Source: Halichondria panicea (lineage: Eukaryota > Porifera > Demospongiae > Suberitida > Halichondriidae). From it: a stretch of DNA of 64,000 nucleotides. The stretch lies in NCBI RefSeq assembly GCF_963675165.1, contig NC_087377.1:11580632-11644631 (forward strand), written 5' to 3'. Position numbers and translations under genes: made by a program. Numbering within the stretch: the stretch's first letter is position 1; the number at the start of each line of letters is the position of its first letter. Of this stretch, positions 1-64,000 are shown in pieces. The notes beneath the pieces were generated by a model. The model did no database searches. It worked only from the letters and a program-made list of their open reading frames with translations, and was not told where the DNA came from.

Positions 1-305
1 GATGCTGCGCGGCTGATAAGCAATCGCTAAGTTTGCCCCCTCTTCCAAAAATCCTCCTGCTTGGGCATCCTCCAGTTTAGCAACAAACTAATAACAGCCC
101 CGCCCACTTTCTACATACAGTACACGAGTACCACATCTGAGGCACTTCTCACATGTAGATCATATAAACTAATGTCTAATATGCGTACATAGGTACAAAG
201 GAATTCAAGACACAATACACTACTTGAAATGGGTACATGCACTCGTCCTAGGCTTTGAGTTGTTGGCCTAAGTCATGAACAGCTACGTAGATATTCTTCA
301 AAGAC

Positions 306-815
306 TCACGTTGGATTGTGTTTTTCTATTTTCTCTCTGAGGATCATTTTCCCTAGCAGCTGACAGAGTGAGGTGAGACGTACATTCCACTCCAGCAGTC
401 TAGACTGTATCAAAGAATTGTCACCGCTCTCTGGGTGTGTGCGTATGTGTGGGGGGGGGATACATGTAAATAACAGGAGTATGTATAGAGCAACATTGAA
501 CACATGCACTCAAGATAGTGTAGTCACAAGCACAACACAAATACAAGCATTTAAATGTTCTGTGGAATCCACTTTGAAAGTTTTTTTACAGTGTCAGCTT
601 TTGAGTTACCCATACAATATCACTTCAACTACCTGCAGGTACATGCAGAGAGTTACTTTTATATCTTACTCATCTCACCAGTTTGAGCAGTGTCTCCAGG
701 AAGGTTTAGGTGTTGAGGGTAGTGTCTGTGTTGTAGTGTCTCAGCACAGAGGGGGAGGAGGGAGGACACTCGGTCACCACACCCACTCACACCACTCAGC
801 TTCCAAGCAGGAGAA
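306..815 (-). pseudogene. Exon fragments of an unidentified gene
   Basis: Two stretches on the minus strand match exon-like pieces that recur elsewhere in the window. The piece near 310-428 reads (minus) with the core LTSLCQLLGKMILREKIE and ends at a GTGAGT donor. The piece near 670-815 has the antisense core CAETLQHRHYPQHINLLETL seen in better copies at 23.5 and 60.1 kb, but is disturbed here. Leucine-rich amphipathic segments suggest helical repeats, but I do not recognise the family. Without a full gene these look like dispersed gene debris. Confidence 0.4.
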
Positions 816-1014
816 GGGAACTGGAAGGGGTATACTAGATTATATCTGTCTGCTATTACGTATAATTATTACTCTGCAGTTATTTACATCACACAAGCTC
901 ACTTGAGCTTGACTGGCCCACATTAATTTTATCTACTACAACATCTATAAAAGCATGTACCCTTATCACAAACACCATTGTAATTATTATAAGCTATAGC
1001 ATACCTTTATCCCA

Positions 1015-1695
1015 TACTGCCCTTTGCAGCTCACTTGGAAGTTTTGGGCAAATAACAAAAACCACTTGAACAGTTTACATAAGTAAACCACAATACTATA
1101 GAACAAGGGACAAACTTTAAATTTTGGAATAGACCAGATCTTTATGTTTTAATTTGTTGTTGTAGTTTTTCACGCTATTTGTTGTAGCTCACATAAGCTC
1201 ACGTGAAGTTTTGGCAAACAGTATTACAGTACTGTAAAATGCAAAAAACCACTTGAGGTAAATGTAACAGTTTACAGCTAAACCACAACTTGGCCAAATC
1301 TCTATTTACAAGTACTCAGTTTGGGCTGTAGGAGTAGCTTGATTGCGACATAAACTGCCTACATATTCGTCTAGCTATTTTTTAAATTGCTGTCTGAGAA
1401 ACAGCCTGCTGCTGAATCAGTCTCCAATTCTCTGCCACAATGACATAGTACGCCACTGAACTCCTCTTGATAAGGATTAGTTTTTCATGGTTACCCAACC
1501 AGTAGTTTATGCATGCTGAATACTGTACTAGGTATAGCTAGAGATCTATATATCCACATAAAGATCTGAATCCAAAATTTTAACTTTGTCCCTTGTTCTA
1601 TAGTATTGTGGTTTACTTGTGTAAACTGTTACACTTATCTCAAGTGGTTTTTTGCTATTTGCTCCAAACTTCCAAGTGAGCTGCAAAGGGCAGTA
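1015..1695. mobile_element. Foldback element with ~115-bp inverted ends
   Basis: The sequence from TACTGCCCTTTGCAG at 1015 to about 1132 returns in reverse complement at about 1576-1695, ending CTGCAAAGGGCAGTA. A third, diverged copy lies at about 1165-1280. There is no transposase frame inside, so this is a non-autonomous inverted-repeat (MITE or foldback) element. I see no clear target duplication. Confidence 0.7.
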
Positions 1696-1776
1696 CCACT
1701 ACACTATAAAGCATGTAAAGCTCCACACATCGTCATGGAAACACTACATCAGTACACTCAATCCTTGTTCCCCTGT

Positions 1777-1810
1777 GTGTGTGTGTGTGTGTGTGTGTGG
1801 GAGGGGGGGT
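1777..1810. repeat. (GT)n microsatellite
   Basis: Run of GT dinucleotides followed by a G-rich stretch. A second, interrupted GT tract lies at about 1957-1990. Confidence 0.9.
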
Positions 1811-2029
1811 TGCATGAATTGTTGAGCTGTAATGTGTAAACAGTAACCATGAGCATGCATGTTTTTAAAAGAAACCACCATGCAGATGTGTTGTACCAAC
1901 AAAAATCAATCATTATAATTACCCCGTGCGTGCATAGCAGGGGTTGAGTGATTGGTGTGTGTGTTGGTTTGTGTATGTGTGTGTGTGTGGACACACAAAT
2001 GAGCTGTTAAGCAAACTAAACACTTTCAT

Positions 2030-2402
2030 GGACTGCTTTAACCACTAATGAGACAGTGGTTTAGGTTGAAACTTGTAGGCGATCTTCGAGCGACAAAAAA
2101 CACTGTTTTCTAATCGATATAATTGGTGATAGATTCACGATCATTCCCTATAATGATGTTATAATAAAGTCATTACGGTAAAAAATTATCGTATCCGTTT
2201 TGCCGCTGTGCGCGTGCAATGAAGCTCAACGCATGCATGGGGTGAATGCTCTATGAGAATCTTGTTATGATTATATTGTCTACGAAAACTGGAAGTGTAA
2301 TTAAAAGAAGCTATGAATAAATGATCATAAAGGAAGTAAACAAAGAGGTTGTGTAATCAGTAATCACATTGAAACCTTCTCACTGTCAAGAAATAATTCA
2401 AG
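2030..2402 (+). promoter_or_regulatory. Shared 5' flank of type 1 receptor units
   Basis: This block directly precedes the start of receptor A and is repeated at about 5035-5290 (before A') and 6790-7004 (before B). Shared landmarks are the 'ggcgatcttcga' segment (A and A'), the 'cgttttgc' segment, the 'gggtgaatgctcta' segment and the 'gaaaactggaagtgtaatt' segment (A and B). Conservation ahead of three related units suggests it carries the 5' UTR and proximal promoter. No TATA box or transcription start can be fixed by eye. Confidence 0.5.
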
Positions 2403-3994
2403 ATGACATTAGAGATAAAGCTCATTAGAGTTCTTCTGATTTGCTTTCTGGCTGGCTTCAGCACTGGTAAGACTGACTGTTCAATTATAGATTCCCTTAC
2501 ATTGACACTGCATTTTTATAAAGCCCAATATTCAGTGAGTGTGGAGAGACCATGTCCAATGGAAACAGTCACTTTTACCTGCACTGCTCCTGGAGATTCC
2601 TTGAGATGGGAACCGTCAGATGTTACTCGCATCACTATCCTCTCCACCTTGGATCTCAATGTAACACTAATACGATCAGGTTACACTGTAACACTGATTG
2701 CAGCCAATGACACTTCACTAACATCTACTCTGTCAAGGACAGCAGAAAATGGGATCACTGTGTCCTGTAGGGGTATTCGGACCATCATAGGATCTTCAAT
2801 AATTCGTTTGGCTGGTGATTGTCTCAACCCATTGTGTCCGTGCACAAGTTACAATATGTACTGCATAGATTCACCAGGACCACCTTCCACCATAAGACAC
2901 TCCACTTCAAGCAGCTCAGCAGATGGAATCAGCGTGACTGTTGGTTGGGACGCTCCTACTGAGACTGGTGGTAGAGATGACCTCACCTACACAGTGACCA
3001 TCTTACCTCCGGCCCAGCTCTCTGCTACTGTCCTCACATCCACCTCTGTCACTGTGACTGCTCAATACTATGTAGACTATAATGTCAGTGTTATGGCTAC
3101 CAACTGTGCTGGGAACAGTACAACTGCTGAGTACAACTTTAGGAGTGGTGAGTATATTTAATATATATATTTTTGACTGTGTCAACTCTTTCTCAGGTAA
3201 CTGTCCTATGTTGACCAATCCCATGAATGGAGCGTTTGGACAAGTCTCCAGCAGATTACCAGGATCCACGGTAACCATCCAGTGTGATGCTGGGTATGTA
3301 TCTGCTGTTACAATGGTGACATGTGAGGGTACACTGATGTGGAGTCCAGACCCTGAGGCTATTGAGTGTACATTACTAACCACACCTACTCCCACAACTC
3401 GTGAGTTAAGCTCTTGGTTGTAGGAAATTAATACAAAATATCTATGTTAATCATTACACAGCTCCTCCAATAAATTGCACAGCTTCACTACCCTCACCAC
3501 GGAATAGCATTATCAGTGATCATTCAGTACCAGCTATTCCCAGTACACAAGTTACCCTCCAGTGCGACGATGAACTGTTCCCTGAGGGAATAATGACTGC
3601 TACCTGTCTAGCTACAGGAAAGTGGGACGAGGAAATCGTCTGCAGAGGCAAGCGTATTCATTACTTGAATACACTTGTAATAATACTTCTCTCTTGAACA
3701 ACCTATACAGCCGCTCCTTTTAGTTGTGCCAGCCTATCTGATGGGAGTCGATTTGATGCAGCTGTCTCCATCGGCGTTGTTGTCACAGCAGTTGCGTTCA
3801 CAATCATTGGATTGTTGATAGGTCTCTTGATCATGTATTTGTTCATGCGTAAGAAGGCAGTATGCTCCCCAGCAGCTAAAGGACAAGCTAATGTTGGACC
3901 CACTGCACCAGCTGGTCCTGTTTATGAGGAGGTGTCACTCAAAGAAGAGATTGAACTGAATACTAACCAGGCGTATGGACCAGTAGGACAGTGA
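2403..3994 (+). CDS. Receptor A: Ig-FN3-CCP-CCP-TM, type 1, intact
   Basis: Six-exon model: 2403-2466, 2524-2814, 2869-3147, 3197-3400, 3462-3647, 3711-3994, giving 435 aa, every intron in phase 1. Residues 1-21 form a signal peptide (hydrophobic LIRVLLICFLAGFSTG). Ig-like domain about 22-118 with the C...W...C pattern (FTCTAPGDSLRWEP to GITVSC). FN3 about 119-211, ending in the typical Y-x-V-x-V-x-A-x-N strand. Two CCP/Sushi domains at 212-279 and 280-341, each with four cysteines and a Trp before the last. TM helix about 360-387, stop-transfer RKK at 388-390, then a 45-residue tail with Y413 (YEEV) and Y430 (NQAYGPV). The CCP2-TM intron starts with GC rather than GT (GCAAGC). A type I surface receptor is a firm reading from architecture; ligand and signalling are unknown. 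The start is the first ATG of the signal exon. Confidence 0.88.
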
Positions 3995-4290
3995 AACTTC
4001 TGTGTTAATGTGCATGCTCGTGAACGATTTTAAAAACTGTAAACAGCAACATCTGTTCATTAAAAGCCACTACATCTTTTGTATTAAAAAAGAAGCTATA
4101 TTAAACGAGTGGTGCGCTGTGCTAATGCCTCTCGCCATGTTTAGCTTCGCTCAATTAAGGCATTAGAGTGTTGTAATTATGTCATATAACACTCAAATAC
4201 AAAGTATACTAATACCTCTTCTATGATTATAATTATAATACGATTATAGAAGAGGTATTTGTATGCTTTATATACTGTTAAGTTATTATT
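3995..4290. other. 3' flank of A with stem-loop repeat
   Basis: No gene. The segment after the stop (about 4000-4160) is repeated after B-3' at 15301-15480 and probably is 3' UTR. An inverted repeat around 4190-4275 pairs 'AAAGTATACTAATACCTCTTCTA' (split here by length only) with its reverse near 4240-4268. Related copies lie near 15485-15560, and parts recur at 28.4, 38.1 and (inverted) 63.55 kb. Confidence 0.5.
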
Positions 4291-4803
4291 ATGCCTCGGT
4301 GTGTATGTGCAAGCAAGGTATACGGCAGTGTGTGTTTGTATGTGTGCATGTGTGTATGTAGACTGCTACAGCTGCTCAAAGATCAATAAGCTGCAAGTAA
4401 GAGTTTCTATAGGGTTCTAGTAATGTTTTCATGGATTCTGATTCGTGGATTTCCAAAATAATGCTTCATTCTCGAGTTATGCCTAATTTTGGAATGCCAT
4501 TGCAGCCTTTCAGAAGAGTGCATGCGTAGCAAAATGTGTCCATGGAGTGTTGCTACTCAGTAGTTAGCTCTGTACTAGAACGCCTAGCTATTGGTAGCTG
4601 CAAGAGTGAGAAGAGAGCTGCAAGGCTCTATACACTGATGCAGCAGCCATAAACTTTGTACTTTTAGCATCCTCTTTAGCAACAATCATGATCAATCATT
4701 TCGATCCCACTCTAGATGCAAAAATATTCATCATGATAATCATATCACGTGTGTATTAGCAATATCAGCTAGTAGCTTTATGTTGGCACATCCACTGAGG
4801 CAT
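4291..4803 (+). mobile_element. ~0.5-kb interspersed element, copy 1
   Basis: Begins ATGCCTCGGTG and ends with the near reverse complement CACTGAGGCAT. Internal landmarks: a GT-rich tract, 'gactgctacagctgctcaa', 'tctcgagttatgcc', 'agttagctctg'. Other copies are at 15575-15988, 47190-47712 and inverted at about 45958-46287. There is no coding capacity, so it is probably a MITE-like non-autonomous DNA element. Confidence 0.7.
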
Positions 4804-5034
4804 CAGCACCCGCGGTGCTTTCATTATTGTTTGCAATTGTTGACAATGAATCCACACACAGTCAATAGAGGAGCTTAATGGCAACAGAAATCTATTATCT
4901 GATGGCTTGGTAAACTAGAGCACTAATTTAAAAGTGCTAACCCTCAGCTGTCGACATGAATCTATACAAACTTGAAGCGTGTTACACAATAAATGCAGAT
5001 GTATAATGTGTATATGTGTGTACATGCATGGACA

Positions 5035-5881
5035 CAAAATGAGCTGTTTGAGCGAACTAGACACTTTCATAGGCTGCTTTAACTGCTGTACTTTATATAG
5101 TTGAAACTTTTAGGCGATCTTCGAAGGCGACAAACCAATCGATTTTAATCGTTGCTTTATAAATTCACGATCATAATTATAATTATTCCCCATAATGATA
5201 AACTCGTTACGGTAAAAAGTTATTGTATCCGTTTTGCTGCTATGCGATGAAGCTCAACACACAGGGTGAATGCTCTACTGAGTATTGTTATGAAAATTAA
5301 TACTTCCAACAGTATGTTATTTACACAGCTCCTCCAATGAACTGCACGGCTCCACTATCCTCACCAAGGAATGGCACCATCAGTGATCATTCAGTACCTG
5401 CTCTTTCCGATACACAAGTGACATTCCAGTGTGATGATGGACTCTTCCCTGAGGCTGAGGGCATAATGACTGCCACCTGTCTAGCTACAGGAGAGTGGGA
5501 CCAAAACCCAGTAGAGATCCTCTGCAGTGGCAAGTGTAGTCATTACTTAAAGTAATTATGCTTCTATATACCTTGAACCACTTATTACAGCTGTTTCTTA
5601 CAATTGCGCCAGCCTATCTGATAGGAGTCGATTTGATGCAGCTGTCTCCATCAGTGTGGTTGTCATGGCATTCTATTCACCGTCATTGGATTGTTGATGG
5701 GACTCTTTATAATGTATTTGTTCATGCATAAGAAGAATGTGTACTCCCCGTCAGCTAAAGAGCAAGATAATGTATAGGACCCACTACACCAGTTGGTCCT
5801 GTTTATGAGGAGGTGTCATCCATGTAGAGAGGAGATTGAACTGAATACTATAACCAGGCGTATGGACCAGTAGGACTGTGA
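5035..5881 (+). pseudogene. Receptor A': type 1, 5' flank fused to CCP2-TM
   Basis: The conserved type 1 upstream block (5035-5290) runs straight into a CCP2 exon (5329-5529, 201 bp, intact, four Cys), so signal peptide, Ig, FN3 and CCP1 have been deleted. The CCP2 donor is GC-type (GCAAGT), as in A. The TM/tail exon (5591-5881) is broken: bases are lost after the codons for VSISVVVMA, and further short insertions (for example 'ta' giving a stop in the NVGP codons, and extra bases before and inside the EEIELNTNQ region) destroy the frame. The tail is still recognisable at DNA level to its TGA. This is a dead partial copy. Confidence 0.8.
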
Positions 5882-6660
5882 AACTTCTGGTACTTTGTTA
5901 ATGTACATGTAACATAATTTATAGAGCATGTACTGCATCTGTTCATTATCAACAACTTAGAACAATGTAAACAGAGTTGTTGGCGTAAGTCATGTAGCTA
6001 CGTATATAGTCAAAGACTCACATTGGATTGTGTTGTTCTATTCTCCCTCTGAGGATCATTCTCTCTAGCAGCTGACATAGTGAGGTGAGACAGTCCACTC
6101 CAGCATACTGCACCAGGGCATTGTCACTGCTCTGGGGGTGGGTGGAGGGGTACATGTAATTAAGTGGAGTATATTATACAGATCTCGTTATTTATTGAAA
6201 TAGCTTAAATGTAGGAAACAAGGACAGAGCAACATTGAACACTCAAAGTAGTTGGATGCATGCAGTCACAGTACAATTACACAAATACAAGAAAATGTTA
6301 TGTGGAATCTACTTAGAAAATTTCTTGCAGTGTCAGCTTTTGAGGAAATTTAGGTGATCTAGCTGGCTAAGAAATATCAACCCACGCTATCGATAGTACA
6401 ACAACAACATCACTAAAGTAACTTTATAGACTTAGAGAGTATAGGGTCACCAGAGGATGTCCGACATGCGTGCATGAATAATTACAAGTGCTAGTGTATT
6501 TTTTGGATCACACAATGACATCAATGCACTGAACTTATAGTGATTCGTGCACGCATGTCGGATCTTCTCTGGGGTCATACTGAATGATACATAAGTATCC
6601 TTTATTCACCCATCTCACCAGTTTGAGCAGTGTCTCCATGAGGTTGTACAAGGTGTTCAC
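5882..6660. pseudogene. Degraded exon debris, minus strand
   Basis: The region between A' and the CA tract holds a decayed copy of the fragment seen at 306-428 and 45283-45395 (about 6015-6130, minus, GTGAGT donor) and a short piece of the HINLLETLLKL exon at about 6604-6645. Nothing here is intact. The stretch 6130-6600 shows no gene. Confidence 0.35.
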
Positions 6661-6683
6661 ACACACACACGCACACGCACACG

Positions 6684-6755
<72 letters not shown>

Positions 6756-6765
6756 CACACACACA
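6661..6765. repeat. (CA)n microsatellite
   Basis: About 105 bp of CA repeats with occasional CG interruptions. Frames through it (His-Thr one way, Cys-Val the other) are low-complexity artefacts. Confidence 0.95.
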
Positions 6766-7004
6766 TTCTGTACTATATATATATTATAGATTAGTCATTA
6801 CAGTAAAAAGTTATTGTATCTGTTTTGCCTCTGTGTGCGTGTAATGAAGTTCAACGCACGGGGTGAATGCTCTATGAGCATCTTGTTAATTATATTTGTC
6901 TACGAAAACTGGAAGTGTAATTAAAAGAAACTATGAATAAATTATCATAAAAGAAGTAAACAAGGAGGTTGTGTAAACATTCTCACTGTCAAGAATAATT
7001 CGAG

Positions 7005-7826
7005 ATGACACTAATAGAGATAATAAAGCTCATAGTTTTTTTGATTTGCTTTCTGGCTGGCTTCAGCACTGGTAAGACTGACTATTCAATTATAGATTTC
7101 CTTACATTGCTGCATGTTTCATAAAGCCCAATATTCAGTGAGTGTGGAGAGACCATGTCCAATGGAAACAGTCACTTTCACCTGCACCGCTGCTGGAGAT
7201 TCCTTAAGATGGGAACCGTCAGATGTTACTCGTATTCTTGTCCGCTCTGATCTCAATGTACCAATGACGTTATTTGGCTACACTGTGACACTGATTGCAG
7301 CCAATGACACTACATTAACATCTACTCTGTCAAGAACAGCAGAGAATGGGATCACTGTGTCGTGTGTAGATCCTGAGCCTACTGCGACCCTGATAGGATC
7401 TTCAATAATCCATTTAGCTAGTGAGTAATGTTTTTTTTTCTGTCTATAGGCCATTGTACCATCATATTCGATTTCTTATAGATCCACCAGGACCACCTTC
7501 CATAATAAGACACTCCACTTTAAACACCTCAGCCAATGAAGTCAGTGTATCTGTACAGTGGAACCCTCCTATTGAGAATGGTGGTAGAGATGACCTCACC
7601 TACACAGTGACCATATCACCTCTGGCCCAGCTCTCTACTACTGTCCTCACATCCACCTCTGTCACGGTGACTTCTCAATACAATGTCGACTACATTGTCA
7701 GTGTTGTGGCTACCAACTGTGCTGGGAGTAGTACAACAGCTGAGCATAACTTTAGGATTGGTAAGTATTATTGTTTTGTACACACAGTTTCAACTGATCC
7801 TCTCAGGCAGCTGTCCTGCATTGACC
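7005..7826 (+). pseudogene. Receptor B, 5' part (SP-Ig-FN3-start of CCP1)
   Basis: Exons 7005-7071 (signal peptide, ending FLICFLAGFSTG), 7127-7420 (Ig), 7482-7760 (FN3) and the first 20 bp of the CCP1 exon at 7807-7826 (coding GSCPALT), all phase 1 and all in frame. The exon is then cut by a 6.7-kb insertion and resumes at 14538. The two exon pieces, 20 and 184 bp, sum to 204 bp, exactly the length of the matching exon in A. Before the insertion this was a full type 1 gene close to A. As it stands, a transcript would read a short foreign sequence after CPALT and stop in the element, leaving at most a secreted Ig-FN3 protein. Confidence 0.85.
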
Positions 7827-8080
7827 CATTGCCAGCAATTGCCATTGTATTTTGGACACTATTGTTCTAGCATCCTGTCTAAATATTTGTTCTATTTATA
7901 TGAAAATTCAAATATTACTCAATCATTTTAACTACTGCGGAAATAAATGCTACTATAGACTATTGTAGTGCGTGCGCAAGATCTTCGCTGAACTAGCTAC
8001 GTTCACTGCACTGGTGCTGGTGAGTAATATTATTGTTTACCTGTTGGTTGAGACTTCTGTGGTAGATTCTATCCTGTGGC

Positions 8081-8202
8081 AGATCTCTCTAGTCACTGTT
8101 ACAGGCCGGTACAAGTAATAACAAAATACTGAGCATGCAGTACTGCCAGCTCAGTATTTTGTTATTACTTTTACCGGCCTGTAACAGTGACTAGAGAGAT
8201 CT
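8081..8202. repeat. Foldback hairpin, 54-bp arms
   Basis: Arms 8081-8134 and 8149-8202 are reverse complements with about one mismatch, separated by a 14-base loop. It lies near the left end of the large element, before its first ORF. Confidence 0.9.
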
Positions 8203-8279
8203 ACCACAGTAAATAATTATATAGAACAGTACAGTATAGTAGTCAGTTCTCAGTCATATTCTTCTCAGTCCTGTTCTAG

Positions 8280-8807
8280 TTACAACACTTTTACTAAATT
8301 AAATTTAACTTTCTTTCTTGGCTCTTTGTTGTCCGCTTCTTTTGTGCTTTCTTCTTTTGTTTTTTTGGCTCTAAATCCTAGCAACGTGTAGTCTGGATTT
8401 AAAACTTCTGACACCTGGACATCGTATGTTTGGCTGAGCCTCACAACTTTCTTTAAATAGTTCTGGGCCTTTTTCTGAGACCCCATCGGAAAATAATGTG
8501 TTCCAGTATCATCTGCTGTTGTAAAATAAAATTGTTTTCCCTCAGTTCCCATCTTTACTAGCGACCCAATAGGAAAGGAGTTCCTGTGGTGCCTGATCTC
8601 TCGTAAGTCGGAGTCGATGTAGTACGGGTACGGGTGGAAGTGGCAGCAATTTCCCATCTCAATTCTTTCTCTGTTCTTTTTTGTATAGTAATTTACTGAT
8701 TCACATGACAGTAATAGCATGCAATCAATGGTAGTAAAGTGTGTCAAATGAATAGAGATAAAATCTTTATGGTCACTAATTATTAATCTTCCAGCAGACC
8801 TGTTCAT
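8280..8807 (-). CDS. Unknown basic protein
   Basis: Uninterrupted frame of 175 codons on the minus strand, divergent from the chromodomain gene with only about 15 bp between the two ATGs. No family recognised. The middle (about residues 50-145, around GNCCHFHPYPYYIDSD and GTHYFPMGSQKKAQNYL) looks globular. The last 30 residues are strongly charged, rich in Lys and Glu, and could be a nuclear signal. The true start may be the internal Met at residue 51. A shared bidirectional promoter with the next gene is likely if both are real. Confidence 0.5.
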   Translation of the reverse strand: MNRSAGRLIISDHKDFISIHLTHFTTIDCMLLLSCESVNYYTKKNRERIEMGNCCHFHPYPYYIDSDLREIRHHRNSFPIGSLVKMGTEGKQFYFTTADDTGTHYFPMGSQKKAQNYLKKVVRLSQTYDVQVSEVLNPDYTLLGFRAKKTKEESTKEADNKEPRKKVKFNLVKVL

Positions 8808-8822
8808 GCAGATCGACCTGTT

Positions 8823-9643
8823 ATGGACTCGTCAAAGAGGCAACGACCTGAGAAAGGATACTATTCCTACCTCCATAATATAAGCTCGGCTGACATGGAC
8901 TTATCTAGCATGCGGGAAGCACGAGATGTGAGAACCACTCTGAGCTGTAAGTCTGATGACAGTCTGCCAGAAGGGGTCTTCCTTGTTGAGAGGATAATTC
9001 ATCATCGACTAACTAAGGTACGTAACATTTTATGATATATAGCCCTATACGATTGATTCTATTTCTAGGGGAAAACGGAGTATTTGGTAAAGTGGGCTGG
9101 TTACTCATTGGAACAGTCTTCATGGGTCGCTAAGGAAGATGTGACTGTCTCTACTATCCAGTAAGATTATTAAGTATGGCATGGCAGTGCACTGTGTATT
9201 ACTATAATTATGCACATTTCCCCCCTTTCAGATCATACAATACACCACAAGCACCACATACCGAGCTTATAAGCGACGCAACAAGAAGATTTGTTCTGTC
9301 CATTCAATGTAGTTTAAATTTAGGTACTGTAAAATCCTGTAATTTAACTATAGATTTCCGGCTAGATGTATTTCGTTACCTATTTAAAGATCGAGGAACC
9401 CAAATGACCCGCGGAAAGCTCCAACTTCAACAAACTGATTTTAACGATGAATATTTTATAGGTAGTTGGTATATTTTGTATGATAGATATGGCAATGGCT
9501 GCACAGTAGATTTTCCTATTGTAGTATGTCCTAGAATTAAGTATGGACCGAAAACATATAGAAATAGCAATGGTGAAATGTTAGAGTCACCTAGACTACT
9601 ATCTGAAATTGTATGTGTAAATCTGGTGAAAAAACGTTGTTGA
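8823..9643 (+). CDS. Chromodomain protein with unknown C-terminal domain
   Basis: Three-exon model: 8823-9017, 9069-9160, 9232-9643 (195, 92 and 412 bp; 232 aa), each border with good GT-AG sites and the frame kept. Residues about 52-96 are a chromodomain: FLVERIIHHR, then YLVKWAGYS and SSWVAKEDV, with the aromatic positions F, W and W of a methyl-lysine cage. The remaining 135 residues (exon 3) match nothing I know and contain hydrophobic-aromatic stretches such as FRYLF and IGSWYILYDRYGN. Chromodomains occur in some retrotransposon integrases and transposon proteins, where they may guide insertion to chromatin. Here it sits between the unknown ORF and the kinase in the inserted element. The model is good; the role is inferred. 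Confidence 0.7.
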
Positions 9644-9931
9644 TCATTGTTAATTGTTAATTGTTAATGCATGCATGGCCCAACCTGAGCAGCCAATACG
9701 CACTATGTGACTCATAACTAACTGCTTCAGGCCAATTCTCTACCATAATGCTTTTAATGACTCTCAAACAAATGGCTGGGTCAACACGCATCCCGACTTA
9801 CAGCTAACCTTGTCAGCCTTCCATTAGAGAGCACGGATTTGCCTACAATTATACATAGACTATGTCATAGTTAAAGCTAGCACCAGATTTAAACATGAAC
9901 GAATGAATGTAAGACATAATTAGTCACATAG

Positions 9932-11058
9932 TCATTCAACATTAAGAGAAATGGTTTCTAAGCTAGGACGGTCATGAGCATGATAAGAAAGACATTCCTT
10001 AATTACATGGGCAAGTTCAGTTGACTTAATTACAATGGAGTTCATCTTCTTCATTATTCTACCTAATGAGTATATATCGCTCTGTGTGCTCTGTAAAACA
10101 AGCCCATCGCGGAGGTCTGGAGCTACTTGAGTGTGTTCTTTTATGTAAATAACTTTCTGTTCCTCGGTCAGGCAGTACTTCTTAGCATGCTTTTCTTTAC
10201 ATGCCTTTCCAAAATCCACAATACATGGCCGGATACATTCTAACAAAGTAGTCCCTAATACTACGTTGTCTACTTTAAGATCATTGTGAAGAATACTCAG
10301 CTTGTGCATGTATGATAGACCATCACAAATTTGGATCAGTATTTGCATCCATGTCTTAGGGCTTAATTTAATTTCGTTAGTCGAATACAAGGCAGAATAT
10401 AATGAAACTTGTTGCTGCTTCACGCTTACATTAGACATTACTAAAGCTCTCCTGGTGGAACAAATACCAAAACAGTGTGGTATATAAGGGCTGGAATTTA
10501 ATGTAAGTAATATACTGGCTTCATGCCTAATCGATTCGATTGAGGAGTCGGAAGTAAATGTTTTGACACAGACGTCAAAACACTCTTTAAAAATCATACG
10601 AGAGCATGTTCCAAACCGACCATTTCCTATATGAACATCACCACCCCCATCTGCTAAACATTTCTCACTTATCTCTGGAACTACAGTAACTCCTCGCATA
10701 ATATCAGCATTCGTACACATTCTTGGAGTTGCCTTGGGTAGACTGATTGCACTCGTCTTCATGGCTGCTGTTAGTAACTTTAGTGGTCGTTGGTGACTGC
10801 AGGATGTTCCCAGAGTTCCTGTCCGTAATTGCTTAGCTCGATACACGTTGAGTTCCCTGTATGAACAATATTATTTACTGGCTGTTAATCAGCAACTTAC
10901 AGTTTATAATCTATTGCCTTCTTCTTCCAATTCTGAACATTTTTCTCGGCACATTCAAGGCTCTTCTTCTCCATACACAGCTGCTTGCCAATTTTGTCAA
11001 CTCTAGCTTTTCGATTGAGCCTCTTGAGCTTGGATCTTGAGAATGTCTGGTCAGCCAT
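9932..11058 (-). CDS. Coiled-coil protein kinase
   Basis: Two exons on the minus strand: 11058-10901 (158 bp) and 10856-9932, with donor GTAAGT and acceptor ATACAG, giving 360 aa. Exon 1 is lysine- and glutamate-rich (KSLECAEKNVQNWKKKA) and probably a coiled coil. The kinase domain spans about 128-360: glycine loop IGNGRFGTC (130-138), Lys in CVKTF (about 151), a conserved Glu (about 165), catalytic loop HNDLKVDNV (243-251), metal-binding DFG (267-269), and DIYSLGRIM for helix F. HRD reads HND, and the APE site reads APD. The key Lys, Asp and Asp are present, so activity is plausible. It is convergent with the chromodomain gene and divergent from the DDE-like gene. It resembles the lineage-specific kinases expanded in sponges; the substrate is unknown. 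Confidence 0.78.
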
Positions 11059-11272
11059 TTTGTAATAAGTCTAAGAGAACCAGAGGTCGCAAAATACCCG
11101 CCATAATGCATCTGAGAAGTGTTATCATGCTATTGAATGAGTACTGTGGTTAATTTAGTGGGTGATAACACCGCAGCCTATTCACCCACCTACTCATATT
11201 GACATGGCTAATTAATTTTGTTACATAACAGCTCAAGGGACCTTTTGTTCCATTATCCCGGGCCTCCTAGCT

Positions 11273-13850
11273 ATGGCAGTAAACAAGCAGTCCAGAAGAG
11301 CAGAGAGCCTGTCCATCACCATCTCAAATTCAGCAAAGAAGTACTCTGACTTCAGCCACACAGAACCACAAGTACAGCCAAACTTCTCTCTCTCTATTCC
11401 TATCGAGTTGCTGCATCATTGGTACATGAACAAGAAGGCAGAAGAGACATTCATTAGCTTAGTTAATAGCATGGTAACAATAGTTAAACTAGCACAAAGC
11501 GATCGTCTGGAGAAAAGGCTTGCAGAACAAGCTAGCAAGGTAGCAAGAAGGATACGGGGGCTAAAAGGAAGAAGGAGGTATGCCGTACTTGCTGGAGAAT
11601 ACAACCTCTTCGTGCTTGATGGAGAAGCAGAATCGTATTCTGAAATTGAGCAGCAACTATCCACTGAATCTCCACAGCCAACAACAATCCCCGAAACAAG
11701 TAGACCTACCACAGCACACATCAACAAAGGCAAAAAAGTTCACGAGGTATCACCACGACAGGTAAAACGAAAGCTAGCACACTGTAAGAGCTCTGCAGAG
11801 CAAGCGCTTTGGTTTTGTGAATCATTCGGTCTTCAGCCAGAATCTTTAGAGCTACGCAAACAGACAGGATCTCCCATCAAATTCAATTTTTTATCTAGCC
11901 CATCTCACAAGCCACAACATCAAACGCCAGCTCTTTCACCAAACGATTCTGCGAGGGTACAGCAAGCTCTTTATGTACTTGACAGGTTTGCTGTGAGTGA
12001 CGAAGCTTATCATGAATTGAGCGTCGCATCTGATTTACCACCACTGTACCGAATCAAGGATGCTCGCCTCTCAATTAACAACTCTCTCGACATCCGACAT
12101 CTCGAAGGTCCTTATCCTGGTGCTTATAGACCACTGAAAGCTGCAATCCAGGAAGAGCTAGCTAAGATCGTAAGTAAAGAAGAAATTATACATTATTATT
12201 ATGGATTATTATTTTAGGTTCATTCAGGGAAAGCTATCACCCAACCAGTAAAAGTAAAACTCAGTGGTGACGGAGCCAGATTCACAAGATCATCCAATAT
12301 CATACTTCTCTCATTTGCATTTCCAGAAATTCAAGACAATGTTTTATCAGGCATGGGTAAGCTTAACAATAAAAATATTAAACGAGAAAGTGGTGAAAAT
12401 ATTTTTATATTGACATTCATACAGGCAATCATACTTTTGCTGGCCTAAAAGCCGAAGAGTCGTATGAAACAATTAGTTCAGGACTATCTGAGGTATTGAA
12501 GGAGTTGAACGACATCATTTCACACCCACTACTCACTGTTGATGAAACAGAGTACCGCCTTGAGTTTTTCCTGGGTAGTGATTACAAGGTGAGAATGTAT
12601 AGTTAATTACTGACTATAAAAATTGCATTATTAGTTTCTTTTACTGAGTATGGGCCTCAACAAAGCAACCTCTATGTACGCTTGTGTCTGGTGTACCATC
12701 AAGAAGGATGAAAGGTATATCTATAATTATTATGCTTAAACCTAGCTTCCCCATTTGCCGCTATAGGTGGGATATGTCAAAGGATAGGGCTGACTACACC
12801 GTAACAAATGCAAGAACATTGAGTTCCCTACAAGCAAAAGGCGCACTTCCCAGCAGTAAACCAGCAAGTGTACGACTAGGATCAATTACAACACCACTAC
12901 TGAACATAGAGCCAGACCATATAATACCCGATGAGCTACACCTACTCCTACGTATAGCTGACGTTTTAACAAGAAATCTCATTCTAGAGATAGTGGCATC
13001 TGCTAAACAAGACAGACAAGGAAACGCACATATACTCACTCACCTACAAACACTACAGACGATCGTTAAAGACTGTGGTATCACGTTCAGGGTATGGGAA
13101 GCAAGGGGTCCAGATGGCAAAGCTTCTGGACATTACGAATGGACATCACTGCAGGGGAACGACACCAAGAAGTTTCTGGAACGTCTCCCAGTGAGGTTTG
13201 CTGACCTACTGAAGGAAGAAATTCAAGCTAAAATGGCCCAACTTTGGACAGTGAGTACTAATTAAATTTCCCTTCGCATTTTACAAACATAATTATTTAT
13301 ATGGTCTGGCTCTGTAGGAATTTCTCTCTTTGTATAAGATGGTTTCTAGCTGGACTCCACCTCCCAGTGAAGTGGTTGAGCAAAAGGTATAGTGTTAGTT
13401 TACTAGTAGGGAGAACCATTGTATCTAATTTACTATAATCTATCATGATAGGCGAAAGACTGGATAAGGCTTTTCTTGAGCTTGAAGCACAAGTGTCAAG
13501 GGTTTCAGGAAAAGAATATTACGCCCTATATGCACACACTGGTCTTTCACTTCCCTTACTTTATTTCAAAATACGGAAATGTCAAGATGTTTAGTGGACA
13601 AGGTGAGTTCGAGTGTAAAGAGATAACATTTTAATCACCTTTTTCTCTAGGGGTGGAGAAAAATAATGATGACGCCAAGAGACACTACTTCTCCAGTAAT
13701 CTGCATGACCCAGTGGGGGAGGTTCTGAAAGCTGAAGCGAGAATAGACGAGACATCACAATTTAAGCGAAAGAAACGAAAGTACATACGAAAAACTCCAT
13801 TAGATTTAGTAGACATGAACAAACAGCCACGACTTGACTCTGAATCATGA
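11273..13850 (+). CDS. DDE-transposase-like protein, eight exons
   Basis: Exons 11273-12169, 12218-12356, 12425-12588, 12635-12714, 12767-13250, 13318-13386, 13452-13602, 13651-13850 give a continuous 727-aa frame. The N-terminal 160 residues are basic and probably bind DNA. From about 300 on: VKLSGDGARF (D317), FLGSDYKFLLLSMGLNKA (D398) followed by CVWC (C417, C420), IIPDELHLLLRI (D482, E483, H485), TPYMHTLVFHFPYF, and SGQGVEKNNDDAKRH (E664). This order (Asp; Asp-x-KFL then CxxC; HLxLR; late Glu) is shared by a family common in aquatic invertebrates and is reminiscent of RNase H-fold transposases of the RAG1/Transib or KDZ kind. An upstream exon ending near 11231 cannot be excluded. The frame is open throughout, so it may be active or domesticated. 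Confidence 0.7.
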
Positions 13851-14523
13851 TTAATTCTACCCAACATAATAATATAGTATACTATATATCCTGATAGATT
13901 GTAGACATTTACTATCTTCAAGTAAATGACTGCTAGCCTATACTTACTTGCAGCCATATACACTCACTTTACATTGCTGGTACATTGCGATTAATGGGGA
14001 ATTCCCCAAATTAGTGGCTCTACGCAGCTCTTGGGTATGTGTAGATACGATATGCGATACGTCATTGATAATTGTGGATTTTTTGACAAAACTGGACACA
14101 TTTTGGAACCGCTTAGTCCACTTTATATCGAGCAGCAGCCGCTTTAAGCAGCAGAGTAGGCCGTATATTTTTGCTGGCAATCGGCAAAAATGAAAATATA
14201 TGTGTAAGAATGCCGCAAATCAAACACAAAAATACAAAATAATCAAATTTTACAATACAATACACAAGACAAGCGCTGAAACATTGATCAACAAAAGCAG
14301 TTAGGGAACTTATACAAGCTGGCTGGCTAGCTTCTTGTGGGATTCCAAGGTTAGCTAAGATGTATTTCTTCTTCTTTGTATCGGCAAATCAACTGAAAGT
14401 AGCTCCCTACAAGGGAAAAAGGGAAGCATAGCCTTTGGTCTCATAAGAACACATATAAAATCATACCGTAATATACAGAAAATTACTAACTGATTTACTG
14501 ACATATTTTAATTGGTGTCCAGT
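13851..14523. other. Right flank of the large element, no gene
   Basis: AT-rich and without a supportable gene. Pieces of the terminal motif recur (ACATTGCTGG at about 13972, TTTGCTGGCAATC at about 14170), which may be subterminal repeats. Confidence 0.4.
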
Positions 14524-14537
14524 CATTGCTGGCAATG

Positions 14538-15301
14538 AACCCCATGAATGGAGCCTTTGAACCAGTCGCCAGCAGATTACCAGGATCCACAGTAACCATC
14601 CAGTGTGGCGATGGGTATGTGTCTGCTGTTACAATGGTGACATGTGAGGGTACACTGATGTGGAGTCCAGACCCTGAGGCTATTGAGTGTACATTACTAA
14701 CCACACCTACTCCTACAACTAGTGAGTTAAGCTCTTGGTTGTAGGAAATAAATACAAAATATCTTTACACAGCTCCTTCAATAAACTGCACAGCTTCCCT
14801 ATCCTCACCAAGGAATGGCACCATCAGTGATCATTCAGTACCAGCTATTCCCGGTACACAAGTGACCTTCCAGTGCGACGATGAACTGTTCCCTGAGGGA
14901 ATAATGACTGCTACCTGTCTAGCTACAGGAAAGTGGGACGAGGAGATCGTCTGCAGAGGCAAGTGTATTCATTACTTGAATACACTTGCTTGTAATAATA
15001 CTTTTCTCTTAAACAATCTACAGCTGCTCCTTGTAATTGTGCCAGCCTATCTGATGGGAGTCGATTTGATGCAGCTGTCTCCATCAGCGTGGTTGTCACG
15101 ACAGTTGTGTTCACAATTATTGGATTGTTGATAGGACTCTTGATCATGTATTTGCTCATGAAGGCAGTGTACTCCCCAGCAGCTAAAGAGCAAGCTAATG
15201 TAGGACCCACTATACCAGCTGGTCCTGTTTATGAGGAGGTGTCACCCAAAGAGGAGATTGAACTGAATACTAACCAGGCATATGGACCAGTAGGACTGTG
15301 A
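14538..15301 (+). pseudogene. Receptor B, 3' part (CCP1 end-CCP2-TM-tail)
   Basis: Continuation of the gene at 7005-7826: rest of the CCP1 exon 14538-14721, CCP2 exon 14773-14958, TM/tail exon 15024-15301, phase 1 throughout. CCP cysteines and tryptophans are intact. The CCP2-TM intron is GC-AG (GCAAGT). The TM helix runs from VSISVVVTTVVFTI to LLIMYLLM; two codons of the usual RKK anchor are missing (LLMKAVYSP). The tail keeps YEEV and YGPV. Apart from the insertion I see no lesion in either half. Confidence 0.85.
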
Positions 15302-15639
15302 AACTTCTGTTAATGTGCATGCTTGTGAACGATTTTAACAGCTGTAAACAGCAACATCTGTTCATTAAAAGCCATTACATCTTTTGTACTAAAAAAGAAG
15401 CCATATTGAACGAGTGGTGTAAGCTGCGCTGTGCTAATGCCTCTCGCCATGTTTAGCTTCGCTCAAAAACTAGAGTGTTATATATAACACTAAAATACAA
15501 AGCATACCAATACTTCTTTTAAAGTGATTATAAAAGAGGTATTAGTTTGCTTTGTATACTGTTATATTATTACTATGCCTCGGTGCGTATGCGCAAGCAA
15601 GGTATACGATATATAGTGTGTGTGTGTGTGTGTGTGTGG

Positions 15640-15670
<31 letters not shown>

Positions 15671-16430
15671 TGTGTCTTGTATGTAGACTGCTACAGCTGC
15701 TTAGGATCAATGGAGTGCAAGTAAGAGTTTCTATAGGCTTCTGGTAACATTTTCTTGGATTCTGATTCGTGGATTTAGTAATACTTCTTTCTCGAGTTAT
15801 GCCTGGTTTTATTACTGGGAATGCCATTGAAGCTTTTTCAGAAGAATGCGTAGCAAAATTTGTCCATGGAGTGTTGCTACTCTACTTATAGTAGTTACAT
15901 GTAGCTCTGCTAAAATGTTCATCATGATAATCATATCATGTGTGTACGTATTAGCAATATTAGCTAGTAGCTTTATATTGACACAGCATCAGCACCCGCG
16001 GTACTGTTGTAATTGTTGACAATGAACTATAGAAGAGGGAAACAGAAGTCTATCTATCTGATGGCTTGGTGAACTAGAACACTGAAGTGCTAACCCTCGG
16101 CTACTGACATGAATCTATACAAACCTAAAGCGTGTTACACAATAAATGCAGATGTATGTATGAGCATAAAAGCTGGCTAGTAAGCAGCAAGTAACAAGAG
16201 CAATGCGTTTTAGTGGTGCATGAGACATGCACTGTGGACTAGAATCACATCAAAGTCAGCAAAGAAACCTGGAGTCTTGTGGCTCCTGATATGCTCTGGA
16301 GCTAAAGAAGCAACAAACTACAATTCTAGCTTTCTACTTTAGGGACCCTGTTCCATTGCTCCTTGAGCTGATGAGATACAAAGATGTATACTCACAGTTA
16401 TTTTCTGACCGTCCCTATATATAATTATAG
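15302..16430. mobile_element. 3' flank plus ~0.5-kb element, copy 2
   Basis: The 3' flank repeats that of A, including a stem-loop at about 15485-15560. From 15575 to about 15988 lies another ATGCCTCGGTG element whose GT tract has expanded (about 15616-15673). From 15989 to 16430 nothing supportable is seen. Confidence 0.55.
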
Positions 16431-16950
16431 TCAACTGCACTGTACCTGCTGAGCCATGCAACGGTGCTATATTGGACTATGAGAGGTTGAATGAGACAGT
16501 GTTGGAGGGAACAGTGTTGACTTACCAGTGTGAAAATGGATTCTCACTGACTGGACCCAACACCATCACTTGCACTAATGCTGGAGTCTGGAGTACTAAG
16601 CCTAAGGCAATCGTGTGTGTACTTATGACTAAGGTGATGAGCTTTGTAATATTGTATACTATCTACTATCTCATTTCACAGTTTCTACTATCGCTCCCTT
16701 GTTCTCCACTTCTGCAACTGTCGCTGTCAGTGTGGTTATCACTTTCATTGTCACTCTAGTCATTGGATTCCTCACTGGACTCCTAGTGATGCATCTTTTC
16801 TCTCGTAAGAAGGCGGTGTACTTCCCGGCAACTGCAGGACAAGCTAACGCAGCGTCCACTACACCAGTTGGTCCTGTTTATGAGGAGGTGTCACCCAAAG
16901 AGGACATTGAACTCAACACAAACCAGGCGTACGGACCATTAGGACTGTGA
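16431..16950 (+). pseudogene. Receptor D: type 2, only CCP3 and TM left
   Basis: CCP3 exon 16431-16633 and TM/tail exon 16682-16950. No Ig, FN3 or other CCP exon precedes it in 1.1 kb. The CCP3 exon is 203 bp where intact units have 204: one base is missing in the last codons (ACTAAG against ACTGAAG), so the splice phase fails and the TM exon would be read out of frame. The TM exon itself is clean, with the tail YEEVSPKEDIELNTNQAY then GPLGL. A truncated, frameshifted copy. Confidence 0.78.
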
Positions 16951-17483
16951 CAGTTGTTCACTCTTAATTTTAATACAATAGCATGTATAATTATTTTTTG
17001 CTGTAAAACCTTATAATGTGGTTTTTCTGACTTCCTCAATCAGACTGAAATAGAATAAGTGGTGTGTTTCTTTATGCCTATGAACCAAGTGATCAAACTC
17101 GACAGTTATAATATAATTATGGCTTGGTGTGGTAGTATGTGCATTACACCATAGCTTTCAGCTATTGTTTTCCTTGCAACTTTCATTATTATTCATTGAG
17201 ACAATGTAAACAATACATGTAGCACTGCATCTGTTTGCATAAACTGATGAACAAAATTAATAACAAGAATTAATTATACAACTGCATGTTACTGTTCTGT
17301 CAGACTTGTCCATCCTGCAGCAAAAATAAATCACAGTACAATAAGTATTTGTAAGAAAAACAATTAATATTATTAACGTAACATTGACAAGTTGACAGCG
17401 CACGCTCCCGAGCTTCTAAAGCTGCTATTGCTAGCTAGGTACATCAACGCTCGCACCACAACATGGTTGAATTTTGAATTAAG
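16951..17483. other. Intergenic, no gene seen
   Basis: The first 200 bases resemble the 3' flanks of F, I and I' (a segment around 'cgacagttat' and 'cattacaccc'). No coding signal. Confidence 0.4.
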
Positions 17484-20400
17484 ATGGCCTTGATACTTCA
17501 AAGCCTGTACAAAACGGCAAGTGCAAGTAAGAATACAGTGAGCAGTATTAAAACTTATAATTAAATGCATGCATAATTTTGCAGATTCTGCTTTGATGTC
17601 TAGCGATGGCTTGGCCTGCCCCACTATCTCAGTGGTATTCACCTGCTCTGTTAATAGAAGTTCACTTTTGTGGGAAGTGGATCCTCCACCTGGCGTCGTT
17701 ACTGCACAGTTGACACAAGTGGTGTCTTCTGCTTCTACTGAGCTATTACAAATAGGGGTAGAACGTTTCATGTTTCAAGCAGCTAGAACTGAATTTAGTA
17801 GTAATAGCCTCACCTCCACCCTCACCACAGTCACTGAGGTGTCCTTGCTGAACGGCACCGTTGTGCGTTGTATTGGAGAAGCAACAGAATCCCTAACAAT
17901 CATTGTTGCAGGTGAGACATAATTATAATAGTTTTAATTGAGTACAACTGATCTCTTACAGAGCCACCCACTTCTCCATCAGCTCCAATGGTGGCTTCAC
18001 AACAAAACCAAATCAGTTCCTCTATTATCACTCTGGAGTGGGACCCTCCCTCCTCTACTGGTGGTGTGTCTGTCAGCTACGTCCTCACCATCTCCCCAAC
18101 ACCTCTCTCTGGGTCACCAGTCACCGTGGAGACCACCTCAGCACAGATAATCATCTCCTACAACAGTACACTCCCTACAATATGACCATCAGAGCTGACA
18201 ACTGTGCTGGCTCTAGTACTGATGTGATGGTGACAATTCCTTTTATTGGTTAGATATTACACGTACTAGCTTCACTGTACATTTAATTTAATGCATGCAG
18301 TTACCTGCCCTTCTAACCCACCACCTGCAAACAGAGTTACCATTGTTGGTACTCCTCCACTGCCTGCACTAGTAGGATCAACACTAAGCTTCACTTGCAA
18401 TGGAGAGACGGTATCAGCAACCTGTGAGAGTAATGGACGATGGTCACCTGACCCCGCCACATACGTCTGTCTCTCAGGTAGGTATATTCACTGTCATGAC
18501 TGTATACTATAGTCTTTTCTCAGATCTCACCTGTAGCTCTCCTGCTGCACCATCCAATGGCAGTGTGGATGTCAGTGGTGGGACACCACCCTTCTCACTG
18601 GGTTCAGAAGTCACCTATCACTGTGAGGATGGACTGTTCCCCCTTGATGTGAGGACCAGCACATGCACTGATGTGGGGGGTAGGGGAGAGTGGGTGGAGA
18701 ATCCTGGGAGCTTGGTGTGCAGGGAGAGGCCAGGTGAGGCAGCCAATTCCATTTCTTGTTTTTAAACTTTACTTCTTTATATGCAGCTAATTGCACAGTA
18801 CCCAAGGAGCCCTCCAACGGAACTATAGTGAACTATGAAAGCTAGAGGAGGTTGAATGAGACAGTGTTGGAGGGAACAGTGCTGACTTACCAGTGTGACA
18901 GTGGACTCTCATTGACTGGACCCAACACCATCACTTGCACTAATGCTGGAGTCTGGAGCACTGGGCCTGACACCATCGTGTGTGTGTCACCAACTGAAGG
19001 TAACCCAAGACTCGTAGGCGAACATGGGTTTTAATAGTCTCTTGTTACCCGAGGCCGTGCCGCGGCCAGCGGGTATAGTAGTCCGTTGTCTGTTTGCGTA
19101 TTCTGAGTCTACTCACCTGGATATCATAGTTGTTTTGGAAGGCTTCTTCGCTGACTCTCTTAGTTTTGCTGTGCTGTCCAACTCAGTCATATACTACTGC
19201 ATTTATTGTACATGTATATCACTCCTCTGGTTTCTATATCTTGTCTTTAGTGTTCTAGTCTGTCTGTCTGTTTACCTGTGTATTTTGAGTCCGCTCACCT
19301 GGCTGCCATATAATTATAGCGATTCTTTTGCAGCATGGATAGCCTCAACACAAAAAGTTCAGTTCAGTTATTGGAGTGGTTGCTTTGAATGAAAGCGAGC
19401 AAATCTTACCCTGCACGCGTTTAGGTATACAATGTATACGTATATACATGAGCCTAAAAAAAGCATTAATTTGAGGCGCGCCAGTATGATTGTACTATAT
19501 ATACTACACAGCCATGTGCATGGAGCTTCTTGGGAAGGCTGGCTCTGCTGTGATCAGTGGCGTGTCTATAAGGCGTGAGCATGCACCCCCCCCCTGGCCT
19601 ACCAGACAACTATGAAAATAATCTAGCTATCAGCACTGGCTGTGCAGCTCTATCGAGGCAAACTATATTGGCTCAAGTCATGGCCACACCCAAATTGACA
19701 ATTGATGCATGCACAAATGAGCATTGGCAATAATTATTATTATTTAATCATGACACTGCAATTTGTTTCCCCTTGTCTAATTAACGATGGGGCATAAAAT
19801 TTCAGCTACATGCATGCTGTGCACGCGGCCTTGAGCACCCACCTACTTCAATGCCCGTAACAGTCAAGGACTTAGTGCTTGTCAGATGCATGTGTTAGCT
19901 TAGTTACAATCAGTATATATAATTATACGTAACCACACTCATGTTGTATAATATACAATGTCACATGCTCCAGGGTTTGCAGCGACATTGAAGTTACCAC
20001 ACACTATTTTTCATCCTCAAAATTTAGGAAAATCACTCGTGCAAAATAAAAGCAAATATTTTTCTAGGAGGGGACCCCCCCGCTCTACCAACGGCTAATT
20101 TGGCGCTCGGATGCAAGCGTCCTATATTTAAGCTAATCACCCCCTTAATATTTGAAAACCATATTTTCACCCGCTTGGGCAAATTCCCCTGATATGCATA
20201 TATATAACATTCCGGACTTCTTTGCTGACTCTGCTGTGCATGATCCTATAGCTATATATATTATTATAGTCCCATGCATGCATGCATAAGTCTGACCATG
20301 CACCACCATCTACAGTGGTGTCTAGTGGCACCACAGCCGTTTTCAAATTAATTATAAATTATTATTCTGGTTGTCTTCTGCATGACTATATATATATAGA

Positions 20401-20728
20401 CCTTAATTCATTGTCCTCTGTGAATTGCTGCTATAGGTTTCCATGATACATTAAAATTAATTCTGCGGTTTTCCCAGAGCCTGTCACATAATTATAATAT
20501 TGGTATAACAACACAGTACTCTGGTTGTGATATACTAGTGCTCTATAGTTGTTATCCCTATGCCAATCCTCCACAGCCCCGACTGTGACAGCTGCTGCCA
20601 CACTATCAACTGGTGTAACTGTTGCCATCAGTGTTATTATTACTTTCGTTGCGTCTACTCTAGCTCCTTTCACCCAAAGAGGAGATTGAACTGAACACTA
20701 ACCAGGCGTATGGACCATTAGGACGGTG
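17484..20728 (+). pseudogene. Receptor E: type 2 with several lesions
   Basis: Exons: signal 17484-17526, Ig 17585-17911, FN3 17962-18248, CCP1 18301-18477, CCP2 18524-18733, CCP3 18787-18999, TM 20577-20728 after a 1.6-kb intron. Three lesions: five extra bases in FN3 (tacaac-agtac-actccc) shift the frame; nine extra bases in CCP3 bring an in-frame TAG (NYES-stop); and the TM exon lacks the part coding for the end of the helix, the anchor and YEEV, so it jumps from ASTLAPF to a shifted tail. The Ig, CCP1 and CCP2 exons are intact. The TM exon start (TAAATLSTGVTVAIS) and long last intron are shared with J, its closest relative here. Confidence 0.8.
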
Positions 20729-22137
20729 AAACTTTGTGCTATTAATATTATTATTTTCTAGCCAGTATTATGTAGCTAGTGTTCATCTATAGATTGGTAA
20801 TGATTTGTTTGACAATAATAATTATAGCACATTCATTAATAATATCAACAAAGAAACGAGTACACATTGTTCAGTTACTGTTCTGTCAACCACCTATATA
20901 CAGTGAAAAGGAAGTGCATCATTACATAAGAAAAATAAGCAATTGCAATGTACTTGTATAAGCTACACACATGTAGACAGTCTGCCATTACGCAAAGATT
21001 CACGTTGGATTGTGTTGTTACAGGGTGAGGTGAGACAGCTAGTCCACTCCAGCAGGCTGTACCAGGCATTGTCACTGCTCTGTATAGGCACTCCTGCATG
21101 GTATAGGTGTGTGTGTGTGTGAGGGGGGGGAGACATGTAAACTAGAGCATTGAAGTGCAAACCCTCGGCTGGTAACATGATTATAGAAACCAGAAAAGTG
21201 GTATAATGCAGTGCATGTAGTAATGTATGTCTAGCAACTCAGGAGCAATAAAACAAACCAGACTGGCCGGAGGCATGTATGCTGAAACATTTAAGAACAG
21301 AGTTTTAGTGGTACATAAGACATGCACTGTGGACTAGGTCCTAGTCTAGGATCACAGTAAAGAAGCCTGGAGTCTTAGAGAAGTATGGCTGCTGGAGTAG
21401 GATCCCCATGCAGAGTCAGCTAACAGAGAATCAACAAACCAGTCACAATTCTAGCTTTCTATTGTAGTGACCCTTTTCCACTGTTCCTGGTACAGGATCA
21501 CTTCAGCTGTAAATACGTAGGGTATCTCGAATAAAGGCCGCATGCAGTTAGCTAGCTGCAACACACAAGTTCAAGCTTCTCGCTAGCCTCGACTCCAGCC
21601 CCTTGAATAGTGGGCCTGGTATTTACTGTTGGCGCGTGGGTGGACAATTAATTTATTATTTACCGTATTTTATCTCATTGAACGTTAAAACAGTATTTTA
21701 TCTTATTGTGATAAAGAACAGAAAAAAGAAAAAAGAGAGGCTACCTCTCTGTATATACTGTAGACAGAGACAGCTAAGTAAAATATCAGCTCTGTAGATT
21801 TATTCATTAACTTGAGGCTCGGATCGGATACACACTCAGGCGACAAGTTAATCTCATAAGAAATTAGTTAAACCTGTGGGTAAAAAATAAATGTGGATAA
21901 GTGCAGTGGCTGTGACGTAACATAATGTGAGGACTACTTATTGATTTACACAATAGATTTACCATTGAAAGCACTATCCATTAATACACACTCAAGCAAC
22001 AAGTCCGGATACACACTCAAGCAACAAGTCCCTCGGATCGGATACACACAAGTCCCTCGGATTGTAAACACATTCAGGCCACACAGTTCTCGGATCAGAT
22101 ACCACGTACTTACTCTGTGACCAATTTTCGGCAAATG
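20729..22137. other. Intergenic repeats
   Basis: No gene. About 20998-21095 is a decayed copy of the minus-strand exon seen at 45283-45395. Around 22000-22080 a short motif 'ggatacacactcaagcaacaagtc' recurs in tandem (about three imperfect copies). Nothing else is supportable. Confidence 0.4.
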
Positions 22138-22487
22138 TCACAACAATACTTCCTTCCAGAGAGAATGGCACTGAACGTCGAACAGACACACCAACACTTT
22201 GAAGATGGCTTCACTCAGAGAAACAAAAGGAGAAATCACTATCACAACACTTCTTTCAGAGAGAGGTGCACTGGTCCTGTCAAGCTTCACATCAATCCAA
22301 GAAAGGGAGTGTCTGGAAAGCAGATGGACTTGCTCTGGGACTTGCCATAGCCGGTCGATACGGTACCCACATAAACACCAGCGTACAGACACTTCAACGC
22401 CTCCAGCTGCTTGTCTTTCAAGACTAGACCTGGTTTTCCAACACAGGATAACGCGTACGCGAGAGCAGAAGAGAAGGTAGCAGCCAT
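22138..22487 (-). pseudogene. RecQ-like DNA helicase fragment
   Basis: Minus strand: an N-terminal piece with LVLKDKQLEALKCLYAG and then STGYGKS, matching the RecQ start (Q-motif region followed by Walker A, normally PTGYGKS). After a frameshift it continues in another frame with RSVVIVISPFVSL, matching the motif Ia segment SVVIVISPLVSL. The rest of the helicase is absent. This is a short, frameshifted remnant of an ATP-dependent DNA helicase, perhaps brought by a transposon or retrocopy. Confidence 0.6.
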
Positions 22488-22915
22488 TACACAACTTGGA
22501 CTAGATTTCTTTTTTCAATGACATCATTATAAATGAAACGGATATCAATGTTTTACAAACTAATGCGGAATAAGAATACTGATAAATATACTGCAATTTA
22601 CGATTACCCAGATTCTGGGTAATTCTGGCGCATGCGTAAACAGTGTATACCAGGCCGTCTTTCTCAGCGGCTTGGAATCGAGGCTAGCTTCTCGCTTTTA
22701 TTCTACAACAAAACTGTAACATCGAAATCTGCCACTATTAACTTGTTGTGTGGAGGCTATCCATGCTGTAAACGCAGTGCTATGGCATCCAGGTGAGTAG
22801 ACTCACATATTACAGACAAACAGACAAAGAAACCAACGTACTACTATACCTATGGCTGCCCACGCGCGCCTCGGGTAATAAGTGGAGTATGCAGATCTAC
22901 AATGTACATTATCAA
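22488..22915. other. Intergenic
   Basis: No gene is supportable. It includes one copy of the recurrent element end GGAATCGAGGCTAG (about 22673-22686), also found at 42130 and in the hairpin at 56457. Confidence 0.3.
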
Positions 22916-23129
22916 TACCGTATAGCGGGTATATTTCGAGGGTATAAATTTTCGCGGATGTGCCTTTAAGAAAGGTTTTCGCAGATTTAATTTTCATGGA
23001 ATAGCGCCTCTTTTGCAGCATGCATGCATGCATGAAATATTAAATTCACGGTTATAAATGTTCGCGGTTCATGCCTAATCCGCGAAAACCACGAACATTT
23101 ATACCCTCGAAATATACCCTCTATACAGT
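22916..23129. mobile_element. MITE with inverted ends (TACCGTATAGCGGG)
   Basis: 214 bp. The left end TACCGTATAGCGGGTATATT and the right end (reverse: ACTGTATAGAGGGTATATT) match over about 40 bp, followed by ATTTTCGCGG-type segments. Related copies are at 29850-30060 and 62517-62732; a decayed one is near 44700-44870. Confidence 0.75.
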
Positions 23130-23207
23130 TTGAAATAGTTGTAGGAAACAAGGACACAAAGTGTTTTGGAGCATAATTATGGCTTCTACACATTCCTAAC
23201 AACTTAC

Positions 23208-23670
23208 CAGGATAGAGTTCAGGAATAGATCGACGTGTCTCTTGAACACTCTCTTACCCAGCGACTTGGCAAACACTGGCAACTGTGGACAGAGAGAGAG
23301 AAAGTGTTAGAGCAACATTGAACACATGCACTCAAGATACCGTATAGTCACAACACATAATAAAACACAAATACTGTACAAGCATTACATATTCTGTGGA
23401 ATGCACTTCTTACAGTGTCAACTTTTGAGGATATTACTCTGTTTTAGCGAAGAACTGGTGTCTAAGAAATTTCAACCCATACACTATCCCTAAAGAAACT
23501 GGAGAGCTACTTTCATATATCTTACTCATCACACCAGTTTAAGCAGTGTCTCCAGGAGGTTGATGTGTTGAGGGTAGTGTCTGTGTTGTAGTGTCTCAGC
23601 ACAGAGGGGGAGGAGGGAGGACACTCGGTCACCACACCCACTCACACCACTCAGCTCTCCAAGCACAAGA
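23208..23670 (-). pseudogene. Exons of the unidentified minus-strand gene
   Basis: A clean exon-like segment at 23282-23208 (75 bp) runs from acceptor CCACAG to donor GTAAGT and codes LPVFAKSLGKRVFKRHVDLF and five more residues. Upstream on the minus strand (about 23665-23535) is the exon with HRHYPQHINLLETLLKL. Both recur in worse shape elsewhere (45.5, 60.1, 0.7 kb). They look helical, like HEAT-type repeats; identity unknown. No complete gene can be assembled. Confidence 0.4.
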
Positions 23671-24560
23671 ATGAAACTGGTTAGAAAATTGTCCAGGTAT
23701 AATTGGAACAGATCTGATATAGAGCACGTGAAGTGTCCGATAAATTACAGTATAATATATATAGGCACATTTTTGGGGTGAGAATTATGCTGGTTTATGC
23801 ATTTTTATAACAATTATGACAGTCAGTAGTATACATATCTGTGGGCCTGATGGGAGTACTGGGTAGTTTTCATCTTTTTTTGTACCTTGTAGCCGAGCAT
23901 GTTTGCACTCTTTCTTTAATGTTGACCATACATTAATTTTAATTGGCAATCTATTAACGTTGTGTGCATGTCTGTCAACAGAAAAGGAGTATCATAAGTT
24001 GACCACATTTTTCTTTTCCCAGAAATCTTCGCCTGACTGCTACAAGTAGGGACCTGCAGAGTGAAAGAGTCTTATTACTGTACATTACTGCTCTGTTTAT
24101 GAAATAATTGTCTCAGAGTTTATTGTCTATCTTTCCTTGTTTGTCACTTTTGGCATTTGTTTTTTGAGCAGTGCTTGCATTGCGCACAACCGTTCAATAG
24201 TTTATACCAAATGTTGATACTGTGCATGCTTGTATGCTTGGTGATGCTGTCTCACTAATAATTAGTGATGGCATATAGTCTTGGACTTATAATTATCAGT
24301 CCAAGATTATGTCATCAACTGCAAGTAGCCTTCATAGTATAGGCCAACTCTGCACTCTCCAACTCTGTAGTAATGCATCCATATAGCTAGCATGCAATAA
24401 TAATAATTGCATAGGCTTAATTATCTATAGTGTATAACTTGTAAGCATGTGTAGGTATTAGTTATTGAATCACTGAAGTTTCCTTGCATAAATTAATGTT
24501 GTGAGGAGGACAAAGGTCGATCAGTATCACGTGATCCCTCATCAACTTCGGTGAACTTAG
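23671..24560. other. Intergenic, no gene seen
   Basis: AT-rich unique-looking sequence with no supportable ORF, RNA or repeat. Confidence 0.4.
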
Positions 24561-24568
24561 TCGATCCC

Positions 24569-25585
24569 GGGTTGTTATAAAACAGGGAATGAGAAATGAG
24601 GAAATGAGAAATGAGGAAATGAGGAAATAAGAAATAGGAAATAAGGAAATAAAGAAATTGAGAACGAGAAATGAGCTGTTAGGCAGAGCATATCTATGGG
24701 CAGAGCAAGTCTGAAGACAAAGCTAACATCTACTGAGCTACAGATACGTACCTCCTGGTGACAAGTCTCCTGGTGCTCTGCCACCATACAGAACTTATGT
24801 TCCTCTGGTACACGGTGTGACACTCTCTACCTCTATCTACTTGTGTGCCATGTACGACTGGCATGGTTCAGACATCAGATCTACCTACGTAACGGTACTT
24901 ACATGTACTGTCCTACAGTCCCACAGTCTCAAACAATTTACCTATGCGTGGCTATACTGGCAATACATTCACTGATTTCACAATCCGGTGGGCAAGTGAT
25001 AGTCGATGGACTGGACTCAATGTCAACATCTACATGTAAGTAACAGCAAAGAAACCTCCAAAACTGTTTGTCAAACCAAGCAAATTCTAATGATCTGCCA
25101 GTCCTGTCGTAAAGCTGCAGGAAGTAATGACATTAGTACACTGTACTGGTATCATATCCAATCTCGCTACAGGGTGAAGAAAGCAATTCCCATTACCATT
25201 CTCACAAGCAATGCCTAGTAAAAGCTGATGCTACCTTTAATGAAGAAAGCTCACTGTGCCATCTGAAGCGATGGTAAAATTTAATTCTTACAATGTGTCC
25301 GACAACCTGTACTGTGTGGAGGTGCCACTATAATTATATATTTGATAACTAAATACTTAGTCACCTACTAGCTGATATCAGTCATTACTTTTGTGCATCT
25401 ATATAATAATAATTATTATAACAATGTCATAATTATTGTGATGAAAATTAATGCCATGGTGATGATCGTAACCATAAATATATTATTATTATTCTATTTC
25501 TTCATTTCCTCATTTCCTATTTCTTATTTCCTCATTTCTTATTTCTCATTTCCTCATTTCTCATTCCCTGTTTTATAACAACCCT
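24569..25585. mobile_element. 1.0-kb inverted-repeat element with 8-bp TSD
   Basis: The ends GGGTTGTTATAAAACAGGG (24569) and CCCTGTTTTATAACAACCC (to 25584) are perfect inverted repeats, each continued inward by GARAAATGAGG-type short repeats (about 80 bp). The octamer TCGATCCC flanks both sides (24561-24568 and 25586-25593). An 8-bp duplication points to a hAT- or KDZ-like transposase acting in trans. No transposase frame inside. Confidence 0.85.
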
Positions 25586-25761
25586 TCGATCCCTAGTTCT
25601 GATGCATAACCACAATTACATCATTTGAAGCCAAATTTGGAGTCTTAGTGTAGACTGGGAATCAAAATTCTAGGCTCATTCCTCTCACTACTCTATCTAT
25701 GTTTCATTGAGATACTGCAAGCTGAATAAGAGCATAGATAGTTCTAGTTCCTCTACTATCT

Positions 25762-27768
25762 ATGATGAGAGCAATGCAACTGTTTACAGCAAATATCCTG
25801 CAGTTGTTTGCTTTTACTGCAGGTAAGAACTATAGCTACACATTATAGACGTCTGTCTTCACTAGCCTAAGTTTACATGTTTTACAGCCACACTGACAAC
25901 ATCTCCCTCCACTGTGGCTTGTCCTGATGACACTGTCACTTTCACCTGCACTCTGCCTGGTAGTGTCATACGATGGACGGTGTTTGCTGCAATGAGTCCA
26001 TCACAAGGCCGGATAGAGTTGTTCAGAATCACTTTGATTCCCAACACCAATATTAATGAGACACGAGGTGATCCAGCATTCCGTGGTATTCTTAATGACT
26101 CCAGTGGAGGATTGCTCACTGCCACTCTCACCTCACTGTCTGAGGCCTCAACTGTGGAGGGTATTATGGTGGAGTGTGTAGGAGAGAACTCACGAAAAGG
26201 TCCTCTCACCATCACTGTGGCTGGTGAGTTCTTTTCATAAATAAATTTCTTGATCAATTTGATACACCCATACAGATCCACCCTCCCCTCCACTGAACCC
26301 AACCGTATCTTCCACTCTAAATCAACCCAGCTCCTCTAATATCACTCTGGAGTGGAACTCCCCCTCCTCTACTGGTGGTGTGTCTGTCAGCTATGTCCTC
26401 ACCATCTCCCCAACACCTCTCTCCAAGTCACCAGTCATCGTGGGGACCACCTCTGGACAGATCACCGTCTCTTACAACACTCCTTACAATATGACCATCA
26501 GAGCTGTTAACTGTGCTGGAATGAATGAAACTTCAATTGTGAATCTAAGTACAATAATTATGTCTTGCATACAGCACATGCACGTATTACTTCTCTTTAT
26601 ACAGTTGTGTGCCCCACACCGTTTACTGCTGCTGGGGTGACTATCACCAACACACCTCCTGTCACTATTGGTGGATCCATGCTCTCCTTCACTTGTAGTG
26701 GAGACAATGAAGTGAGAACCTCAACCTGTGGCAGTAGCGGGTGGTCTCCTGACCCTGGGAGGACCTATGACTGCAGAACAGGTATATATCCTACGTAGTG
26801 GATTAACTGTGTAATGTTGACCTCATTATATCCCCAAGTTACTTGTGGCTCTCCTGCCACACCATCCAGAGGTAATGTGGACGTCAATGGTGGGACACCA
26901 CCCTTCTTAATAGGCTCACAGGTAATCTACCGCTGTGACGAGGGACTGTTCCCTCCTGATGTGAGGACCAGTACATGCACTGATGTGGGGGGTAGGGGAG
27001 AGTGGGTGGAGAATCCTGGGAGCTTGGTGTGCAGGGAGAGGCCAGGTGAAATGTATATATATATAGCTGTTTAGAGGCAATGTTTTTTAATTCCTTCGAA
27101 AAAGCTCATTTTGTAATTTCTGTGACGTACAGTTGTATTAGCTTTAATACGTACACCGCCTTTGTTCCACATTTTCAATGGCAAGTTATTGGATGCTCGT
27201 ATGGAGCTGATTGAGATCAGTACAAACATATTATTTTCTGACCGTCCATATAGCCAACTGCTCTCTTCCTGCTGAGCCCTGTAACGGTGCTATAGTGGAT
27301 TATGAGAGGTTGAATAAGACAGTGTTGGAGGGAACAGTGCTGACTTACCAGTGTGACAATGGACTCTCACTGACTAGACATAACAAAATCACTTGCACTA
27401 ATGCTGGAGAGTGGAGCACTGAGCCTGAGGCAATCATGTGTGTAGTTAGTACTGAAGGTCAGTATAATTTTTTACTATCCCAAAATACAGTCATACTATA
27501 TCTCACAGTTTCTACCTTGTTCTCCACTGCAACTGTCGCTATCAGTGTGGTCATCACTTTCATTGTCACTCTAGTCATTGGATTCCTCACTGGACTCCTA
27601 GTGATGCATATTTTCTCTCGTAAGAAGGCAGTATACTTCCCGGCAACTGAAAGACAAGCTAACGTAGGACCCACTGCACAGCCAGCTGGTCCTGTTTATG
27701 AGGAGGTGTCACCCAAAGAAGAGATTGAACTCAACACAAACCAGGCATATGGACCGTTAGGACTGTGA
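25762..27768 (+). CDS. Receptor F: Ig-FN3-CCP-CCP-CCP-TM, type 2, intact
   Basis: Seven exons: 25762-25822, 25888-26223, 26276-26548, 26605-26781, 26839-27045, 27254-27457, 27509-27768; 505 aa; all introns phase 1. Signal peptide 1-20 (a second ATG lies one codon on). Ig-like 21-132 (TVTFTCTLPGSVIRWTV to IMVECVG). FN3 133-223. CCP domains 224-282, 283-351 and 352-419, each with four Cys and the Trp. TM helix from about VAISVVITFIVTLVIGF to LLVMHIF, anchor SRKK, tail with Y483 (YEEV) and Y500 (NQAYGPL). At the CCP2 exon the usual acceptor (TTAG) is mutated, but the AAG eight bases on keeps phase. Likely a type I surface receptor whose tail can bind SH2 or PTB proteins once phosphorylated; the partner is unknown. 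Confidence 0.88.
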
Positions 27769-29009
27769 AACTCATTCACTATAATATTCAATAGCATGCA
27801 TTCAACAAGTTAATTGTGATCATTCTGCCATTTAATTTGTTTTATAGGCCTATAATAATTATATAGACTCGCTATATTATAGTGTTTCATCTTCGTATAT
27901 ATAACCTGGAGATTGTCTCAATTGCATTCCCTAGCTATTATAATACTGGCAGGAAATTATTTTTTGCTGTAAAACTTGCCATTGTTATAACGTGTTTTTT
28001 CTGATTTCCTCAATCAGATAGAATAAAGTGGTGTGCTTCTTTTGAACCAAGCGATCAAACTTGACAGTTATTATAATTATGGGTCGGTGTGCGGTATAGT
28101 ATGTGCATTACACCCTAACTTTCAGCTATTGTTTTCCTTGCAACTTTCATTATTCAGCATCGGATATAAATGTATAATGTATACGTAATATTATTCATTG
28201 AGAACAATATATGTAGCACTGCATCTGTTCACATATTTAAACTGATGTACACATGTATGTATGTATTCTAATTTGCTTTGTAAGAAAAAAACTGTAAGAG
28301 AATAATTATTAATTATACAACTGTCCACAAATGTACCTGGAAAACTGCCCTTGAGCTTGAGACAGTGTTTACTGTTCTGTCCAACTTTCCCAGATTCCTG
28401 CAGCAAATATAAATCACAGTACATAAAGAAAAACTCAGTGCTAATGCCTCTCACCATGTTTTGCTTCACTCAAGGTATTAGAGGGTTATATAATTATATA
28501 TGTTATTAATGTTGTTTGCAATTGCTGTTGTTGGCTGTTGGAGGTGGCGGTCTGTTTGCATGGTGGTACTGATTGTTGTAGTGCTCATAGTTTTTGTTAT
28601 TATCACCAACAACTTGAAAAGTGGAGCTTATGGAAGGATGTTTTATGATTGTACAAAATCTCAGTATAGCTTGCTACTTGATCTTGATTGTGAACCGTTT
28701 GTGTACTTTATCAATAATGGTCATGATTGCATTCATCTCTATTGTCAACAGAACAGTATCCTTTATGATCACAACAGCTGGCTAAACAAACACTAACAGG
28801 TTACTCAGCCCACAGCTATACACTGAAGTCAGCAATTTAGCAAATGTTTCATTAACGATCTTTACTTTTGAAATTACCCACTGTCTCATGACTGGAGAAG
28901 TATGATCTAATCATAGATATATAAACAAACAGAACTGTTCGATCTAATCTAGGAGGTAAAGATGTCACATTTTGCTTTTGCACTTTTTATATTCGCCCTG
29001 TTATAAATC
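27769..29009. repeat. 3' flank of F and 5' block of G-type units
   Basis: The part 27769-28440 matches the 3' flanks at 37540-38100 and 59355-59880. The part 28438-28800 matches 38110-38600 and 61200-61600, each time ahead of a G-type signal or Ig exon. A small hydrophobic ORF at 28500-28796 is not kept in the other copies. No gene is called. Confidence 0.5.
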
Positions 29010-31675
29010 ATGGTGAACTTGTTGATCAAGCATCTTCTGTTAGCAGTGATGATTGGCTCTCATAGGAGGTATGAATGCAAAACAAGATTATTATTGTGTT
29101 TCATGTGTGATTGAAACTGTTCCATTTCAACAGAGGCCTCATTAGTGTCCAACACCAGTGTGGCATGTCCTGGAGAGGCAGTTCTGTTCATATGCTCTAA
29201 GCCTGCCGCTGCATTGAGATGGCATGTGGATCCTCCAGCGAAGTCTGGGTTGATGTCAAGTCAAAGTACACTCTGTATCGGTTCTCAAATTGGTCGAAGG
29301 GACACATTAGGATCTGGAGTGATAATGTTTGAGGCTGTTCTTGTAAGCAATGATGGTGGAACTCTGACATCCACCCTAATCAACCTCAGTGAAGTGTCTG
29401 TACTGGAAGGAACCAATATTACCTGTATACTACTACCAATTTAAATGGTATTACAGTTGCAATACAGCAGACAACTGTCTCTGTTGCTGGTGAGTAGCTA
29501 TTTAATCTTAACACACATGCAGTTTAACTTATAGACTTTTATTGCACATGCATAGGTAATTCAACCTCAGTCTCCATTAAACCCAAGAATATCCTCCACT
29601 CAAAACCAGCTCAGCTCCTCTCTTGTTATTCTGGACTGGGACCCTCCCTCCTCTACTGGTGGTGTGTCTGTCAGCTATATCCTCGTCATTTCCCCAACAC
29701 CTCTCTCCAGGTCACCAGTCACCATGGAGACCACCTCGGCACAGTTCAATATCTCCCACAACATTCCCTATAACGTGACCATCAGAGCAGTTAACTGTGT
29801 TGGCAGTAGCCGTGACAACATGGTGATGATCCCTTCTATTGGTTAGTTCATATACCGTACAGCCGATAATTTTCGGGGGACAAAATATTCGTAGTTTTCG
29901 TGGTTGAAGCACTGACTATGAATATTTTACCCACGAATGAAGCGACCTTGACTACCTTTACCTGCAGTGCAATCAGCAACCATGAAAATAATATCCACGA
30001 AATGTCTAAATATTGCTACGAATATTTTGTCCCCCAAAAATTACCCGCTATACGGTATATGATTGTCTTAGTTGCGCTCGTTACTACCGTACTCTATCGA
30101 AATTACGACCCACTGCTTCTTTTGAGTGAAAGTTCCTGTATAGGCTATTTGCTTCAAGAATACGCCCACAAGGAAGTGATGCAAACTTTTTAGCGAGCAG
30201 TTTATAGTTGTCAAGAAAGGCTTAGCAGTTTCTTGAGTAAGCTGGTTGCTGAAGATAGCTATACGTATAGATAGTTAGATCCAATGATTATCACTCTTAT
30301 TTGCAAGTATAAGAGACAAGGACAATCTTCTCTGAATCTCTGTTGACAGACTTTTATTCAGCTACTTACCCATGCATTACCATTGTTGTATAATTATTGC
30401 AAGCACTGGCATGCCCCAGAAAATACTAAGTTTTTTCATGAGTAGGCGTAATTTCGAGACAAAACTACCGTTTTTGAAATTACTGTGTAGTATGCAATTA
30501 CAGTGGGCTTAGAGTACGATAATAATTTTGCTTCTCTAATGCAGTTACCTGTCCCTCCAACCCATCACCTGCGAATAGAGTGACCATCAATGGTGCTCCA
30601 CCACTGCCTCCAGTAGTAGGATCAACCCTGAGCTTCAATTTCAATGGACAGACGGTAACAGCAACCTGTGATAGTGTTGGACGATGGTCACCTGATCCCA
30701 CCACTTATGTCTGTATCTCGGGTATAAGGCTGTATTGCTGTCACTCTATACTGTTATTAGGCCCTCCTCTCAGGGCTCACCTGTGGCTCTCTTGTTGCAC
30801 CGTTCAGAGGTAGTGTGGACGTCAGTGGTGGGACACCACCCTTCTCACTGGGTTCACAGGTTATCTATCGCTGTGATGAGGGACTGTTCCCCCCCCTGAT
30901 GTGAGGATCAGCACATGCACTGACGTGGGGGGTAGAGGAAAGTGGGTGGAGAATCCTGGGAGTTTGGTGTGCAGGGAGAGGCCAGGTGAAATGTATGATT
31001 ATAATTATAGCTGTTGTTGAGTCTGTGCATTTTGTGAATGTATGTGCATTTAGGAAATACACCTTTTGACGAACTTCTTGTATGTACAATTCTCAATTAT
31101 CATAAAAAACTACAATTATAGCAAACTGCTCTCTTCTGCTGAGCCCTGCAACGGTGCTATAGTGGACTATGAGAGGTTGAATGAGACAGTGTTGGAGGGA
31201 ACAGTGCTGACTTACCAGTGTGATAATGGACTCTCACTGACTGAACCCAACAACACCACGTGCACTAATGCTGGAGTCTGGAGCACTGAGCCTGAGGCAA
31301 TCAAGTGTGTACTTAGGACTGAAGGTGATGAGCTTTGTAATTGTTTGCTATCTAATACCGGTATCTCATCTCACAGTTTCTACTGTCACTCCTTTGTTAT
31401 CCACTTCTGCAATTGTCGCTATCAGTGTGGTCATCACTTTCATTGTCACTCTAGTCATTGGATTCATCACTGGACTGCTGGTAATGCATCTTTTCTCTCG
31501 TAAGAAGGCAGTGTACTCCCCGGCAACTGAAGGACAAGCAAATGTAGGACCCACTGCACCAGCTGTTCCTGTTTATGAAGAGGTGTCACCCAAAGAGGAG
31601 ATTGAACTTCACACTAACCAGGCGTATGGACCATTAGGACTGCATGTGAAACTCGCTTATTTTAATATTCAATAG
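29010..31675 (+). pseudogene. Receptor G: type 2 with many lesions
   Basis: Signal exon 29010-29068 is two bases short (CTCTCATAGG where the copy at 61.9 kb has CTCTCAGATAGG). Ig exon 29134-29489 (356 bp) ends its frame at a TAA just after the second Ig Cys. FN3 29556-29841. CCP1 30545-30721 has lost a cysteine (SFNFNG for SFTCNG). CCP2 30774-30985 has eight Cs where six bases are expected, shifting the frame. CCP3 31122-31324 is one base short. TM/tail exon 31377-31675 is open; four extra bases (CATG) before the normal stop replace it with a ten-residue extension after GPLGL. A MITE (29850-30060) sits in the FN3-CCP1 intron. Clearly decayed. Confidence 0.8.
29850..30060. mobile_element. MITE, inverted ends (ATACCGTA...CGGTATAT)
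   Basis: 211 bp. Left ATATACCGTACAGCCGATAA and right (reverse) ATATACCGTATAGCGGGTAA form inverted ends, extended by GGGGGACAAAATATTCGTAG on both sides. The second copy is at 62517-62732 in the matching intron of a related unit, so insertion came before that duplication. Confidence 0.8.
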
Positions 31676-32797
31676 CAATCAACAAGTTAATTGCAATCAT
31701 TCTGGCATTTTGTTTGTTTTATAGAACTGTTATTATATATATATAGACTCGCTAGTGTTTTGATAGTGTAGATTAATTGTCTCAAATTACATTTATATCA
31801 CCGTTATTTTTTGCTGTAAAACCTGTCGTTATTATGTAAGTTTTCTGACTTCCTCAATCAGAAATAGTGTGTTTCTTAATGAACCAAGTGATCAAACTCG
31901 ACAGTTATTATAACTACGCCTCGATGTGTGGTAGTATGTGCATTACACCCTAGCTTTCAATATAATCTATTGTTTTCATTGCAGCTTTCATTATTCAGTA
32001 TCGGATACGTAATGTTGGCAATGTAAACAATAACACTGCATTGGTTCATATAATTATTTAAACTGATGAACAAAGAGTAAGAAAAAACAACAATTAAGAG
32101 AATTAATTATATATATATACAACAGTTACTGTTCTGTCAGATTCCTGCAGCAAATATAACTTATTGTAAATTTTTTTACCAGCACTAAAGCTTGTCAGGA
32201 AATAAGCCATGCAGAAGAAATCTCAAAAAGATACTCACCCATTTTAGCTTTCAGTACAATATTCCTCCCACTTGTAATCAATTATCTATTACTGAATTGC
32301 ACCTCATATCATAATTATTGTCATCCGGAATTTGAACTCCTCTCTGTTATATAGCAACGTATATTTGCATGCATGTGCTTTTTGATTTCTTTACAACTGT
32401 TGGGCAGTCTAATCAACTTCAACATAAACACCATTCATGGTGTTTCTGGTGTTTCCTATGCAAACAATTTTATATAGTGAGAAGCTGAATGTATAGACAC
32501 ACAGTTCATTGTGTTGGTTTAATTGGGACTGAACTGATCGAACACTGAGAATAAATTATTATAATTTATAGGGCATGTATAGCTGTTGTATATACATCAT
32601 AATAATAATTATTGTCACCTGCAGTTTCACCAACCAAAGGAATTGATATAACATGCATGCAGTATTATTCTCTGTGGCACTGAGACATCTATGTAATTAT
32701 ATATATACATAATATACCAAAATTGTAATTATATAGTCCTATGAACCGACATGTACAATGTATAGTGCAGCATCATAAAAACGCTAAATGACAATTC
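31676..32797. other. Intergenic between G and H
   Basis: Convergent 3' flanks of G and H, repeated at 53444-54593. No gene. Contains AT microsatellite bits. Confidence 0.5.
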
Positions 32798-35105
32798 TTA
32801 CAGTCCAACTGGTCCATATGCTTGGTTAATATTCAGTTCAATCTCCTCTTTGCATGACACTTCTTCATAAACAGGACCAGCTGGTACAGTGGGTCTTACG
32901 TTAGCTTGTCCATCAGCTGATGAGGAGTATACTGCCTTCTTATGAGAGCAAAGGTACATCACTATAGGAATCCAGTGAGGAATCCAATGATCATGAACAG
33001 AACTGCCGTGACAACCACACTAACGGAAACAGCAATTCCAAGGTCAGTACCAGTGAATAGAGTTGGGGATTGATCTGTATATAGGTGGTTCAATATATAT
33101 ACATGCAAGTAACGTAAACACTAACCTTTGCAGACCGTTTTCCCTGGATTCTTGTCCCACTCTCCTGTAGCTAGACAGGTAGCAGTCATTATCCCCTCAG
33201 GGAACAGTCCATCGTCACACTGAAAGGTCACTTGTGTACCAGGAATAGCTAGTACTGAATGATCACTTATGGTACCATTCTGTGGTGAGGATAGTAGAGC
33301 TGTGCACCTCATTGGAAGAGCTGGAATTATCGTGAGAAGTAAGCATATAATTATGCACTTACAAGCAAATTATTATTACGGCTCACGAGTTGTGGGGGAC
33401 GGTTGGGTAAGTTGGCTACACTCAGTAGTCTCAGGATCTGGACTCCACATCAGTGTACTCTCACATGTAACCACTGAAACAGCAGATACATACCCAGCGT
33501 CACACTGGATGGTTACTATGGATTTTGGCAATCTGCTGGACACCGGTCCAAAGGCTCCGTTTGTAGAGTTGGTCAACATAGGACAGCCGCCTGAGAGGGA
33601 ATCAGAAATTAATGTGACTGTATGTGTGTTCAATAATATTGATACTTGGCAGCTCTTACCAATCAAAAAGTTATACTCAGCAGTTGTACTGTTTCCAGCA
33701 CAGTTGGTAGCTACAACACTGACAGTGTAGTCCACATTGTATTGAGCAGTCACAGTGACGGAGGTGGATGTGAGGACAGTAGCAGAGAGCTGGGCCGGAG
33801 GTGAGATGATCACTGTGTAGCTTCGATCACCAGTCTCAGTAGGAGGGTTCCAACCAACAGTTACACTAACTTTATCAGCTGAGCTACTCAGAATTGAGTC
33901 ACTGACTCCATTTGGTGGTGTGGTAGCTGTAGAAAAGTATTGCAAAACTTACTTTGCATGCATAATTATAATCTCACTTGCTGTCAGTATGGTTAGTTCT
34001 TCCCTCAACTCAGGCTGCAATAAAGGAAGACAACTAATAGTGATTCCCTCCACCGCAGGGAAACTCAAACTGGAGATGATCGCTGAACTAGTAGAATTAA
34101 ACATGATAAATGTAACGGTGTACTGATCTCGTTGGAATGGAAGTTCTGTTATGCTATCAAGTATCAAGTCCCTTGTTGGATCAGGTACGTCCCATTCCAG
34201 CAAAGCCCCAGGCACTGTACAAGTGAGTGAGATCACATCTCCAGCACAGGGGGTCTCAGTGTAGTCACGAGTCAGACCACCTAGCACCAAGGGTACACCT
34301 TTAGGAAGGAAATCTAGAATCAGATTTACAAACATGGACACTATAGACTCTAGTATAGGCAGGATACCCAAATTTATTTTCTCTCAATTTCAAGCTACCC
34401 TATAACTATAATTATTCTCAGAAATCTGGGGAATTTGGATAACAACGTAAATGATCCAGTGCATGACGTTTTATTTCTGCAATCTCACGTATCTATACTA
34501 ATAGTACATAATTATACAGTATCTACAGTTCAGGCCCTACTGTTAGCAGTGAAGATGACCGTCTATAGCCTTGGCAAAGCCGAAGAAAAATAGCTTATAG
34601 AGTGAAGTGCTACAACAAACCTACATTTACTAATAAGTCAATTCTTTTGTACAGCTATAGCTCTGCATGTGTACATGCATGCACACTGAATTTATAGCTA
34701 CTTTGTCTGTATTAATTGTTTGAAGAAATGTTCAGTTTTACGGAACATGTTACAAGATAAGTTTGCACATGCGTAAACAGTCAGTAGCCCTTTCTTCACT
34801 CGAGGCAGCCTTGTGGAGGAGGCTAATTGCATCTCTGATAAGCTAAAAGAAAAATTTTCCCTCAGACTCCCTTACTTAATTCATCTTCCCCAATAGCCAT
34901 TAATCCTACGGTCATAATTATTCATTTGCAAAATAACGATTTCATAAGGTGAAACATGCAACGCGATTGTTCATTTGAGGGTACTTTTAATTTCAATCTC
35001 TCTGTTCTTACAGTGAATATTGATACCTATACACTACAGTGACTCACCAACCACTAAAACCCAAATAGTTCTAGATCTAGCCTCAGCTTGTGTCATCAGA
35101 GTCAT
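32798..35105 (-). pseudogene. Receptor H: type 1, one 2-bp lesion in TM
   Basis: Minus-strand exons: signal 35105-35048 (ending RTIWVLVVG), Ig 34298-33978, FN3 33926-33660, CCP1 33590-33387, CCP2 33320-33126, TM/tail 33074-32798. Phase 1 throughout. Ig, FN3 and both CCP exons are fully open, with canonical Cys and Trp. The TM exon is 277 bp against 275 in its twin H': an extra TA (CCTATAGTG for CCTAGTG) makes stop codons in mid-helix, so anchor and tail are lost. The CCP2 donor here is an ordinary GT (GTTAGT), unlike the GC donors of A and B. Alternatively a sequence error; then it would be intact (about 439 aa). Confidence 0.78.
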
Positions 35106-35284
35106 TATGAAGATGCAGGGAGGATCTAAAGGTTACTTATAACCTATAGAAGGTCTCGATAGAAGGTAGAAGATGGGCTCTTTACTGTTTCTCTAGATCT
35201 AGACTACACCCACAAATTTAACACAAGCAATTTAGTGGTGTTTGTGTTCTTAAAATGTTATCTAGATTCTGCAATAGATCTAAA

Positions 35285-37536
35285 ATGCAAGTAAAAGCAG
35301 TTACTATTATTCAGTTGTTTGTTGTTGCTGCAGGTAGGACTTAGGTATAATTGTGTGTTCATGCACTAGAACCTTGACTATAGCTATCATTATTTTTGTA
35401 TGCAGCCACACTGACATCCACCTCCACTGTGTCCTGTCCTGATGACACTGTCACCTTCACCTGCACTCTGCCTGATAGTGTCATACGATGGATGGTCACT
35501 TCTCCACAACTACAAGTATTCACCATAACTTTAGACACCAGCAACATTGATGTCACACGAGGTAATCCAGCATTGCGTAGTGTTCTCACTGACTCCAGTG
35601 GACCTCTCACTGCCACTCTCACCTCACTGTCTGAGGCCTCTATTGTAGAGGGTACTATGGTGTTGTGTGAGGGAGAGAGCTCACGAGAGGGTCCTCTTAC
35701 CATCACTGTGGCTGGTGAGTTGACTGCTCTTTGTTTTGTAACATTATATAAAAGCGTGGAACAAGTGATTAATATACCCACATGCAGATCCACCCTCACG
35801 TCCACCCTCACGTCCACTGAATTCAAGAGTATCCTCCACTCTAAACCAACTCAGCTCCTCTATTATCACTCTGGACTGGGACCCTCCCTCCTCTACTGGT
35901 GGTGTGTCAGTCAGCTATGTCGTCACCATCTCCCCAACAACTCTCTCCGGGTCACCAGTCACCGTGGAGACCACCTCAGCACAGATAACTGTTTCCTACA
36001 ACACTCCCTACAATATGACCATCAAAGCTGTCAACTGTGTTGGAATAAGTCAAGAGAGTTTAATTGAGGATCTGAGTAAGCCATTTCATGGTCATAATAT
36101 TATACAACAATCAGGTATACTTTTAATACAGTGGTGTGCCCCACACCGTTTACTGCTGCTGGTGTGACTATCACCAACACACCTCCGGTTACTATTAGTA
36201 GATCCATGCTCACCTTCACTTGTAGTGGAGACAATGAAGTGAGAACCTCAACCTGTGGCAGTAGTGGGTGGTCTCCTGACCCTGGGACCTTTGACTGCAG
36301 CAGTCCGATTACAGGTATCATATAGGGGCAATTAACTCTCTAAAAGGAATGTTGATCTCGTGCATTATATCAGCTGTGGTTCTCCTGCTGCACCGTCTAG
36401 AAGCAGTTTGGACATCACAATGGTGGGACACCACCCTTCTCACTGGGTTCACGAGGGACTGTTCCCCCTTGATGTGAGGACCAGTACATGCACTGATGTG
36501 GGGGTAGGGGAGAGTGGGTGGACACTCTTGGTGTGCAGAGAGAGGCCAGGTGAAATGTAGTTGGGCCAAGCCAACTTCTAGGCAGGCCGGTAAAAAAAAT
36601 CTGGAGAGTGGGAGTTTTTAGACTCTTAAATTGTTAGGCTTCCTAAACCACACTGAGTTTTGTGGTAACCTTATGGAGTGGGTGGTTGTGGGTGTTTTTC
36701 TAGCAAAAGTGACTCGCTTGCATTCGTGAAGCGTGTAATTAAGTTGGCTTGGCCTTGTTCAGAGGGTTTTTGATTTCCTTCATTCTATAATTTCTGTGAA
36801 TTGTATTAGCTTACGTACACCGCTTTCATTCCACACTTTCTTAACTATTCAATGGCAGGTTATTGGATGCTCGTGTTGAGCTAATTGAGATACAAACATG
36901 TACTCATACAGTCATTTTTTCTGACCGTCTCTATAGTCAACTGCACTCTTCCTGCTGAGATACAAACATGTACTCATACAGTCATTTTTTCTGACCGTCC
37001 CTATAGTCAACTGCACTCTTCCTGCTGAGCCCTGCAATGGTGCTATAGTGGACTATGAGAGGTTGAACGAGACAGTGTTGGAGGGAACAGTGCTGACCTA
37101 CCAGTGTGACAATGGATTCTCACTGACTGGACCCAATACCATCACTTGCACTAATGCTGGAGTCTGGAGCACTGAGCCAGAGGAAATCATGTGTGTACTT
37201 ATGACTGAAGGTGATGGATGAGCTTTGTAATTGTTTGCTTATCTACTACCGGTATTCCATCTCATAGTTTCTACTGTCGCTCCTTTGTTCTCCACTTCTG
37301 CAACTGTCGCTATCAGTGTGGTCATCACTTTCATTGTCACTCTAGTCATTGGATTCCTCACTGGACTCCTAGTGATGCATGTTTTCTCTCGTAAGAAGGC
37401 AGTACACTCCCCAGCAACTGAAGGACAAGCTAACGTAGGACCCACTGCACCAGCTGTTCCTGTTTATGAAGAGGTGTCACCCAAAGAAGAGATTAAACTC
37501 AACACAAACCAGGCGTATGGACCATTAGAACTGTAA
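35285..37536 (+). pseudogene. Receptor I: type 2, CCP2 exon destroyed
   Basis: Exons: signal 35285-35333, Ig 35406-35714, FN3 35788-36075, CCP1 36132-36314, CCP2 remnant about 36372-36549, CCP3 37007-37210, TM/tail 37268-37536. All but CCP2 are open and phase 1. The CCP2 remnant has lost the acceptor context and the segment with the second Cys, plus several indels. Skipping it would give a 433-aa Ig-FN3-CCP-CCP-TM protein with frame kept, so a shortened product is possible. A 70-bp tandem duplication (36887-37026) repeats the CCP3 acceptor and exon start; only the second acceptor keeps the frame. FN3 contains a 12-bp internal duplication (CACGTCCACCCT). Confidence 0.72.
36887..37026. repeat. 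70-bp tandem duplication over a splice acceptor
   Basis: Units 36887-36956 and 36957-37026 are nearly identical and each contains the CTATAG acceptor and the first 20 bp of the CCP3 exon of I. The twin locus I' has a single copy. Confidence 0.9.
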
Positions 37537-39367
37537 AACTCATTCACTATAATATTCAATAGCATTCATTGCATTTGTTTTATAGGCCTATGTATAGACT
37601 CGCTACGTGTTTCATCTTGCCTGGAGATTGTCTCAATTGCATTCCCTATATAATACATCAGAGGAGGTTATTTTACTGTAAAACTTGCCATTGTTATAAC
37701 GTAGTTTTTTTTACTAAAGTGGTGTGCTTTTTTTAAACCAAGTGATCAAACTCGACAGTTATTATAATTATGGTTCAGTGTGTGGAGTATAATTATATGT
37801 GCATTACACCCTAGCTTTCAGCTATTGTTTTCCTTGCAACTTTCATTATTCAGCATCGGATATAAATGTATATGTATACGTAATATTATTCATTCGAGAA
37901 CAATGTAGCACTGCATCTGTTCACACATATTTAAACTGATGTACACATGTATGCTAATTTGCTTTGTACAATAATAAGAGAATATTAATTATACAACTGT
38001 CCAAAAATGTACCTGGAACTGCCCTTGAGCTTGAGACAGTGTGCACTGTTCTGTCCAACTTGCCCAGATTCCTGCAGCAAATATAAATCACAGTACATAA
38101 AGAAAAACTCAGTGCTAATGCCTCTCACCATGTTTTGCTTCACTCAAGGTATTAAGAGGGTTATATAATTATATATGTTATTATTGTTGTTTGCAATTGC
38201 TGTTGTTGGCTGTTGTGGAGGTGTTAATTGTTGGCGGTCTGTTTGCATGGTGGTACTGATTGTTGTAGTGCTCATAGTTTTTGTTATTATCACCAAAAAC
38301 TTGAAAAGTGGAGCTTATAGAAGGATGTTTACGATTGTACAAAACCAATTGTTGTTTAAGACAAGTGAGACAATGGAGATTTTGTAACTTGCTCTAGAGG
38401 CCACATTGACTGGCAGTCAATCAGGCTTATAGAGAAATCAAATATATGCAGAGTATAGCTTGCTACTTGATCTTGATTGTGAACCGTTTGTTTACTTATC
38501 ATAATGGTCATGATTGCATTCATCTCTATTGTCAACAGAACAGTATCCTTTATGATCACAACAGCTGGCTAAACAAACACTAACAGGTTACTCAGCCCAC
38601 AGCTATTTACTGAAGTCAGCAATTTAGCAAATGTTTCATTAACGATCTTTACTTTTGGAAAACTTTTTCAGGACAACTCTACAGATATAGCAGATATAGG
38701 GCTCTGGGTATAGGGTATGGTAAACACAAGGTTAATATTAGATCTCTTTTTTCGTACCCACACTGACACAGTAAATTACCCACTGTCTCATGGCTGGAGA
38801 AGTATAATCTAATCTAGGATGTAAAGATGGTTTTATATTTGCCCTGTGGTGATTGAAGCTGTTCTACTACAGAGGCCTCATTAGCGTCCAACACCAACAC
38901 GAGTGTGGCGTGTCCTGCATGGAGAGGCAGTTCTGCTCACATGCTCTAAGCCTGCCCTGCATTGATATGGCAAGTGGATCCTCCAGCGATGTCTGGGTTC
39001 AAAGTACATTCTTTATTGGTTCTCAAGTTGGTCGAAGGAGGGACACATTAGGATCTGGAGTGATCATGCTGTTCTGTTCTTGTGAGCAATGATGGTGGAA
39101 CTCTGATGTCCACCCTAATCAACCTCAGTGAAGTGTCTGTACTGGAAGGAACCAATAATTTTATTACCTGTACTACTACCAATAATTATATTTATATAGA
39201 TCTAGTTCTGTATAATTATGGTTGACTTCTTCCATATTATAATTATACTCAACATTCTGATGTGGTTTTTCTGACTTCCTCAATAGAGGGTGTGTTTCAT
39301 ATCATAAGTGATCAATAAACTTAAGCTTGTTGTTGTACCAGCTAGTTATATATATATAGCTCCTGCA
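37537..39367 (+). pseudogene. I 3' flank, G-type 5' block and Ig remnant
   Basis: 37537-38070 is the 3' flank shared with I'. 38110-38650 is the block that precedes G-type units. At about 38871-39175 lies a decayed G-type Ig exon (EASLASNTNTSVACP, then four extra bases CATG, then a recognisable GSSAHML shifted frame and GRRRDTLGSGVIM). No FN3 or CCP follows before J. A relic of a lost unit. Confidence 0.6.
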
Positions 39368-42300
39368 ATGCAAGTACAGGCAGTTATTATCAGCATCCAG
39401 CTGTTTAGTCTTGCTGCAGGTAAGTTACACATAGATCATCATCTATACATGTGTTCACTGGAACACACAATTTGTTTCAGCCACACTGACATCCACCCCC
39501 ACTGTGGCCTGTCCTGATGACACTGTCACTTTCACCTGCACTATGCCTGGTAGTCTCATACGATGGGATGTCACTCCACCACAACAAGCTACATTCAGCA
39601 TAACTTTAAGAACCAACGACAACATTAACACTGATGAAACACGAGGTATTCCAGCATTCCGTGGTGTTCTCACTGACTCCAGTGGAGGAATGGTTACTGC
39701 CACTCTTACCTCACTGTCTGAGGCCTCCACTGTGGAGGATACTATGGTGGAGTGTGTGGGAGGGAGCTCACGAGAGGGTCCTCTCACTATCACTGTGGCT
39801 GGTGAGTTCTTTGTTCGGAACAAAACATTGTGGAACAAGTAATTAATGCACCCACAGATCCACCCTCCCCTCCCCTCAACCCAATAGTATCCTCCATTCT
39901 AAACCAACCCAGCTCCTCCATTATTACTCTGGAGTGGGACCCTCCCTCCTCTACTGGTGGTGTGTCTGTCAGGTATGTCCTCATTATCTCTCCAACATCT
40001 CTCTCCGGGTCACCAATCACCGTGGAGACCACCTCCACACAGATCACTGTCTCCTACAACACACACTACAATGTGATGGTCAGAGCTGTCAACTGTGTTG
40101 GAATGAGTCAAGAAAGTCAAATAGTTGATCTTAGTAAGCTATTTCAAGGTCGTGCGTACAGATATAGTCATGTAGTCCTTCTCTTTACTAAAGTTGTATG
40201 CCCCACACCGTCTACTGCTGTTGGTGTGATCATCACTAACACACCTCCTGTCACTATTGGTGGATCCATGCTCACCTTCACTTGTAGTGGAGACAATGAA
40301 GTGAGAACCTCAACCTGCGGCAGTAGTGGGTGGTCTCCTGACCCTGGGTTCTTTGACTGTGGCATCCCAGTTACAGGTATCATACATGGGCAATTAACTC
40401 TCTAAAGGAATGTTGATCTCATGTATTAGATCCCCCAATCGCCTGTAGCCCTCCAGTTGCACCATCTAGAGGTAGTGTGAACATCAGTGGTGGGACACCA
40501 CCCTTCTCACTGGGTTCAATGGTAATCTATGGCTGTGACAATGGACTGTTCTCCCTTGATGTGAGAACCAGTACATGCACTGATGTGGAGGGTAGGGGAG
40601 AGTGGGTGGAGAATCCTGGGAGCTTTGTGTGCAGGGAGAGGCCAGGTATATAGTCTACATCAATTTTCTGTTCATTTTTTCGCTGTGTCTATAAGTGAAC
40701 GTACTGCACTGTACCTGTCATACCACCGGTGCTATATAGTATATCCTATGTACGTTGCATTTCACCACAGTCAACTGTTCTTTACCCTTGGAGCCATCCA
40801 ACGGAACTATAGTGGACTATGAGATGTTGAATGAGACAGTGTTGGAGGGAACAGTGCTGACTTACCAGTGTGACAATGGACTCCCATTGACTGGACCCAA
40901 CACCATCACTTGCACTAATGCTGGAGTCTGGAGCACTGAGCCTGAGGCAATCATGTGTGTGTTACCAACTGAAGGTGAGAGTAATGAACCTGAGGCACAT
41001 AGCAACCACGGGGTTATGGTAATCCCTTGCGGTCTGTTTGTCTGTGTTATTTTAAGTCTGCTTACCTGTGTAAATTATTTTAAGATTAAATTTTTTCCTA
41101 ATATATAGTAACTTGTAACAACAATGTACATTATTTTTAACAATGGTTTGCTTAGTCACAATCAGTAACCACGATTATTTTTTGATAATAATACTACATT
41201 GTATAGATCTACTATTAATAGCTAGTACATTGTATACCGGTATACAATGTCACATGCTCCAAGGTTTGCAGCAACATTGAAGTTACCAACAAGTCAGTTA
41301 ACCGATTTTGTCTGGAAAAGCATTTTCGTTCGAAGTAACATTTTTCTGGAGACGCAAGCAAGCTAGTGTCCTATGCTAGCTAATCAATCACATGTCACCC
41401 GCTTGGGAAAATCTGAAATAAACCCTGCACTGGTGGTTTGTAACATTTCGGACTTGTTTGCTGTCTCTGCTGTGATCCTAGTCCCATGCTAGCCTCCTTC
41501 ACTGGCCTCCCCTGAAGAGAAGGCCTGCTACTGACTGCTTGCATGCGCACGCGCAAAATTAGTGGACATTTTTTCCCGTACAAATTCCTATAATTATATT
41601 AAATACTGAATTTATCAGAGAAACTATCTTGACAAAGAATACACTAATTGTTAAAGTCATACACAGAGCTATATATAGCTAGCTAGCTAGAGACAGAGCT
41701 GTAGGTTTGTTGTACAGCTATTTTCTTTTAGTCTCGAATACCCCTCAACCTAAAAGCTTTTAGGTTGAGGCGGGTATTCGAGACTAATTTTCTTTCTGAT
41801 AGAGTCAGTAGCAGTAGTATAATTATAATTTTTAGTAGACTTTTCACCAGAAGCATTATAGATGGGCGTGGCCTGTCCATATATAGCAGCTTTCACTCTG
41901 TTCAGACGATTGTCATCCGCACACTGTTGCAGGCTGTGAGTCTTTTGTTAACATAGCAGGCTACGGGTAGCTATCAGAATGCTATCAGATGGGCTAGAAA
42001 TTAACCTTCTATCGAACTTTCTATCTACTTCACTTCCGTTCTTTGTGATGTCATTGTTTTACTGAGCATACACGTTGTTGCATGGTTAACGCATGCGCAA
42101 GAGCAGTCGATATCAGGCCCACTCTTCAAGGAAGTGTGGCCTTGGATCGAGGCTAGTCCCATGCATGCACTGCATGCATGTCTGACTATGCACCATCATC
42201 TACCATAATTGTGTCCAATAACCGTTTTCAAACGTAAGCCTTATTGTCTTCTGCATGACTGTAATTTATTGCCCTATACTTGCATGCTGCCATGTTCATA

Positions 42301-43420
42301 CATACACACCGGACATTTTGGTAGGTGTTTTTAGATGGCCAAATTTAAAACCGTCAAATTAAAAGTTTTCCGGTGGACCCAACGCATTGCAGCAGTAGCC
42401 ACACGCCTAAGATGCCAAATGCATATAGGTGCCAACTTTCCAGGATTTAACACTCTTATCCCGAAAAGAAACTTCTATTCACCTAGATATTCCAGATTTT
42501 CAAGGTTACTGCTTCTAATTAGCTGTGTTACTATCCAATAAAACTTATCAAGCCTGGAAAAGTTAAAAAAAACTACTGCTTGAATCTTTTAACAATGAAC
42601 AGAAACAGCTTTACACAAGAGAACTTATAGCTTAAGCATCCAATAAGTGGGCGTGAAGAGAGCTGAGCAGTATGTGATGCTGCTGGGACGGCATCCCCAC
42701 AACAATTCATGAGATTGTAGGAAAACATGGAAGAATTATAGATATGAATTGTTGCACTGCACTGAAAATCAGAGGAATTATTGTGAATTTCTCCTTGGGC
42801 CAGTCGCTCAGGGGGGGCTATATAACACCCTTATACGTTTTGAAACTTGGCTGCATTAGGAAGTTGGCACCTATTATATGCAAATGGCTCATCCGCCAAA
42901 TATTCTAGTTAGCTATAATTATAGTATTACTAGATTAATGTTTTGTGAGCAAGGATCAATTTCAAATATAAAAAATTAAAACCTAAATTAGTACTGGTAA
43001 TTACACACAGAACGCAGATTGCAAGAGGTAAATTAATTTTTCTGCTGATTTGGTTCACCACAAAATATTCTAGTAACAATACAACCCCGTGTACTGATAC
43101 TCTGGGTGTGATATACAACTGCCTCAGGCTTCTATCCCAATATTTATTGCTAATCCTTCACAGCTGCCACCCTATCAACTGGTGTAACTATTGCCATCAG
43201 TGTTACTACTACTTTCGTTGCCATTACTATCCTTGGATTTCTCACTGGACTCCTAGTGATGTATTCGTTTATGCGTAAGAAGGCAGTGTACTACACAAGA
43301 AAAACAGCATTATCTGTTGTAGAACCCACTAAACCAGTTGGTCCTGTTTATGAGGAGGTGTCACCCAAAGAGGAGATTGAACTGAACACTAACCAGGCGT
43401 ATGGACCACTAGGACTGTGA
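39368..43420 (+). CDS. Receptor J: Ig-FN3-CCP-CCP-CCP-TM, type 2, intact
   Basis: Seven exons: 39368-39419, 39481-39801, 39858-40133, 40194-40376, 40430-40645, 40771-40974, 43164-43420; 502 aa; all phase 1. Signal peptide 1-17 (VIISIQLFSLAA). Ig 18-124, FN3 125-216, CCPs 217-277, 278-349 and 350-417 with all cysteines and Trp. TM helix in about GVTIAISVTTTFVAITILGF to LLVMYSF, anchor MRKK. The tail differs from the others before the first motif (TRKTALSVVEPTKP in place of the usual ATEGQANVGPTAPA) but keeps Y480 (YEEV) and Y497 (NQAYGPL). The last intron is 2.2 kb and holds repeats; E has the same layout. The CCP2 acceptor next to the exon has changed (CCAA), but the upstream TTAG is in frame. 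Confidence 0.85.
41728..41787. repeat. Foldback hairpin in last intron of J
   Basis: Arms TTAGTCTCGAATACCC and their reverse GGGTATTCGAGACTAA close over a centre at AAGCTT; stem of about 28 bp with a two-base bulge. Confidence 0.9.
42411..42893. mobile_element. Possible inverted-repeat element in J intron
   Basis: CCAAATGCATATAGGTGCC (about 42415) and its near reverse complement GGCACCTATTATATGCA (about 42864) flank about 430 bp, with the repeat extending about 35 bp. A short ORF between (42335-42541) shows no family. Confidence 0.35.
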
Positions 43421-45282
43421 ATTAAACTTCATGCTACTGACTTTTGTACTAACTATCATCATGCATACATAATGTTTTCTAGCCAGCAGTATAATTATAT
43501 GCATATGTTTCACCTGCTGTACAGTGCTAACCATTATTTTAAACAGTTACTGTAATTATTATAGCAATTACATAATAATGTTTGTTAATAAAAATGTATA
43601 ATAATATGCACAACATTGAGGGAAGCTACAGTTACTGTTCTGTCAAACTGTCCAGATACCTGCAGTTAATAATAAAGGAAGTGCATTACATCTGCCATAT
43701 GAAGTTAGGAAAGTAAGTAAATTATTGGTTTGTTATAAGAGACACTTCATGCACGTCAAACAAAATAATGTGCACCCCCTCAGATTTCAACGAAACCTGG
43801 CATAAATGATATGTACATACCTTTCCACAATAAATTATATGAATCAGCCACACCTTTCAGAGAGGAACATCTGAGTACTCTCTAAGTAATGTCATGTCAC
43901 AATGGAATGTACGACGTACACTGTATATACAAGCTAACAAAACCATAAAACCATGATTATTATAATCGTGCCACATCCGCTATCTCCGTTTAGCCACAAC
44001 ATTTGCTTGCTGCTCAACTGCAGGTAACGTTTCATTATTTGCTGCCTCCTATTCAAGTCACCTGATACTTGTGAGCAATCTCATTGGTCAGACAGTCTCG
44101 TTTAGGAAGGGCAACTGATTCATGAGACACACGTTGCCAATTTTATCCCCATAATAATGTAATATGGCTTCTTAGTTCATAGAACACATTAACTTCTGAT
44201 GATTCAGATAAAAACTGATTAATTCACCATACTCCTTATGATATAGTCTTTCAGATGACACGTTTAAAGGGGGTGGGCACTCAAAAGGTTAAAGGGTCAA
44301 AGCTCATTTGTTGTAACATTTAATTACTCAAAAATGGCGTCTTTAGTTACTATTGTCCGCCTTTTACAACTTAATTTCGTGATGGCATCAGAAGATATGG
44401 ACATTGAAATATAAAAGTGAACTGCAGTTATTGACACGACTGGGTCATTCCATAAGAATTGCCTATAGCTAAAGGGTGACCTTTCAGAATTCTCCGAAGC
44501 ATCACGTATAGATAGAGCAAATAATTAACACACATAAGAATTTATTTATTGCTTCTGAGGTAAGGCCACCTCTTAAAAGAAAAACAACTTATGATCAGAG
44601 TGTTTCCAGAGTGTATTTATGTAACAACTAGGGTTTCACAATGTTGTGTGGCCAGATTATGGGATAACGTTTAACAATTAATTTTGGTTTGATTGAAAGG
44701 TATACTGTATATAGCGGATAATTTTCGTTGGTGCAATTTTCACAAACTGTATTCGTACAGGTCGGGATGGTGACGTGATGAAAAATTTCTCAGTTTTAAT
44801 TTTTGTAGCCACTGATACGAAACTTTCCACCATACAAAAATAACCCACTATAAGATAATTGGCAGAAATTATGCTCTATAGCATATAGGTGGCTGGGTCA
44901 CCAACATTTTAGTGAATTTTGAAGGACTCGTAAATAATTATGATACATGGGGCTAAAATTGGGTGTGGTTATTAGTATGTATGTTTCACTGAAATCTGAG
45001 GGGGTGCTCATTTTTTGTGGTGACTAAATTGAGGAATGTCCCATAAACGAAGTAAGTACTTTAAGTGACACAAATTCACACAATGTACGTATATATGGTA
45101 TACAGTGGAAGTTTAGCCTAAGCTGAGTGGGTTTGGCTGTAAGTTAACTTATAATTAAGGGTCATACTGAATGACACAATAAACATACGTGGGTACAGTA
45201 ACAATTGTCCTGTATAAGGAAAGTTGGACTTGAGCCTATGTCATGCCATACAGTGCTATCATGATATTACACAAAGACTCAC
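43421..45282. mobile_element. Intergenic with a probable 1.27-kb TIR element
   Basis: GCACCCCCTCAGATTTCA at about 43782 is repeated in reverse at about 44990-45010 (TGAAATCTGAGGGGGTGC), with flanking similarity of about 50 bp, suggesting an element of about 43.76-45.03 kb. A decayed MITE like that at 22916 lies within (about 44700-44870). No gene. Confidence 0.45.
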
Positions 45283-45699
45283 ATTGGATTATGTTGTTCT
45301 ATTCTCCCTCTGAGGATCATTCTCCCCAGCAGCTGACAGAGTGAGGTGAGACAGTCCACTCCAACAGACTGCATGCACCAGGCATTGTCACTGCTCTGTG
45401 GTGGATGAGGGTATATGGAGTATGTAGATCTACATTTATTTATCAATATTGGAAAAAAGGACACAAAGTGTTTTGGAGCAAACCTACGATATTGAAAGTA
45501 ATGGCTCCTATACACACAGTCCTAATATAACTCACCAGTCCATAGAAGATACAGCTCACTCACTCAGTAACTGGCAAACACTGGCAACTGTGGACAGAGA
45601 AAGGGAGAGAGCAACATTGAACACATTCAAAAAAAAAAGTGAGAGAGAAAATTTCAAGGGAATTGGAGGAGGGAAATTTTTTTAGTACAATTATTATAC

Positions 45700-46600
45700 G
45701 TTAATTTACATCATACGCTGTACTCAACACTTGGACACTTGGATCCTTGTGTATCACTAGTTATCACTACTTTTAATTTATACCACATGCACATCTACAA
45801 AAGTACCCTTATCACACACATTATTGTACATGATCAGTACACCTAATCTACACAACATCAACATACCTTTATCCCATACCCCACTACACCCTCAATCACA
45901 TAGCATATCCACACACATATCACACCCTAACCCAGCAGAGCCTTGCAGTTCTCTTCTCACTCTCTTGCAGCTACCAATAGCTAGCGTTCTAGTGCAGAGC
46001 TAACTACTAAGTAGAGTATAGCAACACTCCATGGACAAGTTTTACTACGCACTCTTCTGAAAAGGCTGCAATGGTATTCCAAGTAAGCAAAGTAGGCATA
46101 ACTAGAGAAAGAAGCTTTATTTTGCAAATCCACGAGTTAAAATCCAAGAAAACGTTACTAGATGCCTATAGAAACTCAGTTCATTGATCATTGAGCAGCT
46201 GTAGCAGTCTACACACACAGACAAACAAACAAACAGACACACAAACACACTACCGTATACCTCACTTGCGCATGCGCACCGAGGCATAATTATTATACTC
46301 TGCCTCAATTTATATCACACAACACATTCACAAGCTGTACTCAACACTTGGACACATGTGCACATTGTCATAGTCATTTTGACACAGATAACACCCCGTA
46401 GTTTACATTTATACCACATGCACATGTACAAAGTATCCTTATCACACACATCTTTGTACATGATCAGTACACCTAATCTACACAACATACCTTTATCCCA
46501 TACCCCACTACACCCTCAATCACATAACATATCCACACACATCACACACCCTCACCCCTTCTTCTCCCACAGCTCTCCTGGCTTGTGATAGTGTGAGTCC
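45700..46600. repeat. Duplicated non-coding block and inverted element copy
   Basis: The stretch with 'cgctgtactcaacacttggacac', 'catgatcagtacacctaatc' and 'cataccccactacaccctcaatc' occurs twice here (about 45715-45930 and 46320-46560) and again at about 60295-60560. Between the two copies (about 45958-46287) lies the inverted copy of the ATGCCTCGGTG element. No gene. Confidence 0.6.
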
Positions 46601-46691
46601 ATACATCCTCCCCTCCTCATTTCGGGGGCCAGTGAACCACACGATTGAGTTTTGAAAAAGATATACGGGGCGCGGGAGGACTGGGACTGGG

Positions 46692-47060
46692 AGTATTAAA
46701 GAGGTGTCTTATATACGAAATAGGTGTCCTATATATGAAAAAGGTGTACTATAGTATTAAAGAGGTGTCTTATATACGAAATAGGTGTCCTATATACGAA
46801 AAAGGTGTACTATAGTATTAAAGAGGTGTCTTATATACGAAATAGGTGTCCTATATACGAAAAAGGTGTACTATAGTATTAAAGAGGTGTCTTATATACG
46901 AAATAGGTGTCCTATAATTATATGAAAAAGGTGTACTATAGTATTAAAGAGGTGTCTTATATACGAAATAGGTGTCCTATATATGAAAAAGATGTACTAT
47001 AATTAAAGAGGTGTCTTATATACGAAATAGGTGTCCTTTAAAAGGTGTTTATATACTAAA
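46692..47060. repeat. Minisatellite, 61-bp unit built of three ~20-bp monomers
   Basis: About five and a half copies of a 61-bp unit. Each unit is three related monomers starting GGTGT: GGTGTCTTATATACGAAATA, GGTGTCCTATATAYGAAAAA and GGTGTACTATAGTATTAAAG plus A. This is a higher-order repeat. The last copies decay into GGTGTTTATATAC-type pieces and a GT tract at about 47095-47122. Confidence 0.92.
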
Positions 47061-47189
47061 TATGTGTCCTATATATAGGTGTCTTAAATATAAATGTGTG
47101 TGTGTGTGTACGTGTGTGTGTGTGGAGGGTTAGGATTAACTTGTTCTAAACTTTCTTTGCTATTCTCTTTTAGGGCAGTGAAGTTTATT

Positions 47190-47712
47190 ATGCCTCGGTG
47201 CGCATGCGCAAGCAAGGTATACGGTAGTGTGTTTGTGTGTCTGTGTGTCTGTGTGTGTATAGACTGCTACAGCTGCTCAAAGATGAATAAAGTGCAAGTA
47301 AGAGTTTCTATAGGCTTCTAGTAATGTTTTCTTGGATTTTAATTTCAAAATAATGCTTCGTTCTCGAGTTATGCCTAGTTTTGCTTACTTGGAATGCCAT
47401 TGCAGCCTTTTCAAGAGTGCGTAGCAAAAATTTTTCACCGAGTGTTGCTACTCTACTTAGTAGTTAGCTCTGCACTAGAATGCTAGCTGTTGGTATAGCT
47501 TCAAGGGTGAGAAGAGAGCTGCAAGGCTCTGCTGACGCAGCCATTAATTTTAGACTTGAACTTTTGGCATCGATAGTTTTTAACAACAATCATGGTTGAT
47601 CATTACCTACTCTTTGAGTTTCCGTTTCCCTTGTGATTCTGCCTGCATGCAAGCAATTAATGCAAAAGCTATTAATTTTATGTCATGTAGCTTTGGCACC
47701 TCACCGAGGCAT
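47190..47712 (+). mobile_element. ~0.5-kb interspersed element, copy 3
   Basis: ATGCCTCGGTG at the left end and CACCGAGGCAT at the right end form a perfect 11-bp inverted repeat. The interior matches 4291-4803. The best-preserved copy in the window. Confidence 0.8.
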
Positions 47713-47954
47713 TAGCACCCGCAGTGCTTTCACTATTAGAATATAAGGCAGAAAGGCAGCTTATGCAGCATGTGAAAACTGTAAATTCTACTATTACTTA
47801 CAGTATATGTAAAATGGTAGGTGGGGACCGGTGGGGCTACAGAAATAAACCATAGATAGTAGAGGAAGGGGATTGGAAACGGGATCACGTGAGCTTACAT
47901 TTGCAACGTAAATATTACACAATCAGCAATAAGTATAGGTTATATAACGTCATG

Positions 47955-48021
47955 TAAGAGGGATGTACAGCTAATGTACAACTCGAGCCCGAAGGGCGTA
48001 TATAGCTGTACACCCCTCTTG
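47955..48021. repeat. Imperfect stem-loop
   Basis: AAGAGGGATGTACAGCT pairs with AGCTGTACACCCCTCTT across a loop containing the palindromic-like 'gagcccgaagggc'. Confidence 0.6.
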
Positions 48022-49210
48022 CAACAGTCCGCATGTCAACCAATAGACACCTTGAGGTGTGATTTCACTGGTTTTGAGGTCAAGAGAAGGTTTTGAAAAG
48101 AAGCAAATGAGAGTAATACTAGGTAAGTAAATGTATGAAGAGCCCTAAAACTTGTCCTTTAGGTTTGGCAAGGTACAAAATGAAAAATTATTACTACTGT
48201 GTGTGTGTGTGCATGCGTGCGTGAGTGATAAGGATCTCAACTAACAATTTGTGCTACAGAAATACCTGGCTAGCTTGTCCATATTTGTGTTCAAAGCACA
48301 GAAACTCACCACTTAAGTCTTTGTGGATGTGCTGCTTGACCAGCTGCACTCCCCTGGTCTGTGTGACCACCCTCCAGGTCTCCTCAGCCACATAGTACCT
48401 GAGGGGGGGGGAGAGATAGTGAAATACAGTGGAACAATAACGAAGGACCCTACAAATTTCCTATGCAAAATAATTCCAAGTGAAGCAAGGCTCTAATCAG
48501 ATTAATTTTAGTGGTGGTAGCTAGCTAGTGGACACATTCATTAGAACCTTAATTTGGTTGTTGCAGACAGTACGGTTAATTGACTTCAAAGTTGGACTAG
48601 TTACAATCTGCAAGGACAATTAACCTCTCTACCGTGGTGAAAAACCTACTGTAAAGAATACACGTAAAATGAAGTACAAATGGTATATGCATCAGTCAAC
48701 AAACACAGTCTGTACTAGGGTGGGTGGATTTGGTAAAGACTTCAGAATGGATAAGCAACAATCACACTGAGCCCAACAGACGGTAAAGATACACTCTACA
48801 ATAAACATTAAGAATTAAGGGTCGTAGCTTTGATGGAGGCCCTACTACCATTAGTTGATGAACATGATTATTACTGGTTGGCTGGTAGCAAGTATCGATC
48901 ACTATGGGTATAGGTGTGGTTGTCTCTCCTCTGATCTGTGGACATACACAACTGGAAGGGATTCAGAGAATAAAATATTTCATGCTTGATAAAGGGAACT
49001 TCCAGTATATTGGTGTATTCGAAGAAGTACGTACCAAAGTACATGTATGTTAGAATGAATGGCTTGTACACCGTCTCACTTTTAGTTTATACTCATTACC
49101 ACTAATTAACATGCCAATCACTTCTAACATAGATAAAGTAAAGGGATTGGAAATGGAAGCGGTACAATCCATGTTTCCCGGTGGTTTAATCGAGGCCGTT
49201 ATTCTACATG

Positions 49211-49506
49211 CAGTGGCGTAGCCAGGATTTTGAATTTTGGATTGGGAAGGGGGCAGGGCTCAAATTGTTGAAGCATAGACGCTGAAGTTTATTCACTAAA
49301 AAAAGGTCATCACTTTTCCTCAGCAGTAAGCATGCGCATCAGATGGCCCTGCCCACATATCCATTACATGACATCATTCTAGTAACTATGCATACAGTAC
49401 TGCAGAATAGATCGACAGATTACAGTTTCAAGCTAAGTTGCAGTTGATGGAGCACAAAAGGAGGGGGGCTCTAGCCCTGTCAGCTCCCCCTCTGCCTACC
49501 CCACTG
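49211..49506. mobile_element. hAT-like non-autonomous element
   Basis: Starts CAGTGGCGTAGCCAGG and ends CCTACCCCACTG, inverted ends typical of hAT-derived MITEs, flanked on both sides by ACATG (49206-49210, 49507-49511). The duplication seen is 5 bp; hAT normally makes 8. Confidence 0.6.
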
Positions 49507-50098
49507 ACATGAAGAAAATTAATTGCAACGGACTAGAACCAGTCACTATAGTGTCTGTGAGGGCGAGTAGCGTTGTTAGAGGTGCTGTATTGATGGTTTA
49601 TATAGAGGACCTTTGGATGCAAGTCATGCAGTAAAACCCCAAATACCAAAATAACTGTGTTTTGTGTCTTGGGTGAGATCCAGAGGGGGCAATTTTCTGC
49701 CAGCCAATCTTAATCCAGCTAAAGGAGATATAGTGCTAATAAAACCTTCCTGATGCTGTTAATGTAAGACGCAGCTTACCTCCCAATAACAGCACGAAGC
49801 ACTGGTAAAAACTGTTTATACAATACCTGCCTGAATGATCGTCTCTTAGAGCAGAGTTTTAAGTCAACGCTATCGTTTCCATGCACTAATTAAAAAGTGA
49901 AACACAGATGAGATCAAGGGTATTCTAATCACAAGCATCAAGTCTATGTACGTTAGCACGTGATCCGCTTCTGTTTCCAATCCCTTTAATAATCTATGCT
50001 TCTAACAGTGACTGCATACTCACCAGCCTCACAAATAGTCAGAGTTTCTGAGAGATCTCATTGAGATGATCTGCCAGCTCCAGCAACTCTTCATCCAT

Positions 50099-50607
50099 AA
50101 TTGGTCAATCACTTCAGACAAAACAAGGTAAAGACCCACTACACAATAAACACCAAGTGAGACAAGGGTGTACTAGCTCTCTGATAAAGGGTCATGCAAT
50201 CTCTACAACTATTATTTGATGTAATTATTACATGATGATAAAGGGTCACAGTAGAAAAAGACATAGCTTGCAGCTAGAGTATAGTCTACTGCTTTTCATG
50301 TATGCCACCATCACTCCAGCATGATGTTTAGTTAACACTTGAACTAAGTTAAATCAACTTCTCTAATCGATTTTTTACTTGTCTAGTTGATTTGGTAAAG
50401 AGTGTTAACTAAATATATGAAAAATAACATTGTTTACAGTTGGGGAACTTAGCTTAGTTAAATCATAGAGCTAGATGTAGCTCTGTCATAATGTCTTGGC
50501 CTAATTTCCTATTTTTTTACTTTTGCTTTATAGACACAGAGCTACAAGTGAGTCCAATACAGCATCTAAAATATATATACTAGATCTAGCTACATAAACT
50601 TCAACAG
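50099..50607. other. Intergenic, 5' of K
   Basis: No gene, and no clean signal exon can be identified for K. Confidence 0.35.
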
Positions 50608-53443
50608 AGGCCTCTCTGGTATCCAACAGCAGTGTTGCATGTCCTGGAGAGGCAGTTCTGTTCACATGCTCTGTGCCTGGTGATATGTCTAGTGTACTGA
50701 GATGGCAAGTCAATCCTCCAGCAGAGTCTGGGTTAATGACTATGCAAAGTACACTCTTCCTTGGTTCTCTAGTCGGTCGAAGGGACACATTTGGATTTGG
50801 AGTGATCATGTTTGAGGCTGTTCTTGTGAGCAGTGACGGAGTAAACCTGACTTCTACTCTCATCAACCTCAGTAAAGTGTCTGTACTGGATGGAAGCATT
50901 GTCACCTGTGTACTTTAAATGGTATTACAGTTGTTGAACTACAGCAGACAATATTGGTTGCTGGTGAGGAGCTATCTTTACTATTATTCTTGGGTTTAGT
51001 GGAGAGGTTGGATTACCTGTGTGTGACATCAATAAGAGAGTGTGCTAGATTAAATCTAAAAACTCACTGTCTGAGGCCTCAATTGTAGAAGGTACTATGG
51101 TGTTGTGTGAGGGAGCAAGCTCACAAGAGGGTCCTCTCACTATCACTGTGGCTGGTGAGTGGCTGATGGAGTGCATACATATGCATGCATGTACACATGC
51201 ACTGTCAGTTTTATCAATACACTCATGCCAGATTCACCCTCCCCTCCACTGAATCCAAGGGTGTCCTCCTCAGCCCAAAACTAACTCAGCTCCTCTATTA
51301 TCACTCTGGACTGGGACCCTCCCTCCTCTACTGGTGGTGTGTCTGTCAGCTATGTCGTCACCATCTCCCCAATACCTCTCTCCGGGTCACCAGTCACCAT
51401 GGATACCACCTCAGCACAGATAACTGTCTCCTACAACACACCCTACAATGTGACCATCAAAGCTGTCAACTGTGCTGGAATGAGTCAAGAGGGTTCTATT
51501 GTTGATTTGAGTAAGCTATTTCATGGAATGTCGTCATTGGTTGTATTTGGTTGTAGACTCATTCCAGTGTAACAGTCATGACATACAAAGTATTCCTCCT
51601 ACTTAATGCAGTTGTGTGCCCCATACCGTCTGCTGCTGCTGGTGTTACCATCATCAACACATAATTATGATACAGATATTTTCTGACCGTCCATATAATT
51701 ATAGTCAACTGCACAGTACCTGTTGAGCCCTGCAACGGTGCTATAGTGGACCATGAGAGGTTGAACGAGACAGTGTTGGAGGGAACAGTGCTGACTTACC
51801 AGTGTGACAATGGACTCTCATTGACTGGACCCAACACCATTACTTGCACTAATGCTGGAGTCTGGAGCACTGAGCCTGAGGCAATCATGTGTGTACTTAT
51901 GACTGAAGGTGATATATATATAGATGAGCTTTGGAATTGTGTGTACACTGTATGGTCTCCACTAAACCCAAGAATATCCTCCACTCTAAATCATCCCAGT
52001 TCCTCTAATATCACTCTGGACTGGGAGGCTCCCTCCTCTGTGTGTCTATCAGGTATGTCCTCATCATCTCCCCAACATCTCTCTCTGGGTCACCAGTCAC
52101 TGTGGACACCACCTTAGCACAAATCACTGTCTCCTACAACGTTCTATACAATGTGACTATCAGAGCTGACAACTGTGCTGGAATGAATGAAACTAGAATT
52201 GTGAATCTGAGTAAGCTCATTAAACGTAATGTACATTGTATATCTATGCTCCTTCTCTTACAGTTGTGTGCCCCACACCGTCTACTGCTGCTGGTGTTAC
52301 CATCATCAACACACCTCCGGTCACTATTAGTGGATCCATGCTCACCTTCACTTGCAGTGGAGACAATGAAGTGAGAACCTCAACCTGTGGCAGTAATGGA
52401 TAGTCTCCTGACCCTGGGACCTTTGACTGCAGCAGTCCGATTACAGGTATATAATCTTAATCACATAAATTTGTACATGCTTCTTTTCATTGGTGTCCTC
52501 ATTAGATCCCCCAGTCACCTGTGGCTCTCCTGATGCACCATCTAGAGGTAGTGTGGACATCAGTGGTGGGACACCACCCTTCTCACTGGGTTCAGAGGTC
52601 ACCTATCGCTGTGACGAGGGACTGTTCCCCTTTGATGTGAGGACCAGCACATGCACTGATGTGGGGAGTAGGGGAGAGTGGGTGGAGAATCCTGGGAGCT
52701 TGATGTGCAGGGAGAGACCAGGTGAAATGTAGTTGATCAGAACAAAATTTTGCTGCGAAAAAATAATTTCTGTCTGCATGATCTGTCTACAATTGTATTC
52801 AATGGCAGGTCATATAATATCAGGTGCTCATGCTGAGCTGATGAGATACAAACATCTATCATGTGCTATAGTCATAGTATAATCATATGATATTTTCTGA
52901 CCGTCCATATAATTATAGTCAACTGCACTGTACCTGTTGAGCCCTGCAACGGTGCTATAGTGGACCATGAGAGGTTGAACGAGACAGTGTTGGAGGGAAC
53001 AGTGCTGACTTACCAGTGTGACAATGGACTCTCACTGACTGAACCCAACAACACCACGTGCACTAATGCTGGAGTCTGGAGCACTGAGCCTGAGGCAATC
53101 AAGTGTGTACTTAGGACTGAAGGTGATGAGCTTTGTAATTGTTTGCTATCTAATACCGGTATCTCATCTCACAGTTTCTACTGTCGCTCCTTTGTTATCC
53201 ACTTCTGCAATTGTCACTATCAGTGTGGTCATCACTTTCATTGTCACTCTAGTCATTGGATTCCTCACTGGACTGCTGGTAATGCATCTTTTCTCTCGTA
53301 AGAAGGCGGTGTACTTCCCGGCAACTGAAGGACAAGCAAATGTAGGACCCACTGCACCAGCTGTTTTTGTTTATGAAGAGGTGTCACCCAAAGAGGAGAT
53401 TGAACTTAACACTAACCAGGCGTATGGACCATTAGGACTGTGA
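50608..53443 (+). pseudogene. Receptor K: rearranged chimera of several units
   Basis: Order of pieces: G-type Ig exon 50608-50963 (356 bp, TAA after the second Cys); last third of an F/I-type Ig exon 51063-51154; FN3 51232-51510 (in-frame TAA near its start); CCP1 stump about 51612-51664; CCP3 51705-51908 (intact); second FN3 about 51950-52211 with a deletion; CCP1 52264-52446 (TGG to TAG in the conserved Trp); CCP2 52506-52721, CCP3 52919-53122 and TM/tail 53175-53443, all intact with YEEV and YGPL. Two partial gene copies have been joined by unequal crossing-over. The 3' module of CCP2-CCP3-TM could still be used if a promoter and signal exon were spliced to it. Confidence 0.82.
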
Positions 53444-54593
53444 AACTCGCTTATTTTAATATTCAATAGCAATCAACAAGTTAATTGCAATCATTCTGGC
53501 ATTTTGTTTGTTTTATAGAACTGTAATTATATATATAGACTCGCTAGTGTTTTGATAGTGTAGATTAATTGTCTCAAATTACATTTATATCACCGTTATT
53601 TTTTGCTGTAAAACCTGTCGTTATTATGTAAGTTTTCTGACTTCCTCAATCAGAAATAGAATAAAGTGGTGTGGTTTCTTAATGAATCAAGTGATCAAAC
53701 TCGACAGTTATTATAACTACGCCTCGGTGTGCAGTAGTATGTGCATTATATATACCCTAGCTTTCAATATAATCTATTGTTTTCATTGCAGCTTTCATTA
53801 TTCAGTATCGGATACGTAATGTTGACAATGTAAACAATAACACTGCATCTGTTCATATAATTATTTAAACTGATGAACAAAGAGTAAGAAAAAACAACAA
53901 TTAAGAGAATTAATTATATATATACAACAGTTACTGTTCTGTCAGATTCCTGCAGCAAATATAACTTATTGTAATTTTTTTACACCAGCACTAAAGCTTG
54001 TCAGGAAATAAGCCATGCAGAAGAAATCTCAAAAAGATACTCACCCATTTTAGCTTTCAGTACAATTTTCCTGTAATCAATTATCTATTACTGAATTGCA
54101 CCTCATATCATAATTATTGTCATCCGGAATTTGAACTCCTCTCTGCAACGTACATTTGCATGTATGTGCTTTTTGATTTCTTTACAACTGTTGGACAGTC
54201 TAATCAACTTCAACATAAACACCATTCATGGTGTTTCTGGTGTTTCCTATGCAAACAATTTTATATTGAGTAGTGAGAAGCTGAATGTATAGACACACAG
54301 TTCATTGTGTTGGTTTAATTGGGACTGAACTGATCGAACACTGAGAATAAATTATTATAATTTATAGGGCATGTATAGCTGTTGTATATACATCATAATA
54401 ATATATAATTATTGTCACCTGCAGTTTCCCCAACCAAAGGAATTGATATAACATGCATGCAGTATTATTCTCTGTGGCACTGAGACATCTATGTAATTAT
54501 ATACATAATATACCAAAATTGTAATTATATAGTCCTATGAACCGACATGTACAATGTATAGTGCAGCATCATAAAAACACTAAATGACAATTC

Positions 54594-56950
54594 TTACAGT
54601 CCAACTGGTCCATATGCTTGGTTAGTATTCAGTTCAATCTCCTCTTTGCATGACACTTCTTCATAAACAGGACCAGCTGGTACAGTGGGTCTTACGTTAG
54701 CTTGTCCATCAGCTGATGGGGAGTATACTGCCTTCTTATGAGAGCAAAGGTACATCACTAGGACTCCAGTGAGGAATCCAATGATCATAAACAGAACTGC
54801 CATAACAACCACACTAACAGAAACAGCAATTCCAAGGTCAGTACCAGTGAATAGAGTTTGGGATTGATCTGTATATAGGTGGTTCAATATATATACATGC
54901 AAGTAACGTAAACACTAACCTTTGCAGACCGTTTCCCCTGGATTCTTGTCCCACTCTCCTGTAGCTAGACAGGTAGCAGTCATTATCCCCTTAGGGAACA
55001 GTCCATCGTCACACTGAAAGGTCACTTGTGTACCAGGAATAGCTAGTACTGAATGATCACTTATGGTACCATTCTGTGGTGAGGATAGTAGAGCTGTGCA
55101 CCTCATTGGAAGAGCTGGAATTATCGTGAAAAGTAAGCATATAATTATGCACTTACAAGCAAATTATTATTACGGCTCACGAGTTGTGGGGGAAGGTTGG
55201 GTAAGTTGGCTACACTCAGTAGTCTCAGGATCTGGACTCCACATCAGTGTACTCTCACATGTAACCACTGAAACAGCAGATACATACCCAGCGTCACACT
55301 GGATGGTTACTATGGATTTTGGCAATCTGCTGGACACCGGTTTCAAAGGCTCCGTTTGTAGAGTTGGTCAACATAGGACAGCCGCCTGAGAGGGAATCAG
55401 ATATTAATGTGACTGTATGTGTATTCAATAATATTGATACTTGGCAGCTCTTACCAATCAAAAAGTTATACTCAGCAGTCGTACTGTTTCCAGCACAGTT
55501 GGTAGCTACAACACTGACAGTGTAGTCCAGATTGTATTGAGCAGTCACAGTGACGGAGACAGTAGCAGAGAGCTGGGCCGGAGGTGAGATGATCACTGTG
55601 TAGGTTCGATCACCAGTCTCAGTAGGAGGGTTCCAACCAACAGTTACACTAACTTTATCGGCTGAGCTACTCAGAATTGAGTCACTGAATCCATTTGGTG
55701 GTGTGGTAGCTGTAGAAAAGTATTATGCTTTGCAAAACTTGCTTTGCATGCATAATTATAATCTCACTTGCTGTCAGTATAGTTAGTTCTTCCCTCAACT
55801 CAGGCTGCAATAAAGGAAGACAACTAATAGTGATTCCCTCCACCGTAGGGAAACTCAAACTGGAGGTGATCGCTGAACTAGTAGAATTAAACATGATAAA
55901 TGTAACGGTGTACTGATCTCGTTGGAATGGAAGTTCTGTTATGCTATCAAGTATCAAGTCTCTTGTTGGATCAGGTACGTCCCATTCCAGCAAAGCCCTA
56001 GGCACTGTACAAGTGAGTGAGATCACATCTCCAGCACAGGGGGTCTCAGTGTAGTCACGAGTCAGACCACCTAGCACCAAGGGTACACCTTTAGGAAGGA
56101 GATCTAGAATCAGATTTACAAACATGGACACTATAGACTCTAGTATAGGCAGGATACCCAACTTTATTTTCTCTCAATTTCAAGCTACCCTATAACTATA
56201 ATTATTCTCAGAAATCTGGGGAATTTGGATAACAACGTAAATGATCCAGTGCATGACGTTTTATTTCTTCAATCTCACGTATCTATACTCATAGTACATA
56301 ATTATACAGTATCTACAGTTCAGGCCCTACTGTTAGCAGTGAAGATGACCATCTATAGCCTTGGCAAAGCCGAAGAAAAATAGCTCATAGAGTGAAGTGC
56401 TACAACAAACCTACATTTACTAATAAGTCAATTCTTTTGTACAGCTATAGCTCTGCTAGCCTCGATTCAAGGCCGCTTTAGAAGCGCTTCTAAAGCGGCC
56501 TTGAATCGAGGCTATAGCTCTGCATGTGTACATGCATGCACACTGAATTTATAGCTACTTTGTCTGTATTAATTGTTTGAAGAAATGTTCAGTTTTACGG
56601 AACATGTTACAAGATAAGTTTGCACATGCGTAAACAGTCAGTAGCCCTTTCTTCACTCGAGGCTTGTGGAGGAGGCTAATTGCATCTCTGATAAGCTAAA
56701 AGAAAAATCTTCCCTCTGACTCCCTTACTTAATTCATCTTCCCCAATAGCCATTAATCCTACGGTCATATTCATTTGCAAAATAATGATTTCATAAGGTG
56801 AAACATGCAACACGATTGTTCATTTGAGGGTACTTTTAATTTTGATCTCTCTGATCTGTTCTTACAGTGAATATTAATACCTATACACTACAGTGACTTA
56901 CCAACCACTAAAACCCAAATAGTTCTAGATCTAGCCTCAGCTTGTGTCAT
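54594..56950 (-). pseudogene. Receptor H': type 1, twin of H with other lesions
   Basis: Minus-strand exons: signal 56950-56902, Ig 56088-55768, FN3 55709-55455, CCP1 55385-55181, CCP2 55114-54920, TM/tail 54868-54594. The TM exon is intact (YEEVSCKEEIELNTNQAY then GPVGL). The CCP1 exon has 205 bp for 204: one extra T (ACCGGTTTC for ACCGGTCC) shifts the frame after GAFE. The start ATG of H is ACG here, though an ATG three codons on is in frame. FN3 lacks 12 bp in frame. Skipping CCP1 would restore an open frame. Confidence 0.78.
56457..56514. mobile_element. Perfect foldback micro-element with empty-site partner
   Basis: 29-bp arms, TAGCCTCGATTCAAGGCCGC inward and the exact reverse outward. 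It is absent at the paralogous site near 34671, and TATAGCTCTGC (11 bp) stands on both sides here but once there, so it inserted after the segmental duplication and left a target duplication. Confidence 0.9.
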
Positions 56951-57142
56951 CAGAGTCGTTATGAAGATGCATGGGGAGGATCTAAAGGTTACTTATAACC
57001 TATATAGAAGGTCTCGATAGAAGGTAGAAGATGGGCTCTTTAATGTTTCTCTAGATCTAGACTACACCCACAAATTTAACACAAGCAATTTAGTGGTGTT
57101 TGTGTTCTTAAAATGTTATCTAGATTCTGCAATAGATCTAAA

Positions 57143-59354
57143 ATGCAAGTAAAAGCAGTTACTATTATTCAGTTGTTTGCTGTTGCTGCAGGTAGGACTT
57201 ATATAGGTATAATTGTGTGTTCATGCACTAGAACCTTGACTATAGCTATCCTTATTTTTGTATGCAGCCACACTGACATCCACCTCCACTGTGTCCTGTC
57301 CTGATGACACTGTCACCTTCACCTGCACTCTGCCTGGTAGTGTCATACGATGGACGGTCACTTCTCCACAACTACAAGTATTCACCATAACTTTAGACAC
57401 CAGCAACATTGATGTCACACGAGGTAATCCAGCATTCCGTGGTGTTCTCACTGACTCCAGTGGACCTCTCACTGCCACTCTCACCTCACTGTCTGAGGCC
57501 TCTATTGTAGAGGGTACTATGGTGTTGTGTGAGGGAGAGAACTCAAGAGAGGGTCCTCTTACCATCACTGTGGCTGGTGAGTTGACTGCTCTTTGTTTTG
57601 TAACATTATATAAAAGTGTGGAACAAGTGATTAATATACCCACATGCAGATCCACCCTTACGTCCACTCAATTCAAGAGTATCCTCTACTCTAAACCAAC
57701 TCAGCTCCTCTATTATCACTCTGGACTGGGATCCTCCCTCCTCTACTGGTGGTGTGTCAGTCAGCTATGTCGTCACCATCTCCCCAACAACTCTCTCCGA
57801 GTCACCAGGCATCGTGGAGACCACCTCAGCACAGATAACTGTTTCCTACAACACTCCCTACAATATGACCATCAGAGCTGTCAACTGTGTTGGAATGAGT
57901 CAAGAGAGTTTAATTGAGGATCTGAGTAAGCCATTTCATGGTCATAATATTATACAACAATCAGATATACTTTTAATTAATGCAGTTGTGTGCCCCACAC
58001 CGTCTACTGCTGTTGGTGTTACTATCACCAACACACCTCCTGTCACTATTGGTGGATCCATGCTCACCTTCACTTGTAGTAGAGATAGTGAAGTGAGAAC
58101 CTCAACCTGTGGCAGTAGCGGGTGGTCTCCTGACCCTGGGACCTTTGACTGCAGCAGTCCGAAAACAGGTATCAACATGGGCAATTAACTCTCTAAAAGG
58201 AATGTTGATCTCATGCATTAGATCTCCAAGTCACCTGTGGTTCTCCTGCTGCACCGTCTAGAGGCAGTTTGGACATCAATGGTGGGACACCACCCTTCTC
58301 ACTGGGTTCACAGGTCATCTATCGTTGTAATGAGGGACTGTTCCCTCCTGATGTGAGGACCAGCACATGCACTGGTGTGGGGGATAGGGGAGAGTGGGTG
58401 GACACTCCTGGGAGCTTGGTGTGCAGAGAGAGGCCAGGTGAAATGTAGTTGGGCCAAGCCAACTTCTAGGCAGGCCGGTAAAAAAATCTGGAGAGTGGGA
58501 GTTTTTAGACTCTTAAATTGTTAGGCTTCCTACACCACACTGAGTTTGTGGTAACCTTATGGAGTGGGTGGTTGTGGGTGTTTTTCTAGCAAAAAGTGAC
58601 TCGCTTGCATTCGTGGAGCGTGTAATTAAGTTGGCTTGGCCTTGTTCAGAGGGTTTTTGATTTCCTTCATTCTTTAATTTCTGTGAATTGTATAAGCTTA
58701 CGTACACTGCTTTCGTTCCACACTTTCTTAGTATTCAATGGCAGGTTATTGGATGCTCGTGTTGAGCTGATTGAGATACAAACATGTATTCATAAAGTCA
58801 TTTTCTGACCATCCCTATAGTGAACTGTTCTCTTCCTGCTGAGCCCTGCAATGGTGCTATAGTGGACTATGAGAGGTTGAATGAGACAGTGTTGGAGGGA
58901 ACAGTGCTGACCTACCAGTGTGACAATGGATTCTCACTGACTGCATGGACCCAACACCATCACTTGCACTAATGCTGGAGTCTGGAGCACTGAGCCAGAG
59001 GAAATCATGTGTGTACTTATGACTGAAGGTGATGGATGAGCTTTGTAATTGTTTGCTTATCTACTACCGGTATTCCATCTCGTAGTTTCTACTGTTGCTC
59101 CTTTGTTCTCCACTTCTGCAACTGTCGCTATCAGTGTGGTCATCACTTTCATTGTCACTCTAGTCATTGGATTCCTCACTGGACTCCTAGTGATGCATGT
59201 TTTCTCTCGTAAGAAGGCAGTATACTCCCCAGCAACTGAAGGACAAGCTAACGTAGGACCCCCTGCACCAGCTGTTCCTGTTTATGAAGAGGTGTCACCC
59301 AAAGAAGAGATTAAACTCAACACAAACCAGGCGTATGGACCATTAGGACTGTAA
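57143..59354 (+). pseudogene. Receptor I': type 2, twin of I, CCP3 frameshift
   Basis: Exons: signal 57143-57191, Ig 57268-57576, FN3 57650-57925, CCP1 57986-58168, CCP2 58222-58437 (intact, unlike in I), CCP3 58821-59028, TM/tail 59086-59354. CCP3 has 208 bp for 204: four extra bases (ACTG-CATG-GACCC) shift the frame. Everything else is open and phase 1. Skipping CCP3 gives a 433-aa Ig-FN3-CCP-CCP-TM product of the same length as I without CCP2. The tail reads EEVSPKEEIKLNTNQAYGPL, with Glu to Lys as in I. Confidence 0.75.
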
Positions 59355-59920
59355 AACTCATTCACTATAATATTCAATAGCATTCAACAGGTTAATTGTG
59401 ATTATTCTGCCATTTCATTTGTTTTATAGGCCTATGTATAGACTCGCTACGTGTTTCATCTTGCCTGGAGATTGTCTCAATTGCATTCTCTATATAATAC
59501 AGGCAGGAGGTTATTTTTACTGTAAAATTTGCCATTGTTATAACGTACTAAAGTGGTGTGCTTCTTTTGAACCAAGTGATCAAACTCGACAGTTATTATA
59601 ACTACGCCTCGATGTGTGGTAGTATGTGCATTACACCCTAGCTTTCAGCTATTGTTTTCCTTGCAACTTTCATTATTCAGCATCGGATATAAATGTATAT
59701 ATTATGTATACGTAATATTATTCATTGAGAACAATGTAAACAATAGCACTGCATCTGTTCACATACTTAAACTGATCGATATACACAATCATGTATGTAT
59801 TGAAATAAGAGAATATTAATTATACAAATGTACCTGGAACTGCCCTTGAGCTTGAGACAGTGTGTACTGTTCTGTCCAACTTGCCCAGATTCCTACAGAG
59901 TTCGTTAATTGAACACACTC

Positions 59921-60044
<124 letters not shown>

Positions 60045-60084
60045 TTTCAGTGGTGTCTCAACCCATACACTATCACTAGAGTTA

Positions 60085-60250
60085 CTTTCATATCTTACTC
60101 ATCTCACCAGTTTGAGCAGTGTATGTCTCCAGGAGGTTGATGTGTTGAGGGTAGTGTCTGTGTTGTAGTGTCTCAGCACAGAGGGGGAGGAAGGAGGACA
60201 CTCGGTCACCACACACACTCACACCACTCAGCTCTCCAAGCAGGAGAAAA
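60085..60250 (-). pseudogene. Copy of the HINLLETL exon
   Basis: Minus strand with GELSGVSVCGDRVSS, then LPLCAETLQHRHYPQHINLL; four extra bases (TATG) break the end relative to the copies at 23.5 and 0.7 kb. Part of the same dispersed gene debris. Confidence 0.4.
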
Positions 60251-60689
60251 GGAAACTGTCGGGTGTACAAGAGATTCAGTCAATTAAAACTGCCATTACA
60301 GTACTCAACACTTGAACACTTAGATCCTTGTGTATCACTATTCACTAGTGAAACATTTATACCACATGCACATCAACAAAAGTACCCTAGCCATATTACA
60401 CAAATCTTTGTACATGCATGCATGATCAGTACGCATATAATCTACACAACACATACATGTACCTTTATCCCATACTCACATAGCATCCACACACACAACA
60501 CACCCTTACCCGCTTGTGATAGTGTGAGTCTATACATCCTCCCCTATATATTTTGGGGGCCAGTGAGTACACCTGCTAGTTTCTGTGGGTTGGGTCGTCA
60601 TAGATACAACGCACAACCCCAATTCTGATACATCATCAATCAGAGGAGCTGAGAAAATGGGGAGAGGGTGAACAACTTCAACATCCAGT

Positions 60690-61650
60690 CACTGATAATT
60701 TTATTGTTACTCTGGAGTAGGACCTCCTTCCTGAAGGTCTGTTAAACAGCCAACTATAATTATGTACATAATTATGTCCTCATCTCCCTAACACCTCTCT
60801 CTAAGTCACCAGTCACTGTGGAGACCATCTCGGCACAGATCACTATCTCCTACAACACTCCCTACAATGTGACCATCAGAGCTGAGAGCTGTATGTACTA
60901 TAATGTTGAATAGAAGACAAATTTTGAATCTGAGTAAGCCAGTATAATTATCATTTTCCTCTTTACTGCCGGCTGCTGTGTGTCCCACACCATATGACCA
61001 TCACCAACATACCTCCTGTCACGATTCATGGATCCATGCTCATCCTAATTCAGTCACTTGCAATGGAGACACGGGAATAAAGAACCTCAGCATTCAGCAG
61101 TATAGCGGGTGGTCTCCTTAACACTGGGACTTTTGATTCACTGCCACATATCATCTATTATTCAGCTCTAGGTAGCAGGGCTGCTGCCTTTGGACCTAGC
61201 TATATAGTTGGCTGTTGGAGGTGTTGTGTTGGCGTTCTGTTTGTGGGGGTACTGATTGTTGTAGAGCTCATAGTTGTTTGTTAATCACCAAGAACTTGAA
61301 AAGTGGAGGTTATGGAAGGATGCATGCATGTTTACGATTGTACAAATCATTCAATTTCAATTTTGTTTATGACAAGTGAGACAATGGAGATTTTTAATGA
61401 CTAACTTGCTCTGGAGGCCACATTGAGTTGCAGTCGAATCAGGCTTATATTTTTGAGAAATCAAATAATTATATGCTACTTGATCTTGATTGCGAACTGT
61501 TTGTTTACTTATCAATATAATGGTCATGATTGCATTCATCTTAATTGTCAACAGAACAGTATCCTTTATGATCACAACAGCTGGCTAAACAAACACTAAC
61601 AGGTTACTCAGCCCACAGCTATTTACTGAAGTTAGCAATTTAGCAAATGT
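60690..61650 (+). pseudogene. Decayed FN3 and CCP1 exons plus G-type 5' block
   Basis: About 60695-60890 is an FN3 exon with deletions and an inserted 'aattatgtacataattatg'. About 60975-61140 is a CCP1 exon with many indels. 61200-61650 is the repeated block found before G-type units at 28.5 and 38.2 kb. None is open. Confidence 0.6.
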
Positions 61651-61877
61651 TTCATTAACGATCTTTACTTTTTGAAAACTTCTTCAGGACAACTCTACAG
61701 ATAATTATAGCAGATATAGGGTATGGTAAACACAAGGTTAATATTAGATCTCAATTAAACTTTTTTTCGTATGCCCACACTGACAATAAACCCACTGTCT
61801 CATGACTGGAGAAGTATGATCTAATCTAGGCAATAGGTAAAGATGTCACATTTTGCTTTTGCTAAATTTGCCCTGTT

Positions 61878-62511
61878 AAATAATGGTGAACTTGTTGGTG
61901 ATAAGCATCTTCTGTTAACAGTGATGATTGGCTCTCAGATAGGAGGTATGAATGCAAAACAAGATTGTGCTTCATGTGTGATTGAAACTGTTCCATTTCA
62001 ACAGAGGCCTTATTAGTGTCCAACACGAGTGTGGCGTGTCCCTGGAGAGGCAGTTTTGTTCACATGCTCTAAGCCTGCCGCTGTACTGAGATGGCAAGTG
62101 GATCCTCTAGCGAAGTCTGGGTTGATGTCAGTTCAAAGTACACTCTTTATTGGTTCTTAAGTTGGTCGAAGGGACACATTTAAGTTAAACTTATAGACTT
62201 TTATTGCACATGCATAGGTAATTCAACCTCTCCATTAAACCCAAGAATATCCTCCACTCAAAACCAGCTCAGCTCCTCTCTTGTTATTCTGGACTGGGAG
62301 TCACCCTCCTCTACTGGTGGTGTGTCTGTTAGCTATATATCCTCGTCATTTCCCCAACACCTCTCTCCAGGTCACCAGTCACCGTAGAAAGTCAAACCAC
62401 CTCGGCACAGTTCAATATCTCCTACAACATTCCCTATAACGTGACCATCAGAGCAGTTAACTGTGTTGGCAGTAGCCGTGACAACATGGTGATGATCCCT
62501 TCTATTGGTTA
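61878..62511 (+). pseudogene. Decayed G-type unit: signal, Ig and FN3
   Basis: Signal region 61878-61948 with the GATA bases that G lacks. Ig remnant about 62005-62180, truncated in the middle of the domain. FN3 about 62215-62510, with small insertions, ending at the same GTTAG donor as G. A MITE follows in the intron as in G, and no CCP exon is seen after it. A dead copy of G's 5' half. Confidence 0.65.
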
Positions 62512-62516
62512 GTTCA

Positions 62517-62732
62517 TATACTGTATATAGCCGGTAATTTTCGGGGGACAAAATATTCGTGGTTTTCGTGGTTGAAGCTCTGACCATGAATATTTTACCC
62601 ACGAATGAAGCGACCTTGACTACCTTTACCTGCAGTGCAATCAGCAACGACGAAAATATTATCCATGAAATGTCTAAATATTGCTGAACCACGAATACTT
62701 TGTCCCCCAAATATTACCCGCTATACGGTATA
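62517..62732. mobile_element. MITE, paralogue of 29850-30060
   Basis: Same inverted ends and the same place relative to the FN3 donor; the flanking intron sequence (to about 63040) also matches 30061-30340. Confidence 0.8.
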
Positions 62733-63784
62733 TGATTGTCTTAGTTGCGCTCGTTACTACCGTACTCTATCGAGATTACGCCCACGTCCGAAATTACGAC
62801 CCACTGCTTCTTTTGAGTGAAAGTTCCTGTATAGGCTAATTTGCTTCAAGAATACGCCCACAAAGAATTGATGCAAACTTGTCAGCGAGCAGTTTATAGT
62901 TGACAAGAAAGGTTTAGAAGTTTCTTGTGTAAGCTGGTTACTGAAGATAGCTACGTAGATAGTTAGATCCAATGATTATTACTCCTATTCGCAAGTATAA
63001 GAGACAAAGACAATCTTCTCTGAATCTCTGTAGACGACTTTTCTTCAGCTACTATAATTATTGCAAGCACTTGGCATGCCCCAGAAAATAGGCGTAATTT
63101 CGAAACAAAACTACCTTTTTCGAAATTAAGCCTACCTACCTGTAGCTGCTGTGTAGCATGCAATTAGGGTGGGCGTAATCTTGGTAGAGTACGGTAATAA
63201 TTTTAACCACTAACCACCGCTTATCAATGCAAACGGTCACGAGACCGCTGCACAAGTAGCACTATAGCTATTTGTTAGCTACAAAGAACATTTCGCTGAA
63301 AGCTGCATGCATGTACTGCCAGAAGCAAGCCCTTATGAACTCTGACCTCATTTCAGATACACCCCTTTTCGAATTTTTGAGCGGAAATGCAAAATACTTA
63401 TTTAAACTTCTACATTGTAGATCTATAATTATAGCTACATGCTAGTTCTGTCCTCCTTGAAGAGATCATTCATCAAGCCATATCAGATATAGACTTCTGT
63501 GCTGCTCTTCTATATTAAAGTGTGTATGCATTCAACAATAATTACATGATTATACAAAGCAAACTACCTCTTCTAATACTTTTTGAGCGAAAGCAAATCA
63601 TGGTGAGAGGCATTAGCCCAGCACAGTTTGCAACACTCGTTATTCTGGCATTTTGTTTGTTTTATAGATGTGGTTTTCTTTAACATTCTGATGTGGTTTT
63701 TCTGACTTCCTCAATAGAGGGTGTGTTTCATATCATAGGTAATCAATAAACTTGCTGTTGTACCAGCTAGCTATAGCTCCTGCA
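62733..63784. other. Intergenic
   Basis: To about 63190 a diverged copy of the FN3-CCP1 intron of G. At about 63548-63640 an inverted copy of the 'gcctctc(g/a)ccatg' repeat seen at 4.1, 15.4, 28.4 and 38.1 kb. From 63670 the sequence matches the 5' flank of J (39250-39367). No gene. Confidence 0.5.
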
Positions 63785-63839
63785 ATGCAAGTACACACAG
63801 TTCTTATTATCATCATCCAGCTGTTTTCTCTTGCTGCAG
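63785..63839 (+). CDS. First exon of the next receptor (partial)
   Basis: 55-bp signal-peptide exon: ATG, then a hydrophobic VLIIIIQLFSLAA ending in phase 1 at a GTAAGTT donor. It is close to the first exon of J, with a matching 5' flank. The Ig exon should begin shortly after the end of the window. Confidence 0.75.
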
Positions 63840-64000
63840 GTAAGTTAAAATACATATAGATCTGTACATACATGCATATGTTTGTTCGCAGATATCACAG
63901 TTGACACTAGTCACACTTTGTTCTTGTAACTTAATAACAGCAGTAGACAACAGAAACAGCATAACACTCATAACCTAATCATAACCTAGCTTGCACAAAA

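Follow-up and report, generated by a model that had tools for sequence, protein, structure and literature searches.

The window, by which we mean the whole 64-kb stretch of sponge DNA analysed, carries a tandem family of receptor genes built on two plans, Ig-FN3-CCP-CCP-TM and Ig-FN3-CCP-CCP-CCP-TM. Its 14 matches to the TM model correspond to 13 tail exons, one of them broken in two by a frameshift, and 13 NQAYGP tails are present. In ten units, Ig-like and FN3 exons and two or more CCP exons go together with a TM exon or its remnant, and two of the 13 tails (U8 and U12) lie on the minus strand, in agreement with the sequence-only reading, which had described a tandem Ig-FN3-CCP2/3-TM receptor family on both strands. 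U1 (2403..3994, plus strand) is a complete 2-CCP unit, defined by domain matches and a phase-1 conceptual splice (Pfam Sushi 2.7e-10, fn3 0.0089), with a candidate signal exon (~2403-2466) followed by Ig-like (2524-2814), FN3 (~2878-3147), CCP (3197-3400 and 3462-3647) and TM-plus-tail (3711-3994) exons. Further along the plus strand, domain matches delimit a 2-CCP unit fragment made of a broken CCP and a TM/tail (5340..5868; VYEEV at 5801, NQAYGP at 5852), a CCP-CCP-TM/tail chain without Ig or FN3 match (14523..15301), a CCP-TM/tail fragment (16436..16950), and an Ig-FN3-CCPs unit (17605..20726) whose degraded TM/tail lies at a distance (20664-20726; NQAYGP at 20700). A truncated unit at 7126..7741 (plus strand), recognized from orphan domain matches and by reading the sequence, has Ig-like and FN3 exons with no CCP or tail match after them.

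U6 (25774..27768, plus strand) is a complete 3-CCP unit supported by domain matches and a conceptual splice (Sushi 1.1e-11); its candidate signal exon is followed by Ig-like (25888-26223), FN3 (26276-26548), CCP (26605-26781, 26839-27045 and 27254-27457) and TM-plus-tail (27509-27768) exons. The conserved end of this unit (27691..27768, plus strand) reads PVYEEVSPKEEIELNTNQAYGPLGL, then a stop, and contains the 22 codons PVYEEV...NQAYGP. Also on the plus strand, U10 (39368..43420) is a complete 3-CCP unit (Sushi 6.7e-12, fn3 1.3e-6) with a T-type TM exon beyond a 2.2-kb last intron. Domain matches and splice modelling place the 2-CCP units U8 (32798..34280, with a frameshifted TM exon) and U12 (54594..56070, with the CCP1 boundary missing) on the minus strand, and the 3-CCP units U9 (35285..37536, without a complete model, its CCP2 exon being weak) and U13 (57143..59354, with CCP3 as two matches) on the plus strand. 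Two further 3-CCP units on the plus strand are U7 (29154..31675), which lacks a complete model for want of FN3, CCP2 and CCP3 splice sites or frame, and U11 (50628..53443), identified by domain matches and rearranged, with Ig, FN3 and CCP pieces doubled. In a self-comparison, the block 31111..38077, holding U8 (minus) and U9 (plus), recurs at 52908-59898 with U12 (minus) and U13 (plus) at 89-96% identity. Among nine window units submitted to splice modelling, models were complete in three (U1, U6 and U10), cut off in the TM exon in U8 and obtained in none of the other five, and laxer splice rules yielded the same four units. Many receptor copies are broken, and the decay of ectodomain exons claimed earlier is real.

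The Sushi profile recognizes the CCP modules, scoring 40.9-46.1 bits in the three complete models (U1, U6 and U10) against a cut-off of 20.7. Of ten FN3 exons in the window, nine match the fn3 profile with E <= 0.01, the strongest at 4.6e-8, and its curated cut-off is passed by U10 only among the three whole models. For the distal exon, two of the 11 window copies match Pfam Ig_2 (E 0.016 at best), the U6 exon has no Pfam match and the three whole models no Ig match, none of them passing the curated cut-off, and a PDB profile search returned antibody V domains as its top matches, at weak scores (E 0.05 and worse). A Cys-Trp-Cys core is nevertheless present, C20, W29, L80 and C96 being invariant in 11 window exons, and the sequence weakly suggests that this exon encodes an Ig-like domain. 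In its largest lineage, mean entropy is 1.11 from the Trp to LTSTL and rises to 1.17 beyond the final Cys, compared with 0.43 and 0.41 in the frameworks, and length variation is confined to the variable parts. No region tested has a dN/dS significantly above 1; in close pairs, the variable Ig region gives 0.87 (bootstrap 0.74-1.05).

The tail contrasts with this variability, and the earlier picture of a variable ectodomain joined to a shared tail holds. A degenerate-codon NQAYGP pattern has 217 matches genome-wide and its reversed control has none, so that recurrence of the tail is not due to chance. The claim of one invariant tail has to be narrowed: near-invariance is limited to 22 residues, PVYEEV...NQAYGP, which end three residues before the C-terminus, and this stretch is carried by three TM/juxtamembrane types (by our own sorting) that differ around it. 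YEE[VMIL] is present in 62 of the 64 TM matches covering its place, and NQAY in all 65 reaching it, tyrosine counts that are biased because tiles were picked for a similar tail or for the NQAYGP pattern itself; NQAY is kept in 35 of 38 conceptually spliced models and absent from three. Juxtamembrane length is 22 in 45/52 tails, despite differing sequence, and the unit NQAYGPL is repeated two or three times in some tails. Immunoreceptor ITAMs follow the consensus YxxL/I-x(6-12)-YxxL/I, from which this tail departs as YxxV-x13-YxxL/V, with a Y-to-Y spacing of 17 in 49/52. It departs likewise from the ITIM consensus, [I/V/L/S]xYxx[I/V/L], residue -2 being Pro in 90% for the first tyrosine and Gln in 52/52 for the second. 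No relatives of the tail were found in the viral-contig and genome-contig collections searched outside this genome.

Between TM types, the 22-codon stretch has a pN of 0.075 and a pS of 0.313 (dN/dS 0.19), and purifying selection acts on it. The TM region reaches a pS of 0.53 in the same comparison, and intron and 3'UTR identities are 0.72 and 0.74 compared with 0.72 for random sequence. Because flanks and TM have diverged between types and the stretch has not, recent duplication as the sole cause of tail sameness is rejected. However, pS is lower in the stretch than in the TM, so short conversion tracts or codon constraint may explain part of the sameness. The dN/dS of the stretch is also uneven: 0.08 in type A, 0.59 in type T, and 0.30-0.32 for T versus the others.

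That ectodomain exons recombine freely, as also claimed earlier, is true of the 3-CCP class, in which Ig exons are at most 50% identical in 50 of the 94 pairs whose TM exons are at least 90% identical; Ig exons are freely swapped there, and exon trees conflict. The claim does not extend to the 2-CCP class, where Ig identity mostly tracks TM identity, with the exception of the unit of tail 12326467, which joins an unlike Ig exon to CCP and TM exons 85-90% identical; exon trees conflict in this class too. Mosaic copies with a visible seam were found.

The family extends far beyond the window. The receptor cluster spans about 11.25-14.93 Mb of one 18-Mb contig (NC_087377.1), and among the matches listed in a tail search of the genome, 149 of 150 tails scored fall inside it. 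The tail is not that of a single-copy housekeeping gene in this genome: each of two tail queries gave at least 150 scored places, all matching. A census by domain models counted 78 TM matches, 26 of them in Ig-FN3-CCP3-TM and 17 in Ig-FN3-CCP2-TM units, and conceptual splicing with phase-1 introns works in 38 of 49 full-architecture units. The cluster spans several Mb and holds well over a hundred related receptor gene copies. For 110 FN3 places, out of at least 150 among the matches listed, a listed tail lies within 5 kb downstream in 73 and none does in 37, which rules out that every FN3 copy adjoins a listed tail. VYEEV occurs ~1.2-1.3 kb downstream of five of these 37 (11312266, 11341850, 11344442, 11693875 and 12338322), so diverged tails are likely downstream of some FN3 places without a listed NQAYGP tail; some tails elsewhere in the genome retain YEEV without exact NQAYGP. 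Among the matches listed, exact NQAYGP positions run up to 12.37 Mb and VYEEV positions up to 12.34 Mb. Ig places considered were 22 of at least 120 among the matches listed, picked as seemingly far from tails, and their 5/17 split is no rate.

Two observations concern other genes of this genome. The pattern CGASYAF, the silicatein-type Cys-to-Ser active site of a cathepsin-like gene, has three matches (control, 0), all overlapping Peptidase_C1 matches on contig C2, and these sites make it very probable that the genome is that of a demosponge. The one cathepsin locus examined has a Cys active site and says nothing either way.

Altogether, these genes are best read as encoding type I recognition receptors on the cell surface of a demosponge, with variable ectodomains feeding one phosphotyrosine output, a reading to which we give a probability of about 0.6. 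The distal Ig-like domain would meet varied ligands, presumably non-self (microbial or allogeneic), and FN3 with two or three CCP domains would form a stalk or co-binding modules. Ligand-driven clustering at the surface could lead a kinase to phosphorylate the two fixed tyrosines of YEEV and NQAY, seventeen residues apart, and the phosphorylated tail might then recruit SH2 (perhaps also PTB) proteins, many specificities thereby converging on a common signalling output. SH2 domains give 71 exon-level matches in the genome. The repertoire would grow by block duplication, and recombination would reshuffle it, joining unrelated Ig exons to near-identical 3' halves in the 3-CCP class.

The tail could instead be an endocytic sorting signal of adhesion or scavenger receptors, phosphorylation being irrelevant. 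Both tail motifs, YEEV and YGPL/V, fit the Yxx-hydrophobic (Yxx-phi) sorting motif, and sorting signals may tolerate the doubling or tripling of NQAYGPL; the strict Y-to-Y spacing and the acidic YEEV core, which resembles a Src-type SH2 ligand, point to signalling and make this explanation unlikely. Copy number might also be inflated if the region is polymorphic and the assembly has strung its alternative haplotypes together one after another. Near-identical blocks do recur on one contig: tails at 11.8037, 12.0379 and 13.2305 Mb score equally, and NQAYGP spacings around the first two are 4198/4369 and 4234/4369 bases. However, divergence among copies ranges widely, 14 of 15 long matches between the segments compared fall below 97% identity (range 84-99%), and such inflation, which we regard as improbable, could lower the count without removing the family.

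The recognition-receptor reading has two narrower versions. As an allorecognition locus, the cluster would read self and non-self between conspecific sponges, like Hydractinia Alr or Botryllus FF/FcoR. Some two hundred copies are many for such a locus, and classical work on sponge allorecognition centres on the aggregation factor, which leaves this version doubtful. Sponges do reject allografts (PMC9505182, in part), Botryllus candidates are Ig, sushi and tyrosine-motif receptors in a polymorphic locus (excerpts of PMC12065747), and 40 Alr/Alr-like genes sit together on a single Hydractinia chromosome (excerpts of PMC11876637). A search of the open-licence literature turned up no publication in which a receptor cluster is named as the basis of foreign-tissue rejection by sponges. 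A microbe or symbiont recognition repertoire can be put forward tentatively, since copy number and broken copies would resemble pathogen-facing families. Microbial signals altered the expression of an FnIII and sushi gene in Aplysina and of Ig-domain genes in both Aplysina and Dysidea, though these differentially expressed genes are annotated by domain only (PMC6208332, in the excerpts available). A bolder version of the recognition-receptor reading, rather doubtful at present, would see in this interval the polymorphic recognition complex for which sponge biologists have long been looking, a cassette-like repertoire with unrelated Ig exon lineages swapped by recombination onto a common stalk and one conserved non-ITAM, non-ITIM phosphotyrosine tail, an independent form of variable-receptor immunity in animals.

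A search of the open-licence literature found no description of this receptor family. The CCP exons match factor H, a regulator of complement activation (E 1.5e-15). To our knowledge, factor H and CD55 have no Ig/FN3 head and no tyrosine tail. The Amphimedon SRCR superfamily is also a massive, partly tandem sponge expansion in which sushi and FN3 may co-occur (excerpts of PMC10855680), but the Pfam scan of our three complete models gave no SRCR match. Sponge Ig-TIR receptors likewise couple an Ig ectodomain to a signalling tail, which is a TIR domain in few genes (six in Dysidea avara) according to the available parts of PMC8242945, PMC6208332 and PMC12909245, whereas the tail here is a short tyrosine tail and the same scan gave no TIR match. 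The sponge family bears comparison with the FcoR receptors of Botryllus and the Alr receptors of Hydractinia. Hydractinia has about 40 clustered Ig receptor genes, potential pseudogenes included, with V- and I-set Ig domains and no CCP described in the excerpts of PMC11876637 and PMC11999971, and tyrosine motifs are reported for Alr candidates (PMC12065747, in part); the copy number in the sponge is several-fold higher. The Botryllus fuhc locus, in the accessible part of PMC12065747, holds 53 FcoR loci encoding a V-type Ig, a sushi, two C2 Ig domains, a TM and ITIM/hemITAM. Compared by description, FcoR/FF and the sponge family share type I topology, an Ig and sushi ectodomain, a tyrosine-motif tail and tens of clustered loci. 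The FcoR order V Ig-sushi-C2 Ig-C2 Ig-TM differs from Ig-FN3-CCP2/3-TM, and FcoR, paired with FF genes, has one sushi and tails varying in ITIM/hemITAM, whereas the sponge receptors have one Ig-like domain, FN3, two or three CCPs and one shared tail. The cluster is a strong candidate for the system by which sponges tell friend from foe, and with a mapped cluster, a defined tail, variable stretches and a shuffling pattern, the question of sponge recognition becomes testable. If confirmed, sponges would join cnidarians and tunicates as animals in which tyrosine-tailed Ig receptors serve variable recognition.

Where the sequence-only reading had counted at least a dozen receptor units, the window holds 13 tail exons, 10 of them preceded by Ig-like, FN3 and CCP exons. 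One exon encodes each domain, and two gene plans occur, Ig-FN3-CCP-CCP-TM (2-CCP class) and Ig-FN3-CCP-CCP-CCP-TM (3-CCP class). Introns are in phase 1 in the receptor units read and modelled, so that receptor exons are exchangeable with the frame unbroken. Among nine window units tested, complete gene models were obtained for three (U1, U6 and U10), each with a candidate signal-peptide exon by a rough rule; U8 gave a model truncated within the TM exon, and the other five gave no gene model, laxer rules returning the same four units. A 7-kb block at 31,111-38,077 is repeated at 52,908-59,898 with 89-96% identity, both copies carrying a minus-strand 2-CCP unit and then a plus-strand 3-CCP unit. 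Also present are a protein kinase open frame in a gap between receptor units (9932-10870, minus strand; Pfam Pkinase, 5.1e-22), an inverted repeat resembling a small hairpin mobile element (8066-8217; abutting arms of 76 nt each, 91% complementary), and long plus-strand open frames at 11216-12217 and 12648-13265 without Pfam match, perhaps mobile-element parts. A satellite with a 61-base unit (46692-47101; 5.6 copies in 46692-47037) has an inverted repeat on either side, at 46137-46290 and 47187-47342.

In the one assembly searched, 131.5 Mb in 39 contigs, the window spans C1:11,580,632-11,644,631; search counts for large families are lower bounds. A first tail query returned 295 first-look candidates, and all 150 scored ones match, 149 of them between 11.25 and 14.93 Mb on C1, the window's own contig, and the last on C7, where Ig, FN3, CCP and tail exons are, judged by eye, as in the C1 family; a second query gave 310 candidates, 150 scored. 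In degenerate codons, NQAYGP has 217 genome matches (reverse control 0), at least four of which, among the 100 matches listed, are extra copies inside a motif-repeating tail, and VYEEV has 298 versus 48 for its control. The union of places from both queries and the NQAYGP listing holds at least 185 tails; intact receptor genes are fewer. Further Ig-like exons lie on C32 and at C1:10.42 Mb, and further FN3 exons at C1:9.87-10.42 Mb and on C6. VYEEV matches at C1:11310973, 11340557 and 11343288 (-) lie downstream of FN3 copies without exact NQAYGP, and such places possibly represent a diverged tail class. Two blocks on C1, near 11.804-11.812 and 12.038-12.047 Mb, match in tail spacing, and they hold tails that score the same as one at 13.230 Mb. 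Such likeness may stem from a segmental duplication of recent date or from haplotypes assembled one after another, the latter conceivable because near-identical blocks sit far apart on C1. Separately, the silicatein-type active-site motif CGASYAF has three genome matches in codons (control 0), all on Peptidase_C1 hits at C2:656-668 kb, most naturally read as marking a demosponge genome.

Ectodomain variability was assessed on 50 of 63 Ig-like hits (at least 240 bases, stop-free), which form six lineages when grouped at 50% identity, with a median pairwise identity of 32%. In the largest lineage (19 exons), two parts stand out as variable, the one from Trp to LTSTL with a mean entropy of 1.11 and the one beyond the last Cys with 1.17, versus 0.43 and 0.41 in the frameworks, and length varies only in these two parts. 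The second lineage (12) is similar in the first variable part (1.15 versus 0.38/0.44), and the contrast is smaller in the third (9; 0.71 versus 0.54/0.35). For close Ig pairs, the first variable part has a dN/dS of 0.87 (bootstrap 0.74-1.05), the part beyond the last Cys 0.67, and the frameworks 0.69 and 0.49; none of these regions significantly exceeds 1. Over whole exons of close pairs, dN/dS is 0.82-0.89 for Ig and 0.42-0.62 for other exons.

For the tail, 52 full TM exons, also required to hold YEE, YEV or YEG, were sorted by motif into TM/juxtamembrane types V (22), T (9) and A (the remaining 21). Between types, pS is 0.53 over the first 25 TM codons, and introns and 3'UTRs are 0.72 and 0.74 identical, random sequence giving 0.72; the 22 codons of PVYEEV...NQAYGP show pN 0.075, pS 0.313 and dN/dS 0.19. 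Diverged TM segments and flanks, taken with this ratio, indicate that selection maintains the peptide, whose sameness is not just due to youth. Uneven constraint speaks against this reading: the ratio is 0.08 within A and 0.21 within V but 0.59 within T, and comparisons of T with the other types give 0.30-0.32. Also, pS of the stretch is below that of the TM segment, so that codon constraint or short tracts of conversion may contribute to its sameness. Of the TM hits that span the YEE[VMIL] position, 62/64 retain the motif; NQAY is retained in 65/65 hits that extend to it, and both in 53/53 of the full-length subset. These counts lean upward because tiles were picked for tail similarity or for the NQAYGP pattern, and the 52-exon set was further limited to YEE, YEV or YEG. 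The two tyrosines are 17 apart in 49/52 exons and the juxtamembrane length is 22 in 45/52; none of the 52 TM stretches contains a charged residue, so that pairing with a charged adaptor finds no support here. Tails differ in how many tyrosine motifs they hold, the NQAYGPL unit being two- or threefold in some. Three tandem copies lie at C1:11480175-11480309 (-), and two-copy tails near C1:12.042 and 12.273 Mb.

Head and tail have been recombined. Among 300 pairs of 25 3-CCP units, TM is at least 90% identical in 94, with Ig at most 50% in 50 of these; conversely, Ig is at least 80% identical in 44, with TM at most 80% in 17. Neither combination occurs among the 78 pairs formed by 13 units of the 2-CCP class, a threshold-dependent result: compared with several other units there, 12326467 is 45-47% identical in Ig and 85-90% in CCP/TM, and the correlation between FN3 and CCP1 identities is only 0.26. 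In one 3-CCP pair a seam is visible: 17 of 20 60-base windows are 93-100% identical (others 80-87) from about the CCP2 start to past the stop codon, introns included, and upstream identity is 37-65% in the Ig region and 38-93%, mostly 60-77%, in FN3-CCP1. In both classes (26 and 13 units), topology tests with IQ-TREE rejected the TM tree when applied to Ig data, and the Ig tree when applied to TM data. Under the AU test only two combinations escaped rejection, both among 2-CCP units: Ig data with the FN3 tree, and CCP2 data with the TM tree. A census of 330 kb (fetched tiles and window, joined into 25 segments) gave 78 TM-model hits, 26 of the 3-CCP and 17 of the 2-CCP plan, the remainder being fragments or compound plans. 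With rough splice choices, conceptual splicing succeeds in 38 of the 49 units whose exon chain ends in a full plan, and NQAY is present in 35 of these 38, units without a tail being under-represented because tiles were picked for holding tails.

Beyond the exons, cluster, mosaics and tail selection observed here, a mechanism can be proposed in which signal peptide and TM would put the varied head outside the cell, and ligand would cluster receptors so that a kinase phosphorylates YEEV and NQAY. Src-SH2 domains prefer pYEEI, which YEEV is near, and NxxY, which NQAY fits, is a possible PTB site. The receptor would thus operate like a tyrosine-motif immune receptor; the tail itself is neither ITAM nor ITIM, differing in spacing and residues from the consensus of these motifs.

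No description of this family was found in the open-licence papers searched, which are only part of what is in print. As described, sponge SRCR receptors (PMC10855680) and sponge Ig-TIR receptors (PMC8242945, PMC6208332, PMC12909245) have other domains. Botryllus FcoR/FF (PMC12065747) and Hydractinia Alr (PMC11876637), as described, differ from the sponge family in domain order and tail, but are closest in design: Ig(-sushi) receptors that are encoded in clusters and bear tyrosine motifs.
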